NCBI RefSeq assembly: GCF_011039085.1
Contig: NZ_JAAKEI010000008.1
Span: 1 to 64,000 of the forward strand
From: Desulfovibrio sp. ZJ369
GTDB taxonomy: Bacteria; Desulfobacterota; Desulfovibrionia; Desulfovibrionales; Desulfovibrionaceae
DNA length: 64,000 nt
Direction of reading: 5' to 3'
A program made the translations under genes and the position numbers. Below the pieces are notes generated by a model. It saw only the letters and a program-made list of their open reading frames with translations. It was not told the DNA's origin and made no database searches. Below are positions 1 to 64,000 of this stretch, piece after piece. Numbering within the stretch: position 1 is the first letter of the stretch; the number at the start of each line of letters is the position of its first letter.

Positions 1-111
1 AAAGCAAAAACATGTGATGAACTGTATAAATCCATTGGAAAAGCATTAAGTTGTATCACACAAAAAGACGCTGAAGGATGGTTTAAATCCTGTGGATATG
101 TAAAAAGTTAA
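1..111 (+). CDS. IS630-type transposase, C-terminal fragment
   Basis: The first frame is open from the window edge to a TAA at 109-111 and encodes 36 residues. The stretch LYKSIGKALSC followed by WFKSCGYV resembles the C-terminus of IS630/Tc1-type DDE transposases, which usually end in an aromatic-Gly-Tyr motif. Only the tail is visible, so catalytic residues and intactness cannot be judged. The DNA is AT-rich, unlike most of the window. Half of a TAGAGC palindrome (113-127) follows directly, and an AT-rich orphan gene comes next. Family assignment rests on a short stretch. Confidence 0.55.
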   Translation, partial: KAKTCDELYKSIGKALSCITQKDAEGWFKSCGYVKS

Positions 112-112
112 A

Positions 113-127
113 AGCAAAATGCTCTAG
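113..127. repeat. Half-site of the TAGAGC palindrome family
   Basis: AGCAAAATGCTCTAG matches the right arm of the dispersed palindrome seen complete at 631-678. No left arm is present, so it may be a remnant, possibly cut by the insertion event that brought the transposase gene. Confidence 0.6.
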
Positions 128-131
128 CCCA

Positions 132-608
132 ATGAGCGCAAAAGAATGGTTTTATAGAGGAGTTTTGTGGGAATGTGCCCGTATTCTTGATCAGGATGAA
201 TTTGAAAGTATACATAATGATCAGCGCTGGAAAAATGATCCGGTCAAGCTTAATCAGTATTTTAAGCAAGCTCTCCTGGAGAGGCAACGTCAACATTTTC
301 GTAATGTAATCGATAAATTGCATGGGAAAAGAGTTGTTTTTTATGGCGCTGGCGAGCTTTATAGAAATAATAGGGAATTTTTTCAGGATCTCAAGCCTGA
401 AGCTTTTTTGATTGATAGGCGTTACGCTACCCCCGTTTCCATTGATGGAGCTCCTGCCTATGAAACTGAGGATTTTTTACAACAAAATAAGAATGCTGAT
501 GTGTTTTTTCTCACATTTATCAAAAGTTCACCCTTCCCCCGGATAAAATTGCACTATCGTTTTGGTATTCCAAATGAAAGAATCCATAGTTGCACATCTT
601 TTTTATAA
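132..608 (+). CDS. Hypothetical AT-rich protein with Rossmann-like motif
   Basis: This gene encodes 158 residues of unknown function. The N-terminal third is helical and charged. Around residues 68-76 the stretch RVVFYGAGE is a beta strand plus Gly-x-Gly turn of the kind that begins Rossmann-like nucleotide-binding folds; similar segments occur in sugar-modifying and methyltransferase-associated proteins. No catalytic motif is recognised. Base composition is clearly more AT-rich than the neighbouring core genes, and the gene lies between a transposase end and a palindromic repeat, which suggests acquired DNA. It could be a fragment of a longer protein, because the motif normally lies near an N-terminus. 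Confidence 0.55.
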   Translation: MSAKEWFYRGVLWECARILDQDEFESIHNDQRWKNDPVKLNQYFKQALLERQRQHFRNVIDKLHGKRVVFYGAGELYRNNREFFQDLKPEAFLIDRRYATPVSIDGAPAYETEDFLQQNKNADVFFLTFIKSSPFPRIKLHYRFGIPNERIHSCTSFL

Positions 609-630
609 AATTGCTCGTTGGATTTTGTCT

Positions 631-678
631 AGAGCATTTTGCTTTTGAAATTATCCAATTTCAAAAGCAAAATGCTCT
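631..678. repeat. Perfect palindrome of the TAGAGC family
   Basis: Two 22-bp arms (631-652 and 657-678) are exact reverse complements around a 4-nt loop. The ends read AGAGCATTTTGC and GCAAAATGCTCT. As RNA it would form a long hairpin on either strand. A nearly identical left part occurs at 62613-62653. Confidence 0.9.
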
Positions 679-690
679 AACGGCTACCGC

Positions 691-753
691 CGGCGCGGGC
701 GTCCGCTCCCGCGGCCGCCAGAGCGGTTGCTGTTTTCAACAGCAAACCGCTCT
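691..753. repeat. Shared GC-rich 30-mer plus second palindrome
   Basis: The 30 bp at 691-720 recur exactly at 62817-62846. They are followed by a palindrome at 720-753 (arms AGAGCGGTTGCTGTT and its complement with one extra A). This is the core of a composite element that in its longer form fills 62612-62873. Confidence 0.8.
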
Positions 754-807
754 AAAAAGCAGTGAAGGCAGCACGAGAGCGGGAGGAAGAGATTCGCCGG
801 AGGGGGA

Positions 808-840
808 AACAAACGAGCCCGCGTCATGGCACGCGGGCTC
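808..840 (-). terminator. Rho-independent terminator after gap
   Basis: A 10-bp perfect stem (GAGCCCGCGT at 815-824 with ACGCGGGCTC at 831-840) is followed on the minus strand by a T-rich run (GTTTGTTT). It lies about 70 bp past the stop codon of the minus-strand GAPDH gene. Confidence 0.75.
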
Positions 841-911
841 GAAAGCGTTGGGATCGTCAGGCGGCAAAGGTCAGAAAGCGGGCGCCTTGCCCTGCTGCGG
901 CGGAAGGGGAT

Positions 912-1913
912 TTAGCAGTCCCTGCCCACCATGCGCAACAGCCGCAGGAGCTGGTTGGTGAAGCCCGCTTCATTGTCATACCAGAGCAGCAGTTTAACCA
1001 TGGTTTTATCCATCACCTGCGTGGACAGGGCATCCACGACCCCGCCGCAGGTACTGCCCCTGTAGTCGATGGAAACCAGCGGCTCTTCGGAAAAGCCCAT
1101 ATTCTCCTTCAGGGGGCCCTGGCTTGCCGCCTGAAGGGCCGCGTTGACCGCGGCCGCGTCACAGGGTTGTTCCACCTCGCAGGTCAGATCCACGAGAGAG
1201 CAGTCAAAGGTCGGCACGCGCACGGACATGCCGTTCATTTTGCCCGCAAGTTCGGGTATGACCACGCCCACGGCCTTGGCCGCGCCAGTGCTGGAGGGAA
1301 CCATGGAAACCGCGGCGGCCCGGCCGCGCCGCCAGTCCTTGTGCGAACCGTCCAGAATGCGCTGGCTCATGGTATAGGAATGGATGGTGGTCATCAGGCC
1401 GTGACGGATGCGGAAGTTTTCGTGCAGCACCTTGACCGCGGGCGCCAGGCAGTTGGTGGTGCAGGAGGCCGCGGAAATAACCGCGTCTTTTGCCGGATCA
1501 TAGGCATCCTGGTTCACGCCCATGACGATCATGGCGTCCGCGTCCTTGGCCGGAGCGGAAATCACCACTTTTTCAGCCCCGCAGGCCAGATGTTGGGCAA
1601 GCCCGGCCCGGTCCTTGATGGTCCCTGTGGTTTCCACGGCCAGGCTCACGCCGAGGCGTTGCCATTCCCATTCCCCGGCCTTGTGGCGGGTAACCGCAAT
1701 GTGGCGGCCGTTGACGATGATGCCGTCCGCGTCATGGCTTACCTCGCCGGGAAATATGCCGTATGTCGAATCGTATTTGAAAAGATAGGCCAGGGCCGCG
1801 TTATCCGCGCGGGCGTTGATGGCCGCGACCCGAAGATCCTGATCGTCGGCCAGCAGGCGCAGCAGGTAGCGGCCGATGCGGCCGAAGCCGTTCATTCCCA
1901 GTTGCACGGGCAT
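912..1913 (-). CDS. gap: Glyceraldehyde-3-phosphate dehydrogenase
   Basis: This 333-residue protein interconverts glyceraldehyde-3-phosphate and 1,3-bisphosphoglycerate in the cytosol. The N-terminal dinucleotide motif GMNGFGRIGR (6-15), the active-site ASCTTNCLAP with Cys151, and catalytic His178 are all present, and length is normal. The cofactor pocket is unusual. Where NAD-specific enzymes have Asp after Ile-Asn, this one reads INARAD, and the usual Leu/Gly-Pro near residue 188 reads Gly-Ser (ILDGSHKDW). Both features resemble enzymes that accept NADP, such as chloroplast-type and GapB-type, so a biosynthetic direction is possible. fba lies 192 bp upstream on the same strand, consistent with a glycolysis/gluconeogenesis cluster. 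A terminator follows at 808-840. Confidence 0.95.
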   Translation of the reverse strand: MPVQLGMNGFGRIGRYLLRLLADDQDLRVAAINARADNAALAYLFKYDSTYGIFPGEVSHDADGIIVNGRHIAVTRHKAGEWEWQRLGVSLAVETTGTIKDRAGLAQHLACGAEKVVISAPAKDADAMIVMGVNQDAYDPAKDAVISAASCTTNCLAPAVKVLHENFRIRHGLMTTIHSYTMSQRILDGSHKDWRRGRAAAVSMVPSSTGAAKAVGVVIPELAGKMNGMSVRVPTFDCSLVDLTCEVEQPCDAAAVNAALQAASQGPLKENMGFSEEPLVSIDYRGSTCGGVVDALSTQVMDKTMVKLLLWYDNEAGFTNQLLRLLRMVGRDC

Positions 1914-2105
1914 GTTTGCGCTCCTTGGTAAAGGGGATGAGCAGTCCGGAGAGGAAAGGCATCGGCGGATATTCGGATCCGGCAGAAATCCCCGATCCGT
2001 GTTTCCGATCCGGCCTGCAGGAAGCAGCGATCACGAAGCCGCAAGGATCCCGGCCTGTTGCGCGCATGTCGGAATGCTCGCGGCAGTTTCCATGGACGAT
2101 TCCAC

Positions 2106-3032
2106 TCAGGCTTTGCCGGATGAGCCCATCACGTTGCGGATTTTATGCGCCACCATGTTCCTGACCGCTTCACGGGCCGGAGCCAGATAGGATCTGGGAT
2201 CGAACTGCTCCGGGTGCTCGGCAAAGTACTGGCGGATGGAGGCTGTGAGGGCCAGCCGGATGTCCGTGTCCACATTGATTTTGCAGACCCCCATGCCCGC
2301 GGCTTTGCGCAGCATGTCCTCGGGCACGCCTCTGGCGCCGCCCACCTGGCCGCCGTAGTTGTTGCAGAGCTCCACGAATTCCTGCGGCACGCTGGAAGCG
2401 CCGTGCAGCACCAGGGGGTAACCGGGCAGCCTGGCGCTGATCTCCTCCAGCCGGGCAAAGTCGAGTCTGGCCTCTCCCTTGAATTTATAGGCTCCGTGGC
2501 TGGTGCCGATGGCCACGGCCAGGGAGTCGCACTGCGTGCGGCGCACAAAATCCACGGCCTGATCCGGATCGGTATAGACATGCTCCGCGGAGCTGACGTG
2601 CTCCTCCACGCCGGCCAGCTTGCCCAGCTCGGCCTCCACCCAGACATTTCTGGGATGGGCGTAGTCCACAACCTGCCTGGTCAGCGCAATGTTTTCCTCA
2701 TAGGGCAGGTGGGAGCCGTCGATCATCACCGAGGTGAAGCCGCCGTCTATGCAGTCGCGGCACATCTCAAAGCTCGGCCCGTGATCCAGATGCACCACCA
2801 CGGGCACGGACGGATCCTCGATCAGCGCGGCTTCCACCAGCTTCATGATGTAGGTCTGACCGGCATATTTGCGCGCTCCGGCCGAAACCTGAAGAATGAC
2901 CGGCGATTTCTCCTCCGAGGCGGCGCGCATGATGCCCTGGACGATTTCCATATTGTTGACGTTGAACGCGCCCACGGCGTAACGCCCGGCATACGCGGCG
3001 GCGAACATTTCTTTGGGACCAATGAGAGGCAT
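2106..3032 (-). CDS. fba: Class II fructose-bisphosphate aldolase
   Basis: This 308-residue zinc-dependent aldolase splits or forms fructose-1,6-bisphosphate. Class II features are visible: the N-terminal MPLIGPKEMF and AFNVNN, the metal-binding HLDHG around residues 80-84, and the DGSHLP and GTSHGAYKF segments. The frame is open further upstream, but the ATG at 3032 is chosen because AGGAGGAAGTC precedes it at ideal spacing and family members begin with a very similar sequence. It is on the same strand as gap and surE. Together with gap it supports hexose-phosphate synthesis or breakdown. Confidence 0.95.
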   Translation of the reverse strand: MPLIGPKEMFAAAYAGRYAVGAFNVNNMEIVQGIMRAASEEKSPVILQVSAGARKYAGQTYIMKLVEAALIEDPSVPVVVHLDHGPSFEMCRDCIDGGFTSVMIDGSHLPYEENIALTRQVVDYAHPRNVWVEAELGKLAGVEEHVSSAEHVYTDPDQAVDFVRRTQCDSLAVAIGTSHGAYKFKGEARLDFARLEEISARLPGYPLVLHGASSVPQEFVELCNNYGGQVGGARGVPEDMLRKAAGMGVCKINVDTDIRLALTASIRQYFAEHPEQFDPRSYLAPAREAVRNMVAHKIRNVMGSSGKA

Positions 3033-3200
3033 GACTTCCTCCTGCGTATTGGTGAGAGCCGGGCTTTGCAACGCCTGCGGCCCGTAACAGTCTCTAAAAG
3101 TCTCTGGCTCACCATACCGAAAAAAAACGCGAAGGGAAATGCTTTCCGGCGGGCGGCATCAGCATGCGCGCGCGGCGCGGAGCTGCGGGAAAGGCGGCCC

Positions 3201-3959
3201 TCATTCCAGCCCCATGCCCTCCAGCGCGGCGAGGCCGTTGTGGTCGGTAAACTCAAAGCAGAGCGGCGTCAGCGTGATATAGCCCCGGTTGAGCAGGTCC
3301 TTATCCGATCCGGGATCGATGGTGTGGGCCGGTATTTCGCCTTCCAGCCACCAGTAGGCGGCGCCGCGCGGGTCATGGCGCTCACAATAGACATTTTTCC
3401 AGACTGCGCTGGTCTGCGGGCAGAATCTGAGGCCCCTGGCCTGTTCCAGCGGGCCCGCCGGGTAGTTGAGATTAAGCACCCTGCGCCGCGCCAGCCTGCT
3501 CCAGTCGATGCGCTCGGCCAGAGCCACGGCATGCCGGGCCTGGGGGAGCAGATCCGTTGTGCCCTTGTGATCGTCATGGGAAACCGCAAGGCTCGGCAGA
3601 TCCTCGTGCGCAGCCTCGGTAGCCGCGCCGACGGTGCCGGAATAAAGAATGTCCGGCCCCACGTTGGGCCCGGCATTGATCCCGGAAATGACCATGTCCG
3701 GCCGTTGGGGAAGCAGACAGGCCAGGGCCAGCTTGACGCAGTCCGTGGGCGTGCCGTAAATGCCCAGGCCTTTGAAGCCCGGCTCCACGATTTCCGTGCC
3801 CCGAACCGGCTCAAAGACTGTGAGCGAATGCCCCACGCCGGATTGCTGGCGCATGGGGGCCACCACATGCACCGTGTGCCCGGCTTCCAGCAGGGCCGCG
3901 TACAAGGCCCGCAGGCCCAGGGCCCGGATGCCGTCGTCATTGGTCAGAAGGACGTCCAT
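3201..3959 (-). CDS. surE: 5'/3'-nucleotidase SurE
   Basis: SurE is a cytosolic, metal-dependent nucleoside monophosphate phosphatase. The protein is 252 residues, normal for the family. It begins MDVLLTNDDG, the metal-binding signature containing the Asp-Asp pair, and carries SGINAGPNVG near residue 88, also typical. The frame extends 19 codons upstream, but the family motif at the very N-terminus fixes the ATG at 3959. It is divergent from the HD-domain nuclease gene, with about 140 bp between starts. Confidence 0.95.
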   Translation of the reverse strand: MDVLLTNDDGIRALGLRALYAALLEAGHTVHVVAPMRQQSGVGHSLTVFEPVRGTEIVEPGFKGLGIYGTPTDCVKLALACLLPQRPDMVISGINAGPNVGPDILYSGTVGAATEAAHEDLPSLAVSHDDHKGTTDLLPQARHAVALAERIDWSRLARRRVLNLNYPAGPLEQARGLRFCPQTSAVWKNVYCERHDPRGAAYWWLEGEIPAHTIDPGSDKDLLNRGYITLTPLCFEFTDHNGLAALEGMGLE

Positions 3960-4098
3960 TTGACAATACCTCGGAAAGAAGGGAATCTGTAATGACGTGA
4001 GGCCCGCGCCGCGCATCAGCCGCGCGGCGCACCGACTACATTTCTATCCGGCGTCCGCGGGCTTTGCCCGTGCCTTGGCCGTGAAGCGGATACACTAT

Positions 4099-5130
4099 AT
4101 GGAAAAAGGCTGCTACGTCAAAGATATCAGTCCGGCCACCGAAGTGCGGGGCCTGTTTGTGGTCAGCCAGGCGAGCCAGGGCCAGTCGCGCAACGGCCCT
4201 TACTGGCGGCTGACCCTGGCCGACGCCAGCGGCAGCCTGGAGGCCAAGATCTGGCACCCGCTCAGCGCCGAATTCAGCGAAATTCCCGCGGGCTCTCTGG
4301 TCTGGGCCGAGGGGCGCGCCGCTTTGTACCGGGATCAGATCCAGCTCACTCTGGAACAACTGCGCCTGCTGACGCCCGAGGAAAGCGCGGCCGCGGATCA
4401 GGCCGAGCTGATGCCCTCCAGCCCCTACCCCCTTGATGCAATGCTGGAGGAACTGCTTGCGCTGATCAAGGAGGAGTTCCGCTATGCGCCCTGGCGCAAG
4501 CTGGCGCTTTCGGTTTTCAACACTCAGGATCTGCGCGCGGCCTTCCGGGTCTGCCCTGCGGCCAAAGGCGTGCATCATGCCTATGTGGGCGGCCTGCTGG
4601 AACATACCCTGAGCGTGTTCAAGCTCTGCCGCCGCATCGCGGATCACTATCCCGAGCTGGATCGCCAGACCCTGCTGGCAGGGGCGCTCTTTCACGATTT
4701 CGGCAAAATCCGCGAGTTTTCAGGGGGCATTGCCAATGACTACACGGATGAGGGCCGTCTGCTGGGGCATCTGGAGCTGGCCATTGAGATGCTCGCCCCG
4801 CATCTGGCCAAATCCGGCCTGGAAGAACCTTTGCAACGGCATTTGAAGCATCTTATTCTCAGCCATCACGGCGAATTGCAGTTCGGCGCGGTGCGGGTTC
4901 CGCACACGCCCGAGGCTCTGGCCCTGCACTATGCCGACAATCTGGACGCCAAAATGGCCCAGTGCCGGAGCCTGTTCGAGCAATTGGGCGATGCGGGCCA
5001 GGGCTGGACGCCCTGGCAGGCGACGCTGGGCAGGCCCCTGCACCGGGCCGCGCGCACGCCGGAAACGGCCGCCCCCGCAAGCCGAAAAAAAGCGGTGAGG
5101 GAAGAATGTTTATCTCTTTTGAAGGTATAG
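4099..5130 (+). CDS. OB-fold/HD-domain protein, YhaM-like 3'-5' exoribonuclease
   Basis: This 343-residue protein has two domains. An OB-fold nucleic-acid-binding domain occupies about residues 5-90 (RGLFVVSQ, WRLTLADASG). An HD phosphohydrolase domain at about 140-310 has metal-ligand residues in GVHHAYVGGLLEHT and ALFHDFGKI (His-Asp at 199-200). This order matches YhaM-type exoribonucleases that trim RNA or single-stranded DNA from the 3' end. The start is set at the ATG at 4099; a GTG six codons upstream is an alternative. Its 3' end overlaps tmk by 25 bp, so the two are probably co-transcribed. Confidence 0.85.
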   Translation: MEKGCYVKDISPATEVRGLFVVSQASQGQSRNGPYWRLTLADASGSLEAKIWHPLSAEFSEIPAGSLVWAEGRAALYRDQIQLTLEQLRLLTPEESAAADQAELMPSSPYPLDAMLEELLALIKEEFRYAPWRKLALSVFNTQDLRAAFRVCPAAKGVHHAYVGGLLEHTLSVFKLCRRIADHYPELDRQTLLAGALFHDFGKIREFSGGIANDYTDEGRLLGHLELAIEMLAPHLAKSGLEEPLQRHLKHLILSHHGELQFGAVRVPHTPEALALHYADNLDAKMAQCRSLFEQLGDAGQGWTPWQATLGRPLHRAARTPETAAPASRKKAVREECLSLLKV

Positions 5131-5759
5131 AAGGCTCCGGCAAGTCCACGGCCCAGCGCCTCCTGGGCGAGCATTTGCAAGGACGGGGGCATGATCCTCT
5201 GCTCACCCGCGAACCCGGCGGCTGCGCCCTGGGCCGCAGCCTGCGCCCCATTCTGCTGGACGCCCGCACGCGCGGCCTTTCCAGCCGCGCCGAGCTGTAT
5301 CTTTTTCTGGCCGACCGGGCGCAGCATGTGGCTGAGGTCATCCGCCCGGCCCTGGAGGCCGGGCACATCGTGCTCTGCGATCGCTATACGGATTCCACAC
5401 TGGCCTACCAGGGCTATGGCCGGGGCCTGGACCCGGAACATCTGCGCCGCATCAATGACATGGCCACCGGCGGCCTGCTCCCGGATGTGACCTTCCTGCT
5501 GGATCTGCCCGTGCACTGCGGCCTGGAGCGGGCGGGTCTGCGCAACCGCGAGGAAGGCACCGTGCTTTCGGAGGGTCGCTTTGACGCCGAAAGCCTGGAA
5601 TTCCACGAGCGCGTGCGCCGGGGATACCGCACTCTGGCCCTGGAGGAGCCGGATCGTTTCGTCATCATTGACGCGGCCCAGCCGCCGGAAGACGTGATGC
5701 TGCAATGCCTTTCGGCAGTGGAAGCCGCGTTGCGGCAGCGGGGCAGGGGACTGGACTGA
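5106..5759 (+). CDS. tmk: Thymidylate kinase
   Basis: This 217-residue enzyme phosphorylates dTMP to dTDP for DNA synthesis. The P-loop FEGIEGSGKST (residues 4-14), the DRYTDSTLAYQG motif (around residues 91-102) and a lid region are present, and length is normal. The ATG at 5106, preceded by GAGGG, starts inside the end of the upstream nuclease gene, which suggests translational coupling. Confidence 0.95.
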   Translation: MFISFEGIEGSGKSTAQRLLGEHLQGRGHDPLLTREPGGCALGRSLRPILLDARTRGLSSRAELYLFLADRAQHVAEVIRPALEAGHIVLCDRYTDSTLAYQGYGRGLDPEHLRRINDMATGGLLPDVTFLLDLPVHCGLERAGLRNREEGTVLSEGRFDAESLEFHERVRRGYRTLALEEPDRFVIIDAAQPPEDVMLQCLSAVEAALRQRGRGLD

Positions 5760-5779
5760 ATGATCGGCGGGAGCACAAC

Positions 5780-6121
5780 ATGAACGAGTTCTATACAATT
5801 GTTGCGGAAGGCGCGGATCTGCATTTTGTGCCGCGCGAGGATCAAAAGCTGGAGAACCTCCTGACGCGCGGGGAAGATCTGGAAGGCTATGAGTTTTTCA
5901 GCCGTCTGGGGGATCCCGATCTCATGCACTGCGCGGTTTTCCGCAAAAGCGGCAGAGCCGGCGGCTTTTTCACGGTATATGACAAAACGACCGTGCTCTT
6001 TGTGGCTGTGGCGGAAACCAACCTCGCTTTCGGCCTGGGCCTGGGGTATTTCGGCCGCCTGGTTTCTTATGCCCGCTATGGGGCTGATGTTTTTGAAAAT
6101 ACGGATACTTGCGATGCCTGA
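5780..6121 (+). CDS. Small conserved-looking hypothetical protein
   Basis: This gene encodes 113 residues with no motif I recognise. Notable parts are an acidic N-terminal half and a glycine-rich stretch near the C-terminus (AFGLGLGYFGRL). The start at 5780 is preceded by GGCGGGAG. The gene begins 20 bp after tmk and overlaps the start of the HDAC-family gene by 8 bp, so it sits in one transcription unit with them. That tight packing argues it is a real gene. Function unknown. Confidence 0.7.
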   Translation: MNEFYTIVAEGADLHFVPREDQKLENLLTRGEDLEGYEFFSRLGDPDLMHCAVFRKSGRAGGFFTVYDKTTVLFVAVAETNLAFGLGLGYFGRLVSYARYGADVFENTDTCDA

Positions 6122-7448
6122 GCCACTGCGTGCCGCCAATCGGCTGGGGGTGGTCTTTTTCCCGGCCTTTGACTGGGCCATTTCCGCCACGCACCCGGAA
6201 CGCGAGGAGCGCCTGCTCTACACCCGCGATCAGTTGCAGGAAGAAGGGCTGTTTGATATTCCCGGCATCACCGAGTATCGCCCGGCCTTTGCCACGCACG
6301 CCCAACTGGCGCGCGCGCATTTCTGCCTGCCCTCAGTGGGCGCGGTGAGCACGGATTCGCATCTGGCCTCGGCCGGCGGGGCGATCAAAGCCGCGCGGCT
6401 GGTGCTGGAAAAGCGGGAAGACAAGGCCTTTGCCCTGGTGCGGCCGCCCGGTCATCATGCCATGCGCGTGGTCCACGGCAACCGCGGCTTCTGCAATATC
6501 AATAATGAGGCCGTGATGCTGGAGTACATCCGCGATCACTATCCGCATCCCGATGGGCGGCCCCTGCGCATTGCCGTGGTGGATACGGACGTGCACCACG
6601 GCGACGGCAGCCAGGATGTGTTCTGGAACGATCCGCATACCCTGTTCATCTCTCTGCACCAGGACGGCCGCACGCTCTACCCCGGCACGGGCTTTCTGCA
6701 CGAATGCGGCGGCCCGGCGGCTCTGGGCAGGACCATCAACCTGCCCCTGCCGCCGGAAACTTCCGACCAGGGCTATCTGTACGCCGTGGAGCACGCCGTG
6801 CTGCCCATTCTGGCGGAGTTCAAGCCGGATCTGATCGTCAACTCAGCCGGGCAGGACAATCATTTTACGGATCCTCTGGCCAATATGCGCCTTTCCGCCC
6901 AGGGCTACGCGGCGCTGAACCGGGCGCTGAATCCGGACATCGCCGTGCTGGAAGGCGGCTACGCCATCCGCGGAGCCCTGCCCTACGTCAACCTGGGGAT
7001 CTGTCTGGCCCTGGCCGGGCTGAGCGCCGAAGACATCCGCGAGCCGGGCTGGACCCCGGCCTCCACGCGGCAGCGGCCTGAAGTGGGCCGGTACATAGCC
7101 GAGCTCTGCGATCAGGCCGTGGAGCTCTACCGGCATCCTCCGCGCCAACCCGCGGAAGGCCGGGAGGAAGACGGCTGGTGGGTGCGGCGCAAACATATTT
7201 TTTACGATACGGACATGCTGCGCGAAAGTCAGAACGAGGCCTGGCGGCTCTGCGCGGATTGTTCCGGCCTGGGCCGCATCGAGACCAGCTCCGAGCGCGT
7301 GGCGCGCTCCCTCTGCGTGCTGATCCCCCGCCATGCCTGCCCGCGCTGCCGGGCCGAGGGCGCGGCCCTGGCTGAACAGGCCCGCAAAAGCGGTCGTTAC
7401 GCGCATGTGCTGACGCTGGACGGCGACAAGGCCGACGCCGCGTCGTGA
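6114..7448 (+). CDS. Histone-deacetylase-family amidohydrolase with C-terminal Cys4 motif
   Basis: The protein is 444 residues. Zinc-amidohydrolase residues of the HDAC/acetylpolyamine amidohydrolase superfamily are intact: GHH at 113-115, DTDVHHGDG at 157-165 (Asp159 and His161 as metal ligands), and SAGQDNHFTDP with Asp248. About 120 residues beyond the catalytic core end in two CxxC pairs (CADC...CPRC), a probable zinc ribbon that typical family members lack. The next two genes make carboxynorspermidine and norspermidine/spermidine, so removal of acetyl groups from polyamines is an attractive role. This is inference from context; acetoin utilisation or protein deacetylation are alternatives. 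Confidence 0.85.
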   Translation: MPEPLRAANRLGVVFFPAFDWAISATHPEREERLLYTRDQLQEEGLFDIPGITEYRPAFATHAQLARAHFCLPSVGAVSTDSHLASAGGAIKAARLVLEKREDKAFALVRPPGHHAMRVVHGNRGFCNINNEAVMLEYIRDHYPHPDGRPLRIAVVDTDVHHGDGSQDVFWNDPHTLFISLHQDGRTLYPGTGFLHECGGPAALGRTINLPLPPETSDQGYLYAVEHAVLPILAEFKPDLIVNSAGQDNHFTDPLANMRLSAQGYAALNRALNPDIAVLEGGYAIRGALPYVNLGICLALAGLSAEDIREPGWTPASTRQRPEVGRYIAELCDQAVELYRHPPRQPAEGREEDGWWVRRKHIFYDTDMLRESQNEAWRLCADCSGLGRIETSSERVARSLCVLIPRHACPRCRAEGAALAEQARKSGRYAHVLTLDGDKADAAS

Positions 7449-7522
7449 CAAGGCCCGCTCCGGGCCAAAGAAACGTATTTTGGGCTTTGCTGCCCATATC
7501 ATCGGAGAAAGAAGGAGCATAT

Positions 7523-8725
7523 ATGGCCAGAATCCTGATCATCGGCGCGGGCGGCGTGGGCAGCGTGGTGGCGCACAAATGCGCTCAGGCCGCCAGAGAG
7601 ACCGGCGTTTTCGAGCACATTACCCTTGCCAGCCGCACGCTGGCCCGCTGCACGGATATCGCCCGCAGCGTCAAGGCCCGCATGGGCGTGGATATTGCCA
7701 CGGCCCAGGTGGATGCGGACAACGTGCCCGATCTCTGCACGCTGATCCGCGCGGTCCAGCCGGATCTGGTCTGCAATGTGGCCTTGCCCTACCAGGATCT
7801 GCATATTATGGACGCCTGCCTGGAATGCCGGGTGCACTATGTGGATACGGCCAATTATGAGCCTCTGGACACAGCCAGGTTCGAGTATAAATGGCAGTGG
7901 GCCTATGCCGACCGCTTTCGCGAGGCCGGGCTCACGGCGCTGCTCGGTTCGGGCTTTGATCCCGGGGTGACCAATGTTTTCGCGGCCTGGGCCCTGAAGC
8001 ATGAGCTGGACGAAGTGCATGTGCTGGACATCATCGACTGCAATGCCGGAGATCACGGCAAGCCTTTTGCCACCAATTTCAATCCGGAAATCAACATCCG
8101 CGAGGTCACGGCTCCGGGGCGCTACTGGGAACACGGCGAATGGGTGGAAACCGATCCCCTGTCCTGGTCCATGACCTATGCCTTCCCGGACGGCATCGGC
8201 CCCAGGAAGTGCTACCTCATGTATCATGAGGAGCTGGAATCCCTGGTCAACAATCTCAAGGGCCTGCGCCGGGCGCGTTTCTGGATGACATTTTCCGATA
8301 CTTATCTGAATCATCTCAAGGTGCTGGGCAATGTGGGCATGACCCGCATCGATCCCGTGCGCTTCCAGGGCCGGGATATTGTGCCCATTCAGTTCTTGTC
8401 GGCCCTGTTGCCTGATCCGGCCTCCCTCGGGCCGCTGACCAGGGGCAAGACCTGCATCGGCGATCTTTTGCGCGGGCTGAAGGACGGCAGGGAAAAAAAC
8501 GTCTATATCTACAATGTCTGCGATCATCAGGCCGCCTATGCCGAAGTGGGCTCCCAGGCCATTTCCTACACGACGGGCGTGCCCGCCATGATCGGCTCCA
8601 AGCTCATTGCCCAGGGCCTGTGGCGCAGGCCCGGCGTGTGGAACATGGAGCAATTTGATCCGGATCCCTTTATGGCGGATCTGAATGTGTACGGTCTGCC
8701 CTGGCAGTGCGTGGAAGTGAAGTAG
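7523..8725 (+). CDS. Carboxynorspermidine synthase (saccharopine dehydrogenase family)
   Basis: This 400-residue protein begins ARILIIGAGGVGSVVAHK, an NAD(P)H-binding Rossmann motif, preceded by the ribosome site GAAGGAG. The body matches the saccharopine-dehydrogenase-like enzymes that condense aspartate semialdehyde with a diamine and reduce the product to carboxynorspermidine or carboxyspermidine. The partner decarboxylase gene follows after 12 bp, which supports the assignment over lysine metabolism. The stop codon TAG is the first three bases of a TAGAGC repeat half. Confidence 0.9.
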   Translation: MARILIIGAGGVGSVVAHKCAQAARETGVFEHITLASRTLARCTDIARSVKARMGVDIATAQVDADNVPDLCTLIRAVQPDLVCNVALPYQDLHIMDACLECRVHYVDTANYEPLDTARFEYKWQWAYADRFREAGLTALLGSGFDPGVTNVFAAWALKHELDEVHVLDIIDCNAGDHGKPFATNFNPEINIREVTAPGRYWEHGEWVETDPLSWSMTYAFPDGIGPRKCYLMYHEELESLVNNLKGLRRARFWMTFSDTYLNHLKVLGNVGMTRIDPVRFQGRDIVPIQFLSALLPDPASLGPLTRGKTCIGDLLRGLKDGREKNVYIYNVCDHQAAYAEVGSQAISYTTGVPAMIGSKLIAQGLWRRPGVWNMEQFDPDPFMADLNVYGLPWQCVEVK

Positions 8726-8737
8726 AGCGTTTTGCTA

Positions 8738-9970
8738 ATGGACTGCCTGGACTTCCTTTTCTCAGAGCAAAACAACGTGCCTTCGCCCTGCTTTGTGCTG
8801 GACGCGGCGCGGCTTGCGGCCAATGCCGCCATTCTTGACAAGGTGCAGCGCCGCACGGGCGCGAAGATTCTGCTGGCCCTCAAGGGCTACGCGGCCTGGG
8901 CCACCTTTCCGCTGTTGTCGCGCTTCACGGGGCACGGGCCGCTCTGGGGCACATGCGCCAGTTCCGTGGACGAGGCGCGCCTGGGGCGGGAGCAATTCGG
9001 CGGTCAGGTGCATGCCTTTGCCGCGGCCTGGAGCGCGGAGGAAGTGGCCGAGCTGCTCGATCTGGCGGATCACATCGTCTTCAATTCCACGGCCCAGTGG
9101 CGGCAATTCCGGCCCGTCATCGAAGCCCGCAACCGCGCGTGCCGCGCGGGCCAGGCCATTGAATGCGGGCTGCGGATCAATCCCGAGCATTCCGAGGGCG
9201 CAACGCCCATCTATGATCCCTGCTCGCCGGGCTCGCGCCTGGGCATCCGGCAACGGGACTTTGAGCCCGCGGCGCTGGAAGGCATTTCGGGCCTGCATTT
9301 TCATACGCTGTGCGAGCAGGGCGCGGACGCCCTGGCCCGCACGCTCGCCGCCGTGGAAGAAAAATTCGGAGCCTGGCTGCCCGCGTGCCGCTGGATCAAT
9401 TTCGGCGGCGGCCACCATATCACCAGGCCGGGCTATGATCTGGATCTGCTCTGCCGTTGCCTGACGGACTGGCATGAGCGGTATCAGGCGCAAATTTATC
9501 TGGAACCCGGCGAGGCAGTGGCCCTCAATGCCGGATGGCTGACGGCCACGGTGCTGGACGTGATCCGCGCGGATATGCCCGTGGCGATTCTGGATGCCTC
9601 GGCGGCCTGCCACATGCCGGATGTGCTTGAAATGCCCTACCGGCCCGATGTTTATTATGCCCTGCACGGCAGGGCCGCTCGCGCCGGAGCGGCCGGGGAG
9701 CAGGCCTGGACCTGCCGCCTGGCGGGCAAGTCCTGTCTGGCCGGGGACGTGATCGGGGAATACAGTTTCGCGGGGCCCCTGCGGGTGGGCCAGAGACTGG
9801 TTTTCGGGGACATGGCCATTTACAGCATGGTCAAGACCACGACCTTCAACGGCCTGCGCCTGCCGTCCATCGGCATTTGCGAGCCGGACGGATCTGGCCC
9901 GGACGGGAAAAAACGTTTTTCTCTGCTGCGTTCTTTCACCTATGCGGATTTCAAGAACAGGTTGTCCTGA
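8738..9970 (+). CDS. nspC: Carboxynorspermidine decarboxylase
   Basis: This 410-residue PLP enzyme removes the carboxyl group from carboxynorspermidine or carboxyspermidine, the last step of this spermidine route. It has the alanine-racemase-like barrel with the PLP lysine in LLALKGYAAW (Lys49), a phosphate-binding glycine run (NFGGGHH), and EPGEAV. Length is slightly above usual. No clear ribosome-binding site precedes the ATG at 8738, because the upstream bases are a repeat half (TAGAGCGTTTTGCT). A TTG two codons earlier is an alternative start. Translation may depend on coupling to the preceding gene. Confidence 0.9.
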   Translation: MDCLDFLFSEQNNVPSPCFVLDAARLAANAAILDKVQRRTGAKILLALKGYAAWATFPLLSRFTGHGPLWGTCASSVDEARLGREQFGGQVHAFAAAWSAEEVAELLDLADHIVFNSTAQWRQFRPVIEARNRACRAGQAIECGLRINPEHSEGATPIYDPCSPGSRLGIRQRDFEPAALEGISGLHFHTLCEQGADALARTLAAVEEKFGAWLPACRWINFGGGHHITRPGYDLDLLCRCLTDWHERYQAQIYLEPGEAVALNAGWLTATVLDVIRADMPVAILDASAACHMPDVLEMPYRPDVYYALHGRAARAGAAGEQAWTCRLAGKSCLAGDVIGEYSFAGPLRVGQRLVFGDMAIYSMVKTTTFNGLRLPSIGICEPDGSGPDGKKRFSLLRSFTYADFKNRLS

Positions 9971-10037
9971 TCCGCAGGCCCAAAAGCCGCAACCCATCCG
10001 GATACGATGTGCGGCAGAAGCGGCGCGCTTCTCTTCT

Positions 10038-10180
10038 TTTAGAGCAGATTACCTTTGACTTTTTATGAAAGTCAAAGTGGCATTCAGGCGAAAAACGCGG
10101 TTTTCGCCTGAATGTACGCCGCATTGCGGCGGCTGCCGCTTTCGCGTCAGCAGAGCATTTTCAAAGAGAAATTGCTCTAG
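10038..10180. repeat. 143-bp composite palindromic element, copy A
   Basis: The ends read TTTAGAGC and GCTCTAG. Inside are two strong hairpins: CTTTGACTTT...GAAAGTCAAAG, and ATTCAGGCGAAAA...TTTTCGCCTGAAT (10082-10113). Copy B at 47654-47797 is nearly identical, with five differences by my count. The right end supplies the stop codon of the minus-strand deacetylase gene. The rest of the 9971-10176 gap holds no gene. Confidence 0.9.
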
Positions 10181-11154
10181 GAAACCGGCGCGCCCGCGGC
10201 ATGGCCTGCCGGGGGCAGAAGCGTGTTGTGCTGTTCAAGAGCCTGGCCGGGCAGAGGCGGGGCAGGGCTTTCCGGCTGCCAGGGCTTGCTGCTCCTGGCC
10301 AGGGGCACAGGGCCGGAGCCCGCGGGCCAACTGCGGGGCGGGGGCATCTCCGCGCTTTGCTTCACGGCCTCCATTTCATGCCGGGCAGCAAGGGGCATCT
10401 GGCCCGGCGTCTCGCGCAGCGAACGGCGCGTCATGAGCAGTCCGGGTTCAGGGTCCAGCACGCCTTCAAGATATTCGCTCACTGTCACAAAACGCTGGCA
10501 GCCGCCTGTACGCAGCTCTCTGATGATCCGGGGCAGATCCTCCACCGTGCTCTTGTGCGTGTCGTGAAACAGAAAGACGCCGCGCAACATGCCGGGGGGG
10601 TAGGCATAGCCGCGGGTGTTGTGTAACTTGGCGTAATCCGCGGGCAAGTGCTGCCAGTCGCGGCTGTCCACGGACCACAGCACCACCGAAAGACCCAGGG
10701 CCTCGGCGGCCTCAACCGTATGGGTATCAAATGCGCCATACGGCGGCCGCAAAAAGAGCGGCGCGGCCCCAAGGGAGCGCAGAACAGCGTCAGTGCGGCG
10801 GATTTCGTCGATTTTGCGCTCCGGCGCGAGCAGGCGAAGGTTGGGGTGCGAAAAGGAATGATTGCCCACCTCATGCCCTTCGGCCACAATCCGCCGCACA
10901 AGATCCGGGTACAGTTCGGCCTGCTGGCCCAGCACAAAGAAGGTGGCCGGGATGCCGTACTGGTTGAGCAGATCCAACAGTTGCGGCGTATTGCGCGAAG
11001 GCCCGTCGTCAAAGGTGATGGCGCAGAGATTTTCATTCATGCGCTGATCCATGATGCTGCCGCCGTCCAGCACGCGGGCCGGCAAGCTCTCGGCCATCAG
11101 GATCAGCAAAGCGCAAAGCGCGGCGATGTTGAGCGTTTTCAGGGAAAATTTCAT
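10177..11154 (-). CDS. Polysaccharide deacetylase (NodB domain), exported
   Basis: This protein of about 325 residues has a signal-peptide-like N-terminus and a NodB homology domain. Carbohydrate-esterase-4 motifs are present: TFDDGPS (catalytic Asp pair), HSFSHPNL (metal His residues) and RPPYGAF. It should remove acetyl groups from peptidoglycan, chitin-like or capsular sugars outside the membrane. The last 90 residues are Pro/Ala/Ser-rich and probably disordered. ATG 11154 is chosen; a GTG five codons upstream also fits. The TAG stop lies inside the repeat at 10038-10180. Confidence 0.9.
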   Translation of the reverse strand: MKFSLKTLNIAALCALLILMAESLPARVLDGGSIMDQRMNENLCAITFDDGPSRNTPQLLDLLNQYGIPATFFVLGQQAELYPDLVRRIVAEGHEVGNHSFSHPNLRLLAPERKIDEIRRTDAVLRSLGAAPLFLRPPYGAFDTHTVEAAEALGLSVVLWSVDSRDWQHLPADYAKLHNTRGYAYPPGMLRGVFLFHDTHKSTVEDLPRIIRELRTGGCQRFVTVSEYLEGVLDPEPGLLMTRRSLRETPGQMPLAARHEMEAVKQSAEMPPPRSWPAGSGPVPLARSSKPWQPESPAPPLPGQALEQHNTLLPPAGHAAGAPVS

Positions 11155-11319
11155 TATGCAATCCGCCACTCACTGAAGTTCTGTAAAACAGGTAACACTC
11201 CCCATGACGGCTCGCAAGGCGGCGCGCGCAGGTCATGCCGTAACGTAAAAAATTAGTTAATAAAATTACTAAGTTAAAAAATAATATTTGTAAAAATTTT
11301 TTTACCGGGCTGATTCCGC

Positions 11320-11346
11320 TTGACTCCGGCGGCGGTTTTACATAAA
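11320..11346 (+). promoter_or_regulatory. Probable sigma70 promoter of the tRNA-Val/tRNA-Asp operon
   Basis: TTGACT (11320-11325) is followed by the -10-like stretch TACATAAA (11339-11346). The spacing is short if CATAAA is used. A strongly AT-rich run (about 11250-11305) lies upstream, possibly acting as an UP element. tRNA-Val starts 14 nt downstream. Confidence 0.5.
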
Positions 11347-11359
11347 AGGTTGCTTCCGA

Positions 11360-11435
11360 GGGCAGTTAGCTCAGCTGGTAGAGCACCGCCTTCACACGGC
11401 GGGGGCCACAGGTTCAAGTCCTGTACTGCCCACCA
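11360..11435 (+). tRNA. tRNA-Val (anticodon CAC)
   Basis: A complete cloverleaf is visible. The acceptor GGGCAGT pairs with ACTGCCC, the anticodon stem CCGCC/GGCGG encloses loop TTCACAC, and the T arm has GGTTCAAGTCC. CCA is encoded. Confidence 0.97.
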
Positions 11436-11437
11436 AC

Positions 11438-11514
<77 letters not shown>

Positions 11515-11539
11515 AATTTGCGCCAGGGCCTGCCCTGGA

Positions 11540-11580
11540 AAGCCGGGAATCTTACAGTCGGTAAGGTTCCCGGCTTTTTT
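11540..11580 (+). terminator. Rho-independent terminator of the tRNA operon
   Basis: A 10-bp stem (AAGCCGGGAA at 11540-11549 with TTCCCGGCTT at 11567-11576) runs into a run of six T. Confidence 0.9.
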
Positions 11581-11832
11581 GCATGGATCCCCCCCGCGCT
11601 GCGGGGGCAAAACGCTCCAGGCCGCCCGCAAGGGGGGGGCGCAGGCCTGTCGCGCCGAAAGGCGCATGGCTGTCAAAAATGCCGCAGCCGCATGGCGCGA
11701 ACTGTTCAGGCAAGCCGTGTACCGCGAAGATCCAGCGTTGGCCGACTTTTTGCATATATGCAGGCATGTTTGTATTCCGATTGTGACGGCATACGGCCGC
11801 ACATCGGGCCGCCATGCCAAAGCGAGGTTTGC

Positions 11833-12429
11833 ATGAAGCCTGTCATCTGGTTGCTGGGTCTTTCCGGGAGCGGAAAAACCACCCTGGGTTCTTTGCTGCG
11901 TCTGTACCTGGAAGCGCAGGGCCATGAAACGGAATTTATTGATGGGGATCGCTTTCGCCGCCAGTTCGGCTTCAGCGGTTTTCGGCCTGAAGATCGTCTG
12001 CGCAATATTGAGGCCATGCGTGAGCATGTGCTGCAACTGCACGCGCAGGACAAAATTTGCGTTGTGGCTGCCATCACGCCCTATGCGAGCATGCGCCAGA
12101 AAAACCGCGAGCAGATTCCCCTGTATCGCGAGGTCTGGGTGCGTTGCTCCCTGAGCACGCTTGTGCAACGTGACACCAAGGGGCTTTACGCCAGGGCCGC
12201 GCGCGGGGAAGTGGATCTGCTGACCGGCGTCTCTGATGCCTTCGACGAGCCGCTCGGCACAGATTGCATCATTGATACGGATCAGCTCTCGCTGGCTGAA
12301 AGCTACCTTGCGCTGCGCGATCTTGCGTTGAGCGCCCTGGCCGAGGGTCGGAACTGGCGGCGCATGCAACCGGAATTGTCGCCCGAAGTCGTGCAGGGCA
12401 GTCTGCGGCACGCGGAAGTGTTCATGTAG
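11833..12429 (+). CDS. Adenylylsulfate (APS) kinase-like protein
   Basis: This 198-residue protein has a P-loop GLSGSGKTT at 9-17 and the CysC-type DGDRFR, followed by a GFSGFRPEDRLRNI segment that corresponds to the APS-binding region of APS kinases. The usual reaction is ATP plus APS giving PAPS. Sulfate reducers respire APS directly, so a CysC homologue here may serve sulfation or another nucleotide-activating role. The substrate residues diverge from classical CysC, so specificity is not certain. Start ATG 11833 follows GCGAGGTTTGC. About 250 bp of non-coding sequence separate it from the tRNA terminator. Confidence 0.8.
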   Translation: MKPVIWLLGLSGSGKTTLGSLLRLYLEAQGHETEFIDGDRFRRQFGFSGFRPEDRLRNIEAMREHVLQLHAQDKICVVAAITPYASMRQKNREQIPLYREVWVRCSLSTLVQRDTKGLYARAARGEVDLLTGVSDAFDEPLGTDCIIDTDQLSLAESYLALRDLALSALAEGRNWRRMQPELSPEVVQGSLRHAEVFM

Positions 12430-12568
12430 TATTTATTGCCGCATCAGGATGCTGGCCCTTGCCGCGCGGCGCACGCTGGGCGGCAGGGCAGTCCGGAGGC
12501 GGACGCGGCGCGCACGCGCGTGAGCCCTCGCTGTGCCAGTCATGAGCCGCCGGAGAGCGGAAACAATA

Positions 12569-12598
12569 CGACGGCCGGATCGATCAATCCGGCCGTCG
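12569..12598 (-). terminator. Terminator hairpin after tRNA-Arg
   Basis: A 12-bp perfect stem (12569-12580 with 12587-12598) with a 6-nt loop begins 10 bp past the tRNA-Arg 3' end. On the minus strand it is followed by the T-rich TATTGTTT. Confidence 0.75.
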
Positions 12599-12607
12599 CT
12601 TGCATTC

Positions 12608-12684
<77 letters not shown>

Positions 12685-12697
12685 ATGGGGAAATGTT

Positions 12698-12726
12698 TAC
12701 ATAGCTTCTGTGCGGAACCGCGTCAA
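12698..12726 (-). promoter_or_regulatory. Sigma70 promoter of tRNA-Arg
   Basis: On the minus strand, TTGACG (12726-12721) and TATGTA (12703-12698) are separated by exactly 17 bp. The predicted transcript would begin about 7 bp before the mature tRNA. Confidence 0.8.
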
Positions 12727-12912
12727 GTCAGGATATTCAGAGAGGCATTCACCTTTTTGATGATTTTTTGAAAAATTCATTTTGAATTTCAGATGGTTGC
12801 AATACTATTTTCATTGAAGGCATGAATGTCTCGAAGCGCGCCCTGGATTGCAGCCCGATTGTTTTTGTGGGATAAAACAGGCTGAAACGCTTGAATCGGA
12901 AAAGGAAAAAGT

Positions 12913-13491
12913 ATGCCGGAAATTCTGGTGGGCGTTAGCGGGGCCAGCGGCATGCCCCTTGCCTTGTGCGTCCTGCGGGAACTGGCGGCCATGCCCGATG
13001 TGCGGGTTCACTGCATCATTTCCCAGGGAGCGCGGGCTGTCTTGCAGGCCGAATGCGGCGCGGGCCCGGAATTGCTCGCCGCGTATGCCGATCATCTTTA
13101 TGAGCCCGACGATCTCGCGGCCGGTCCGGCCAGCGGCTCCTGGTGGCATGGCAAGCGGCCTGCCGCCATGCTGATTCTGCCATGTTCCATGGGCACCCTG
13201 GGCGCTCTGGCCTCCGGGGCCACGCGCAATCTTGTCCAGCGCGCGGGCGACGTGGTCCTCAAAGAGGGTTTGCGCCTGGTGCTGGTCACCCGCGAGAGCC
13301 CGCTCTCCGCCGTGCATTTGCGCAACATGCTCGCGCTGCGCGAAGCCGGAGCCGTAATTATGCCTTTTTCACCGGGCTTTTATCTGCGCCCTCAGAGTCT
13401 TGAGGATATCTTGCTCCAGACCAGCGGGCGAATTTTCGATCAACTGGGCCTGGAGCACAATCAAAAACGCTGGGCTGAAAACAATAAATGA
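12913..13491 (+). CDS. ubiX: UbiX-family flavin prenyltransferase
   Basis: UbiX attaches a dimethylallyl group to FMN, making the prenylated flavin used by UbiD-type decarboxylases. The protein is 192 residues, normal length. It starts [17 protein letters not shown], the FMN-binding glycine motif, and contains [26 protein letters not shown], shown here only in overview, with the family's Ser/Arg residues. No ubiD homologue lies nearby. The upstream region is AT-rich, with a possible TTGAAT-N18-TATTTT promoter at 12782-12811. AAAGGAAA precedes the ATG. Confidence 0.93.
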
Positions 13492-13501
13492 GGACAAAGC
13501 A

Positions 13502-14188
13502 ATGAGCGAAATAACCTGGTACGGACATTCAGCCTTTAAAATCAGCGCGCCGCAGGCGCATGTGCTGATTGATCCCTTTTTTACTCCCGCCTCCGGCGTG
13601 AACGCGGACAACGCAGGCCCGGTGGATATGCTGCTGGTGACGCATGATCACGGGGATCATGTGGGCCAGGCTGTGGCTGTCTGCCGCAAGAGCGGGGCCA
13701 TGCTGGGCGCCATTGTGGGCACGGCCGCGAAATTGATGGAAGCGGGCGTGCCCGAGGCCCAGATTCTCAACGGCATCGGTTTCAATATGGGCGGCACTCA
13801 GGAATGCAAGGGCATCAGGGCAACCATGACCCAGGCTTTCCATTCCAGCGAATCGGGCGCGCCGGCCGGCTATATCATTGAGATGCCTGACGGGCTGACG
13901 GTCTACCATGCAGGCGATACCTGCATTTTCAGCTCCATGGAACTCTGGGGGCAGCTGTACGCCATTGACGTGGCTCTGCTGCCCATCGGCGGGGTGTTCA
14001 CCATGGATGCGCGGCAGGCGGCCCTGGCTTGCAAACTGCTGGGCTGCAAGTCCGTGATCCCCATGCATTGGGGCACCTTCCCGGTTCTGGCCCAGAGCAC
14101 TGCGGATTTTCAGACGCAACTGGCAAAAGTCTGCCCCGGCTGCGATTGCGTGACCATGCGCCCGGGTCAGACCTTGTCCTTCGTCTGA
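13502..14188 (+). CDS. UPF0173-type metal-dependent hydrolase
   Basis: This 228-residue protein has the metallo-beta-lactamase fold. The motif THDHGDH (around residues 46-52) binds two metals, further His/Asp ligands sit in YHAGDT and MHWGTF, and the N-terminal ITWYGHSAF is typical of the UPF0173 group. The substrate is unknown. The gene starts 10 bp after ubiX with GAGGA before the ATG, so the two are probably co-transcribed. It is convergent with motB, and a TAGAGC palindrome lies between. Confidence 0.88.
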
Positions 14189-14328
14189 GCGGGCAAGACC
14201 GTCTGCCGGGGGGAGCGAGAGCCTTCCCGGCCCGAGCGTTTTCAGATTCCAATGGAAGCGGGCGCTCCTCCGGCACGCCACCGGAAAGCAGGTAAAATCC
14301 GGCTTCGCCGGTGCGACGCGGGAGCTTT

Positions 14329-14365
14329 AGAGCATTTAGCTGATTTTCATGAGCAAAACGCTCTA
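14329..14365. repeat. TAGAGC palindrome at the motB stop codon
   Basis: Arms AGAGCATTTAGCT and GCAAAACGCTCT surround a short loop. Read on the minus strand, the element begins TAGAGCGTTTTGC, and this TAG is the motB stop. It lies between convergent genes and may terminate transcription in both directions. Confidence 0.8.
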
Positions 14366-15070
14366 ATACACCACGTTGTAGGACATGACCTCAGGACGGT
14401 GAAAAAAGAATTCCACGCGCCTGTTCATGGCCCGGCTTTGTTCGTCAATGCCCGGTTTGAGCGGGCGGGCGTCGCCGTAGGCCACGCCGCGCAGGCGCGT
14501 GGGTTTGACGCCGTGCTCGGCCAGATAGCGCAGCGTCGCAGCGGCACGCGCGCCGGAGAGCTCCCAGGCTGACGGATACGGCTGTTTGATCTCGGCGGTG
14601 TCGGCATGGCCGCGCACCACCAGATAAAGATTGTAATCCTTCATGATCTCCAGCACGCTTTGCAGCATTTTTTCGCCCTCGGGCAGAAGCTCCACGGAGC
14701 CGGGCTTGAACATCACGTCGGAGTTGACGCGCAACTGCACGCCCACGTCATCGGCGCTGATGCCCGAAGAGTTTTGCGGCACGGCGTCAGCCATGAGCAT
14801 TTGCTTGATCTTCTGGGCAATGGCGTAGTGGGATTTCTGAACCTCGTTGATTTTGAGATCCCGGGTGTCGATTTTGTCCGTGTTCTGAATAAAGGGATTA
14901 TTGGATATCGGCGAGGTAGAGCTGGAGTCAAAATTACGTTCGCCGCTGAAATACGCCGCAAGACCGGCTCTGGTTTCCGGGGGCACCATATTCAGAACCC
15001 AGAGCAGGAGAAAGAAAGCCATCATGGCTGTGACAAAGTCGGCATACGCGACTTTCCATGCACTTCCCAT
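14363..15070 (-). CDS. motB: Flagellar motor stator protein MotB
   Basis: This 235-residue protein forms the peptidoglycan-anchored half of the stator. A single membrane segment near the N-terminus contains the proton-conducting Asp11 in YADFVTAMMAFF. The C-terminal OmpA-like domain (about 110-225) carries the peptidoglycan-binding pattern VRGHADTAEI and LSGARAAATLRYL. It is shorter at the N-terminus than enteric MotB, which is common. motA lies upstream on the same strand but is separated by 307 bp, unusually far for a stator pair. Confidence 0.93.
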   Translation of the reverse strand: MGSAWKVAYADFVTAMMAFFLLLWVLNMVPPETRAGLAAYFSGERNFDSSSTSPISNNPFIQNTDKIDTRDLKINEVQKSHYAIAQKIKQMLMADAVPQNSSGISADDVGVQLRVNSDVMFKPGSVELLPEGEKMLQSVLEIMKDYNLYLVVRGHADTAEIKQPYPSAWELSGARAAATLRYLAEHGVKPTRLRGVAYGDARPLKPGIDEQSRAMNRRVEFFFHRPEVMSYNVVY

Positions 15071-15377
15071 ACAGTTCTCCCGGGCTGAAACGCAAAGGCC
15101 GGGAAAGCCCGGCCGAATACTTCCGCAAAAGAGCGGCGGGCTGCGTCAAGCAGAGGCTTCCAGTATCGCCTCACACAGAAAACTTCGTTGGCTGTGTGAG
15201 GATCCTTTGGCCGAAAGCGTGATTATCGTTGCTGCCGGGCCCGTACGGCTCCTTCGTCGCCAACGGGGCAGCTCTGGGGCCGCCTTCGGTCGCTCCGGCT
15301 CGCTCACGCCGCCGTTGGCGCGGGCCGGACTTCCGGCCCTCAGGCCAGTACCCCTGTAAAGCATACTGGCACAGGGG
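15071..15377. other. motA-motB spacer with several hairpins
   Basis: No gene is visible. The spacer holds a 10-bp inverted repeat (CCTCACACAG 15169-15178 with CTGTGTGAGG 15192-15201) and an 8-bp GC stem (15322-15329 with 15332-15339). It also holds two interleaved inverted repeats directly after the motA stop: CCAGTA/TACTGG at 15345-15369 and CCCCTGT/ACAGGGG at 15351-15377. The last two cannot form together easily and may be alternative folds. Confidence 0.6.
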
Positions 15378-16226
15378 CTAGCCGTTTCTGAGCTTTTCTT
15401 CCATTTCCGAAAAATGCGGACGGAACGGGTAGGGAATGGTCCGGCGGCCGTATTCCACGGCGATCAGAGGCGTGGAACCCCGGATGGCGGCGGCCACTGC
15501 TTCCTTGATCGCATGATAATAAAAATGCTCCTCGGACACAAAGTTTTCAAGCTTGGCGCCCATGGGGCCGAACAGGCCGTAGCAGCAGAGAATACCGAAA
15601 AACGTGCCCACCAGCGCCGCGCCGATATAGTGGCCGAGCACTTCCGGCGGTTCATTGATCTTGCCCATGGCCAGCACGACGCCCAGCACGCAGGCCACAA
15701 TGCCCATGCCCGGCATGGACTCGGCCATGTGGCTCACGGCGTGCGCGGGCAGCATGCCTTCCTCGCGCATGGTGGCAATATCCACATCCATGAGACTGTC
15801 TATGTCCGCCGGATCGCCGGTGGTCAGGTACACGCGCAGAGTGTCGCCGATGAAGTTGACGATTTTGGTGTCCTTGGAAACAGCGGGGTATTTGCTGAAA
15901 ATCGGGCTGGATTCTGGTTTTTCCACATCGCTTTCAATGCTGATCACGCCTTCGCGGTGCATTTTGGAAAAAAGCGCGTAGAGCAGGGCCAGGGTTTCCA
16001 GATAGCGGGTCTTGCTGGATCCGGGGTCTGCGAAGAGATGTTTCATGCTCTTCATGATCAGACCAAAGGTGTACTTGGTCTGCGAGCCGAAAAAAGCTCC
16101 CAGGCCGCAGCCCAGAATGATGATGAATTCCGCAGGCTGGAAAAGCACGCCCCATTCGCCGTGGGACAGGGTATAACCGGTAAAGACCGAGCCCGCAACG
16201 ATGGCTAAACCGATAAGTAAGTACAT
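15378..16226 (-). CDS. motA: Flagellar motor stator protein MotA
   Basis: This 282-residue inner-membrane protein has four predicted membrane segments (about 1-20, 30-50, 170-190 and 200-220), normal MotA length, and a cytoplasmic loop with charged residues that contact FliG. The C-terminal half has the conserved PGMGIVACVLGVVLAMG segment. It works with MotB as the proton channel of the flagellar stator. The start ATG at 16226 fits the family N-terminus (MYLLIGLAIVAGSV). A sigma28-like site lies about 560 bp upstream. Confidence 0.95.
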   Translation of the reverse strand: MYLLIGLAIVAGSVFTGYTLSHGEWGVLFQPAEFIIILGCGLGAFFGSQTKYTFGLIMKSMKHLFADPGSSKTRYLETLALLYALFSKMHREGVISIESDVEKPESSPIFSKYPAVSKDTKIVNFIGDTLRVYLTTGDPADIDSLMDVDIATMREEGMLPAHAVSHMAESMPGMGIVACVLGVVLAMGKINEPPEVLGHYIGAALVGTFFGILCCYGLFGPMGAKLENFVSEEHFYYHAIKEAVAAAIRGSTPLIAVEYGRRTIPYPFRPHFSEMEEKLRNG

Positions 16227-17024
16227 ACGTTGCCGCCTGTACGTTCACTGCATGCAATGTTCGCCTCTCTCACTCCACAGGGAGGCCACGGACAAGGACG
16301 TAAAACGCCGGGCGTCCGTTGGCATGCGTCATTTTTCAAAGAGTATCCGTGGGCCTGCCGCCCAATCGGGGCATTTGCCTTCCGACTTCGTCAAGCTGCG
16401 CTTTCTGTGAAAGGAATGTATCATAACGCTGCTGTCCTCAGCCGTAAAGTGGCTGGGTCGCCAGAAGCTGAGGACAGAGCACTTTCCCTTTGAAATTGCT
16501 CTGGCCAAGCGTCTGCAAAACTTTGAGATTGTGCACTCTCAAAGGTATTCTGCTCCAGTGTCAGCCTTGACAAGGCGACACTACAAGACCCAAGGGGGGA
16601 CGCGGCGGCGTCGCCGTGCGTAAGCGCGAACCAGACTTTTTCGCGAACGATCCTGCAAAAATTTCACGCAGAAGACTGTATGAATTTTTTGCAATCAGAC
16701 ACGAGAATACACTCCTTCCGCACCAGCTTGCTTTTCGTGCCGCAAAGGCAAAATTTTTCAATGAAGAGACAGCTTCCAGCGTTCTTATCGCCCGGCGGAA
16801 AAAAATCTTTAGCCCCAAACGCTGGAATGGAAAGACTTGTACGCCGCTCCCGAAGCCGTGCAACGTTAAAAAAGATCACAGTACTCTGAATGATTCTGAC
16901 AGAAAGGGCCTGTACGCGACAGGCGTCAAGGCGGCGAAGGCCCTGCCCCTGAGCCGGCATGACCGGTAGCCGAAAGTTTTGCAGGCCTCATGGTTCCCCT
17001 GCTCCGACACAATTTCAGTCCGGA
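16227..17024. other. 800-bp non-coding region upstream of motA
   Basis: No convincing gene is seen in either direction. The region holds an 11-bp inverted repeat, CTGTCCTCAGC (16432-16442) with GCTGAGGACAG (16467-16477), and degenerate TAGAGC-like arms at 16475-16502. Another small inverted repeat lies near 16525-16545, and a sigma28-like promoter at 16785-16811 points towards motA. Such length could hide a small RNA. Confidence 0.5.
16785..16811 (-). promoter_or_regulatory. Candidate sigma28 (FliA) promoter facing motA
   Basis: On the minus strand, TAAA (16811-16808), a 15-bp spacer and GGCGATAA (16792-16785) match the flagellar consensus TAAA-N15-GCCGATAA with one mismatch. The implied leader to motA is about 550 nt, which is long and lowers confidence. 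Confidence 0.45.
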
Positions 17025-19061
17025 TTATCTGCCCAAAAGTCCTTTCACCAGGCCGCCCGCGCCGCGCAGGCCTTCTTGCAGGGCGCCGCCCGCGTTCCCG
17101 CTCTCCTTGCCCGTATTCCGCAGAATACCGGGCAGTTTTTTGGCCAGATCCAGAGCAAATTTGGGGTCAACGCCGTAGGCGATATCGCTGAAGGGGCCTT
17201 TGGCCATCACCGGGATGGTCATGCCCAGGGTTTTTATGTCCGCCGCAGCGTCCAGATATTGCCGGGGCAGACTGGCCCGGGCCTGCCCCACGGCGTTGAA
17301 GCCCGTCGCGCTCACCGTGATCGGCTGGGCGGCGATCTCGCCGTTTCGGGCCGTAAAGGGCACGCGCACAAGATCAAAGCGGCTGGGCACCCGGCCTTCT
17401 TTGCCGGTGAGGCCGGGCACGTTTTTCGGCAGCGCCGACATGGCGGCCAGGCTCAGATTACGCACCTCCAGCGTGCCCCGGCCGTTAAGGCCGGCCTGCA
17501 TTGCCGCGGGCGTTTCCCCGCGCGTGGTCAGATCCGCGTTCAGCGCGGCTGTTCCGTCCACGGGCCGCCCCTGCCCCAGGGACTCCAGCAGCGCGCCCAC
17601 ATTGACCCCGGCGGCCGTGAGGCTCAGTGACCAGGCCTTGTTTTGCAAATCCGCGCCCGCGGCGCCCTTGAGCGTGCCGCCGCTGCCCAGGGCGCAGCTC
17701 AGCGTGCTGACGTTGTATGTGCCGTTGGCACCCTTGAGAATAAAAGAAAGATTCGTGACGCTCACTTTGCCGTGACGCACGCCTGCCAGGGCTGCGCGCA
17801 GATTCAGTGCGGGCCAGGCCGGTGGGCCGGTTTTGGTCGCCTGCGCGGCGGGGCCGCGGTTCACGTCCTGGCCGGATTTCCGCTCTGCGGCGCTCGCGGC
17901 GGTTTTGGGCTTCTCCGGCAAAGGCAGATAGGCATCCAGGTTGATCAGGCCCGCTTGCAGGCCGCCGCTGACGGACACGGGCGAGCCCAGGGCTACACTG
18001 AAATTCCCGCGCAACGGGATGCCGTCCAGTTGTGCCGCGATGTCGCGCAGATGCAGGGTCGTATCGGCAAACTCCAGCGCGCTTTCAAGGCTCAGGCCGT
18101 CTTTGGCCGAAGGCTTGAGCGTGAGCCCGGCCAGGGCCGCCAGCTTGCGGGGGGAGCCTTCCAGATCGGCCCGCCCCTTGAAGGCGAGAGGCTCCAGCGT
18201 CGCGTCGCCGCTCAGGTTCAACGAGGCTTGGGGCAGGCTCAAACGGCCTTTGGCCAGATGCAGGCGCAGATTCTGAAGGTTGAACGCCCCTTCGCAGGCC
18301 AGTTGAACGGGGCCTGCCTCCCTGGGCAGCATGCCACTCAGGGGCGTAAAGGTCAGGGAAACACGCCGGAAGGTCAAATCCGGCGCGTAATAACGCAGCT
18401 TGGCGGACAGCGCCAGAGTGCCCGCCAGTTTGTCCGCGGCCCCGTGTCGTGCGCCCGGATCCAGATCAAAGGCAAAATCACACTGTACAGCGGCCTCCTC
18501 GCGGCGGCGCAAATTTTCTACGGAGAGGTTCAGGTCTTTGACCTGTATTGCCGTGCCCTGGGCGTCAACATAGATCACCTGGCCCTGACGCAAGACCAGA
18601 CGCGCGAGCTCCACAGGCAGGGCATCGGAAGGCGCGGCGGCGCGCGCGTCTTTTTGGGGGGCCGCGCGGTCAGGAGCCTGCCCGGCCTTTTTCGGCGCAA
18701 CGCTTTCTGCCCCGCTTTCGCGCATTTCAAACACGGGATTGTCAAGACGCATTTCGCGCACGACCAGCTTGCCGGAAAAAAGCGGGGTCAACTCCAGCTC
18801 GGCCAGGCCGCCCTTCACGGAGACGGCAATGCCCTGGCCGTCGACAATCTCGCCCCAACGGGCCTGCCCGAACGTCACTCCGGGCGGCAGGAGGGAAAGG
18901 CGCGGCGAGTTGGCGAGGATCAGCGGTTTGCCCGTGGCTGCGGCTGTGGCCTCGGCAATCCGGCTGACCATGAATTGGGTGTCGATCCGCCCGAGCAGCA
19001 CGAATGCCGCAACGGCAAGGACAGCCACAATGCCCAGAATCCAAAGCAGAACACGTTTCAT
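17025..19061 (-). CDS. AsmA-family protein
   Basis: This 678-residue protein has one N-terminal membrane segment (about 4-24) and a long periplasmic body rich in beta structure. It belongs to the AsmA/YhdP-type group thought to bridge the envelope and move phospholipids to the outer membrane. The N-terminal RIDTQFMVSRIAEATAAATG and the C-terminal repeats of 'G.L..RNLSL' type are characteristic. A Lys/Ala/Pro-rich linker (about 120-145 and 375-400) separates domains. It is divergent from cobQ. The exact cargo is unknown. Confidence 0.85.
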   Translation of the reverse strand: MKRVLLWILGIVAVLAVAAFVLLGRIDTQFMVSRIAEATAAATGKPLILANSPRLSLLPPGVTFGQARWGEIVDGQGIAVSVKGGLAELELTPLFSGKLVVREMRLDNPVFEMRESGAESVAPKKAGQAPDRAAPQKDARAAAPSDALPVELARLVLRQGQVIYVDAQGTAIQVKDLNLSVENLRRREEAAVQCDFAFDLDPGARHGAADKLAGTLALSAKLRYYAPDLTFRRVSLTFTPLSGMLPREAGPVQLACEGAFNLQNLRLHLAKGRLSLPQASLNLSGDATLEPLAFKGRADLEGSPRKLAALAGLTLKPSAKDGLSLESALEFADTTLHLRDIAAQLDGIPLRGNFSVALGSPVSVSGGLQAGLINLDAYLPLPEKPKTAASAAERKSGQDVNRGPAAQATKTGPPAWPALNLRAALAGVRHGKVSVTNLSFILKGANGTYNVSTLSCALGSGGTLKGAAGADLQNKAWSLSLTAAGVNVGALLESLGQGRPVDGTAALNADLTTRGETPAAMQAGLNGRGTLEVRNLSLAAMSALPKNVPGLTGKEGRVPSRFDLVRVPFTARNGEIAAQPITVSATGFNAVGQARASLPRQYLDAAADIKTLGMTIPVMAKGPFSDIAYGVDPKFALDLAKKLPGILRNTGKESGNAGGALQEGLRGAGGLVKGLLGR

Positions 19062-19244
19062 GATGTCCTCACGCTGGCCGATATATGTGCATAACGGATT
19101 CCTTCTTTATACGGGATGCGCAGCATGGGTGCAAGTGGAGTCCACATCTCATGCGGATGTCCTTGTGGCCGGACGCCGCCGCGACCTCGCGCGCAAAAGA
19201 AGCGCGGCTTGCGCCGGAGCCTGCTTGCGGGTAAGGAAAAGCGC

Positions 19245-20846
19245 ATGCAAGCCCTGCCGGCGAAAACCGTCCTGCCTCCCGCCCTGATGTTGCAGGGCAC
19301 ATGTTCCAATGCGGGCAAAAGCCTGCTGGCCGCGGCGTTCTGCCGCCTGCTGGCCCGCCGGGGTCTCAAGGTGGCTCCGTTCAAGGCCCAGAATATGGCC
19401 CTGAACTCTTTTGTGACCCCTGACGGCGGGGAAATGGGCCGTGCCCAGGCTCTCCAGGCCGCTGCCTGCGGCCTGCCCGCCGATGCGCGCATGAACCCGG
19501 TGCTGCTCAAGCCAACTTCCGATACCGGCTCCCAGGTCATCGTGCTGGGTAAACCCGTGGGCCGGATGCGGGTGGGGGAGTACCTCCGTTACAAGCCTGA
19601 AGCCTGGAACGTGGTGCGCCGCGCCTATCGCAGTCTGGCCGCGGGAATGGACGTAATGGTTCTGGAAGGCGCGGGCAGCCCGGCGGAAATCAATCTCAAG
19701 GCGCACGACATTGTGAATATGCGCATGGCGCGCTATGCAGGGGCCCAGGTGCTGCTGGTGGCGGATATTGATCGCGGCGGCGCGTTCGCGGCGCTGGCAG
19801 GCACCATGAGTCTGCTCAGCCGCGCGGAACGGGCGCGTGTGGCAGGGTATATACTGAATAAGTTCCGCGGCGATCCTTCCTTGCTGGAGCCTGCTCTCAT
19901 TGCCATCGCCCGCCGCACGCGCAAGCCCTTTTTCGGCGTGGTGCCCATGATTGAGGGCCTGCAACTGCCCGAAGAGGATTCCGTCAGCTTCAAGTCAGGG
20001 CTCACGCCGGGTCTGCATTCCGGAGCGCCGCCGGGCGAGCGCCCTTCGGAAATGCTGGATATTGTCGTTGTGGATCTGCCGCACATCAGCAACGCCACGG
20101 ATCTGGACGCCCTGCGCGCCGAACCCGGCGTGCGCGTGCGCGTCATCCGAAGCGCCGAGGCGTGGGGGGAACCGCAGGCCGCGATTCTGCCCGGCAGCCG
20201 GAACAGCCTTGCGGATTTGCGTTTTCTGCATGAGAGCGGCCTGGGCCAGGCTCTTTGCCGCTTTGCAGAACAGTGCCGCAGTTCGGGGCGAGGCGCGCTG
20301 GTGGGCATTTGCGGCGGCCTGCAAATGTTGGGGCAAAGTCTTGCGGATCCTCTGGGGCTGGAGGAGGGCGGCGAGGAGGCCGGGCTTGGCCTTTTGCCCC
20401 TGCGTACAACCTTGCACGCGGCAAAGCAGTTGCGCCGCGTCAGTGGTCGGGCCCTGGAAGCATTGACAGGCGTCTGCCTGCCTGTGAGCGGGTATGAAAT
20501 TCACCACGGCCAAAGCCAGCCCGCGCCCGACGTTGCCGCGGACGCCCTGCGCGGGGCCCTTGTGCCGGTCATGCAGGATGCGCAGAAGCGGCCGCTGGGC
20601 TGGGGCCTGCTGGCGGATCCGCAACAGGGCCGGGCACGGGCCCGCATCTGGGGCACATATCTGCACGGCGTCTTTGACGCTGACGATTTTCGCCATGCTT
20701 TTTTGAACAATCTGCGCCGCGACTTCGGGCTGACGCCGAAATCCGCCGCAAGCGCCTACAGCCTGGAGCCGGAGCTGGATCGCCTGGCCGACGTCGTGGA
20801 AAACAGCCTGGACATGCCTGCCGTGCTCGCGCTTCTGGGCCTGTAG
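19245..20846 (+). CDS. cobQ: Cobyric acid synthase
   Basis: This 533-residue enzyme amidates four side chains of adenosylcobyrinic diamide using glutamine and ATP, a late step of cobalamin synthesis. The N-terminal dethiobiotin-synthetase-like ATPase domain begins [17 protein letters not shown]-terminal type I glutamine amidotransferase domain has the nucleophile in [10 protein letters not shown] and a catalytic His in YLHGVF. AAGGA precedes the ATG at 19245. Corrinoids are needed by many anaerobic methyl-transfer pathways; no other cob genes are in the window. Confidence 0.95.
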
Positions 20847-21164
20847 GCAGTTCAGGGCCGTTCCATGCCGCACACGTTCTGCGCGCCGCTGCGGGCAGGC
20901 CCGGAATGTGTACCGAGCATCCGCCGCTTCCGGGGCTTGTTGGAATGTGCATTTTTCGTTAGCCTGTGCTCCTGTGCCGGGCAGTTCAAGAAGGCCGCGG
21001 CGCTGGTTTCTTCTGCGCGGCAGCGGGCGGAATCGGGGGCAAACGCATGACAATCCGCGCTCTTGCCAAAACTTCCAATCCGGTGCAACTGTTCCTGCCG
21101 CGTCTTTTGGCCGCCTGCCCCGGAGGGGAGCGCCGCCGCGGCAAAATCTGACCGGAGAAATTGC
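20847..21164. other. Intergenic region without clear features
   Basis: This is 318 bp between cobQ and the glycosyltransferase. A 34-codon frame starting at 21048 exists but shows no support. I see no hairpin terminator or promoter that I can defend. Confidence 0.4.
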
Positions 21165-21989
21165 GTGAAGGTCGTTTTCTGCATAGACGACAACCCGCGC
21201 TACCTGATGCTCCTCAAGGTGGCCGTGCGCTCGTTGCGGGCCGTGCAGGGAGCCGCGGCGCCCTGCCTCTGCGTCTATGCCGGGAGCAGCCCGGAGGTGC
21301 TCGCCGCGCTGGCTGAGGAAAACATCCCCCTGGCGCGTTATTGCCCGCGTCTGCGCCCTGCGGTCTTGCCGCCGCAAGCTCAGGCCAATATCGGTTGCTT
21401 CCTCAAACTGGAGCTGGCCCTGGTGCCTGAGCTGGCCGGGGATGCCACAGCGCTGTACTGCGATGCGGACGTGCTCTTTTACCGTGCTCTGGATGCGCTT
21501 GCTGATTTGACCCCGCCATACATGGGCATGGCGCGCGAGTACACGGCCCCCTTTTACCATGATCGCGAGCGGCTGGCCTATGATTTCCGGGGCAAAACAT
21601 ATACCGTGCCCCTGCCTTTTCCGATCTGGACATTTTCCAGCGGGGTTGTTCTCTTTAACTTGGAACGTTTGCGCAGGCACGATCTGATAGAGCATTTTCT
21701 GGCCTTTTCCGTGCAAAATGTGCACTGCATCGGCAATCTCGATCAATCCCTGCTCAATTATTTTTTCGGCAAGCGCATCACCCGGCTGGAGGATCGCTGG
21801 AACCGCCCCCCCTATCAGGCCGATGCCCTGGACACAGCGCATATCGTGCATTTTCACGGTCCCAAGCCGTGGGATCTGACCAGCGCCTGGGGCCGGGAGC
21901 TGCGCATCAATCATTTTGAGGCCCTGCGGCGCGTATGGCTGGGCTATCTTCGGCCCGAAGAGCGTGCGCTGGTGGAAAGCTGGGGCTGA
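21165..21989 (+). CDS. GT-A/GT8-like glycosyltransferase
   Basis: This protein of about 274 residues starts VKVVFCIDDN, the typical beginning of retaining GT8-like enzymes, and has the metal-binding DADVLF near residue 105. GNLDQSLLNYFF and HFHGPKPWD near the end match conserved regions that hold the sugar nucleotide. It probably adds a hexose to surface polysaccharide or LPS. The GTG at 21165, preceded by CGGAG, is the best start. No partner glycosyl genes are directly adjacent; cheW follows. Confidence 0.8.
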   Translation: MKVVFCIDDNPRYLMLLKVAVRSLRAVQGAAAPCLCVYAGSSPEVLAALAEENIPLARYCPRLRPAVLPPQAQANIGCFLKLELALVPELAGDATALYCDADVLFYRALDALADLTPPYMGMAREYTAPFYHDRERLAYDFRGKTYTVPLPFPIWTFSSGVVLFNLERLRRHDLIEHFLAFSVQNVHCIGNLDQSLLNYFFGKRITRLEDRWNRPPYQADALDTAHIVHFHGPKPWDLTSAWGRELRINHFEALRRVWLGYLRPEERALVESWG

Positions 21990-22032
21990 GAGGCCCCCGC
22001 GCCCCGGCCTGGCCCGGCCTGGCCCTGAGCTC

Positions 22033-22059
22033 TGAAGTCCTGGCTCCAACGGCCGATAA
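22033..22059 (+). promoter_or_regulatory. Candidate sigma28 promoter of cheW
   Basis: TGAA (22033-22036), a 15-bp spacer and a perfect GCCGATAA (22052-22059) match the flagellar sigma28 consensus with one change in the -35 element. The leader to cheW would be about 205 nt. Confidence 0.6.
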
Positions 22060-22270
22060 GACCGCCAGAAGAGATGTTTTTCTTGCCCATCGGCGCGCTC
22101 GTGGCCCGGAGTGCCGCTTCGGCAGCGGGAACAAAGCGAAAAGGGCGCTTGCGCCCGGCCAGCTCCAGGCCGGGCAGAAAGGTGGGTTCATCACTGTTCA
22201 GGCGGGTCAGGCAGGCTGCTCGTAAAGGAGACATGCCCCACTATGAGCCGCATCTCACGGAGGTTGTAGC

Positions 22271-22756
22271 ATGAGTCAGGCTATGGATCAGAAACACGTT
22301 CAGGATGAGCATGACGATGATCTGCTCCAACTGGTCACCTTCCGCATCGGCGAAGAGGAGTTCGGCGTGGATATCCTGGCCGTGCAGGAAATCATCCGCC
22401 TGATGCAGATCACTATGGTCCCGCGCGCCCCGGCTTTCATTGAAGGCGTGATCAACCTGCGCGGCAAGGTCATTCCGGTGATCAACATGCGTACTCGCTT
22501 CAGCATGGCCGCAGTGACGCACGACGCCAATACGCGCATTGTGGTCATGGAATTCGGGCAGAAAATCGTGGGCTTTCTGGTGGATGCGGTCTCTGAAGTG
22601 CTGCGCATTCCGGCAAACACCGTGGAGGACGCGCCGCCGGTGGTGGCCGGCATCGGCTCCGAGTATATCAAGGGCGTTGGCAAGCTGCACGACAGACTGC
22701 TCATTCTGCTTGACCTGAACAACTTATTGGGCGACATGAATCTTGATACATTGTAG
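22271..22756 (+). CDS. cheW: Chemotaxis coupling protein CheW
   Basis: CheW links chemoreceptors to the kinase CheA. The 161-residue protein is a single CheW domain: LVTFRIGEEEFGVDI, EIIRLMQITMVPRAP, GVINLRGKVIPVINMR and a C-terminal LLILLDLNNLL all match. A 20-residue acidic N-terminal tail precedes it. ACGGAGG lies before the ATG. It is a lone gene, apart from other chemotaxis genes. Its stop TAG is the first three bases of a TAGAGC palindrome, and a sigma28-like promoter lies upstream. Confidence 0.95.
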   Translation: MSQAMDQKHVQDEHDDDLLQLVTFRIGEEEFGVDILAVQEIIRLMQITMVPRAPAFIEGVINLRGKVIPVINMRTRFSMAAVTHDANTRIVVMEFGQKIVGFLVDAVSEVLRIPANTVEDAPPVVAGIGSEYIKGVGKLHDRLLILLDLNNLLGDMNLDTL

Positions 22757-22781
22757 AGCATTCTGCCATTGAGAATGCTCT
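22754..22781 (+). repeat. TAGAGC palindrome at the cheW stop codon
   Basis: Arms AGAGCATTCT (22755-22764) and AGAATGCTCT (22772-22781) are exact complements around a 7-nt loop. It probably acts as a terminator-like hairpin although no T run follows. Confidence 0.85.
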
Positions 22782-22844
22782 CAGGCCGCATGCGGCGCGG
22801 CGTGCCGCCCCGGCAGCAACGCCAGACGCGTTTTTCGGCGGAAC

Positions 22845-22876
22845 AAAACCTTGAGATTTGACAACCTCAAGGTTTT
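22845..22876. repeat. 11-bp inverted repeat upstream of the aminotransferase
   Basis: AAAACCTTGAG (22845-22855) and CTCAAGGTTTT (22866-22876) form a perfect stem with a 10-nt loop. In the plus direction the stem ends in TTTT, so it could be a rho-independent terminator for cheW. Confidence 0.65.
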
Positions 22877-23001
22877 GCAGACGACAGCGCAAAGAAATTG
22901 CGCGTATGCCTTCGCGGCGCTGCCGCGGCCCGTTTCGCGGCAGGCGGGATCCGCGCCGTTGCGCCGCCGGGCAGGGCGGGCGCGCTCAGGCAGGAGGGAT
23001 C

Positions 23002-24180
23002 ATGGCCTTACGTCTTTCGCGTTCCATACTCGGAGAAGCCGAGGCCGCAGCCGTCAGCCGGGTCATCCTGGAAGACGGATATCTGGGCATGGGCAATGAA
23101 ACGCGCCTGTTTGAAGAGGAGCTGGCCGCCTATCTCGGCGTGGAGCCTGCGCAGATTATCAGCGTCAATACGGGCACCGCTGCCCTGCATCTTGCCGTGG
23201 ATGCCGTGGCGGCCCAAAGTCGGGCCACGGGCGGCGCTGCCGAGGTGCTTGTGCCCTCCCTGACCTTTGTGGCCTCCTTTCAGGCCGTTACGGCGGCGGG
23301 CTGCGTGCCTGTGGCCTGCGACGTGCTGCCTGAAACCGGCACGCTGGACCTCAAAGACGCTGAAAAACGCCTTACCTCCCGCACCATTGCCGTGATGCCC
23401 GTGGATTACGCCGGCAATCCCTGGCATCTGAACGAGGTTCACGACTTTGCCCGGCGCAAGGGCCTGCGCGTGGTGGAAGACGCCGCGCATGCGTTTGGCG
23501 GCAGGCATCACGGCCGCAAGATCGGCAGCTTTGGGGATATGGTCTGCTTCAGCTTTGACGGGATTAAAAACATCACCTCTGGCGAAGGCGGCTGCCTGGT
23601 GGCCTTTGACGCCGAGGCCGCGCGCCTGGCCTCGGACGCGCGCCTGCTTTCCGTGGCGGATGACGCGCGGCAACGTTTTGCCGGAAGCCGCTCCTGGGAT
23701 CCGGATGTGAAACGCCAGGGCTGGCGCTACCATATGAGCAATATCATGGCCGCCATCGGCAGGGTGCAGCTTTCCCGTCTGGAAAGCGAGTTCATTCCGG
23801 CCCGGCGCAGGCTCGCAGCCCTGTACGGCGAGCGCCTGGGCGAGCTTGCGGCCAGGGGGGCCGGTCTGGCCCTGCTGCGGACCGATCCCGATGATTTTAT
23901 CGTGCCCCACATCCTGCCGGTGCGCATCCTGGGCGGCCGCAAGGATGCGGTCAAGGCGGCGCTGGCCGGGGAGGGCATCCCCACGGGCGTGCATTACAAG
24001 CCCAATCATTTGTTGAGCTTTTTTGGGGCCGGAGCGCTGCGTTTGCCCGTGGCCGAACAGTTGTACGCGGAGCTGGTGACCCTGCCGCTGCATCCCGGCC
24101 TGAGTTTGCAGGATGTGGAAAACATCTGCGCCGCGCTCGGGCGGGCCTTGCAGGCCGCGGATGGCGGAAATGCACGCTGA
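23002..24180 (+). CDS. DegT/DnrJ/EryC1-family sugar aminotransferase
   Basis: This 392-residue PLP enzyme puts an amino group on a nucleotide-activated keto-sugar. The PLP lysine is Lys189 in SFDGIKNITSGEGG, close to the family's usual SFHxxK pattern, and the phosphate-binding NTGTAALHLA and the Asp in VVEDAAHA are present. AGGAGGGATC precedes the ATG at 23002. It heads a set with GtrB-like, GtrA-like and GT2 genes, recalling the logic of the lipid A aminoarabinose pathway. The true sugar is unknown. Confidence 0.9.
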   Translation: MALRLSRSILGEAEAAAVSRVILEDGYLGMGNETRLFEEELAAYLGVEPAQIISVNTGTAALHLAVDAVAAQSRATGGAAEVLVPSLTFVASFQAVTAAGCVPVACDVLPETGTLDLKDAEKRLTSRTIAVMPVDYAGNPWHLNEVHDFARRKGLRVVEDAAHAFGGRHHGRKIGSFGDMVCFSFDGIKNITSGEGGCLVAFDAEAARLASDARLLSVADDARQRFAGSRSWDPDVKRQGWRYHMSNIMAAIGRVQLSRLESEFIPARRRLAALYGERLGELAARGAGLALLRTDPDDFIVPHILPVRILGGRKDAVKAALAGEGIPTGVHYKPNHLLSFFGAGALRLPVAEQLYAELVTLPLHPGLSLQDVENICAALGRALQAADGGNAR

Positions 24181-24422
24181 CCACGTTTTTTTGAAAGCTC
24201 CGCTGTTCCAGAGGCGCGGCCGGACTGCCGCCCCTGCGGATCGCGCCGCGTCTGCCGGGCTGGATGTTTTCAGCCGCGCCGGCCCGCAAGGGCGTCTCTG
24301 TGGCCGCGGCGACACCGGGGCAACAGAGTTGCGACGCGCGCCACGTTCGCGGGCAGAACATGCGGCACAACCTGGCCTGCTCTGTGCGCCTCGCCTGCCG
24401 TTTTGCCATGAAGGAGCCTGAA

Positions 24423-25379
24423 ATGCCTTCCCGCCCCGCCCCTCTGCTGGTTCTGGTCGTCCCCTGCTACAATGAGGAGGAAACTCTGCCCCGCACCCTG
24501 GATGCGCTGGCCGGGCTGTTGTCGCGCTGCAAGGCTGAAGGCCTGATCCGGCCTGAAAGTTACGCCCTGTATGTGGACGACGGCAGCCGCGATGCCACCT
24601 GGCAGTTGCTTGCGGCCCGCCATGCCTGCGATCCGTACTGCCGGGGCATCAGCTTTGCGGCCAACGCCGGGCATCAGAACGCTGTCTGGGCGGGCATGGA
24701 CACGGCCCGCCAGTGGGGCGCGGACTGCATCATCAGTCTGGATGCCGATTTGCAGGACGACATCAACGCCATTCCCGAAATGCTGGCGCGCTACGCGGAA
24801 GGCGCGGACATTGTCTACGGCGTGCGCAAGGATCGCAGCACGGATACGGCCTTCAAACGCGGCACGGCGCATTTTTTTTACCGCCTCATGGGCTGGCTGA
24901 ACGTGCGGCTTATTCCGGATCACGCGGACTATCGCCTGGCGTCCCGGCCTGTGCTGGAGGCCTTGCGGGGTTTTGAGGAGCAGACGCTTTTTTTGCGCGG
25001 CCTGTTTCCCACCTTGGGCTTCAAAACCGAAAAAGTCTATTATTCGCGGCTCTCGCGTCAGGCAGGCGAAAGCAAGTACCCGCTGCTGAAAATGCTTTCC
25101 TTCGCCTGGCGGGGCATCACTTCCTGCAGCGCCGCGCCCCTGCGTCTGGCGGGCTTCATGAGCCTGGCCTGCATGATCACGGCCCTGATTTACAGTCTGG
25201 TTTCTCTGTACGAGCATCTTCAGGGCGAAACCATTCCGGGCTGGACCTCGCTGATCATCGTGGTTCTGCTGCTGGGCGCGGTGCAGTTGTTCTGTCTGGC
25301 TCTGATGGGCGAGTACATTGCCAGGATCTTCACCGAAGTGCGCCGCAGGCCGCGCTATATTGTGGAAAAGACCCTATGA
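24423..25379 (+). CDS. GtrB/ArnC-type polyprenyl-phosphate glycosyltransferase
   Basis: This 318-residue GT2 enzyme transfers a sugar to a polyprenyl phosphate on the inner face of the membrane. Motifs are VVPCYNEEETL, VDDGSRDAT and the metal-binding DADLQDD. Two membrane segments at about 235-260 and 270-300 are usual for GtrB/ArnC. AAGGAG lies 8 nt before the ATG at 24423. It overlaps the GtrA-like gene by 4 bp (ATGA), so the pair is translationally coupled, as expected for partners in lipid-linked sugar transfer. Confidence 0.93.
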   Translation: MPSRPAPLLVLVVPCYNEEETLPRTLDALAGLLSRCKAEGLIRPESYALYVDDGSRDATWQLLAARHACDPYCRGISFAANAGHQNAVWAGMDTARQWGADCIISLDADLQDDINAIPEMLARYAEGADIVYGVRKDRSTDTAFKRGTAHFFYRLMGWLNVRLIPDHADYRLASRPVLEALRGFEEQTLFLRGLFPTLGFKTEKVYYSRLSRQAGESKYPLLKMLSFAWRGITSCSAAPLRLAGFMSLACMITALIYSLVSLYEHLQGETIPGWTSLIIVVLLLGAVQLFCLALMGEYIARIFTEVRRRPRYIVEKTL

Positions 25380-25909
25380 GCGGCAACGGCCTCCGAGTTG
25401 TGGGCTGGGGCGATCTGCTGGCCCTTGTGCAAAACCTGCTGGCCCGCCGCTGGATACGTTTCGGCCTGGTGGGCGGAGTGGCGACCCTCAGCTATGCCCT
25501 GCTGGGCCTGTTGTTTGTGAACGTCTGGGGTCTGCCGGTGCTGGCGGGCAACGCCTTGGCCTATGTGATCAGCTTTTTCGTCTCCTATTGGGGGCAGAGC
25601 GCCTGGACCTTCCGGGCCAAAAGCGGGCACAAAAGCATGTTGCCGCGTTTCGCGGCCACTCAGGCCCTGGGTCTGGGGCTCAATTCCGCGATTATCTGGC
25701 TGCTCACCGGCCTGGGGCTTTCCTATGAGCTGGCCATGCCCGTGGCCGTGGTCCTGGTGCCGGTGATTGTCTATCTGCTCTGCAAGTACTGGGTCTTCCG
25801 TCAGGTCCGGGATGCGGGCACAAAGGAGGCGCGGCCGGGCAGCGCCTGCGGGCCGTCGGCCAGTGCCGGATCTGGAGCGCCGCCGCAAGACAAAGGGGCC
25901 AGGCCATGA
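25376..25909 (+). CDS. GtrA-like membrane protein
   Basis: This 177-residue protein has four predicted membrane helices (about 27-47, 52-72, 90-112 and 118-138) and the motifs RFGLVGG and NFV/SYWGQSAWTF-like segments typical of GtrA. GtrA proteins are thought to flip the polyprenyl-phosphate sugar made by a GtrB-type partner; that partner is the gene immediately upstream. The last 30 residues are Gly/Ala/Pro-rich. It overlaps the next GT2 gene by 4 bp. Confidence 0.9.
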   Translation: MSGNGLRVVGWGDLLALVQNLLARRWIRFGLVGGVATLSYALLGLLFVNVWGLPVLAGNALAYVISFFVSYWGQSAWTFRAKSGHKSMLPRFAATQALGLGLNSAIIWLLTGLGLSYELAMPVAVVLVPVIVYLLCKYWVFRQVRDAGTKEARPGSACGPSASAGSGAPPQDKGARP

Positions 25910-26880
25910 CGCGTCCCGCCGTATCCGTGATTATGAATTGCCTGAACAGCGCCAGGGATCTGCGCGCGGCTCTGGACAGCCTCATGGCGCAGACCCTTGA
26001 GGATTTTGAAGTCATTTTCTGGGACAACGGCTCCACGGACCAGAGCGCGGCCATTGCCCAAAGCTACGGCGCGCGGCTGCGCTATTTCCGGGGCGCGGTC
26101 ACCGTGCCGCTGGGCGCGGCGCGCAATCTGGCCCTGGCCCAGGCGCGGGGCCGCTATCTGGCTTTTCTGGATTGTGACGATCTCTGGCGCCCGCAAAAGC
26201 TGGAAAAGCAGACGGCCTTGTTTGAGGCCAATCCCCGTGTGGGCCTGGTCTGCACGGACACGGAAATATTCGACGGCAGGCGCGTGCTCAAGCGCCTTTT
26301 CGCGGAAGCCGCTCCGGTCCGGGGCAGCGTGTTCGGCCAGCTTATGGAACGCCAGTGGATTTCCATGTCTTCAGCCGTGATCCGGCGCGAGGCCCTGGCC
26401 GGCCTGGCCTCTGACGGCTGCCCGCCCGGAGAGGGGCGCAACGGCGGCTGGTTTGACGAAAGCCTCACTGTCTGCGAAGAGGCCGACGTTTTTTACCGCA
26501 TTGCCCATGATTGGGAACTGGACTTTGTGGATCAGCCGCTCACGCTCTGGCGCGTGCATGGGGCCAATACCACATTTCGCAAATTCGGCCGGTTCGCGGA
26601 CGAAACCCTGCGTATTCTGGACAAGCATTGTCGTCTGTACCCCGGCTATGCGCAGGAACATGCGGATCTTGTGGCCCTGCTCAGCCGGCGGGCCGCCTTT
26701 CAAAAGGCCGTGGCCCTTTGGCGCGAAGGGCGCAATGCGGAAGCCCGCGCAGCCATCGGCCCGTGGCGGAATTTCTCGCGCAAGTACCGCCTGTTCTGGT
26801 GGGCCAGCTTTCTGCCGGGCTGCCTTTTTGACGTGGCCGCGCGCGTCTACTTTGCCCTGCCCGCGGGGCTGCGCCGCTAG
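25906..26880 (+). CDS. Family 2 glycosyltransferase
   Basis: This 324-residue inverting glycosyltransferase has SVIMNCLNSARDL at the N-terminus, FWDNGSTDQS, and the metal-binding DCDDLW near residue 85. No membrane segment is present. It is the last gene of the four-gene sugar set and overlaps GtrA by 4 bp. It probably builds LPS O-antigen or a glycan with the products of the upstream genes. Donor and acceptor are unknown. It ends 11 bp from the convergent lepA gene. Confidence 0.9.
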   Translation: MTRPAVSVIMNCLNSARDLRAALDSLMAQTLEDFEVIFWDNGSTDQSAAIAQSYGARLRYFRGAVTVPLGAARNLALAQARGRYLAFLDCDDLWRPQKLEKQTALFEANPRVGLVCTDTEIFDGRRVLKRLFAEAAPVRGSVFGQLMERQWISMSSAVIRREALAGLASDGCPPGEGRNGGWFDESLTVCEEADVFYRIAHDWELDFVDQPLTLWRVHGANTTFRKFGRFADETLRILDKHCRLYPGYAQEHADLVALLSRRAAFQKAVALWREGRNAEARAAIGPWRNFSRKYRLFWWASFLPGCLFDVAARVYFALPAGLRR

Positions 26881-26891
26881 AGGAATTTCTT

Positions 26892-28697
<1,806 letters not shown>

Positions 28698-28870
28698 GGC
28701 TTGTCCTGAAAAGGCTGCATAGTGTGAAAAAAAGACATGGTAGGCGAAAACAGCGCCAACGTCCACGGCAGGAGCCCTGCCCGGCCGGGGCGGCAGCATA
28801 CGCTGCGGCAGCCCTGCACCATGCGCCGTCTGTTCTTGATCCTCACTCTCTCTTCAGGCATAGTGCCCTC

Positions 28871-28992
28871 AGGTGCTAGCAACACCTTTCCCTGGGCGGA
28901 ACCGCCGCCGACACGCGCGGGGTCGTACTTGCTCTGGCAAGCGCGACCGCCTCTCTGCGTATGCTGTCGGGAGTGCGGTGAATACAACACCT
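28871..28992. promoter_or_regulatory. Pair of GGTG-N7-CACC operator-like sites
   Basis: AGGTG-CTAGCAA-CACCT (28871-28887) and CGGTG-AATACAA-CACCT (28976-28992) share both half-sites and the last two spacer bases. The centres are 105 bp apart, about ten helical turns. They lie in the 389-bp divergent region between lepA and the CI-like regulator, so they are candidate binding sites for that regulator. A further inverted repeat, GGCAAT-N13-ATTGCC (29039-29063), lies closer to the gene. Otherwise the region holds no gene. Confidence 0.4.
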
Positions 28993-29086
28993 CGCAAGAG
29001 GGAATAAACCTGCCGTCCTGGGGCGGTTGCTAGCTCCCGGCAATTGCTTGTTGCGCGATTGCCCATCAGCAACGCCGGAGAGCAAA

Positions 29087-29464
29087 ATGACCGAGATTCC
29101 CCTGCCGTACGGCACCCCGCCGGAAACGGATTTTGACGCGCAGTACCGCCGCCTGCTGGCGGCAGCCGGTTGTGCCACGCAGATGGAACTGGCCGATTTT
29201 CTTGAGATCAGGCACTCGGCCGTGGCCGATGCCAGACGCCGCAAACTGATTCCGTCCGACTGGCTGCTGATCCTGCTTGACAAGAAAGGAATCAACCCGG
29301 ACTGGATCCGCCTGGGCAAAGGCGGGATGCTGCTGGAGCCGGGCGCGGCAGGCGCGGCCAATCCGGCCGGGTTCATGATGACGGAAAGCCGGCCCGTTGG
29401 GGCGTACAGTACGGATGAACTGCTGGCCGAGCTGGCGCGCCGCATTCTGAAAAATGTAGGCTGA
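29087..29464 (+). CDS. CI-repressor-like helix-turn-helix protein
   Basis: This 125-residue protein has a DNA-binding domain at about 15-75 (ELADFLEIRHSAVADARRRK) of the kind found at the N-terminus of phage CI repressors, including the following LIPSDWLLILLDKKGINPDWI. There is no peptidase or dimerisation domain after it, so it is a short stand-alone form; such genes are frequent in Desulfovibrio-type genomes without a prophage. No phage genes are nearby. Targets are unknown, possibly its own upstream region. Confidence 0.8.
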   Translation: MTEIPLPYGTPPETDFDAQYRRLLAAAGCATQMELADFLEIRHSAVADARRRKLIPSDWLLILLDKKGINPDWIRLGKGGMLLEPGAAGAANPAGFMMTESRPVGAYSTDELLAELARRILKNVG

Positions 29465-29791
29465 GAGCGGCCTGAGAGGCTGTCTTTCCATGGGTATGCC
29501 GTCTTTCGTCGGAACCGGGTCCGGGAGCTGCGCGGATAAAGGCAGTATGACCAAGCTCCGCGTGAGTCGATCAAGGGTAATGCAGAAAGAGGCAACACAC
29601 GGGCGTGCCATAGCCGGAAGGCCTTGCACATCCGGCACTGTCTATGTTTGCCGTGCGCATTGGCGCCGGCTCCCGCCGGGGCGGCATAAAGCCACAGTGC
29701 CGGATTGCTTTGCGACGACATGGGGCGCCTGGTGAGTTTCACAGCGCTCCTGCCGTGCAGGTGTCGGCGTCACGCAGGGCAGGAAAGCGCG
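29465..29791. other. Intergenic region, nothing recognised
   Basis: This is about 330 bp between the CI-like gene and the terminator of the ATP synthase operon. Short open frames exist but lack support. I see no RNA gene. Confidence 0.4.
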
Positions 29792-29822
29792 AAAAAAGAG
29801 CCGGAAGCAGGGCTTCCGGCTC
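29792..29822 (-). terminator. Terminator of the ATP synthase operon
   Basis: An 11-bp stem (GAGCCGGAAGC 29798-29808 with GCTTCCGGCTC 29812-29822) is followed on the minus strand by six T. It lies 25 bp past the atpC stop. Confidence 0.93.
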
Positions 29823-29847
29823 TCCGTGCGTTTGTTCTCCGGCGCGG

Positions 29848-30249
29848 TCAGCCTAACTGGGCAATCTGCAGACGCACAATCGCTCTCTGCAGCGCGGCCT
29901 CGGCCCGTGCCTGATCAATACTGTCGTCATGCGCGGCAAGCCGTTTCTCGGCCCGTTCCCTGGCGGCCTGGGCCCGTGCGGCATCAATGTCTCTGGCCAG
30001 TTCCGCGGATTCGGCAAGCACAGTCAGCACATCGTTGTTCACATCGGCAAAGCCGCCGGAAATGAAGACGTTTTCATCCTTGCCGTTGGCCCGGTAACGC
30101 AGATCGCCGGTTTTCAGGGCCGAGAGCATGGAGACGTGCTGCGGCAGCACGCCGAATTCGCCTTCCACGCCGGGGCAGACAACCATTTCCACCTCGGCGC
30201 TGACCACGGTTTTGTCCGGCGTCACCACTTCCAGTTGCAGCGTGCCCAT
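29848..30249 (-). CDS. atpC: ATP synthase epsilon subunit
   Basis: This 133-residue central-stalk subunit couples rotation to catalysis and can inhibit the enzyme. The N-terminal beta-sandwich (LQLEVVTPDKTVVSAEVE, GEFGVLPQHV) and the C-terminal helical hairpin are complete. It is the last gene of the operon, 163 bp after atpD, and is followed by a strong terminator. Confidence 0.96.
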   Translation of the reverse strand: MGTLQLEVVTPDKTVVSAEVEMVVCPGVEGEFGVLPQHVSMLSALKTGDLRYRANGKDENVFISGGFADVNNDVLTVLAESAELARDIDAARAQAARERAEKRLAAHDDSIDQARAEAALQRAIVRLQIAQLG

Positions 30250-30412
30250 ATCAACTCCTTACGCTCCTGATGTCCCGGAGCTACGATTCCGGTACGGCTC
30301 ACACAGTGAACATTTTTTGTGGTCGGCAGGGCAAGCGGCGCGGCCCGGCGAGTTGGCCCTCTCATGACCGGGCCGGGCCGCGTGAAGCCGCCGACGGCAA
30401 AAAGATTGAATG

Positions 30413-32729
<2,317 letters not shown>

Positions 32730-32753
32730 GCTTGTCTCCCGGAATTTGCGGCC

Positions 32754-34262
<1,509 letters not shown>

Positions 34263-34265
34263 GTG

Positions 34266-34817
34266 CTATACACCCCTCTTGAATGTCTCCCGAAGAATCC
34301 CCAATTGCGCGCGCAGACTTGCGTCCAGCACCCGATCTCCCATTTTGAGCACCATTCCCCCCAATATGGAGCCATCCACCGCAAAGGTCAGCTCAATGCC
34401 CGCGCCGCTTTTTTCTTCCAGCGCGGCTTTGAGCGCGGCCTGTTTTTTGGGGGTGAGCTCCACGGCCGTGATCAGCTGCCCGCGGATCACGCCCCTGGCT
34501 TCATCCAGCAGCTTGCCGTACCAGGCGGTGATGTCGCGCAAAAAGCCCAGCCGTTCTTTGTCGGCCAGCAAAAAACAGAAATTGCGCACTGTCCGGTCGG
34601 CATCCAGTTTGTCCAGCAGCTTGCCGAGCACCGCCTTTTTTTCCTCCACGCTGATCACCGGGCTTTTCAGGGTCATGTCCAGCCCAGGCGCGGCGGCAAG
34701 CATTCCGCCCAGGGCAGCGAGGCAATCCCCGTGCCGGGTGAGGGCGTCGTCCCCGTCCTTTCGGCTCAACGCGAATATGGCGTTGGCATACCTGCGTGCA
34801 ACCACAGTGTCAGTCAA
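34266..34817 (-). CDS. atpH: ATP synthase delta subunit
   Basis: This 183-residue OSCP/delta protein ties the peripheral stalk to the top of F1. The N-terminal VARRYANAIFAL and C-terminal GSILGGMVLKMGDRVLDASL are characteristic. Its start overlaps the end of atpF by 4 bp (ATGA). Confidence 0.96.
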   Translation of the reverse strand: MTDTVVARRYANAIFALSRKDGDDALTRHGDCLAALGGMLAAAPGLDMTLKSPVISVEEKKAVLGKLLDKLDADRTVRNFCFLLADKERLGFLRDITAWYGKLLDEARGVIRGQLITAVELTPKKQAALKAALEEKSGAGIELTFAVDGSILGGMVLKMGDRVLDASLRAQLGILRETFKRGV

Positions 34818-35389
34818 TGGAGCACCACCTTGTTGAGGGAGTTGGCGATAAGTTTTTCGTGATCCGCGGGCTTCAGCTTTTCGCGCAGCGCTTTTTCGGC
34901 CGCGTCCACGATTTCATCGGCAATGACGGCGCGCACTTCGGCCAGCACGGAGCGGCCTTCGTTTTCAGCGGCGAGCCTGGCCTGTTCCACAATCTGTTCG
35001 GCCTGCCGCCGGGCTTCGGCCACGATGCCCTGTTTGAGATTTTCGGCCTGAGTCCGGCTTTCTTCCAGAATGGCCTGGCGCTCCTCATCAAGGCGGGCAA
35101 TGCGCGCTTCCACCGCGGCCAGATGCTCTTTGGCCCTGGCGCGGCGTTCTTCCAGATCGTCCAGGCTCTGCCGGATTAACTGGCGACGCCCCTTGAAAAA
35201 GCGTTTGGCCAGCCCGCCGATGAAATACCAGAGGATGCCGGCGAAAATCACGAAGTTGAGCACTCTCCAGCCGAAGTCGCCCCAGCGCGGCGCCTCATGC
35301 CCCGCTTCCGCGGCAACGGCCTGCGCGGCAACGGCGGCAATGACCAGAGCCAGCGGCAGGATAAGCCCAAAATGTTTCCAACTGCTCAA
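34814..35389 (-). CDS. atpF: ATP synthase b subunit
   Basis: This peripheral-stalk protein has a hydrophobic N-terminus that resembles a cleavable signal (GLILPLALVIAAVAAQAVAA), a second membrane segment (about 45-65), then a long charged coiled coil. No ATG is available. The proposed start is the TTG at 35389, preceded by GAGAGGGGG (191 residues); a TTG ten codons earlier is the alternative. It follows the b' gene, and delta is next. Confidence 0.9.
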   Translation of the reverse strand: MSSWKHFGLILPLALVIAAVAAQAVAAEAGHEAPRWGDFGWRVLNFVIFAGILWYFIGGLAKRFFKGRRQLIRQSLDDLEERRARAKEHLAAVEARIARLDEERQAILEESRTQAENLKQGIVAEARRQAEQIVEQARLAAENEGRSVLAEVRAVIADEIVDAAEKALREKLKPADHEKLIANSLNKVVLH

Positions 35390-35500
35390 AGCCCACCCCC
35401 TCTCTGAGAAAGAATCCAAAGTGCGACAGTGCCGTGCAGCGGCGCAACAGCCCCATGCCCGTCAACGCGGGGCAGCGGCGCAACGCCGCGGGAAAACGGG

Positions 35501-35920
35501 TCAGTTTTTGATCAGGCGATCGGCCAGGCGGGCAGAGAAATTGCTCACCTGGTTGCGCAATTCGCGTAACGAGGCTTCGGCCTGACCATGCAAGGCGTCG
35601 CGTGTTTCGGCCAGAATCTCGCGGGCGTTTTTCTGCGCCTCGCCCACGATATTCTGCTGCTCGGCCGTGCCGAGCGCGCGGCCTTCTTCGCGGGCCAGCC
35701 CGGCGTCCTGGCGGGCGCGGGCCAGCGCGGCCTCGTAATTGGCAAGACGCTCGGCGGCCCGTGCCTCAAAGGAGTCGGCCTCGCCGGCCATGTCGTCCAT
35801 GATGCCGTTGCGTTTTTTGATGATCGTGCGGATGGGACGGATCAGGAGGATGTTGAGCACAAAGAGAGCAATGAAGAAATTCACCAACTGAAAGACCAGG
35901 GTGATGTTGAGATCCAGCAT
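35501..35920 (-). CDS. atpF2: ATP synthase b' subunit
   Basis: This 139-residue second b-type stalk protein starts MLDLNITLVFQLVNFFIALF, with one membrane helix and a coiled coil behind it. Having separate b and b' genes is common in deltaproteobacteria. It is the first gene of the operon, with GGGAGGATGCGGC before the ATG and a strong promoter upstream. The a and c subunit genes (atpB, atpE) are not in this window and are presumably elsewhere. Confidence 0.93.
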   Translation of the reverse strand: MLDLNITLVFQLVNFFIALFVLNILLIRPIRTIIKKRNGIMDDMAGEADSFEARAAERLANYEAALARARQDAGLAREEGRALGTAEQQNIVGEAQKNAREILAETRDALHGQAEASLRELRNQVSNFSARLADRLIKN

Positions 35921-35974
35921 GCCGCATCCTCCCGTGAATGGCGGAGTGAAGGAGTAACTACGTTAAGCCCTTGC

Positions 35975-36003
35975 ACCATAGCGCCGAGGCGCGATTCTGT
36001 CAA
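35975..36003 (-). promoter_or_regulatory. Strong sigma70 promoter of the ATP synthase operon
   Basis: On the minus strand, a perfect TTGACA (36003-35998), a 17-bp spacer and TATGGT (35980-35975) are present. A very AT-rich tract (36004-36120) upstream could act as an UP element. The rest of the gap to 36278 holds no recognisable gene. Confidence 0.85.
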
Positions 36004-36278
36004 AGGGTATTGGTGACAAATTTCGCAAACTTTACAAAAATTTCTGCCTGAATCATGTCCGGAAAAGAGGAAAAATTCTGTAAAATTTTATTAAATCAAA
36101 TGGTTATATAAATTTTGAAAAGTGGAGGATGTCCGGCCTTTGCCAGCCAGTGCGCCGCTTCTTCGGCCGCGCAACGCTGGGCGAAGAGGCTGCGCAGGGC
36201 CGCTTCCAGCGTTGCCGCGGCATTGCGAACCGGCAGGAGTACGGAGATCAGGGGCGGATCCGGCATGACGGCAGCGGG

Positions 36279-36884
36279 TCAACGCCAGTGGCCCTGATCC
36301 GGCGAATGGCGGCGCGCAAGGCGCAGCAGGCGCAGGACCTGGGCGCAGATTTCTTCGGGCCGGGCCGTGGCATCAAGGGTATAGTGGGCCGCGTCTTCGT
36401 ACAGGGGCTGGCGCTCGGCCAGAATCCGCGCCGCCTCCTCGGTGGGCGCAAGGCCTGTGAGCGAGGGCCGCTGCGCCGCCTGGGGATCTGCGCTCAGGCG
36501 CGCGGCCAGGGCCTGGGCCGGAGCCGCCAGATAGAAGACCGTGCCCTGCTCGCGCATGAAACGCCGGTTTTCCGCAGCCAGGACCATGCCGCCGCCCGTG
36601 GCGATCACTGCGCCGCGCGGGGCCGATGAGGTTTGCGGGGCCGAGGCTGCATAGCGCGCGGCCAATTCTCGCAGAGCGGCGCTTTCGCGGGCCCGGAAGC
36701 CCTTCCACCCCTCGGCCGCCACCACTTCGGCCACGGAAAGGCCCAGGCTCTCGCGCAGATGCAGATCCGTATCCGCGAAAGGACAGCCGAGCGTTGCGGC
36801 CAGTGCCCGACCCACCGTGGTTTTTCCCGCGGCGCGGGGACCCACCAGAAAAATCGTCCCTGACATCGCCCCTGATTCCTGCAT
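36279..36884 (-). CDS. aroL: Shikimate kinase
   Basis: This 201-residue enzyme phosphorylates shikimate in aromatic amino acid synthesis. The P-loop GPRAAGKTT, shikimate-binding DTDLHLRE, VIATGGGMVL and the lid RPSLTG are present. ATG 36884 overlaps the stop of the upstream peptidase gene (TGATG), implying coupling; an internal ATG six codons later is also possible. The EPSP-synthase-like gene at the window end belongs to the same pathway but is not linked. Confidence 0.93.
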   Translation of the reverse strand: MQESGAMSGTIFLVGPRAAGKTTVGRALAATLGCPFADTDLHLRESLGLSVAEVVAAEGWKGFRARESAALRELAARYAASAPQTSSAPRGAVIATGGGMVLAAENRRFMREQGTVFYLAAPAQALAARLSADPQAAQRPSLTGLAPTEEAARILAERQPLYEDAAHYTLDATARPEEICAQVLRLLRLARRHSPDQGHWR

Positions 36885-37957
36885 CACAATATCCTTACGC
36901 CGTCCTCTTCCACCAGCACGGTATATTCCCAGCGCACGCCGCCCCACTGCGGATAGTAGAGACCGGGCTCCACCGTGACCGTCATGCCCGGCTCAAGCAC
37001 GCCTTCGGCGCGCGGGGAAAGGCTGGGGGCTTCGTGCGTCTCCAGGCCCACCCCGTGGCCAAGCCCGTGGGTAAAGGCTTTTTCCTCCCCGGCCCGTTCA
37101 AAGACCGCGCGGGCCAGGGCATAGGCCTGGCGCAGCGGCAGGCCGGGCCGCATGGCAGCAAGCGCCGCTTCCTGGGCCTCGCGTACCAGGGCGAACGCGC
37201 GCTCGAAGTGGGGCGCGGGCCTGTCCCCCACCCAGAAGGTGCGGGTCTGATCCGAACAGTAGTCGTCAACCCGGCAGCCCACGTCAATGAGCACCGGGCA
37301 GTTCTCCGTAATCCGATCCCGGCCCGGCACGGCATGGGGCAGGGCCGCGTTTTTGCCCACGGCCACGATATTGGCAAAAGCCAGTTCCGACGCCCCGTTT
37401 TCCCGGAAAAAACGTTCCACCTCCCAACTCAGTTCCGCTTCGCTGCGGCCCGGCGTCAGTTCGCCCTGCACCCATTCCAGGAGCTTGTGATTGAGCGCGA
37501 AGGATTTTTCCAGGGCAGCCACTTCCAAAGGGTCTTTGATCAGGCGCAGCTTTTCGGTCAGGCCGTCAGCCGCCTCCCAGAAAAGGCCCGGCCCGGCGGC
37601 TGCCAGTTCGCGGGCAAAGGCAAGGCTGACGCCGTCGGCCTCCAGGCCCACGCGGCTGCCGCAGCGCCGCAAAAGGCCGTGCAGATCCCTGGCGCCGCTG
37701 CCGTTATAAATGAAAATGCGCTCCTTGTCCCAGAGGCGGGCCGCGGCGTCCAGGTAGCGGGCGTCCGTGGCCAGCCAGTCCCGGCCGTCGGCCGTGATGA
37801 CCAGCCTCCCGGCGCTTTCGTTGCATTGCGGATCATGCAGTTCAAAGCCCGAAAGATAAAAGCGGTTGGCGGCCCGGCTGATCAAGAGGGCATCCAGACC
37901 TCTGGCGCGCATGGCCCGGCGCAATTTTTCACGCCGCGCGGCGAAAAGTTCCTTCAC
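36884..37957 (-). CDS. M24-family (Xaa-Pro) aminopeptidase
   Basis: This 357-residue protein has a creatinase-like N-terminal domain (about 1-125) and a pita-bread metallopeptidase domain. Metal ligands are visible: Asp in VLIDVGCRVDDYCSDQTRTF, His in GLGHGVGLETHE, and Glu in TVEPGLYYP. It removes N-terminal residues before proline from peptides. It overlaps aroL by one base. Confidence 0.93.
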   Translation of the reverse strand: MKELFAARREKLRRAMRARGLDALLISRAANRFYLSGFELHDPQCNESAGRLVITADGRDWLATDARYLDAAARLWDKERIFIYNGSGARDLHGLLRRCGSRVGLEADGVSLAFARELAAAGPGLFWEAADGLTEKLRLIKDPLEVAALEKSFALNHKLLEWVQGELTPGRSEAELSWEVERFFRENGASELAFANIVAVGKNAALPHAVPGRDRITENCPVLIDVGCRVDDYCSDQTRTFWVGDRPAPHFERAFALVREAQEAALAAMRPGLPLRQAYALARAVFERAGEEKAFTHGLGHGVGLETHEAPSLSPRAEGVLEPGMTVTVEPGLYYPQWGGVRWEYTVLVEEDGVRIL

Positions 37958-38090
37958 GGCAGACCTCCTGCGTGCTTATGGCGACGCTTCCCTGTTCTCT
38001 GCGCAACGTCCGGCGCGGCCGCGTCGGCAGGCCGCCGCTCAGCCGCGGCGCACATGCTACAGTGTTGCGGCCCGCATGAAAAGGCCCGGT

Positions 38091-38218
38091 TAGAGTATTT
38101 TGCCAATGAAAGTAGCTAAACGATCTTGCAGTGAGAATCCATATCTGCAGCGAAAGTACTGCTAAATTTACTTACATAGTTATGCGCCGGAGCGAGCGTT
38201 TCAAAAGCAATATGCTCT
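38091..38218. repeat. Composite TAGAGC-family element, degenerate
   Basis: It begins TAGAGTATTTTGCC and ends TTTCAAAAGCAATATGCTCT, about 128 bp long, in the gap between the peptidase gene and pyrK. The inside is AT-rich and unlike the 143-bp copies. No gene is seen in 37958-38279. Confidence 0.65.
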
Positions 38219-38244
38219 CCTGAGATGCGTCGGCTCTTCCCCGG

Positions 38245-38273
38245 TTGACCGGCCAGGCAACTCTCTCTATAAT
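38245..38273 (+). promoter_or_regulatory. Sigma70 promoter of pyrK, predicting a leaderless mRNA
   Basis: TTGACC (38245-38250), a 17-bp spacer and a perfect TATAAT (38268-38273) are present. Standard spacing puts the transcription start at 38280, which is the A of the pyrK ATG. Confidence 0.8.
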
Positions 38274-38279
38274 ACGGAT

Positions 38280-39089
38280 ATGTCTCAGCCACGTTCCTGC
38301 CGGCTCACAGTGCTGGATCTGGTGCCTTTCGGCCAGACCGGCCAGGAAAGCCGCTTCTTTGCCCTGCGCCTGACCCATCCCCAATGGGAGAGCTGGCGTC
38401 CGGGCCAGTTCGTCATGCTCCGCCCCACGTCCTTCGGCCTGGAAATTCCCTGGGCCCGGCCTCTGGGCATCTGTCACATGACCACCCGGCACCTGATCTG
38501 CTTTTTTCAGGTTCAGGGCAAGGGCACCCGGCGCATGGCCGCGCTCAAGGCAGGCGACACGGTACAGGCCTGGGGCCCTCTGGGCAACGGTTTTGCCGTG
38601 GAGCCGGACACGCCCACCCTGCTGCTGGCGGGGGGAATGGGTATTGTGCCCTTTGTGGGCTACGTCAACGAGCATCCCAAGCCCTGGAATGTGACCATGC
38701 TTTTCGGCCACCGCGAGCCCATCAGTTGTTACCCGGTGGACAGCATCAACGAGCATGTGCCCCTGGACAGCCTGAGGGAACATACGCCCGGCGATCTGGA
38801 CAACTTCATTTTTTCGCTGCAGGAGCGGATGCGCGAATATGCGGAGCAGAAAGGTCTGGTGCTGGCCTGCGGGCCCCTGCCCTTTCTGCGCACCGTGCAC
38901 AAATTCGCCAGGGAACTGAATGTGCGCACCCAGCTTTCGCTTGAAAACCGCATGGCCTGCGGCGTGGGAGCCTGCCTGGGCTGCGTGGTCAGAACAACGC
39001 AGGCCTGGCCCGTGCCCTCCAGGCGCGGGGGGCTGGTCCAGACCTGCAATCAGGGGCCTGTGTTCTGGGCCGAACATATTGAATTGTAA
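38280..39089 (+). CDS. pyrK: Dihydroorotate dehydrogenase electron transfer subunit
   Basis: This 269-residue subunit passes electrons from dihydroorotate oxidation to NAD. It has an FAD-binding barrel (RPGQFVMLRP, WARPLGI), a nucleotide-binding domain (LLLAGGMGIVPFVGYV), and four cysteines near the end (MACGVGACLGCVV...QTC) for a [2Fe-2S] cluster. There is no ribosome-binding site because the promoter -10 box ends 6 nt before the ATG. pyrD follows after 138 bp. Confidence 0.93.
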   Translation: MSQPRSCRLTVLDLVPFGQTGQESRFFALRLTHPQWESWRPGQFVMLRPTSFGLEIPWARPLGICHMTTRHLICFFQVQGKGTRRMAALKAGDTVQAWGPLGNGFAVEPDTPTLLLAGGMGIVPFVGYVNEHPKPWNVTMLFGHREPISCYPVDSINEHVPLDSLREHTPGDLDNFIFSLQERMREYAEQKGLVLACGPLPFLRTVHKFARELNVRTQLSLENRMACGVGACLGCVVRTTQAWPVPSRRGGLVQTCNQGPVFWAEHIEL

Positions 39090-39227
39090 AAAGCGTCTTT
39101 TGCCGCCCGGACGGCCCGCAGGCCTTTGCGGTTCAGGGCTCCGGGCGCCGGCCCTGTCCCGCAGGGGCTTCTTTTTCGCCGGGGAACAGAATTCATCTTT
39201 TTACACCAGCCGGATGGTCAGGACAGC

Positions 39228-40151
39228 ATGGATCTTTCCGTCACCCTCAAAGGGCAATCCCGCGATCTCAGGTTAAAAAATCCGGTGCTCACAGCATCGG
39301 GTACCTTCGGCTACGGCCTGGAATTCGCATCCTACGGGGATTTGGCAAGCCTGGGCGGCATTGTGGTCAAGGGCCTCTCGCTCAAGCCGCGCGAGGGCAA
39401 CCCTTGCCCGCGCATTGTGGAAACCACGGCGGGCATGCTCAATGCCGTGGGTTTGCAAAACGACGGGGTAGAGGCCTTCTGCCGGGAAAAGCTGCCCAAT
39501 CTGCCCTGGCGGGATGTGCCGATCATCGCCAATATCTATGCCGCGTCCCCGGAGGAATTCGGGGAACTGGCCGCCCGGCTTGAAGCCGAGGAAGGCGTGG
39601 CCGCTCTGGAGATCAATGTTTCCTGCCCCAATGTGAAGCAGGGCGGGGTGCTCTTCGGTCAGGATCCCAAGCTGGCCGCGGCTGTGACCGCGGCGGTGCG
39701 CAAGGCCGCGCCGCGCAGCCATGTGATGGTCAAGCTTTCCCCCAACGTGACGGACATCGCGCTCATGGCGCGCAGCGTCGAGGATGCGGGCGCGGACAGC
39801 ATTTCGTGCATCAATACGCTTTTGGGCCTGGCCGTGGATTTGAAAAACCGTCGTCCGGCCCTGGCCAATGTGCTGGGGGGGCTTTCCGGCCCGGCCATCA
39901 AGCCCGTGGCCCTGCGCTGCGTCTGGCAGGTGGCGCGGGCCGTCAAGATTCCGGTCGTGGGCGTGGGCGGCATCGTCAGCGCGGAAGACGTGCTGGAGTT
40001 TATTCTGGCGGGCGCGCACGCCGTGCAGGTGGGCACAGGCAATTTCATGCGGCCGGATTGCGCCTTTGCCCTGGCGGCCGAACTGCCCGCAGCCTGCGAG
40101 CGGCTCGGCATCCAACGTCTTGAGGATCTGCGCGGGACTCTGGCGGTGTAA
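39228..40151 (+). CDS. pyrD: Dihydroorotate dehydrogenase, catalytic subunit
   Basis: This 307-residue class 1B enzyme oxidises dihydroorotate to orotate in pyrimidine synthesis. NPVLTASGTFGYG at the N-terminus, the EINVSCPNVK segment with the active-site Cys, KLSPNVTDI and GVGGIVSAEDVLEFILAGA are conserved. ATG 39228 with CAGGA upstream is chosen over longer frames, as it fits the family. It works as a heterotetramer with PyrK, whose gene is just upstream. Confidence 0.95.
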   Translation: MDLSVTLKGQSRDLRLKNPVLTASGTFGYGLEFASYGDLASLGGIVVKGLSLKPREGNPCPRIVETTAGMLNAVGLQNDGVEAFCREKLPNLPWRDVPIIANIYAASPEEFGELAARLEAEEGVAALEINVSCPNVKQGGVLFGQDPKLAAAVTAAVRKAAPRSHVMVKLSPNVTDIALMARSVEDAGADSISCINTLLGLAVDLKNRRPALANVLGGLSGPAIKPVALRCVWQVARAVKIPVVGVGGIVSAEDVLEFILAGAHAVQVGTGNFMRPDCAFALAAELPAACERLGIQRLEDLRGTLAV

Positions 40152-40247
40152 CGCTCCTGCGCAGCGCGGCAGGGCAAAAGCCCATGCGCCGCCCGCGTTT
40201 TCGGCTTGCCTTCCTTGCTCTGCAACCCAAAAATACATTTTCAGAAC

Positions 40248-41378
40248 ATGCCCGTTACGATTATTCCGGCGCGCTCCGAGCAGGAGCTGAGCAGTTTTGT
40301 GGATCTGCCCTGGCTGATCCACGCGGACGAGCCCCTCTGGGTGCCGCCCATCAAGAGCCAGGAGCGCGAATTGCTCACGCCGGGCGCGCACCCTTTCTGG
40401 GACACGGCCCGGCGCGAGCTTTTTCTGGCGCTGCGCGACGGCAGGCCCGTGGGCCGTATCGCGGCCATTGTGGACGAGAAATACAACGCCTATGCCGGCG
40501 AATCCTGCGGGGCATTCGGTTTTTTTGAATGCCAGAACGACCGGGAAGCGGCCCATGCCCTGCTCGACGCGGCGCGCCGCAAGCTGGCGCAGGAGGGCAT
40601 GACCTTCATGCGCGGGCCGCTGAATCCCTCGGCCAATTACATTTGTGGCCTGCTGGTGCACGGCTTTGAGCTGCCGCCCGTGATCATGATGCCCTGGAAT
40701 CCGCCGTATTACGCGGAACTGCTGGAAGGCTGGCATCTGCGCAAGGAGCAGGATCTTTTTGCCTATCTCATTGAGCGCGAGCGTTTTTGCCTGCCGGACT
40801 GGCTCAGTGCCGAAGTGGCCCGGCTGAAAGAGCAGGGTCGCTTTACCTGCCGGACTTCCAGCAAGGCCACTCTGGCACAGGATATCCGAATCATGCTCGA
40901 CATCTACCGCTCATCCTGGGCCAAAAACTGGGGCTTCTCGCCGCTTTCCGAAGCCGAGGCAGAGCACCATGTCAAAGAGCTCAAGGGCGTGCTGGATCCG
41001 GAATTTTTCGTGCTCTTTTTTCACAACGGCCAACCGGCTGCCGGGATGGTCGCCCTGCCTGACATGAACCCGCTGCTCAAGCGCCTCAACGGCAAACTCG
41101 GCCTGAGCGCGCTCTGGCACTGGTGGCAGGCCCGCGCCGAGATACGCGGCGGCTACCGTATCATCCTCTTCGGGATTAAGGAGGAATTCCGGCTCATGGG
41201 TCTGCCCCTGCTGCTTTTGGACTTCATGCTTGAAAAGGCGCGCAGAAATCCTGATTTTCAATGGGTGGAAGGTTCCTGGGTGCTGGAGGACAATGTGGCG
41301 GTCAATGATCTGATCGAGGATTTTTCCGGCCGGATCACCAAACGCTACCGCATATACCGCAGGGAGATCAGCGCATGA
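40248..41378 (+). CDS. GNAT-like acyltransferase family protein
   Basis: This 376-residue protein has an N-terminal segment typical of large uncharacterised GNAT-like proteins (LPWLIHADEPLWVPPI, GAHPFWDTARRELFLALRDG, GRIAAIVD) and FMRGPLNPSANYICGLLVHGF. These proteins are often found with epimerase genes in lipid or envelope clusters. No ribosome site stands out before the ATG at 40248. It overlaps the following epimerase gene by 4 bp. Function unknown; an acyl-CoA-dependent transfer is possible. Confidence 0.75.
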   Translation: MPVTIIPARSEQELSSFVDLPWLIHADEPLWVPPIKSQERELLTPGAHPFWDTARRELFLALRDGRPVGRIAAIVDEKYNAYAGESCGAFGFFECQNDREAAHALLDAARRKLAQEGMTFMRGPLNPSANYICGLLVHGFELPPVIMMPWNPPYYAELLEGWHLRKEQDLFAYLIERERFCLPDWLSAEVARLKEQGRFTCRTSSKATLAQDIRIMLDIYRSSWAKNWGFSPLSEAEAEHHVKELKGVLDPEFFVLFFHNGQPAAGMVALPDMNPLLKRLNGKLGLSALWHWWQARAEIRGGYRIILFGIKEEFRLMGLPLLLLDFMLEKARRNPDFQWVEGSWVLEDNVAVNDLIEDFSGRITKRYRIYRREISA

Positions 41379-42469
41379 GCGACGTTGGCCCGGCCCTTTT
41401 GTCGCGGCTGCCGCGGCTTGACGGCAAAAAAGTGCTGGTCACCGGCGGCACGGGTTTTGTGGGCCGCCACCTGCTGCCGCGCCTTGTGGATGCGGGCGCG
41501 CAGGTGACCTGCCTGACGCGGGCCTCCTCGCGCGCGGCGCATCTGCCTGCGGGCGTGCAAACTGTCCGTGGGGATCTGGGCAACGGCCAGGGGCTTGAGC
41601 AGGCTCTGGCCGGGCAGGATCTGGTCATCCACATGGCCGCCTTGCTCTTCGGCCTCTCCTGGCAGGATTTTTTGCGGGCCAACGCTCTGGCCGCGTTCAC
41701 CCTGGCCGGGGCTCTGACCAGCCTGAAGGCCAGGGGCCAGGCCAGTCCCGGCCGTTTTGTGCTGGTCTCCAGCCTGGCTGCCGCCGGGCCCTCGGCCATG
41801 TCGCCGGGCGTCACGGAGGCAATGCCGCCCGCGCCGGTTTCAGCCTACGGCTGGTCCAAGTTGTTGAGCGAGCAGATTCTGGCCCGCGCTGTGGGAGAGC
41901 GGCTCGTGATCGTGCGGCCGCCGATCATCTATGGCTCCGGCGACAAGGGGCTGCTGCCGGTTTTCAGGGGCGTGCAAAAGGGCTGGGCAGTGAGCCCTGG
42001 CGCGTTTCGCGAATTTCCCGTTTCCGTGGTCCATGCGCGGGACATGGCCCAGGCCGTGCTGCGCTGCTGTGCTGATGCGGCGCGCGGCGTCTACTATGTG
42101 AACGACGGGGCCGAATACAGCATGGAGCAATTTTGCCGGGCCATGGGCGCGGCCCTGGGGCGCGGCGCGGATCCCGGAAAGGGCCGGGGAGTGCGCGTGA
42201 TCCGCATGCCCCTGCCGATCATGGCTGTGACCGCGGCCGCCTCCACGGCCCTGGGGCTTGCCCGCCATGTTTTTCTGTCCCGCTTCAGGGGGAAAGCGCC
42301 GGATCGCGCCCCGGCCTGGAACCTGGACAAATACCGTGAGGCCCGCCAGCCGGGCTGGCTGTGCGACGCTTCCCGCATCCGGCGGGAACTGGGCTACGCG
42401 CCCGCCGTGAGTCTGGAACAGGGCATGGCCGAGGCCGTGCAGGGCTATCGCCGCGAGGGCTGGCTGTGA
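41375..42469 (+). CDS. NAD-dependent epimerase/dehydratase (extended SDR)
   Basis: This 364-residue protein has VLVTGGTGFVGRHLLPRL for NAD(P) binding and the catalytic YGWSK, with a Ser in VLVSSLAAAG. It could act on a nucleotide sugar or on a sterol/isoprenoid-like ketone; the long C-terminal part resembles 3-beta-HSD-type SDRs. It is coupled by overlap to the GNAT-like gene before and the ABC-F gene after (its stop overlaps the GTG start). Confidence 0.85.
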   Translation: MSDVGPALLSRLPRLDGKKVLVTGGTGFVGRHLLPRLVDAGAQVTCLTRASSRAAHLPAGVQTVRGDLGNGQGLEQALAGQDLVIHMAALLFGLSWQDFLRANALAAFTLAGALTSLKARGQASPGRFVLVSSLAAAGPSAMSPGVTEAMPPAPVSAYGWSKLLSEQILARAVGERLVIVRPPIIYGSGDKGLLPVFRGVQKGWAVSPGAFREFPVSVVHARDMAQAVLRCCADAARGVYYVNDGAEYSMEQFCRAMGAALGRGADPGKGRGVRVIRMPLPIMAVTAAASTALGLARHVFLSRFRGKAPDRAPAWNLDKYREARQPGWLCDASRIRRELGYAPAVSLEQGMAEAVQGYRREGWL

Positions 42470-44478
42470 AGATTACCATTCAGGGATTGTCCAAATCCTT
42501 TGGCGGGCGCGACATTTTCAGCAATTTTTCGCTGGAGGTGGATTCCGGCGTGCGCTTGTGCGTCTGCGGGCCCAACGGCACGGGCAAATCCACCCTGCTG
42601 CGCCTGCTGGCCGGGGTGGAGGCTCCTGACGGCGGCCGCGTGATTCTGCCCAAAGGCTGCCGCCTGGGCTATGTGGAGCAGGAACTTTCCGAAGAAGCTC
42701 TGGACACGCCGCTGCTGCACTATGTGCTGGACGTGGTGCATGACTGGAATGACTTCTGGGCCGAGTGGGAACAAGCCGCGGCCCGCAGGGACGAAGCTCT
42801 GCTGACGCAGCTCATGCACCGCCAGGCCGAACTGGAGGCCATGTACGGCTACAATCCTGAGCACCGGGCCAAGGCCGTGCTGACGGGCCTGGGCTTTGCC
42901 GAGGACAAGTGGGAACGCCCCCTGCGCAGCCTTTCGGGCGGCTGGCGGGAACGGGCCAAACTGGCGCGCGTGCTCACGGCCGGGGCCGATGTGCTCTTGC
43001 TGGACGAGCCTACCAACCATCTGGACATGGAAGCCGTGGAATGGCTTGAGACTTTTTTGCTGGATTTCAAGGGCGCGCTGGTTTTTGTGGCCCATGACCG
43101 CCTGTTCATGGATACTGTGGGCAGTCATGTGCTGTATCTGGGCCTGTCCCGGCCTGTGTTCCGCAAGGCGACCTACACGCAGTTTCTGACCTTGCAGGAG
43201 GAATACAATGCCCAGCGCGAGCGCGAGGCCCGCGCCCTGCAGGACGAGCTGAACCGCAAAATGGCCTTTGTGGAGCGCTTCCGGGCCAAGGCCACCAAGG
43301 CCCGGCAGGCCGGATCGCGGCAGAAGATGGCCAAAAAGCTGGAAAAGGAGCTGGAGGACTACCGGCCCGAACCCAAACGCAAGGAACTCAGTTTTTCCTG
43401 GCCTGAGGCCCCGCACTCGGAAAAAATCGTGCTGGCCGTGGCTGATCTTGCCTTTCATTTCCCGGACGGCAAGACCATGTGGCCGCCCCTGACCTTCACG
43501 CTGTATCGCGGCCAGCGCGTGGCCCTGGTGGGTCATAACGGCTGCGGCAAGTCCACTCTGCTCAAGCTGCTGGCCGGGCAGCTGGAACGCTGCGGCGGCA
43601 ATCTGGTCGCGGCTTCCCAGATGCGCCTGGGCTATTACACCCAGCACCAGATGGAAACCCTGCGCCCGGATACCACGGTGCTGGGCGAAATCCGCCGCCT
43701 TTCCGATCCGCGCACCACGGAAGAGGAGCTGATGAGCGTGCTCGGGCTCTTTCTGCTGGGTCAGGAGTATTTCGACCGCCAGGTCAGCGCCCTGTCCGGC
43801 GGCGAAAAAAGCCGCCTGGTGCTGGCCAGCCTGTTTTTGAAGCGCTGCAATTTTCTGCTTCTGGACGAGCCCACCAACCATCTGGATTTGGAAAGTCGCG
43901 AGGCCCTGGTGGCGGCCCTGCAAAAATTTACCGGCACGCTCCTGATGGTGGCGCATGACCGCTGGCTGCTCTCGCAGGTGGGAGCGGAAGCCTGGGAGCT
44001 GAACAGCGCCGGGCTGACCGCCTATGCGGATTTCAAGGCCTATGATGCGGCGCGCCGGGCGCAGCCGGTCGCGGACGGCGCGCACCCCGGCATGGCCGCC
44101 GCGCCGCAGGCGCACAAAGGCAAGCCTGGGGGCGCGGGCGCTGCCAAAACGACCGCGCCCGCGGTCCGGCCGCTTTCCCGCGAGGATCAGAAGCGCCTCA
44201 AGCGTCAGCAGGCGGAAAAACGCAATGCCCTGCACAAGGAGCTCAAGCCCCTGCAAAGCAGGTCCGCGGCCCTGGAGGAAGAACTGGCCCGCGTGCTGCA
44301 AGAACAGTCGGACGTGGAAGGCCAGCTGGCAGACCCGGCCGTCTATGCGGATCACAGCCGTTCCGGCGAACTGCTCAAGCGTTTTGAGGAATGCAAGCGC
44401 CGCGGCGAGGAGTTGCTGGAGGAAATGGCCGGGCTGGAAGAAAAGATCGCGGCCATCAAAGACAAGTGCGGCTTTTAG
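42466..44478 (+). CDS. ABC-F family ATPase (Uup-like)
   Basis: This 670-residue soluble protein has two ABC domains: GPNGTGKST, LSGGWRERAKL and LLLDEPTNHLD, then GHNGCGKST, LSGGEKSRL and LLLDEPTNHLD. There is no transmembrane part. A linker rich in Arg/Lys/Ala joins them. A C-terminal region (about 560-665) with a coiled coil is like Uup, which acts on branched DNA or ribosomes. The GTG start at 42466 overlaps the previous stop. Its own stop TAG starts a TAGAGC repeat. Confidence 0.92.
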   Translation: MKITIQGLSKSFGGRDIFSNFSLEVDSGVRLCVCGPNGTGKSTLLRLLAGVEAPDGGRVILPKGCRLGYVEQELSEEALDTPLLHYVLDVVHDWNDFWAEWEQAAARRDEALLTQLMHRQAELEAMYGYNPEHRAKAVLTGLGFAEDKWERPLRSLSGGWRERAKLARVLTAGADVLLLDEPTNHLDMEAVEWLETFLLDFKGALVFVAHDRLFMDTVGSHVLYLGLSRPVFRKATYTQFLTLQEEYNAQREREARALQDELNRKMAFVERFRAKATKARQAGSRQKMAKKLEKELEDYRPEPKRKELSFSWPEAPHSEKIVLAVADLAFHFPDGKTMWPPLTFTLYRGQRVALVGHNGCGKSTLLKLLAGQLERCGGNLVAASQMRLGYYTQHQMETLRPDTTVLGEIRRLSDPRTTEEELMSVLGLFLLGQEYFDRQVSALSGGEKSRLVLASLFLKRCNFLLLDEPTNHLDLESREALVAALQKFTGTLLMVAHDRWLLSQVGAEAWELNSAGLTAYADFKAYDAARRAQPVADGAHPGMAAAPQAHKGKPGGAGAAKTTAPAVRPLSREDQKRLKRQQAEKRNALHKELKPLQSRSAALEEELARVLQEQSDVEGQLADPAVYADHSRSGELLKRFEECKRRGEELLEEMAGLEEKIAAIKDKCGF

Positions 44479-44511
44479 AGCGTTGCGCTGCTTTCATGAG
44501 CAAAATGCTCT
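44476..44511. repeat. TAGAGC palindrome at the ABC-F stop codon
   Basis: Arms AGAGCGTTGCGCT and AGCAAAATGCTCT flank TTTCATG, with two or three mismatches between arms. The TAG stop of the ABC-F gene is its first three bases. Confidence 0.8.
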
Positions 44512-44573
44512 GGCCCCACGCGGGATCTGCGGGCTGAAAACGGCAACGATTCGCTGCGGCGGCGGAGATCAGT

Positions 44574-44984
44574 ATGCGGGATATTGAAGTGGCGGCCGGG
44601 ATTATCTGGCGGAACGGGCGCTTTCTGGCGGCGCAGCGTCCCACGGACAAACCTTTGGAAGGCTATTGGGAGTTTCCCGGCGGCAAGCTGGAAGGCGGCG
44701 AGAGCCCGGCTGAGGCGCTTGCCCGTGAACTGGCCGAAGAGCTGGGCATTGGCGTGCGCAAGGCCGCATTCTGGCAAAGCCTGAGCCATAGCTATGCGGA
44801 GCGCGGCTTTCGGGTGCGCCTGCATTTTTTCCATGTCACGGCCTTTACGGGGGAGCCCTGCCCCGCGGAGGGCCAGAACCTGCGCTGGATCAGCCCTGCC
44901 GAGGCTGCTCACCTGCCTTTTTTGCCCGCGGACGCGGGAGTGCTGGCGCAGTTGCCGCCCCAGGGGCCGGGCACGACGGAATAA
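44574..44984 (+). CDS. mutT: Nudix hydrolase, MutT-like
   Basis: This 136-residue protein has a complete Nudix box (Gly37 to Ile59, pattern GX5EX7REUXEEXGU) in FPGGKLEGGESP...RELAEELGI. The length and the PTDKPLEGYWEFPGGK context match MutT, which destroys 8-oxo-dGTP. It starts 95 bp after the ABC-F gene, just past a repeat, and lies 14 bp before the Dam-type methylase gene, with which it may be co-transcribed. Both proteins would bear on DNA maintenance. Confidence 0.9.
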   Translation: MRDIEVAAGIIWRNGRFLAAQRPTDKPLEGYWEFPGGKLEGGESPAEALARELAEELGIGVRKAAFWQSLSHSYAERGFRVRLHFFHVTAFTGEPCPAEGQNLRWISPAEAAHLPFLPADAGVLAQLPPQGPGTTE

Positions 44985-44998
44985 CCGGAGCGCGGCGG

Positions 44999-45835
44999 AT
45001 GGAAAAAAATGCCCTGGTGGCGCCGGTCGTGAAATGGGCCGGTGGAAAACGGCAACTGCTGGGCGTCTTGCAGCCTTTGCTGCCCCGGCGCATTACCTGC
45101 TATTGCGAGCCCTTTGTGGGCGGTGGGGCCCTGCTGTTCCGGCTGCAACCGTCCCGGGCAATCATCAATGACGTCAACAGCGAATTGATCGCCGTCTATG
45201 AAGTGATCCGGGATGCCGTTGAAGACCTGATCCTGACCTTGCAGGGGCACGCCAATGAAGAAGCGTATTTTTATGCGGTGCGCCATTGGGATCGTGATCC
45301 GCAAACATACGACGCAAAATCAAAAGTGGAAAAGGCCGCCAGACTTCTTTTTTTAAACAAAACCTGCTATAATGGGCTGTTCAGAGTCAATACCGCCGGT
45401 GAATTCAATACCCCCTTCGGGCGCTATAAAAACCCGGCCATTGTCAATGCGCCTGTGTTGCGCGCGGTAAGCGCCTATTTCCGGGCAGCGGAAATTTCCT
45501 TCTCGTCCCTGGACTATGCGGCCGTCCTTGAAGTTCTGCCTGACAGGAGTTTCGTCTACCTGGACCCTCCCTATGATCCCGTATCCACTTCCTCCAGGTT
45601 TACGGGCTACGCGCGGGGCGGCTTCAGCCGGCAAGAGCAGATCCGCCTGCGCGAGTGCTGCGATTGGCTGAACCGGCGCGGCATCAAATTTATGCTTTCC
45701 AATTCGGCCACGGCGTTCATCAGGGATTTATACAAAGACTATTCCGTGACCATCGTCCGCGCGAAACGCGCCCTGAATTCCGTTGCCGCGCGGCGTGGCC
45801 TGGTGGATGAGGTGGTGGTGCGCAATTATGCTTAG
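44999..45835 (+). CDS. Dam-type DNA adenine methyltransferase
   Basis: This 278-residue N6-adenine methylase has a SAM-binding motif KWAGGKRQL (12-20), EPFVGGGALLF (37-47), and the catalytic DPPY at 189-192. The order is that of alpha-class Dam/DpnM enzymes, which methylate GATC. No restriction endonuclease gene is adjacent, so it is an orphan. It could regulate replication, repair or expression, or be a phage remnant. Target specificity cannot be read from the sequence with confidence. Confidence 0.88.
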   Translation: MEKNALVAPVVKWAGGKRQLLGVLQPLLPRRITCYCEPFVGGGALLFRLQPSRAIINDVNSELIAVYEVIRDAVEDLILTLQGHANEEAYFYAVRHWDRDPQTYDAKSKVEKAARLLFLNKTCYNGLFRVNTAGEFNTPFGRYKNPAIVNAPVLRAVSAYFRAAEISFSSLDYAAVLEVLPDRSFVYLDPPYDPVSTSSRFTGYARGGFSRQEQIRLRECCDWLNRRGIKFMLSNSATAFIRDLYKDYSVTIVRAKRALNSVAARRGLVDEVVVRNYA

Positions 45836-45864
45836 GTGGCAGATCGCGCGCGGCCTGATCGGCG

Positions 45865-46473
45865 TCAAAGGGGATCGCCCAAGATAAATTCCAGCACTGC
45901 GTCGGCCAGCAGGGCCGCGGCCTGGGTGACGCGCGGGGCCAGGGGCGGGGCTGTCAGCACGTCCGTGCTGAAATCCCCCACCAGCGTCAATGGTCCCAGG
46001 CGGCGTTTTTGCATGGCCGGACCGCCGTAGCCGCCCATACCCGATGCGCTGGCCACCCGGCGTCCGCTCAGGAGGGCCCGCTCCACGAGCATGGTTTTGG
46101 CTTCCGGATCGTCCAGGGCCTCCAGCCAGATGGGGCAGGCCGGCAGAATTTCCGGCAGATTGTCGGGGGTCAGGCGCAGTTGGCGCGTGTCCAGCCGCAT
46201 GTCCGGATTGAGCTCCCGCAGCAGATCGGCCAGGGCTTCGACCTTGGGTCTGCCCAGATGCCGCGGCCAGTAGTGCTGACGGTTCAGGTTGGAGGGCTCC
46301 ACCACGTCGTCGTCCGCCAGCAGCAGATGCTCCACGCCGCAACGCGCCAGCATGAGCGCCGCGTTGGAGCCCAGACCGCCCGCTCCGGCCACGCCCACGC
46401 GCGCGGCTTGCAGCAGGGCCAGTTGTTCAGGCCTGAAATAGCGCCTCAGACCCTGGCGCAAACTGTTGCCCAC
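45865..46473 (-). CDS. thiF: ThiS adenylyltransferase, short ThiF family 2
   Basis: This 202-residue protein has the ATP-binding motif VGVAGAGGLGSNAA and the DDDVVEPSNLNRQHYW region that binds and activates the ThiS C-terminus. It is shorter than E. coli ThiF and lacks the CxxC pairs that bind zinc, as in the family-2 ThiF proteins of anaerobes. It is the last of the thiS-thiG-thiH-thiF genes, 53 bp after thiH. Confidence 0.9.
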   Translation of the reverse strand: MGNSLRQGLRRYFRPEQLALLQAARVGVAGAGGLGSNAALMLARCGVEHLLLADDDVVEPSNLNRQHYWPRHLGRPKVEALADLLRELNPDMRLDTRQLRLTPDNLPEILPACPIWLEALDDPEAKTMLVERALLSGRRVASASGMGGYGGPAMQKRRLGPLTLVGDFSTDVLTAPPLAPRVTQAAALLADAVLEFILGDPL

Positions 46474-46526
46474 GCGCGCTTTCCTCCTGCCTTTGCATGT
46501 GAATCCCGCTGTTTTAGGCCGCTGCT

Positions 46527-47642
46527 TTATGCCGCCGGGTCCTCCCAGTCCTTGAGCACAGCCTGATAGCCGATGCCTGCCAGCGCGGCGGTCATTTCCG
46601 CCAGGCTGCGGCGATCGGAGATTTCAAACTGGCCGGGGTTGTGTTTGTCCTCCGTGGCCCTGCCGCCCACGGCGGTGGAGACCCCCGCGGAAACCCGCGT
46701 GACGCCGATCGGCACCAGATGATTGCGCATGAAGGCGCTTTCGCGGCTGGAACAGGTGATGCCCGCGCGCGGCAGAAAGCAGCGCATGGCCGTGACGTAT
46801 TGCACCAGATGCCGATCATCCACCGCATGTTGCACGTCAAAGTCGCCCTCGTGCGGGCAGATGCGCGGGATGGACACACTCACGTCCACGCCCGGGAAGT
46901 TGCGTTGCAGCCACCAGGCGTGCAGGCCCGTGGCAAAAGCGTCCTGCTCGAAGGATTCCAGGCCGAGCAGCGCGCCCAGGCCCAGGGAGCGCATACCCGC
47001 GGCCGCGGCGCGTTCCGGGGCATTGAGACGGAAGGCATAGTCGTGCTTGGGTCCCACGGGGTGCAGCCAAGCGTAGAGTTCTGGATTGTACGTTTCCTGA
47101 AACATGGTCATGCTGTCCACGCCCGCTTCCAGCAGCAGGGCATATTCCGCTTGCGTCAGAGAATAAACCTCAATGCCGATGGAGGCGAACAGGGGCTTGA
47201 TCCGGCGCACCACCGAGGCAATGTACAGGGGCGAGGAGAGTTTGGGCGCGTCGCCCGTGAGCAGCAGGATGTGCTGAAAGCCCATGTCCGCAATGGCCCT
47301 GGCCTCGGCACAGGCTTCGTCCACGCTGAGATGGCGGCGGGGCTGCTTGTTTTTGGCATTGAAGCCGCAGTAGCGGCACTGATTGGTGCAGACGTCCGAA
47401 ATGTACAGCGGGGTGAAGATGTTCACGGCCCGCCCGAAATAACGCAACGTCAGCTCCCGGGCCTTGCGGGCCATGGCTTCCAGATGGGGCTGGGCCGCGG
47501 GCGAAAGCAGGGTCAGAAAGTCGGCAGGTTGCAGCACATCTTTTTCAAGCACGGCGCAGACCTTGTCCGAGGTGGCCGCGGCCGTGCCCCGGGAACGGCG
47601 ATCAGCGGGCCAGTTTTGCAAAAAATGCTGAAAATTTTCCAT
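46527..47642 (-). CDS. thiH: 2-iminoacetate synthase ThiH
   Basis: This 371-residue radical-SAM enzyme makes dehydroglycine from tyrosine under anaerobic conditions for thiazole assembly. The 4Fe-4S motif CTNQCRYC has Cys85, 89 and 92. The LTGDAP segment and the C-terminal auxiliary region are normal. A copy of the 144-bp repeat lies 11 bp upstream of its start, between it and thiG, so coupling to thiG is interrupted. Confidence 0.95.
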   Translation of the reverse strand: MENFQHFLQNWPADRRSRGTAAATSDKVCAVLEKDVLQPADFLTLLSPAAQPHLEAMARKARELTLRYFGRAVNIFTPLYISDVCTNQCRYCGFNAKNKQPRRHLSVDEACAEARAIADMGFQHILLLTGDAPKLSSPLYIASVVRRIKPLFASIGIEVYSLTQAEYALLLEAGVDSMTMFQETYNPELYAWLHPVGPKHDYAFRLNAPERAAAAGMRSLGLGALLGLESFEQDAFATGLHAWWLQRNFPGVDVSVSIPRICPHEGDFDVQHAVDDRHLVQYVTAMRCFLPRAGITCSSRESAFMRNHLVPIGVTRVSAGVSTAVGGRATEDKHNPGQFEISDRRSLAEMTAALAGIGYQAVLKDWEDPAA

Positions 47643-47653
47643 CTGAGCTATCC

Positions 47654-47797
47654 TTTAGAGCAGATTACCTTTGACTTTTTATGAAAGTCAAAGGTGGCAT
47701 TCAGGCGAAAAACGCGGTTTTCGCCTGAATGTACGCCGCGTTGCGGCGGCTGCCGCTTTCGCGTCAGCAGAGCATTTTCAAAGTAAAAATGCTCTAG
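47654..47797. repeat. 144-bp composite palindromic element, copy B
   Basis: It is nearly identical to the element at 10038-10180, in the same orientation, with one extra G, one A/G change and three changes in the last hairpin. It lies within the thi operon between thiG and thiH. The remaining spacer (47798-47980) has no gene that I recognise. Confidence 0.92.
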
Positions 47798-47979
47798 CGT
47801 TGGGCCGCAAGCAACAAATGAGGCTCTGTGTTTTCCGGCCGGCAGGGCAAGCCCTGCGACACAGGGACAAGACGCCAATGCAAACGGAGCAGGCGACGCA
47901 ACCCATCTCTGCCGCCGCGCGCTCTCCGCCTGTTCTTTTCCGAAAGTCGCAGGCTGCCGGGAACAGAAAGCTTCTGTCC

Positions 47980-48030
47980 TTAGAGTATTCTTTGATTGAA
48001 AATGGATATGTTCAATCAAAAAACGCTCTA
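47980..48030. repeat. TAGAGC-family hairpin at the thiG stop codon
   Basis: The inner arms TTTGATTGAA and TTCAATCAAA form a 10-bp stem, and the outer ends are TTAGAGTATT and AACGCTCTA. On the minus strand it begins with TAGAGCG, whose TAG is the thiG stop. A close relative sits at 48870-48920. Confidence 0.85.
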
Positions 48031-48798
48031 GCGCAAAAATCCCGTGAGCGGCGAGGATGCTTCCGCGCCCGCGCCCCGGGCTTTGACGGCGCCCGCGCCG
48101 GCCAGCCAGGCATTGCGCCCGGCCTCCACGGCCTGCCTGAAGGCCCTGGCCATGCGCACAGGGTCTTCCGAAGAGGCAATGGCCGTATTCACCAGACAGG
48201 CCGCGGCGCCCATTTCCATGGCTTCACAGGCCTGCGAGGGGCGGCCGATGCCCGCATCAACCACCACAGGCAGATCCAGTTCCTCAATGAGAATGGCGAT
48301 CATCTCCCTGGTGCGCAGGCCCCGGTTGGTGCCGATGGGCGCGCCAAGGGGCATGACCGCCGCGGCTCCGGCCTGCGCGCAGGCGCGGGCCACATACAGA
48401 TCCGGATTGATGTAGGGCAGCACGATAAAGCCTTCCCCGGCCAGAATTTCCGTGGCTTTGGCGGTTTCGTAGCCGTCGGGCAGCAGATGGCGGGTATCGG
48501 AAATAACCTCGATCTTGATCCAGTCGCCGCAACCGGCGGCCCGGGCCAGCCGGGCCAGGCGCACGGCCTCGTCGGCGGTGCGCGCGCCCGATGTGTTGGG
48601 CAGCAGGCGCATGGTTTGAGGAATATGGCTCAGTATGCCCTGCTGGCCTTTTTCCACCCGGCGCATGGCCACGGTGATGACTTCCGCGCCGCTGGCCTCG
48701 GCCACCGCCGGGATCAGACTGTCGGCGCTGTATTTGCCCGTACCGATGAACAGACGGCTTGCAAAGGTCACGCCGCCGACCACAAAGGGATCATTCAT
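48028..48798 (-). CDS. thiG: Thiazole synthase
   Basis: This 256-residue TIM-barrel enzyme combines deoxyxylulose phosphate, dehydroglycine and ThiS thiocarboxylate into the thiazole of thiamine. RLFIGTGKY, the catalytic Lys in IKIEVISD, and [18 protein letters not shown] are conserved, and length is normal. Its partner proteins are encoded on both sides. The stop lies in a repeat hairpin. Confidence 0.96.
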
Positions 48799-48869
48799 GC
48801 TGCTCTCCGCCAGAATTCTTTGAGACAGGGAAAGAAAAGAAACGCCGCGCCGCCGGAACCTCTGCCTTT

Positions 48870-48920
48870 TAGGGCATTTTTTGATTGAAAATGAATATGT
48901 TCAATCACAAATTGCCCTAG
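48870..48920. repeat. TAGGGC-variant hairpin at the thiS stop codon
   Basis: It matches 47980-48030 in its inner stem (TTGATTGAAAATG...TTCAATCA) but has ends TTAGGGCA and TTGCCCTAG. On the minus strand its first TAG is the thiS stop. Confidence 0.85.
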
Positions 48921-49117
48921 CCGCCGCCCACGAACTGCACTATCTCGATGACGTCGCCGCTGTGCAGTTGCGTGGCGGCAAAGGCGTCAGCGGGAATGAT
49001 CCTCCCGTTGCATTCCACGACCACGGTCTTGGGGTCGTGGCCGCGCGCGCGCAGCAGATCCGCCAGACTGGCGGCTTCGGCGCAGGTTTCGCTTTGGCCG
49101 TTGACGATCAGCTCCAT
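48917..49117 (-). CDS. thiS: Sulfur carrier protein ThiS
   Basis: This 66-residue ubiquitin-like protein carries sulfur as a C-terminal thiocarboxylate. It begins MELIVNGQSETC and ends FVGGG, fitting the family's diglycine end. CGGAGGTCTGAC precedes the ATG. It is the first gene after the TPP riboswitch and terminator. Confidence 0.95.
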   Translation of the reverse strand: MELIVNGQSETCAEAASLADLLRARGHDPKTVVVECNGRIIPADAFAATQLHSGDVIEIVQFVGGG

Positions 49118-49134
49118 GTCAGACCTCCGACAAC

Positions 49135-49166
49135 AAAAAGCCCGCTGAACCTGAACGGCTGCGGGC
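49135..49166 (-). terminator. Attenuator terminator of the TPP riboswitch
   Basis: On the minus strand, GCCCGC (49166-49161) pairs with GCGGGC (49145-49140) and is followed by a run of five T. It lies between the riboswitch and thiS. The GC-rich stretch just upstream could form the alternative antiterminator. Confidence 0.75.
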
Positions 49167-49195
49167 AAGCACAGACCCGCGCGGGCGGGCTGGTC

Positions 49196-49304
49196 AGCTT
49201 CCCTTCGTCAGCACTATCTGCGTCAGGTGCAGAACCGCGCGCGTGCGCGGTTCTAGGGGTCAGGGCGCTCACACCCTTTCTCAGCCATGATGGCTCCCCC
49301 AGCC
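49196..49304 (-). promoter_or_regulatory. TPP (THI-box) riboswitch
   Basis: On the minus strand the conserved blocks occur in order. GGGGGAGCC starts it, GGCTGAGAAAGGG is the pyrimidine-sensor block, a variable GC-rich arm (ACCGCGCACGCGCGCGG) corresponds to P3a, and ACCTGACGCAGATAG followed by GCTGACGAAGGGAAGC completes the pyrophosphate arm. The GGCT and AGCT ends can pair as P1. It should reduce thiSGHF expression when thiamine pyrophosphate is abundant. Confidence 0.9.
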
Positions 49305-49418
49305 GGATGCAAAAAGATAGTCCCGGCGAACAAAGAATGCAAGCGGCATCTGCGGCTCCGGGCGATGCTGTCGCATGGCCGCCAGGGCTGCCGCAGAAGA
49401 TGCGTTAGCCCTGGCGGC

Positions 49419-50969
49419 TCAGGCTGCGCGCTTCCGGGATTTTTTCAGCCGGATGAAGATTTCGCGCAATTCCCGGCGGGAAAGGCCGAGCATCCGGGGC
49501 ACGGCCAGGCAGAGGCTCAGGCAGAGCAGGCTGTACAAGACGCCGGAAACAAGAAAGCGCCCTGCCGAATCCAAATCCCCGATGCCCAGTCTGATGGTCA
49601 GATCGCGGCAGGCGAAAGCCAGCAGGGCGAGCGCCGCAAGGCTCCAGATCTGGTGGGCGAGGTTGCGCCAGAAGCTCAGCGGCAGAAAACGCGAGGCCAG
49701 CCAGAGGTACAGATTGACGGTCAGGCATTGCACGCCCACGGTTTTCAGGGCCAGGCCCACGGCGCCCAGATTGAGGCCCAGGAACTCGCGCGGGGCCAGA
49801 AGAAACCAGGCCGCGGCAAAGCCGTAGACGCACTCCAGGGCCGCAATGTTGCGCAGCACGCGGGTGCGGCTTGTGGCGTGGAAGACCGAACCGGCCAATT
49901 GGCCGTAGGCCTGATGCAAGGGGTACAGGGCCATGATCTGCACGGGCAGGACGGCCGCCGCGAATTGTGCGCCGCCGAAGATGTTCACCAATGCCGGGGC
50001 TTCGGCCAGAGTGAAGCAGGAGAAGTAGGCCGCCACCACATAGAGCAGGGGCGCGAAGCGGGTCAGCAGCCGGGCCATGGTCTCACGGTCGTTCCGGCCC
50101 CAGGCGATGGAAAGCTCACGCATGATCAGCGGGGTCATGGCCGAGACGAAGAGAAAGCAGGCCATGCTGACTTTTTGGGACAGGGCGAAAAAACCCTGTT
50201 CCGCGCTGCCGTCAAACCATTGCAGCAGCCAGCGCTCGGCCGTGAGCAGAAGAAAGGAGAGCAGGGCCTGCACAAAGAGCGGGTGGCTGTAGTCGAAAAA
50301 CTCCCGGCAATAGGCGCGGCTTTGCGTACCGCTTACATGCAGGCGCAGCGCCTGGTCGCGCTCGCGCCAGTGACGGCGCGTGACCAGCCAGTAGCCCAGG
50401 GCCGTGGCTCCGAGCATGAAATATTGCTGCGCGAAGAGGGTGTGGATGTTCAGTTGATCCGACCAGAACAGCCCGGCCAGCAGGACCACGGCCAAAAGAG
50501 AGATCAGGGTGCGCGCCATTTCCGAGGGCACAGTGGCTCCCACGGCGTCGTTCATGGAGCGCAGCACCCTCCCCCACCAGGTCAGAAAGGCCCAGAGCGC
50601 GGCCAGAGGCGCGAGCCAGAGCGGCACGTCGGGCATGAGCAGGCCGCCCATTGCGGGGATCAGCATACACAAGGCGGCCAGCAGGCTGATCAGGGCCACC
50701 AGCAGGCTGACCCGGAAGTAAAAGCCGATCAGCCCGCTTTCGTTCTGGCGGCGCGACAGGGCATTGTAAAAGCAGGTGGAGGTGCCCATGTCCAGAAAGC
50801 CGGAAAGCTGCTGGAAAAGATTGGTGGCAAAGCTGTAGTTGCCATACATGCGCGGGCCCAGAGCGCGCGGCAGAATGGCTTCCATGACCAGATACACCGG
50901 AACGGAAGCCATATTGGCCAGCAGCTTGAACATATAGCGGCGGGCCAGGGTGGGAGTTGGACCTTGCAT
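49419..50969 (-). CDS. Wzx-like polysaccharide flippase
   Basis: This 516-residue integral membrane protein has about 12-14 predicted helices in the MATE/MOP superfamily pattern of O-antigen flippases (VMEAILPRALGPRMYGNYSF at the start). It would move lipid-linked glycans across the inner membrane. It is not next to glycosyltransferases, so its substrate is unclear. The last 30 residues are basic and cytoplasmic. Confidence 0.85.
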   Translation of the reverse strand: MQGPTPTLARRYMFKLLANMASVPVYLVMEAILPRALGPRMYGNYSFATNLFQQLSGFLDMGTSTCFYNALSRRQNESGLIGFYFRVSLLVALISLLAALCMLIPAMGGLLMPDVPLWLAPLAALWAFLTWWGRVLRSMNDAVGATVPSEMARTLISLLAVVLLAGLFWSDQLNIHTLFAQQYFMLGATALGYWLVTRRHWRERDQALRLHVSGTQSRAYCREFFDYSHPLFVQALLSFLLLTAERWLLQWFDGSAEQGFFALSQKVSMACFLFVSAMTPLIMRELSIAWGRNDRETMARLLTRFAPLLYVVAAYFSCFTLAEAPALVNIFGGAQFAAAVLPVQIMALYPLHQAYGQLAGSVFHATSRTRVLRNIAALECVYGFAAAWFLLAPREFLGLNLGAVGLALKTVGVQCLTVNLYLWLASRFLPLSFWRNLAHQIWSLAALALLAFACRDLTIRLGIGDLDSAGRFLVSGVLYSLLCLSLCLAVPRMLGLSRRELREIFIRLKKSRKRAA

Positions 50970-51017
50970 GCGGGCAGCCTAGCGTAGTTCTGCCTTGCGC
51001 TCAAGCAGGCGGCGCTT

Positions 51018-51113
51018 GGGAGGGATTCGCCTTTGAGATGATTTCCGTAAAAAATTCATTGTACTTTTCCATGGTTGCAAAAGGAATTTCGCTCTGAAAG
51101 CGAATCCTTCCCG
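51018..51113. repeat. GGAGGGATTC inverted repeat upstream of ilvD
   Basis: Outer arms GGGAGGGATTCGC (51018-51030) and GCGAATCCTTCCCG (51100-51113) enclose about 70 bp of AT-rich sequence. The arms resemble the hairpin at 52976-53009, which lies on the other side of ilvD. Confidence 0.7.
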
Positions 51114-51222
51114 TCCCGTGGCATGTTTACGGACGCAGACTTTTGCCGTATGACAAAGCGGTTGCCGGGCGCGCGCAAACGCGCCGGGGCGTAGTTGTTC
51201 TTTACCCCAAAGGATCACCGCC

Positions 51223-52905
51223 ATGAATGACGCACGCAGCAAAAAAATGAAGAGTGGGCTGGAAAAAGCCCCGCACCGTTCTCTGCTCTATGCTCTGGGC
51301 CTGACCAGGGAAGAAATGGAACGCCCTCTGGTGGGCGTGGTCAACGCCGCCAGCGAGGTGGTGCCGGGCCATATGCATCTGGACGCTTTGGCCTCGGCCG
51401 TCAAGGCCGGGGTGCGCATGGCCGGCGGCACGCCCCTGGAGTTCCCGGCCATTGCCGTGTGCGACGGCCTGGCCATGAACCATGAGGGTATGCGCTTTTC
51501 CCTGCCTTCGCGTGAGTTTATTGCGGATTCCATTGAGATCATGGCGCGCGGCCATGCCTTTGACGCCCTGGTCTTCATTCCCAACTGCGACAAGTGCGTG
51601 CCCGGTATGCTCATGGCCATGCTGCGCCTGAACCTGCCGTCCGTTCTGGTTTCCGGCGGCCCCATGCTGCCCGGCAACATCGGGCCGCACGACCGCGGCG
51701 ATCTGATCACGATTTTTGAAGCCGTGGGCCGGGTGCGCAGCGGGAGCATGAGCGAGGAAGAGCTGGAATCCATGGTCGAGCGGGCCTGCCCGGGCTGCGG
51801 CGCCTGCGCGGGCATGTTCACGGCCAATTCCATGAATTGCCTGGCGGAAACCATTGGCGTGGCCCTGCCCGGCAACGGCACGATCCCGGCGGTGAGCGCG
51901 GCCCGCGTGCGCCTGGCCAAGACCGCGGGCATGCGGGTCATGGATCTGCTCGCAAACCAGATCCGCCCGCGCGACATCGTCACGCCCGATGCTGTGGCCA
52001 ATGCCGTGGCCGTGGACATGGCCCTGGGCTGCTCCACCAACACGGTGCTGCATCTGCCCGCCATCTTCGGCGAGGCGGGCCTGGATATGGGGCTGGAGGT
52101 CTTTGACGAGGTAAGCCGCAAGAGCCCCAACCTCTGCAAGCTCTCGCCCGCGGGCAGGCATTTCATGGTGGATCTGGACAATGCCGGGGGCATCCCCGCG
52201 GTCATGAGCGAGCTGGACAAGCTCGGCCTGATCCACAAGGACTGCCTGACCGTCACCGGCAGGACCGTGGGCGACAATCTCAAGGATCGCAAGGCGCGCA
52301 TCCTGGATCCGGATGTGATCCGCCCCCTGGGCCAGGCCTATTCCAAGCAGGGCGGCATTGCCGTTCTGCGCGGCAGCCTCGCGCCGGGCGGGGCCGTTGT
52401 CAAGCAATCGGCGGTTGCCCCGGAAATGATGCGCCGCGACGTGCGCGCGCGGGTTTTTGACTCCGAGGAAGACGCCATGCGCGCGATCCTGGACGGCAAA
52501 ATCCAGCCCGGCGACGGCGTGGTGATCCGCTACGAGGGCCCGCGCGGCGGTCCGGGCATGCGCGAAATGCTCTCGCCCACCGCGGCCATCACCGGCATGG
52601 GCCTGGGCAAAGACGTGGCCCTGCTCACGGACGGTCGTTTTTCCGGCGGCACCAATGGCGCGGCCATCGGCCACATTTCGCCCGAAGCCGCGGACGGCGG
52701 CATCATTGCCCTGGTGCGCGAAGGCGACATGATCCACATTGACATACCGGGCCGCAAGCTGGATCTGCTGGTGGACGAGGCCGAGCTTGAGCGGCGCAAA
52801 AGCGAGCTTGAAGCGCCGCGCAAGGATTGCCCCTATCCGGTGCTCAGGCGCTATGCCCATCTGGTCAGCTCCGCGTCCACGGGCGCGCGCTACAGAGAAA
52901 TATAA
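51223..52905 (+). CDS. ilvD: Dihydroxy-acid dehydratase
   Basis: This 560-residue iron-sulfur enzyme makes the 2-keto acids for valine, leucine and isoleucine. Cluster and active-site cysteines sit in [25 protein letters not shown] and [20 protein letters not shown]. Length is normal. It is a single gene, flanked by related GGAGGGATTC inverted repeats. Confidence 0.97.
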
Positions 52906-52975
52906 AGTTCTGCGGTTCTGCGGCTCTCCGGCTGCCGTCATGGGCCAGAGGTTTCGCAATTTTTTTCCTGCGTGC

Positions 52976-53009
52976 GGAGGGATTCACCTGTAGAAAGTGA
53001 ATCCCTCCC
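52976..53009. repeat. GGAGGGATTC hairpin downstream of ilvD
   Basis: GGAGGGATTCAC and GTGAATCCCTCC form a 12-bp stem with a 9-nt loop. No T run follows in the plus direction, so it is not a classical terminator. Confidence 0.75.
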
Positions 53010-53023
53010 GCTTGCGCATACGC

Positions 53024-53029
53024 TTGACA
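53024..53029 (+). promoter_or_regulatory. Possible -35 box of the grd operon promoter
   Basis: A perfect TTGACA is followed by a T-rich stretch and TATGAGACTTGGTAATT. No -10 at ideal spacing is clear, so only the -35 box is proposed. It lies about 45 bp before the glycine riboswitch. Confidence 0.4.
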
Positions 53030-53070
53030 TTTTTTTCTCAATATGAGACTTGGTAATTGCGAGCGAAAGC

Positions 53071-53192
53071 TGCAAGAGAGCACCCGCGCTGCGCCGTGAA
53101 CACAAGCGCGCCGCCACGGGGTCGCCGAAGGGGCAAGGCCGCCAGGCTGAAACTCTCAGGCATCAGGATTGCAGCCGGACGCACCTCTGAAC
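53071..53192 (+). promoter_or_regulatory. Glycine riboswitch, single aptamer
   Basis: The conserved blocks are in order: AAGAGAGC, then GTCGCCGAAGGGGCAA, a short arm, GAAACTCTCAGGCATCAGGA, and CCGGACGCACCTCTG. These match the glycine aptamer consensus closely. Only one aptamer is seen, not the usual tandem. It lies about 45 bp before the GTG of grdX, at the head of an operon that consumes glycine, so glycine probably induces expression. Confidence 0.93.
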
Positions 53193-53236
53193 CGCCTCCA
53201 GCGCGACAGAGCCAATGCAAACGCGGGAGCTTTGCC

Positions 53237-53797
53237 GTGGCCGGTCGCGCGAGCCTGATTACCAACAATCCGCTTTTTTCCACCCGCAGTCCCGCGGGCC
53301 TTGACGTGTGCCTTGTGGACGACGACGCCCGCGCCGTGCTGATCCGCGCGCGCGATCTGGTGCATCGGGGCTGGCGTCTGGCCAATCATCCGCTGTACGG
53401 CAATTTCCGGCCACACCAGCAACCCTATCGCTCCATTGTTCTGCTTGTGCCCGCGGCAGGCAGGAGCGCCGCGGGCAGGAGGCAGGCGGCGGCCGGAGGG
53501 CGCGAAGTCGCGGCCGCGCCCGCTGCCCATGCTCCCCCCCAGGGCCAGATGCCTTTTGTGCCCGGTCCCGCCACGCAAGCGACTCCGGCCTCCCGCGCCG
53601 GGCAAAGCCCCTCCGGCTGTCTTGCTCCCGTCGATCCCGAATCCCTGCATTTTCTGGAACAAGCCCTGTTGCTGTACCAGAGCCCCTCTGCAAACATCCG
53701 GCAAAGCCGCCCGGAAGACCTGCCTGAAATCATGCGCCGCGACTGCGCGCTTTTGGATTACGAATTGCTCAAAGCCACGCTGGACAGCCTGCTCTGA
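53237..53797 (+). CDS. grdX: GrdX family protein
   Basis: This 186-residue protein has the family's start, LITNNPLF, followed by VCLVDDDARAVLIRARDLVHRGW. GrdX is found only in glycine, sarcosine or betaine reductase operons and its role is unknown. This copy is longer than the usual 120-130 residues because of an Ala/Pro/Gly-rich insertion at about residues 75-130. The GTG at 53237 is preceded by CGGGAG. The frame extends through the riboswitch, but that part is not expected to be translated. Confidence 0.85.
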   Translation: MAGRASLITNNPLFSTRSPAGLDVCLVDDDARAVLIRARDLVHRGWRLANHPLYGNFRPHQQPYRSIVLLVPAAGRSAAGRRQAAAGGREVAAAPAAHAPPQGQMPFVPGPATQATPASRAGQSPSGCLAPVDPESLHFLEQALLLYQSPSANIRQSRPEDLPEIMRRDCALLDYELLKATLDSLL

Positions 53798-53986
53798 CCT
53801 GCGCCGGTCGGGCCGGTCCGGTCCGTGGCAGGCGCAAGGGCAAAGAGCGGCATGCCCCTCTTCTCGCGACGCGCGGCGGCGCTGCGCGGGCCTGTTGCCC
53901 GCGAATCCGGAGCGCGGGGCCGCCGTTTTCTCTCTGCGAACTCAATCAGCCCAAGGCTGACGACCGTCTGACCCAAGGAGTTTGTC

Positions 53987-55273
53987 GTGAATCTGGAACT
54001 GCACAAGATTGAAATCCGCAAACTGGAATGGGGCTCGCACACCGGCGCGCGCGACCATGTGCTGACCGTCAACAAGGAAGAGCTGGTCCAAATGCTGCTG
54101 GAGGATCAGGCCCTCAAAAACGTGCGCGTGGAGCTGGTTCATCCGGGCGAGAGCGCGCGCATCCTGCCCTGCAAGGACGCCGTGGAACCGCGCTGCAAAC
54201 TGGAAGGCCCGGGCGAGGTTTTTCCCGGCTGGATCGGAGACGTGGAAACCGTGGGCCAGGGGAAAACGCTGGTTCTCGCGGGCGCGGCCGTGCTGACCAC
54301 GGGCCGCCTGGTGGCCCCGCAGGAAGGCATTGTGGACATGAGCGGGCCCGGCGCCGCGTACACGCCCTTTTCCCAAACCTGCAACGTGGTCCTGGTCTTT
54401 GAGCCCGCTGAGGGCGTGGAGTTGCACGCGCTGGAGGCCGTCTACCGCCGGGCCGGGCTCAAGGCCGCGCATTATCTGGCCTCCTGCTGCAAAGAAGTCA
54501 GGGCCGATACGGTGGAATCCTACGCGTTCCCGCCGCTGGCCGAGGCCATGAGCGCGTATCCCGGTCTGCCCAGGGTGGGCTATCTCTACATGCTTCAGTC
54601 CCAGGGACTGCTGCACGACACCTGGGTGTACGGCGTGGACGCAAAAAAAATCCTGCCCACCCTGATCAGCCCCACGGAGGTCATGGACGGCGCGATCATT
54701 TCCGGCAACTGCGTTTCGGCCTGCGACAAAAACAGCACCTACATGCATCTGAACAACCCGGTGATCGCCAGCCTCTATGCCCATCACGGCAAGGACATCA
54801 ATTTTGCGGGCGTGATCATCACCAATGAAAACGTGACCCTGGCCGACAAAAAGCGCAGCTCTTCCTATGCGGTGAAGCTGGCGCGCATGCTCGGCGTGGA
54901 CGGTCTGGTCATTTCCGAGGAAGGCTTCGGCAACCCGGACGCGGACCTGATCATGAACTGCTGGAAAGCCGAGCGCGCGGGCATCAGGACCGTCCTGATC
55001 ACCGACGAGTATGCCGGACGCGACGGCTCAAGCCAGTCTCTGGCGGATTCCTGCCCCGAAGGCGACGCCTGCGTCACGGCGGGCAACGCCAATGCGCTCA
55101 TTGTGCTGCCGCCCATGCAACGGGTCATCGGCGATCCGGCCACAGCCGAAGTCATTGCCGGCGGCTTCTTCGGGGCCCTGCGCGAAGACGGCAGCATGGA
55201 AGTGGAGTTGCAGGCCATCATGGGGGCCACCAACGAGCTGGGATACAGCCGCATCGGCGGCCGCACGTTGTAG
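53987..55273 (+). CDS. grdE: Glycine reductase complex B, GrdE proprotein
   Basis: This 428-residue proprotein is the glycine-binding part of component B. It is known to cleave itself before a cysteine to give alpha and beta chains, the new N-terminus carrying a pyruvoyl-like group that forms a Schiff base with glycine. The site is visible as SGNCVSACDK, with Cys242, the same number as in the characterised enzyme. The GTG start at 53987 follows AAGGAG. GrdG and GrdI (sarcosine, betaine) are related, but the glycine riboswitch favours glycine. Confidence 0.92.
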   Translation: MNLELHKIEIRKLEWGSHTGARDHVLTVNKEELVQMLLEDQALKNVRVELVHPGESARILPCKDAVEPRCKLEGPGEVFPGWIGDVETVGQGKTLVLAGAAVLTTGRLVAPQEGIVDMSGPGAAYTPFSQTCNVVLVFEPAEGVELHALEAVYRRAGLKAAHYLASCCKEVRADTVESYAFPPLAEAMSAYPGLPRVGYLYMLQSQGLLHDTWVYGVDAKKILPTLISPTEVMDGAIISGNCVSACDKNSTYMHLNNPVIASLYAHHGKDINFAGVIITNENVTLADKKRSSSYAVKLARMLGVDGLVISEEGFGNPDADLIMNCWKAERAGIRTVLITDEYAGRDGSSQSLADSCPEGDACVTAGNANALIVLPPMQRVIGDPATAEVIAGGFFGALREDGSMEVELQAIMGATNELGYSRIGGRTL

Positions 55274-55352
55274 ACAGCGCCTTTTTGACTTCCGGCTGCA
55301 CCCTCCAGGTTTTTCAGGAACAGCGCGGAAATGACACAGGAAGGAGTGGAGT

Positions 55353-56663
55353 ATGGCATATCGCGTCATTCACTATATCAATCAGTTTTTCGGCGGCATC
55401 GGCGGCGAGGACAAGGCGGACGCGGCCCCGGAAACGCGCCAGGGCGTCGTGGGTCCGGGCATGGCCTTCAAGGCCGCGCTGGGCAATGAAGCCGAAATCG
55501 TGGCCACCTTCATCTGCGGCGACAACTATTTTGCCAACAACATGGATGCCGTGACCGCCCAGGTGGTGGAAGCGGCGCGCGCCTGCAAGGCCGACGCCCT
55601 GATCGCCGGGCCTGCCTTCAATGCCGGGCGCTACGGCGCGGCCTGCGCGGCGGTCTGCGCGACGGTCCGGAAAACTTTGGGCATCCCGGTGGTCACGGCC
55701 CTGTATCGTGAAAATCCGGGCGTGGATCTGTTCCGCAAGGAGATTCCCATTGTGGAGGCCGCGGACTCCGCGCGCGGCATGGCCAAGGCCGTGCCGGTCA
55801 TGGTCCGGGTGCTGCTCAAGCTGCTCAAAGGCGAGGAACTGGGCTCCCCGGCCGAGGAAGGCCTGCTTGAAAAAGGCATCCGCCAGAATATCTTTTATGA
55901 TCAGCCCGGCGCGGAACGCGCGGTGCGCATGCTGAGCAAAAAGCTCAAGGGGGAGCCTTTTGTCACGGAGTACAAGATGCCGGTCTTTGACCGCGTGACC
56001 CCGCGCCCGCCCGTGGCTGAGATGGGTAGCGCCAAAATTGCCGTGGTCACTTCCGGGGGCATCGTGCCCATCGGCAATCCGGATCACATTGCGGCTTCCA
56101 GCGCCCAGAACTACGGCGAATACGACATCAGCACGGTGACGGATCTGCATCAGGGCGAATACCAGACCGCGCACGGCGGCTATGATCAGACCTATGCCAA
56201 CCAGGACCCGGATCGCGTGCTGCCCGTGGACGTGCTGCGCGATCTGGAAAAGGAAGGCCGCATCGGCTCCCTGCATCATCTCTTTTACAGCACCGTGGGC
56301 AACGGCACGGCCGTGGCCAGGGCCAGGGATTTCGGCATCGAGATCGGCAAGCGCCTCAAGGACGCCCAGGTGCAGGCGGTGATCCTCACCTCCACCTGAG
56401 GCACCTGCACGCGTTGCGGCGCAACGCTCGCCAAAGCCATTGAGGACACCGCCGACGTGCCGGTGGTTCACATGTGCACCATTGTGCCCATCTCTCTGAG
56501 TATCGGGGCCAACCGCATTGTGCCCACCGTGTCCATCCCGTACCCCCTGGGCAATCCCGATCTTTCTCCGGATGCGGAAAAGGCCCTGCGCCGCGCACTG
56601 GTGGAGCGGGCCCTGACCGCGCTGTCCACGCCCGTGGCCGAGCAGACGGTCTTCAACAAATAA
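55353..56663 (+). CDS. grdB: Glycine reductase complex B, selenoprotein GrdB
   Basis: This 436-residue subunit holds the second selenocysteine of glycine reductase and passes the carboxymethyl group to GrdA. The reading frame crosses an in-frame UGA at 56397-56399 (residue 349) and continues with GTCTRCGATLAKAIE, the conserved sequence after Sec in this family; total length then matches known GrdB. Without readthrough it would stop 88 residues short. A hairpin 11 nt after the UGA is a good bacterial SECIS. Automated gene calls will probably truncate it. Confidence 0.95.
56411..56427 (+). promoter_or_regulatory. Candidate SECIS hairpin of grdB
   Basis: GCGTTGC (56411-56417) and GCAACGC (56421-56427) form a perfect 7-bp stem with the 3-nt loop GGC, starting 11 nt after the UGA. 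This spacing and the G in the loop fit bacterial SECIS elements read by SelB. Confidence 0.7.
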
Positions 56664-56719
56664 GAAACAGGGAGAAGGCCGCGCCGCCGGAGCAGAGCGG
56701 CGCGGCTCAAGGAGAGAGC

Positions 56720-57637
56720 ATGGAACAGCGTGAACTGGTCATTATCGGGGCCGGACCGGCCGGGCTTACCGCGGCGGTGTACGGCAAACGCGCGGGCCTG
56801 GACGTGCTGGTGCTGGAAAAAGGCAAAGCCGGCGGCCAGATTTTAATCACCAGTGAGATCGAAAACTGGCCGGGCACGATCTCTGCATCGGGCGCGGCCC
56901 TGGCCGACAGTTTCCGGGCACATGCCGAGCACTTCAAGGCTGAATTCCGCACCGCGCAGGTCAACGGTCTGCGGCCCGATGGCGGCAAAACCGTGGTAAT
57001 CACGGACAAGGGCGAAATCGAGGCCCAGGCCCTGATTGTGGCGAGCGGGGCCAATTTCCGCAAGCACGGCTGTCCGGGTGAAAAGGAATTCATGGGCAAG
57101 GGCGTTTCCTATTGCGCGGTCTGCGACGCGGCTTTTTTCGAGGATCTTGAGGTGGCGGTCATCGGCGGCGGCAATACCGCGGTGGAAGAAGCCTGCTACC
57201 TGACCCGTTTTGCGGAAAAAGTCTATATCGTGCACCGCCGCGATCAGTTCCGCGCGGATCGGCTGGTCGCCGAGCGGGCTCTGGCCAATCCCAAAATCGT
57301 GCCCATCTGGGACAGCGTGCTGGAGGCCATTGAAGGCGACGGCTTGGTGGAACGGATCGTGCTCAGAAACGTGAAGAGCGATCAGAAAAACGCGCTTGCG
57401 GTCAACGGCGTCTTTATTTTCATCGGCACCCTGCCCAATGCCGCGTTTTTGAACGGCGTTGTGCACACCGTGGACGGCGGCTGGATCGTCACGGACGAGA
57501 ACATGAAAACCTCCGCGCCCGGCATTTTCGCGGCTGGCGACGTGCGCAACACCGCGCTGCGCCAGGTGGTCACCGCGGCCGGGGACGGGGCGCGGGCCGC
57601 CATGTCCGCGTATGCCTATATCATGGAACAGAAATAG
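56720..57637 (+). CDS. trxB: Thioredoxin reductase
   Basis: This 305-residue FAD enzyme reduces the operon's thioredoxin. GAGPAGLTAAVY binds FAD, CAVC (132-135) is the redox disulfide, and GGGNTAVEEA binds NADPH. The start at 56720 has AAGGAGAG before it. Its place between grdB and grdC indicates a dedicated electron supply for glycine reductase. Confidence 0.96.
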   Translation: MEQRELVIIGAGPAGLTAAVYGKRAGLDVLVLEKGKAGGQILITSEIENWPGTISASGAALADSFRAHAEHFKAEFRTAQVNGLRPDGGKTVVITDKGEIEAQALIVASGANFRKHGCPGEKEFMGKGVSYCAVCDAAFFEDLEVAVIGGGNTAVEEACYLTRFAEKVYIVHRRDQFRADRLVAERALANPKIVPIWDSVLEAIEGDGLVERIVLRNVKSDQKNALAVNGVFIFIGTLPNAAFLNGVVHTVDGGWIVTDENMKTSAPGIFAAGDVRNTALRQVVTAAGDGARAAMSAYAYIMEQK

Positions 57638-57696
57638 CGGCTTGCCGGGCGCGCGGAGCGTCCCGCGACGGCTGTTTTTACGCTAAGGAGCAACAC

Positions 57697-59247
57697 ATGG
57701 GCAATGTCGGCATCAAAGGCACGGCCTACTGCCTGAATTTCGCGCCCGAGCTGGCCCTGCACTACGGCGGCACACCCTCTCAGGAGCGGCGCGCCAAGCC
57801 GGATTCCGAGTATTTGCAGACCCTGCCCGGCCGCGCCCAGAGTTACGAGGAGGCCGCGGGCTACGCGCCCAACAAGGTCTACATCGGCGCCATGTCCGTG
57901 GACGATCTGGCCAGGGCGCCGACGCCCTGGCTGGAACATCCGGGCGCGCCCGAGCGTTACGGCAGGTTCGGGGAGATCATGCCTGAGGATGAGTTCCTCG
58001 GCTTTCTGGACATTTGCGACGTTTTTGATCTGATCTGGCTGGAAAAGGATTTTGCGGCCGCTGTGCGGGAAAAGCTGGCCGGGGATCCGGCCGTGGGCGA
58101 AAGTCAGTTGGCCCGCCTGGAAGCCGGGCATGAGGCCGCGGAGATCGCCCAGGCCGTGGAAAAGCACGGCGCGCTGCCCCTGTACAGCAAGGGCAGTGTG
58201 GCGGGCTGCTGCCGCCGGGCCCATGACTCGGACGAAAACCTTTCGGCGCATGTGATGCTGGAAAACCTGGCCTGCAAGGCCAGCGGCGTGCTGGCGCTGC
58301 TGCACATGATCAAAAATTGCGGCCTTGAGCCTTCGGACATCGACTTTGTGGTGGAATGCTCCGAAGAGGCCGTGGGCGACGTGATGCAGCGCGGCGGCGG
58401 CAACATGGCCAAGGCCGTGGCCGAAATCGCGGGCTGCGCCAATGCCAGCGGCTTTGATGTGCGCGGCTTCTGCGCCGGGCCGGCCGCGGCCGTGATCGCC
58501 GGAGCGGGCATGGTGGCCTCTGGCCTGCGCAAAAACGTGGCCGTGGTTGGCGGCGGATCCTTGCCCAAGCTGTATATGAACTCCCGCGATCACATCAAAA
58601 AGGGGCTCCCGGCCCTGGAAAACTGCATGGGCAGTTTCGCGATCCTGCTTGTGCCGGATGAAGGCAGCCTGCCCGTGATCCGCCTGGATTCCATCGGCAA
58701 GCATACTGTGGGCGCAGGCGCGGCCCCGCAGGCCATTACTTCGGCCCTGACCTTTGAGCCGCTCGCCCGTCTGGGCCTCAGGCTCACGGATGTGGACAAG
58801 TACGCGCCCGAACTGCACAACGCTGAAATCACCCTGCCCGCGGGCGCGGGCAACGTGCCGGAGGCCAATTACAAGATGATCGCGGCGCTGGCGGTCATGA
58901 AGGGCCAGCTCAAGCGGGAGGAAATCCCGCAATTCGCGGCAGAGCGCGGTATTCCGGGCTTTGTGCACACCCAGGGCCACATTCCGTCGGGCGTGCCCTA
59001 CATGGGACATGCCTGCGACGCCCTGGCGGCCGGAACAATCCGGCGCGCCATGATCATCGGCAAGGGCAGTCTGTTTCTGGGCCGCCTGACCAATCTGGCC
59101 GATGGCGCGTCCTTCATCATGGAGGGTCCGGGCCGCGGCGCGCCCCGGGCCGCCGCAAGCGCGGCAGCGGGCGTGAGCAGGGAGGATGTGCGGGAAATGC
59201 TGCTGGACGCGCTTTCGGAACTGGCCGCCAACCTGCAGAAAAGCTGA
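57697..59247 (+). CDS. grdC: Glycine reductase complex C, GrdC
   Basis: This 516-residue beta subunit of component C releases the acetyl group from GrdA as a thioester. Its fold is related to FabH-type ketosynthases. Start and length match the family (VGIKGTAYCLNFAPELALHYGG). The gene follows trxB by 59 bp and precedes grdD by 8 bp. The ribosome site CTAAGGAG is strong. Confidence 0.95.
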   Translation: MGNVGIKGTAYCLNFAPELALHYGGTPSQERRAKPDSEYLQTLPGRAQSYEEAAGYAPNKVYIGAMSVDDLARAPTPWLEHPGAPERYGRFGEIMPEDEFLGFLDICDVFDLIWLEKDFAAAVREKLAGDPAVGESQLARLEAGHEAAEIAQAVEKHGALPLYSKGSVAGCCRRAHDSDENLSAHVMLENLACKASGVLALLHMIKNCGLEPSDIDFVVECSEEAVGDVMQRGGGNMAKAVAEIAGCANASGFDVRGFCAGPAAAVIAGAGMVASGLRKNVAVVGGGSLPKLYMNSRDHIKKGLPALENCMGSFAILLVPDEGSLPVIRLDSIGKHTVGAGAAPQAITSALTFEPLARLGLRLTDVDKYAPELHNAEITLPAGAGNVPEANYKMIAALAVMKGQLKREEIPQFAAERGIPGFVHTQGHIPSGVPYMGHACDALAAGTIRRAMIIGKGSLFLGRLTNLADGASFIMEGPGRGAPRAAASAAAGVSREDVREMLLDALSELAANLQKS

Positions 59248-59255
59248 GGTCTGTC

Positions 59256-60482
59256 ATGGCGGATACATATGCAAGCAAACAGGCGCGGCAGAGCCCTGAC
59301 CCCGATACTTCCGGCCGCAACAAACGCGCCCTGATCGGCGAAGCCCTGGCGGAGCTGGTGGCCGCGGCCGGAGGGGGCGGCCCGCGCCTGCGTATCGGCC
59401 TGATGGCCGCGGGCGGCGAAGTGCCGGTGGAAGACTATCTGCAGGGCGCGGCCCTGGCCATGCGCCACGATCCCCGCATCCAGGCCGTGGGCCTGGGCCC
59501 CAGGCCCGACGCGCTTCTGCCCCCCGGTATGGATTGGATTGAGACTCCGGCCTGCGAGGCCGATATGGCCGCGGCTATGGAAAAAGCCCTGGAAAGCACT
59601 GGCCACGGGGCATTGCACGGCGCTGTGGCGCTGCACTATCCCTTTCCGGTGGGCGTTGCCACGCTGGGCCGCATCCAGACCCCGGCCAGGGGCAGACCCA
59701 TGATCCTGGCTTCTTCCACGGGCATCAGCGCGCCGCACCGGGCCTGCGCCATGCTGCGCAATGCCCTCTACGGGATTGCGGCGGCCAAGGCCCTGGGCGT
59801 GGAAAATCCGAGCCTGGGCGTGCTCAATCTGGATGCCGCGCCTCAGGTTCTGCGCGCTCTGGCCCGATTGCGGGAACGGGGCTACCCCGTGCGCTTTGGA
59901 GAAAGCGTGCGCAGCGACGGCGGCGCGCTGCTGCGCGGCAACGATCTCCTCGCGGGCGCGGCGGATGTCTGCGTCTGCGACACCTTGACCGGCAACGTGC
60001 TGATGAAGGTCTTCGCGGCTTTCAACAGCGGCGGCGTCTACGAGACTGCGGGCTGGGGGTACGGCCCTTCGGCCGGGGAAGGCTGGGACAAGGTGGTTTC
60101 CATCATCTCCCGCGCATCGGGCGCGCCGGTCATCGCCAATGCTCTGGCCTGCACGGCGCAGGCCGTGCGCGGCAATCTGCCGGGCAGGGTGGCCGAGGAG
60201 CTCAGAGCTGCGCGGGCTGCGGGCCTGGACGGAGAACTGGCGGCTTTGGAACCGCAGGCCGCGTCCGCGCAGGACGCGCCGCCGGCCATGCCGCCGGTCG
60301 AGCCCACGGATGAAGAAATCCACGGCATTGACGTGCTGGATCTGGAAAATGCGGTGCATGCCCTGTGGAAAGTGGGCATTTATGCCGAAGCCGCCATGGG
60401 CTGCACCGGCCCGGTGATTAAGCTGGCGGCCGCGGCCAGGGCGCGGGCCGGGGAAGTGCTCAGGGCAGCGGGCTATGTATAG
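59256..60482 (+). CDS. grdD: Glycine reductase complex C, GrdD
   Basis: This 408-residue alpha subunit of component C makes acetyl phosphate, through phosphate attack on the acetyl thioester, and is related to PlsX-type phosphate acyltransferases. AMGCTGPVIKLA near the C-terminus and the segment ASSTGISAPHRACAMLRNA are family features. It is 8 bp after grdC and works with it. The acetyl phosphate gives ATP through acetate kinase, whose gene is not in the window. Confidence 0.94.
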   Translation: MADTYASKQARQSPDPDTSGRNKRALIGEALAELVAAAGGGGPRLRIGLMAAGGEVPVEDYLQGAALAMRHDPRIQAVGLGPRPDALLPPGMDWIETPACEADMAAAMEKALESTGHGALHGAVALHYPFPVGVATLGRIQTPARGRPMILASSTGISAPHRACAMLRNALYGIAAAKALGVENPSLGVLNLDAAPQVLRALARLRERGYPVRFGESVRSDGGALLRGNDLLAGAADVCVCDTLTGNVLMKVFAAFNSGGVYETAGWGYGPSAGEGWDKVVSIISRASGAPVIANALACTAQAVRGNLPGRVAEELRAARAAGLDGELAALEPQAASAQDAPPAMPPVEPTDEEIHGIDVLDLENAVHALWKVGIYAEAAMGCTGPVIKLAAAARARAGEVLRAAGYV

Positions 60483-60581
60483 GCCCGGCGTGCGGCGCGG
60501 GAGCATTCTGCCCTGAAGTAGGGCGAAGAAGGGCCGGGCTCAGGCGACACTGCCGCGACAACTCAACCAGCGAGGTGGATT

Positions 60582-60902
60582 ATGCTCATTGTGGACAAGG
60601 AAAATTTTGAAGCCGAGGTGCTTAACAGTGCTGTGCCGGTCATTGTGGATCTCTGGGGCCCGCAGTGCGGCCCTTGCCTTGCGCTCATGCCGCAGGTGGA
60701 GGAACTGGCCGGTCAATATGAAGGCAAAATCAAATTCTGCAAGCTCAATGTGGCCGAAAACCGCCGCCTGGTCATTTCCCTGAAGGTCATGGCCGTGCCC
60801 ACCATTCTTTTTTACAAGGGCGGGCAAAACGTGCAGCGGATCAGCAGCGACCAGGTGACCCTGGAAGCCATCAGGGCAGGCGCGGAAAGCTTGTTGCAGT
60901 AA
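60582..60902 (+). CDS. trxA: Thioredoxin of the glycine reductase operon
   Basis: This 106-residue thioredoxin has the active site WGPQCGPC (Cys29 and Cys32). The usual WAxWCGPC is changed by a Gln before the first Cys, and other grd-linked thioredoxins differ in this motif too. It passes electrons from TrxB to GrdA. A cis-Pro in MAVPTILFY is present. Confidence 0.94.
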
Positions 60903-60996
60903 ACTCTTCGCCAGGGGGAATCCTTTCCCCCGCCGCCGGATTGCGCGGCGGCGCATGACTCTGGCGGATAAGCGTGTAAACCAAAAGGAGATTGGC

Positions 60997-61473
60997 ATGG
61001 GCAAGTTAACCGGCAAGAAACTGCTGCTGCTGGGCGAGCGGGACGGCGTTCCCGGCCCGGCTATGGCAGCGGTATTCGCCAATTCGGGAGCCGAAGTGCT
61101 GTTTTCGGCCACCGAATGTTTTGTCTGAACAGCCGCAGGCGCCATGGACCTGGAAAATCAGCAGCGCGTGAAAGACGCCGCTGAAAAGGTCGGGGCGGAA
61201 AACCTGGTGGTGGTGCTCGGCTCTTCCGATCCCGAAGGGGCGGAAATTTATGCCGAAACCGTCACTCTGGGCGACCCTACCTTTGCCGGTCCGTTGGCCG
61301 GAGTCCCGTTGGGGCTCTGCGTGTACCACATTTTTGGAGAGGAAATGAAAAGCGAGGCTGATCCCGCGGCCTGGGAAGAGCAGATCGCCATGATGGAAAT
61401 GGTGCTGAACACCGAAGCTCTGGCCGCGGCAGTAAAAAAAATGCGCGAGGCCAACAGCAAATATATGCTGTAA
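60997..61473 (+). CDS. grdA: Glycine reductase selenoprotein A, GrdA
   Basis: This 158-residue protein carries the selenocysteine that takes the carboxymethyl group from GrdB. The UGA at 61126-61128 (residue 44) is inside [16 protein letters not shown], the conserved redox motif of GrdA (Cys41 and Sec44). The frame continues to 61473. AAAAGGAGATTGGC precedes the ATG. A weak hairpin (CAGG 61136-61139 with CCTG 61149-61152, 9-nt loop) is the best SECIS candidate. The gene is last in the operon, unlike orders where it lies near grdE. Confidence 0.95.
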
Positions 61474-61500
61474 GCCGTGGGCAAAAGCGCAAGGAATCCG

Positions 61501-61533
61501 ACCCCGCAGGGTGTTCTGCCCTGCGGGGTTTTT
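61501..61533 (+). terminator. Terminator of the grd operon
   Basis: An 11-bp stem, ACCCCGCAGGG (61501-61511) with CCCTGCGGGGT (61519-61529), is followed by a T run. Confidence 0.95.
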
Positions 61534-61546
61534 GTGTCTTCTCCTG

Positions 61547-61579
61547 GAGCGTTTTGCTCATGAAAGTAGCAAAACGCTC
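61547..61579. repeat. TAGAGC-family palindrome after the grd operon
   Basis: GAGCGTTTTGCT (61547-61558) and AGCAAAACGCTC (61568-61579) are exact complements around a 9-nt loop. The first base differs from TAGAGC (here GGAGC). Confidence 0.85.
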
Positions 61580-61678
61580 TCAACTGACACGGCCCTGACC
61601 GTGGGAGGAAAGTCCGGAGAGGCGCTTTGCGGCAATCTGCTGTTTACGGAGCGGACAAAAGCCCGTAAAGAAAACGCC

Positions 61679-62614
61679 ATGATTTTTTTACATGCCCTGG
61701 GTGGAATTTTCGGCCTCTTGCTGGTCGGCATGGTGGGCTATCTGCTGGCCTGGAGGGGCTGGTTTTCCACGGAATCACAGATGCTGCTGCCCAGGCTCGT
61801 CACCTGTGTGGCGCTGCCGCCCTATCTCATGTCCACGCTCATAAGCTCCTTTGATCGCGACAACCTTCTGCATCTGATCTACGGCTCGCTGCTGCCTTTC
61901 AGCTCGCTGGCGGTGACGTTTGCCCTTGCCTTTGCGGCGGCCAGGCTGTTCCGGGTGCAACGCCGTCATTTGGGCCTCTTTTGCGCCTGCGTCTCCAACT
62001 CCAATACCATTTTTGTGGGCATTCCGGTCAATGTGGCCCTGTTCGGGGAAGAAGCCCTGCCCTATGTGCTGCTCTATTACTTTGCCAGCACCATTTTTTT
62101 CTGGACTGTGGGCAATTACGCGATCAGCAAAGACGGCGGGCAGGGCAAGGGAAAAGTCCGGATCATGGACAATATCCGGCACATATTTTCGCCGCCCATG
62201 CTGGGCTTTCTGACCGGTCTGACCCTGATTTTGTGCAAGATCACCCTGCCGCCTTTCCTCCTGGACGCGGCCAGACTCCTGGGCAACCTGACCACGCCGC
62301 TGGCCCTGCTTTTCATCGGCATCACCCTGTATACCATTGATCTGCGCAAAGTCCGTTTTGATCGAGATCTGATTCTGGCCCTGGTTGGCCGCCTGGTGGT
62401 CAGCCCTCTTGTGATCATGCTTCTGATACCGTTTTTTCCGGTTCCCGATCTGATGGCCAAGGTTTTCATCATGCAGGCCGCGCTGCCGGTTTTGATGCAG
62501 GCCGCCATTTTAAGCGCCCATTACGGCGCGGACGCGGAATTCGGCGCTCTGATGGTTTCACTCTCCACCCTGTTTTCGATCATTACGATTCCTCTGTACA
62601 TGACCCTGCTTTAG
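61679..62614 (+). CDS. AEC-family (auxin efflux carrier-type) transporter
   Basis: This 311-residue membrane protein has about ten predicted helices in two bundles, with the family's SNSNTIFVGIPVNVALFG and GITLYTI segments. AEC proteins export organic acids or amino-acid-like anions; the substrate here is not known. It follows the grd operon but is separated by a terminator and a repeat. Its stop TAG starts the composite repeat at 62612. Confidence 0.88.
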   Translation: MIFLHALGGIFGLLLVGMVGYLLAWRGWFSTESQMLLPRLVTCVALPPYLMSTLISSFDRDNLLHLIYGSLLPFSSLAVTFALAFAAARLFRVQRRHLGLFCACVSNSNTIFVGIPVNVALFGEEALPYVLLYYFASTIFFWTVGNYAISKDGGQGKGKVRIMDNIRHIFSPPMLGFLTGLTLILCKITLPPFLLDAARLLGNLTTPLALLFIGITLYTIDLRKVRFDRDLILALVGRLVVSPLVIMLLIPFFPVPDLMAKVFIMQAALPVLMQAAILSAHYGADAEFGALMVSLSTLFSIITIPLYMTLL

Positions 62615-62873
62615 AGCATTTTGCTTTTGAAATTATTCAATTTCAAAAGCGGCGCTGCCATCATTTCGCGTCCAGGCTTCAGCCGTTGCGACGAAGGAAG
62701 CTACGGATGAAGACAGCAACTGGTTACTGCGGCAGCCAGCCAACGCAACCGCTGTCGCTATCCGTAAGCAAGCAAAGCTTGCTAACGGCTACCGCAACGC
62801 GGTCTGGACGCTCATTCGGCGCGGGCGTCCGCTCCCGCGGCCGCCAGAGCAATTTCAAAGTGAAATTGCTCTA
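62612..62873. repeat. 262-bp composite TAGAGC element
   Basis: It starts TAGAGCATTTTGCTTTTG and ends with the palindrome AGAGCAATTTC...GAAATTGCTCT (62847-62872). The left 41 bp match 631-671 apart from one base, and 30 bp at 62817-62846 match 691-720 exactly. It supplies the stop codon of the gene on either side: plus strand at 62612-62614 and minus strand at 62873-62871. Confidence 0.88.
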
Positions 62874-64000
62874 GGCATCCTCATCCCTGATCGCGGGAGG
62901 TACGGCTACGCTGGTGGTGAGGATTCGCCGCCGTGCCGGAGCTATCACGCTTTCTTCCACGGCCGCTCGCCTCAGGGATGGTTCTGGCAAACCGTTGTAG
63001 AGAGACCAGAAGGCCGGGTAAAGCGCGGTCATGATGCCGGGATTGCCCAGTTTCAAATGCGGTCTGGCACAGGCGGCCAGGGCCAGGCCAAGGGCCCAGG
63101 TCGGAGTGGGCGCATTCCAGGCCGAGGCGATGCCTTCTTGTGATGATTTGCACAATTTGCCTTCGGCATCGCTTTCCAAACCCACGGCATGCAGAAAACT
63201 TGCGACTTCATCCGTGTCCGCGGCAGAGGGCAGCGGCGGCAGCACGGCCTCGCCGCCGCGCAGAGCCGCGCAGGCGGCCAGGGCCAGGGGCAGGGGCGTC
63301 CAGTCTGCGGGAAAATCCGAAAGCGCGGCCAAGGCCTGGGCAGGGAAATCCTTGAGCGGCGTCGCGGCCCTGGCGCGAATCTCCCCGCCTGCCTGCCGCA
63401 GATCCAGGCCAAGGGCCTGGAGCAGATCCCACCCGGCCAGGGCTCCGGGCCATTGGGGCCAGATCCCCGCGAGGCGCGCTTCGCCGCCCAGGGCCAGGGG
63501 CAGGGCCAGCAAAAAAACGGCCAGTTCCGGCTCCAGCGGCAACTCCGGCTGCGGCGGCAGGCGCAAGGGGCTTGGGGCAACGCGCACGCGGGCGTTCTCT
63601 ACAACCACGTCGGCTCCGGCCGCCCGCAGAATGGGCAGCGTGCGGGCCAGAATCAGTTTTTGCAGCGGATGGGCCGCAAGATCCAGGGTCAGGGCGCGCT
63701 CATACAAGGGCGCGGCCAGCAGAATGCCTTCGGCCAGCTCCGCCGGAACATCGGCGGGCAGCGTCGCCGTATCCGGCAGAATGCCGGAACACTCCAGACG
63801 CGCGGGCAAGCCGTTGCTTTTGGGCACCACATGCACAAGGCGCGCGCCCAGGGCGGGCAGAAAACGGCGGGTCGAAGAAAAATCCGCCAGTTTCAGAGCC
63901 GACTCGCCGCTGATCTTGGCCCGCGAAGGACGGCCCAGATAATGCCCGAGCAGAAGAAAAAAATTCCAGGCGCTGTCGCCCGCATACAGCACCTTGTCCG
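62871..64000 (-). CDS. Divergent EPSP-synthase-like protein (partial at window edge)
   Basis: The frame runs off the right edge, so the N-terminus is missing; about 376 residues are visible. The pattern resembles 3-phosphoshikimate 1-carboxyvinyltransferase (AroA): a GDS start where AroA has GDSGT, a repeat of inside-out alpha/beta units, and LPADVPAELAEGILLAAPLYE where AroA has a serine-glutamine-rich loop. Key substrate residues (the GDSGTT Ser-Thr and the RPM motif) are changed, so it may be a very divergent AroA or a paralogue with another role. The stop codon lies in a TAGAGC palindrome. Confidence 0.55.
   Translation of the reverse strand, partial: DKVLYAGDSAWNFFLLLGHYLGRPSRAKISGESALKLADFSSTRRFLPALGARLVHVVPKSNGLPARLECSGILPDTATLPADVPAELAEGILLAAPLYERALTLDLAAHPLQKLILARTLPILRAAGADVVVENARVRVAPSPLRLPPQPELPLEPELAVFLLALPLALGGEARLAGIWPQWPGALAGWDLLQALGLDLRQAGGEIRARAATPLKDFPAQALAALSDFPADWTPLPLALAACAALRGGEAVLPPLPSAADTDEVASFLHAVGLESDAEGKLCKSSQEGIASAWNAPTPTWALGLALAACARPHLKLGNPGIMTALYPAFWSLYNGLPEPSLRRAAVEESVIAPARRRILTTSVAVPPAIRDEDA

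What the first reader, a model, noticed from the sequence alone, without database searches (positions are those of the whole stretch)
8723..62873. TAGAGC palindromes supply the stop codons of nine genes
Palindromes with ends TAGAGC and GCTCTA occur at many places. At nine genes (carboxynorspermidine synthase, deacetylase, motB, cheW, ABC-F, thiG, thiS, AEC transporter, EPSPS-like) the TAG stop is the first three bases of an element (once the variant TAGGGC). Because the element is palindromic, TAG is met when read in from either side. This looks like a mobile or selected 3'-end cassette that ends both translation and perhaps transcription.
Basis: partly seen in the sequence, partly recalled or inferred. 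Interest (0 to 1): 0.8.

Follow-up and report, generated by a model that had tools for sequence, protein, structure and literature searches.

The report
IS630 mini-transposons parked in stop codons
Tiny hairpin-shaped mobile elements in this Desulfovibrio-like bacterium have jumped into the TA of gene stop codons so often that about one sampled gene in ten now ends in an element, but the genes already stopped there, so this looks like tolerated mobile DNA with a taste for stop codons rather than a cassette that creates gene ends.

Summary
In 1.24 Mb (43%) of the window's genome, 91 of 930 predicted genes stop at TAG|AGC, i.e. 91 of 278 TAG stops; AGC follows TGA or TAA in 14 of 652. The palindromes are MITEs (non-autonomous elements) sharing ends with a ~1-kb IS630-family (DDE_3) element in the same genome, TA at both ends. 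The preferred target is Y-TA-R. The base beyond the distal TA is A or G at 41 of 47 gene ends, so the element mostly sits in the TA of an older TAA or TAG stop. Relatives stop at the same codon, nearly all without it (thiG, thiS, motB: 29 of 29 fetched loci each; 26 of 28 gene-relative pairs within three codons). 'Stop supply' is refuted for most genes; 'mobile' is supported. Stop TAs carry elements about 11 times more often than intergenic TAs; target motif and safe gene ends explain most of it, and a ~3-fold excess remains. No T-run follows 43 of 45 testable hairpins, so termination of transcription is unsupported. Stop-providing BOX repeats and GTAG-REPs are already in print.

The parts
1..126 (+). 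3' end of the IS630-type transposase gene and right terminus of the autonomous element (ending ...AAAAGTTAAAAGCAAAATGCTC|TA), cut by the contig start
   Evidence: Near-identical to the right end of the transposase-bearing copy L047; similar ends in L049, L050, L054, L055
630..679 (.). complete 50-bp MITE hairpin, TA at both ends, shortly downstream of ORF 132-608 (not in a stop)
   Evidence: 23-nt perfect arms; -30 kcal/mol, z -9.5; ORF
8723..8737 (+). half-element remnant giving the TAG of carboxynorspermidine synthase (8723-8725); no complete palindrome; right boundary estimated by eye
   Evidence: no significant fold (z -0.5); G028 and G024 stop at the same codon without it
10040..10179 (-). 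140-bp MITE; TAG of the polysaccharide deacetylase gene at 10177-10179; base beyond distal TA implies an original TAA
14328..14365 (-). 38-bp MITE; TAG of motB at 14363-14365; original TAA implied
   Evidence: motB stops at the same codon in 29 of 29 fetched relatives' loci
22754..22782 (+). MITE with decayed right TA; TAG of cheW at 22754-22756
44476..44512 (+). MITE with decayed right TA; TAG of an ABC-F gene at 44476-44478
47656..47796 (.). 141-bp MITE, intergenic copy (not classed as a stop by the gene caller)
47981..48030 (-). 50-bp MITE; TAG of thiG at 48028-48030; original TAA implied
   Evidence: 29 of 29 fetched relatives' loci stop at the same codon
48870..48919 (-). 50-bp MITE variant TAGGGC...GCCCTA between thiS and thiG; TAG of thiS at 48917-48919; original TAA implied
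62612..62873 (.). 262-bp composite MITE between convergent genes; left TAG = stop of AEC transporter (+, 62612-62614), right TAG = stop of EPSPS-like gene (-, 62871-62873)
   Evidence: classed 'both'; collapsed site CTT[TA]GGC: stops TAG (+) and TAA (-) shared the same TA

Best explanation
The transposase recognises GAGC-starting terminal repeats, inserts at the dinucleotide TA, preferably Y-TA-R, and duplicates the TA. Insertion into the TA of a TAA or TAG stop codon leaves the protein unchanged, because the element's first base is G and the stop becomes TAG. Insertions inside genes are lost by selection; insertions at gene ends survive. So stop codons act as a reservoir of harmless, on-motif targets. 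Shown here: repeat family, shared IS630 ends, TA at both ends, Y-TA-R preference, pre-existing stops, empty sites in relatives. Inferred: that this transposase moves them in trans, and that survival rather than a benefit fills the stops.
For: IS630-type DDE_3: 9 matches in the genome; a 998-bp copy in L048 with ends TAGAGCATTTTCACTTTTA and (reverse) TAGAGTATTTTGCTTTTAA, DDE_3 at E 7.8e-37. Some MITE ends repeat these letters (GAGCATTTTCACTTTGAAAATGC, GAGCATTTTGCTTTTGAAATT). Related IS630 copies in named Desulfovibrionaceae carry TA-GAGCATTTCAACTT-type ends (of 8 loci examined, 2 exact inverted pairs, 4 with 2-3 mismatches, 2 none). Target: the base 3' of TA is A/G at 106 of 122 flanks of intergenic elements. 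Distal base A/G at 41 of 47 stop-side ends: 17 read as old TAA, 24 as old TAG. Same stop in relatives. The orthologue itself has TAG[AG]GC in only 2 of 28 pairs, so most insertions look later than the split. Elements mainly inside called genes: 3 of 107. In G000, more element-borne stops face a convergent neighbour: 40 of 88 against 99 of 395 (p 2e-4).
Against: After matching target motif and distance to gene end, stop TAs still carry about 3 times more elements (OR 3.06, p 2e-4, n=1038; one-sided sites 13 of 310 against 3 of 413, p 0.003); plain TA choice plus survival does not wholly account for it. At 6 of 47 gene ends the distal base is C/T, so there the element made the stop, or ends were mispaired. 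The 17 reverse-order pairs show that up to about one in six of the 107 'complete elements' could be wrongly paired. Some MITE ends (GAGCAGATTACC, GAGCGGTTTGC) differ from the IS ends beyond GAGC. The EPSPS-like and carboxynorspermidine synthase ends are not fixed in relatives (see full report). In G016 the convergent bias is absent (4 of 18 against 45 of 184). No transposition was observed.
Confidence: 0.88

Rival explanations
1. One reading: a 3'-end cassette that creates the stop codon of its host gene.
For: TAG is the stop at 91 of 930 sampled genes; distal base C/T at 6 of 47 ends means a few stops may be new.
Against: Same stop codon in relatives, nearly all without the element: thiG, thiS, motB 29 of 29 fetched loci each; 17 of 28 gene-relative pairs at the identical codon and 26 of 28 within three, against 187 of 259 identical for genes ending otherwise. 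Distal base A/G at 41 of 47.
Confidence: 0.04
2. The hairpins are kept at stops because they act there: as transcription terminators, 3'-end RNA stabilisers, or as brakes on termination like E. coli REPs within 15 nt of a stop.
For: Residual ~3-fold excess at stops; convergent enrichment in G000; folds that start at or next to the stop codon. REPs fewer than 16 nt from a stop are reported to stall ribosomes and lower translation (PMC12306157, passages citing an earlier study).
Against: No T-run after 43 of 45 testable hairpins in G000 and 5 of 5 in G016. One lies between thiS and thiG, inside an apparent operon (inference from order and strand). Convergent enrichment is also expected from mere tolerance, as argued for pneumococcal repeats (PMC3049150 section 6), and is absent in G016. 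Sites are mostly not shared with relatives (2 of 28 pairs). No expression data.
Confidence: 0.25
3. They are REP palindromes moved by an IS200/IS605-type tyrosine transposase (RAYT), whose GTAG tag gives the TAG stop.
For: GTAG-REP termini 'often provide' the TAG stop (PMC3733652, passage); 4 Y1_Tnp matches in the genome; in L344 one GCTCTA end lies near the Y1_Tnp match.
Against: The base before TAGAGC is G at only 21 of 214 ends, so no GTAG tag. TA at both ends and Y-TA-R fit a DDE element. Other TAGAGC ends near Y1_Tnp genes in L343 and L344 match IS630 termini.
Confidence: 0.03
4. Stop codons are actively targeted: the transposase machinery prefers sites at translation or transcription ends, beyond the TA motif.
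For: Residual excess at stops (OR about 3); the stop-bound pattern recurs in G016 (18 of 301 genes; 6 of 14 elements), and different TAG[AG]GC hairpins sit on the same gene's stop in other species (EPSPS-like gene in L087 and L098; thiS in L068 and L083).
Against: For full Y-TA-R sites, stops (25 of 174) are not significantly above sites within 60 bp downstream (11 of 128, p 0.15; 11 of 141, p 0.08). Differential survival can give the same excess.
Confidence: 0.12

Closest known systems
RUP repeats of Streptococcus pneumoniae (with IS630-Spn1)
   Same: Small MITE with TIRs like a resident IS630 and insertion at TA (PMC2229807 passages); enriched between convergent genes (PMC3049150 section 6).
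   Different: [quoted passage not shown] here several families, with 43 of 107 complete copies in stop codons.
BOX repeats of Streptococcus pneumoniae
   Same: The repeat encodes the stop codon of 36 CDSs, without strong evidence of truncation compared with orthologues (PMC3049150 passage): the same phenomenon.
   Different: A different repeat, modular, compared there with ISSpn2; here 91 of 930 sampled genes are involved and the target TA of the old stop can be read off.
GTAG-tagged REPs (RAYT-associated)
   Same: Short palindromes whose terminus often gives a TAG stop to flanking ORFs (PMC3733652 passage).
   Different: No GTAG tag, TA at both ends, DDE-type IS with the same ends.
Correia/NEMIS and ERIC elements
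   Same: MITE-like repeats with TIRs and 5'-TA-3' termini (PMC2229807 table passage).
   Different: Not compared by sequence here.

Membership tests
IS630-derived MITE | Terminal inverted repeats shared with an IS630 in the same genome | tested here: met
   GAGCATTTTCACTTT / GAGCATTTTGCTTTT ends shared with the IS in L048, L047 and window 1-126; some MITE subfamilies share only GAGC plus a few bases
IS630-derived MITE | TA target duplication | tested here: met
   TA at both ends; distal base A/G at 41 of 47 stop ends; many relatives have TAA/TAG at the empty stop, others TGA. No same-species empty site was examined
IS630-derived MITE | Short, multi-copy | tested here: met
IS630-derived MITE | Moved in trans by that transposase | not testable with these tools
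   needs a transposition assay
GTAG-REP / RAYT system | GTAG tetranucleotide at one end | tested here: not met
   G before TAGAGC at 21 of 214 ends
GTAG-REP / RAYT system | Y1 tyrosine transposase flanked by the palindrome | tested here: inconclusive
   4 Y1_Tnp loci. Exact-end scan of these loci showed no matching ends on both sides of the gene, but L344 has one GCTCTA end on one side
Intrinsic terminator | Stem followed by a T-run | tested here: not met
   43 of 45 in G000 and 5 of 5 in G016 lack 5 T in the next 10 bases; 43 and 13 further gene ends had no near right end to test

The most novel reading that the evidence does not exclude
The IS630-type machinery of these Desulfovibrio-like bacteria prefers stop codons themselves, or the cell gains from a hairpin beginning at the stop, so that a transposon family has become a genome-wide layer at about one tenth of gene ends and turns TAA stops into TAG.
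Probability: 0.2. Interest if true: 0.75.

Novelty: new member of a known kind. Interest (0 to 1): 0.45.

Why it matters
It gives a clean, countable case of how mobile DNA can colonise a genome with little damage: a TA-targeting element whose first base is G can enter TAA or TAG and still leave TAG. The footprint is large (91 of 930 sampled genes) and shifts stop-codon usage (17 ends read as old TAA). If hairpins at stops affect termination, as reported for E. coli REPs, many genes here would be affected, which is directly testable.

Tried and rejected
IS5/IS427-type transposases (PF13340, 11 matches) were considered as the mover: in the 11 loci no inward-facing pair of exact TAGAGC/GCTCTA ends surrounded the match, though some loci are cut by contig ends. 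RAYT/REP was set aside on the missing GTAG tag. One element (window 630-679) gave no match in the plasmid collection. Literature: the listings, judged by title and start of abstract, showed no paper on this family in Desulfovibrio; the library lacks most subscription papers. One more paper seen in passages only (PMC6382973) tells of a MITE that made a premature stop in Acinetobacter.

Limits of the counts. Elements with decayed ends were left out of the target statistics: 107 complete pairs were used; the sample holds 602 TAGAGC on both strands, chance ones included. A check of end decay in simple hairpins (both TA kept in 15 of 65 intergenic and 8 of 28 stop ones having at least one TA; 34 intergenic and 9 genic had none) showed no strong bias, but inner hairpins of composite elements confuse it. 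One search stopped with an error before its G016 part and before the composition table was complete; one search repeated the composition for G000 only. In one search hits under 55% identity, under 70% coverage, or ending over 12 residues short were dropped, best hits were not checked for reciprocity, the 28 pairs come from 22 genes, and two control genes ended more than 15 codons away (counted as not identical). Searches gave loci for the 30 best matches only (own genome included), of 48, 46, 47 and 48 genomes with a match; the more distant relatives were not looked at. One search examined 12 of the 67 loci.
Full report
Observation. The window is G000:C97:1-64000 of a 2.88-Mb, 108-contig assembly; the window is 62% G+C. 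All nine named gene ends use the TAG of a TAGAGC (eight) or TAGGGC (thiS) as the stop. TAGAGCN{20,50}GCTCTA occurs 67 times in the genome against 4 for the pattern read backwards, 66 times in one congener (G016, control 0), and 0-18 times in the other 47 congeners listed, many of those being unlike these hairpins.

Scale. In 1,237,659 bases of this genome a simple codon-usage caller gave 930 genes: 437 TGA, 278 TAG and 215 TAA stops. 91 TAG stops run on as TAG|AGC; the next commonest trinucleotide after TAG, CGC, has 18. AGC follows TGA in 5 of 437 and TAA in 9 of 215. In 400 kb of G016, 18 of 301 genes (18 of 129 TAG stops) do so.

What the elements are. They are short hairpins or composites with TA at both ends: lengths 141 (27 copies), 37, 50, 149, 150, 36, 29 and others among 107 complete pairs; 17 pairs in the reverse order give a feel for mispairing. 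The genome holds nine DDE_3 (IS630-type) matches, seven of them within about 1 kb of a contig end. Right ends of these IS copies read ...AAAAAGTTAAAAG.AAAATGCTC|TA or nearly so, and window 1-126 is such an end. A 998-bp copy in L048 has both ends, TAGAGCATTTTCACTTTTA and, reversed, TAGAGTATTTTGCTTTTAA. Its two overlapping frames meet at a run of A, as in elements that use frameshifting (inference), and the second is DDE_3 at E 7.8e-37. Some MITE families repeat these end letters; others share only GAGC and a few bases. Of eight related IS630 loci in named Desulfovibrionaceae that I examined, two have exact TA-GAGCATTTCAACTT inverted pairs (L180, L182), four have GA-starting pairs with 2-3 mismatches, GAGC at least on the left (L176, L178, L181, L184), and two gave none (L177, L190). 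Of four more distant loci, two showed GAGC pairs only with 3 mismatches beside better pairs of other sequence (L183, L196) and two no GAGC pair (L187, L201). G024's contig lengths equal those of CAJTFO010000004.1 and CAJTFO010000001.1, titled Desulfovibrionaceae bacterium isolate A70_62_DF_DSS, so the host group is Desulfovibrio-like; for the window itself this is an inference.

Target. At intergenic copies the base 3' of TA, read outward from both ends, is A 64, G 42, T 9, C 7: the motif is Y-TA-R. At stop-borne ends the base beyond the distal TA is A 17, G 24, C 4, T 2: removing the element leaves TAA or TAG in 41 of 47. In the window, deacetylase, motB, thiG, thiS and the EPSPS-like gene were TAA and AEC was TAG by this reading (flanks); cheW and ABC-F have decayed right ends and 8723 is a half-element. 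The AEC and EPSPS-like genes are convergent, shared one TA in their two stops, and one element now ends both.

Same stop without the element. For each gene 29 relatives' loci were fetched, the best-scoring of 45-47 relatives with a match. thiG, thiS and motB stop at the same codon in 29 of 29 each; a TAG[AG]GC sits on that stop in a few relatives (thiG L057, L058, L068; thiS L068, L071, L080, L083; motB L336), not always with a hairpin. Carboxynorspermidine synthase stops at the identical position in 11 of 29 and within four codons in all 29. The EPSPS-like gene stops at the identical position in 13 of 29, within three codons in 23, and 9-25 codons away in 6 (recounted). In stretches of G028, G024 and G016, 28 gene-relative pairs (22 genes) with TAGAGC in G000 gave 17 at the identical codon, 9 within three codons and 2 farther; genes with other stops gave 187 of 259 identical. 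The relatives' stops were TAA 9, TAG 10, TGA 9, and 2 of the 28 had TAG[AG]GC there. So the stop is mostly older than the element, and the element mostly younger than the species split. Different elements sit on the same gene's stop in other species (EPSPS-like gene in L087 and L098, thiS in L068 and L083).

How much is preference. Per available TA (elements collapsed), stops carry 43 of 486 (8.9%), intergenic TAs 59 of 7216 (0.8%; OR 11.8), TAs inside called genes 1 of 15939. For full Y-TA-R sites: stops 25 of 174, intergenic 44 of 987 (OR 3.6, p 5e-6), and 1-60 bp downstream of stops 11 of 128 (p 0.15). For one-sided sites: 16 of 310 against 3 of 413, or 13 of 310 when only ends consistent with an old stop are counted (p 0.003). 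A logistic model with a target score trained away from gene ends leaves OR 3.06 for being a stop (p 2e-4, n 1038). G016 shows the same direction with small numbers (6 of 207 against 8 of 3160). Thus motif plus tolerance explain most, not all, of the pattern.

Function. The short window elements with both arms fold at -13.7 to -30 kcal/mol; the ABC-F one only weakly better than shuffles (z -2.0), and the 8723 remnant not at all (z -0.5). No T-run follows in 43 of 45 testable G000 cases. Element-borne stops face a convergent neighbour in 40 of 88 cases against 99 of 395 TAA/TAG stops without element (p 2e-4), but not in G016 (4 of 18 against 45 of 184). Tolerance predicts this as well as function does; the same argument is made for pneumococcal repeats (PMC3049150, section 6 read whole).

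Known kinds. The pneumococcal BOX repeat encodes the stop of 36 CDSs without strong evidence of truncation (PMC3049150, passage). GTAG-REP termini often provide TAG stops (PMC3733652, passage). RUP is an IS630-related MITE inserted at TA (PMC2229807, passages). REPs within 15 nt of a stop are reported to stall ribosomes (PMC12306157, passages citing earlier work). This family is therefore a new member of a known kind, notable for the share of gene ends it occupies and for letting the ancestral stop be read from the distal TA.

Noticed in passing
53063-53181: Glycine riboswitch aptamer (Rfam RF00504, 57.1 bits) on the + strand.
   Followed up: no
28965-29050: Match to sRNA-Xcc1 (RF02221) just at the gathering score (53.4 against 53); may be chance.
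   Followed up: no
L048:1031-2028: IS630-type element with two overlapping frames joined at a run of eight A, suggesting frameshifted transposase expression.
   Followed up: partly
L156-L175 (G016 stretches): G016 uses TAG for 129 of 301 predicted stops, more than TGA (94) or TAA (78); only 18 of these are TAGAGC, so another cause may add to it.
   Followed up: no
L087 (G016) and L098 (G009), end of the EPSPS-like gene: Different TAGAGC/TAGGGC hairpins sit on the stop codon of the same gene in other species, which looks like repeated independent insertion.
   Followed up: partly
62871-64000: The 'EPSPS-like' gene piece gives no Pfam match; its full frame is 562 aa and extends past the window.
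   Followed up: partly
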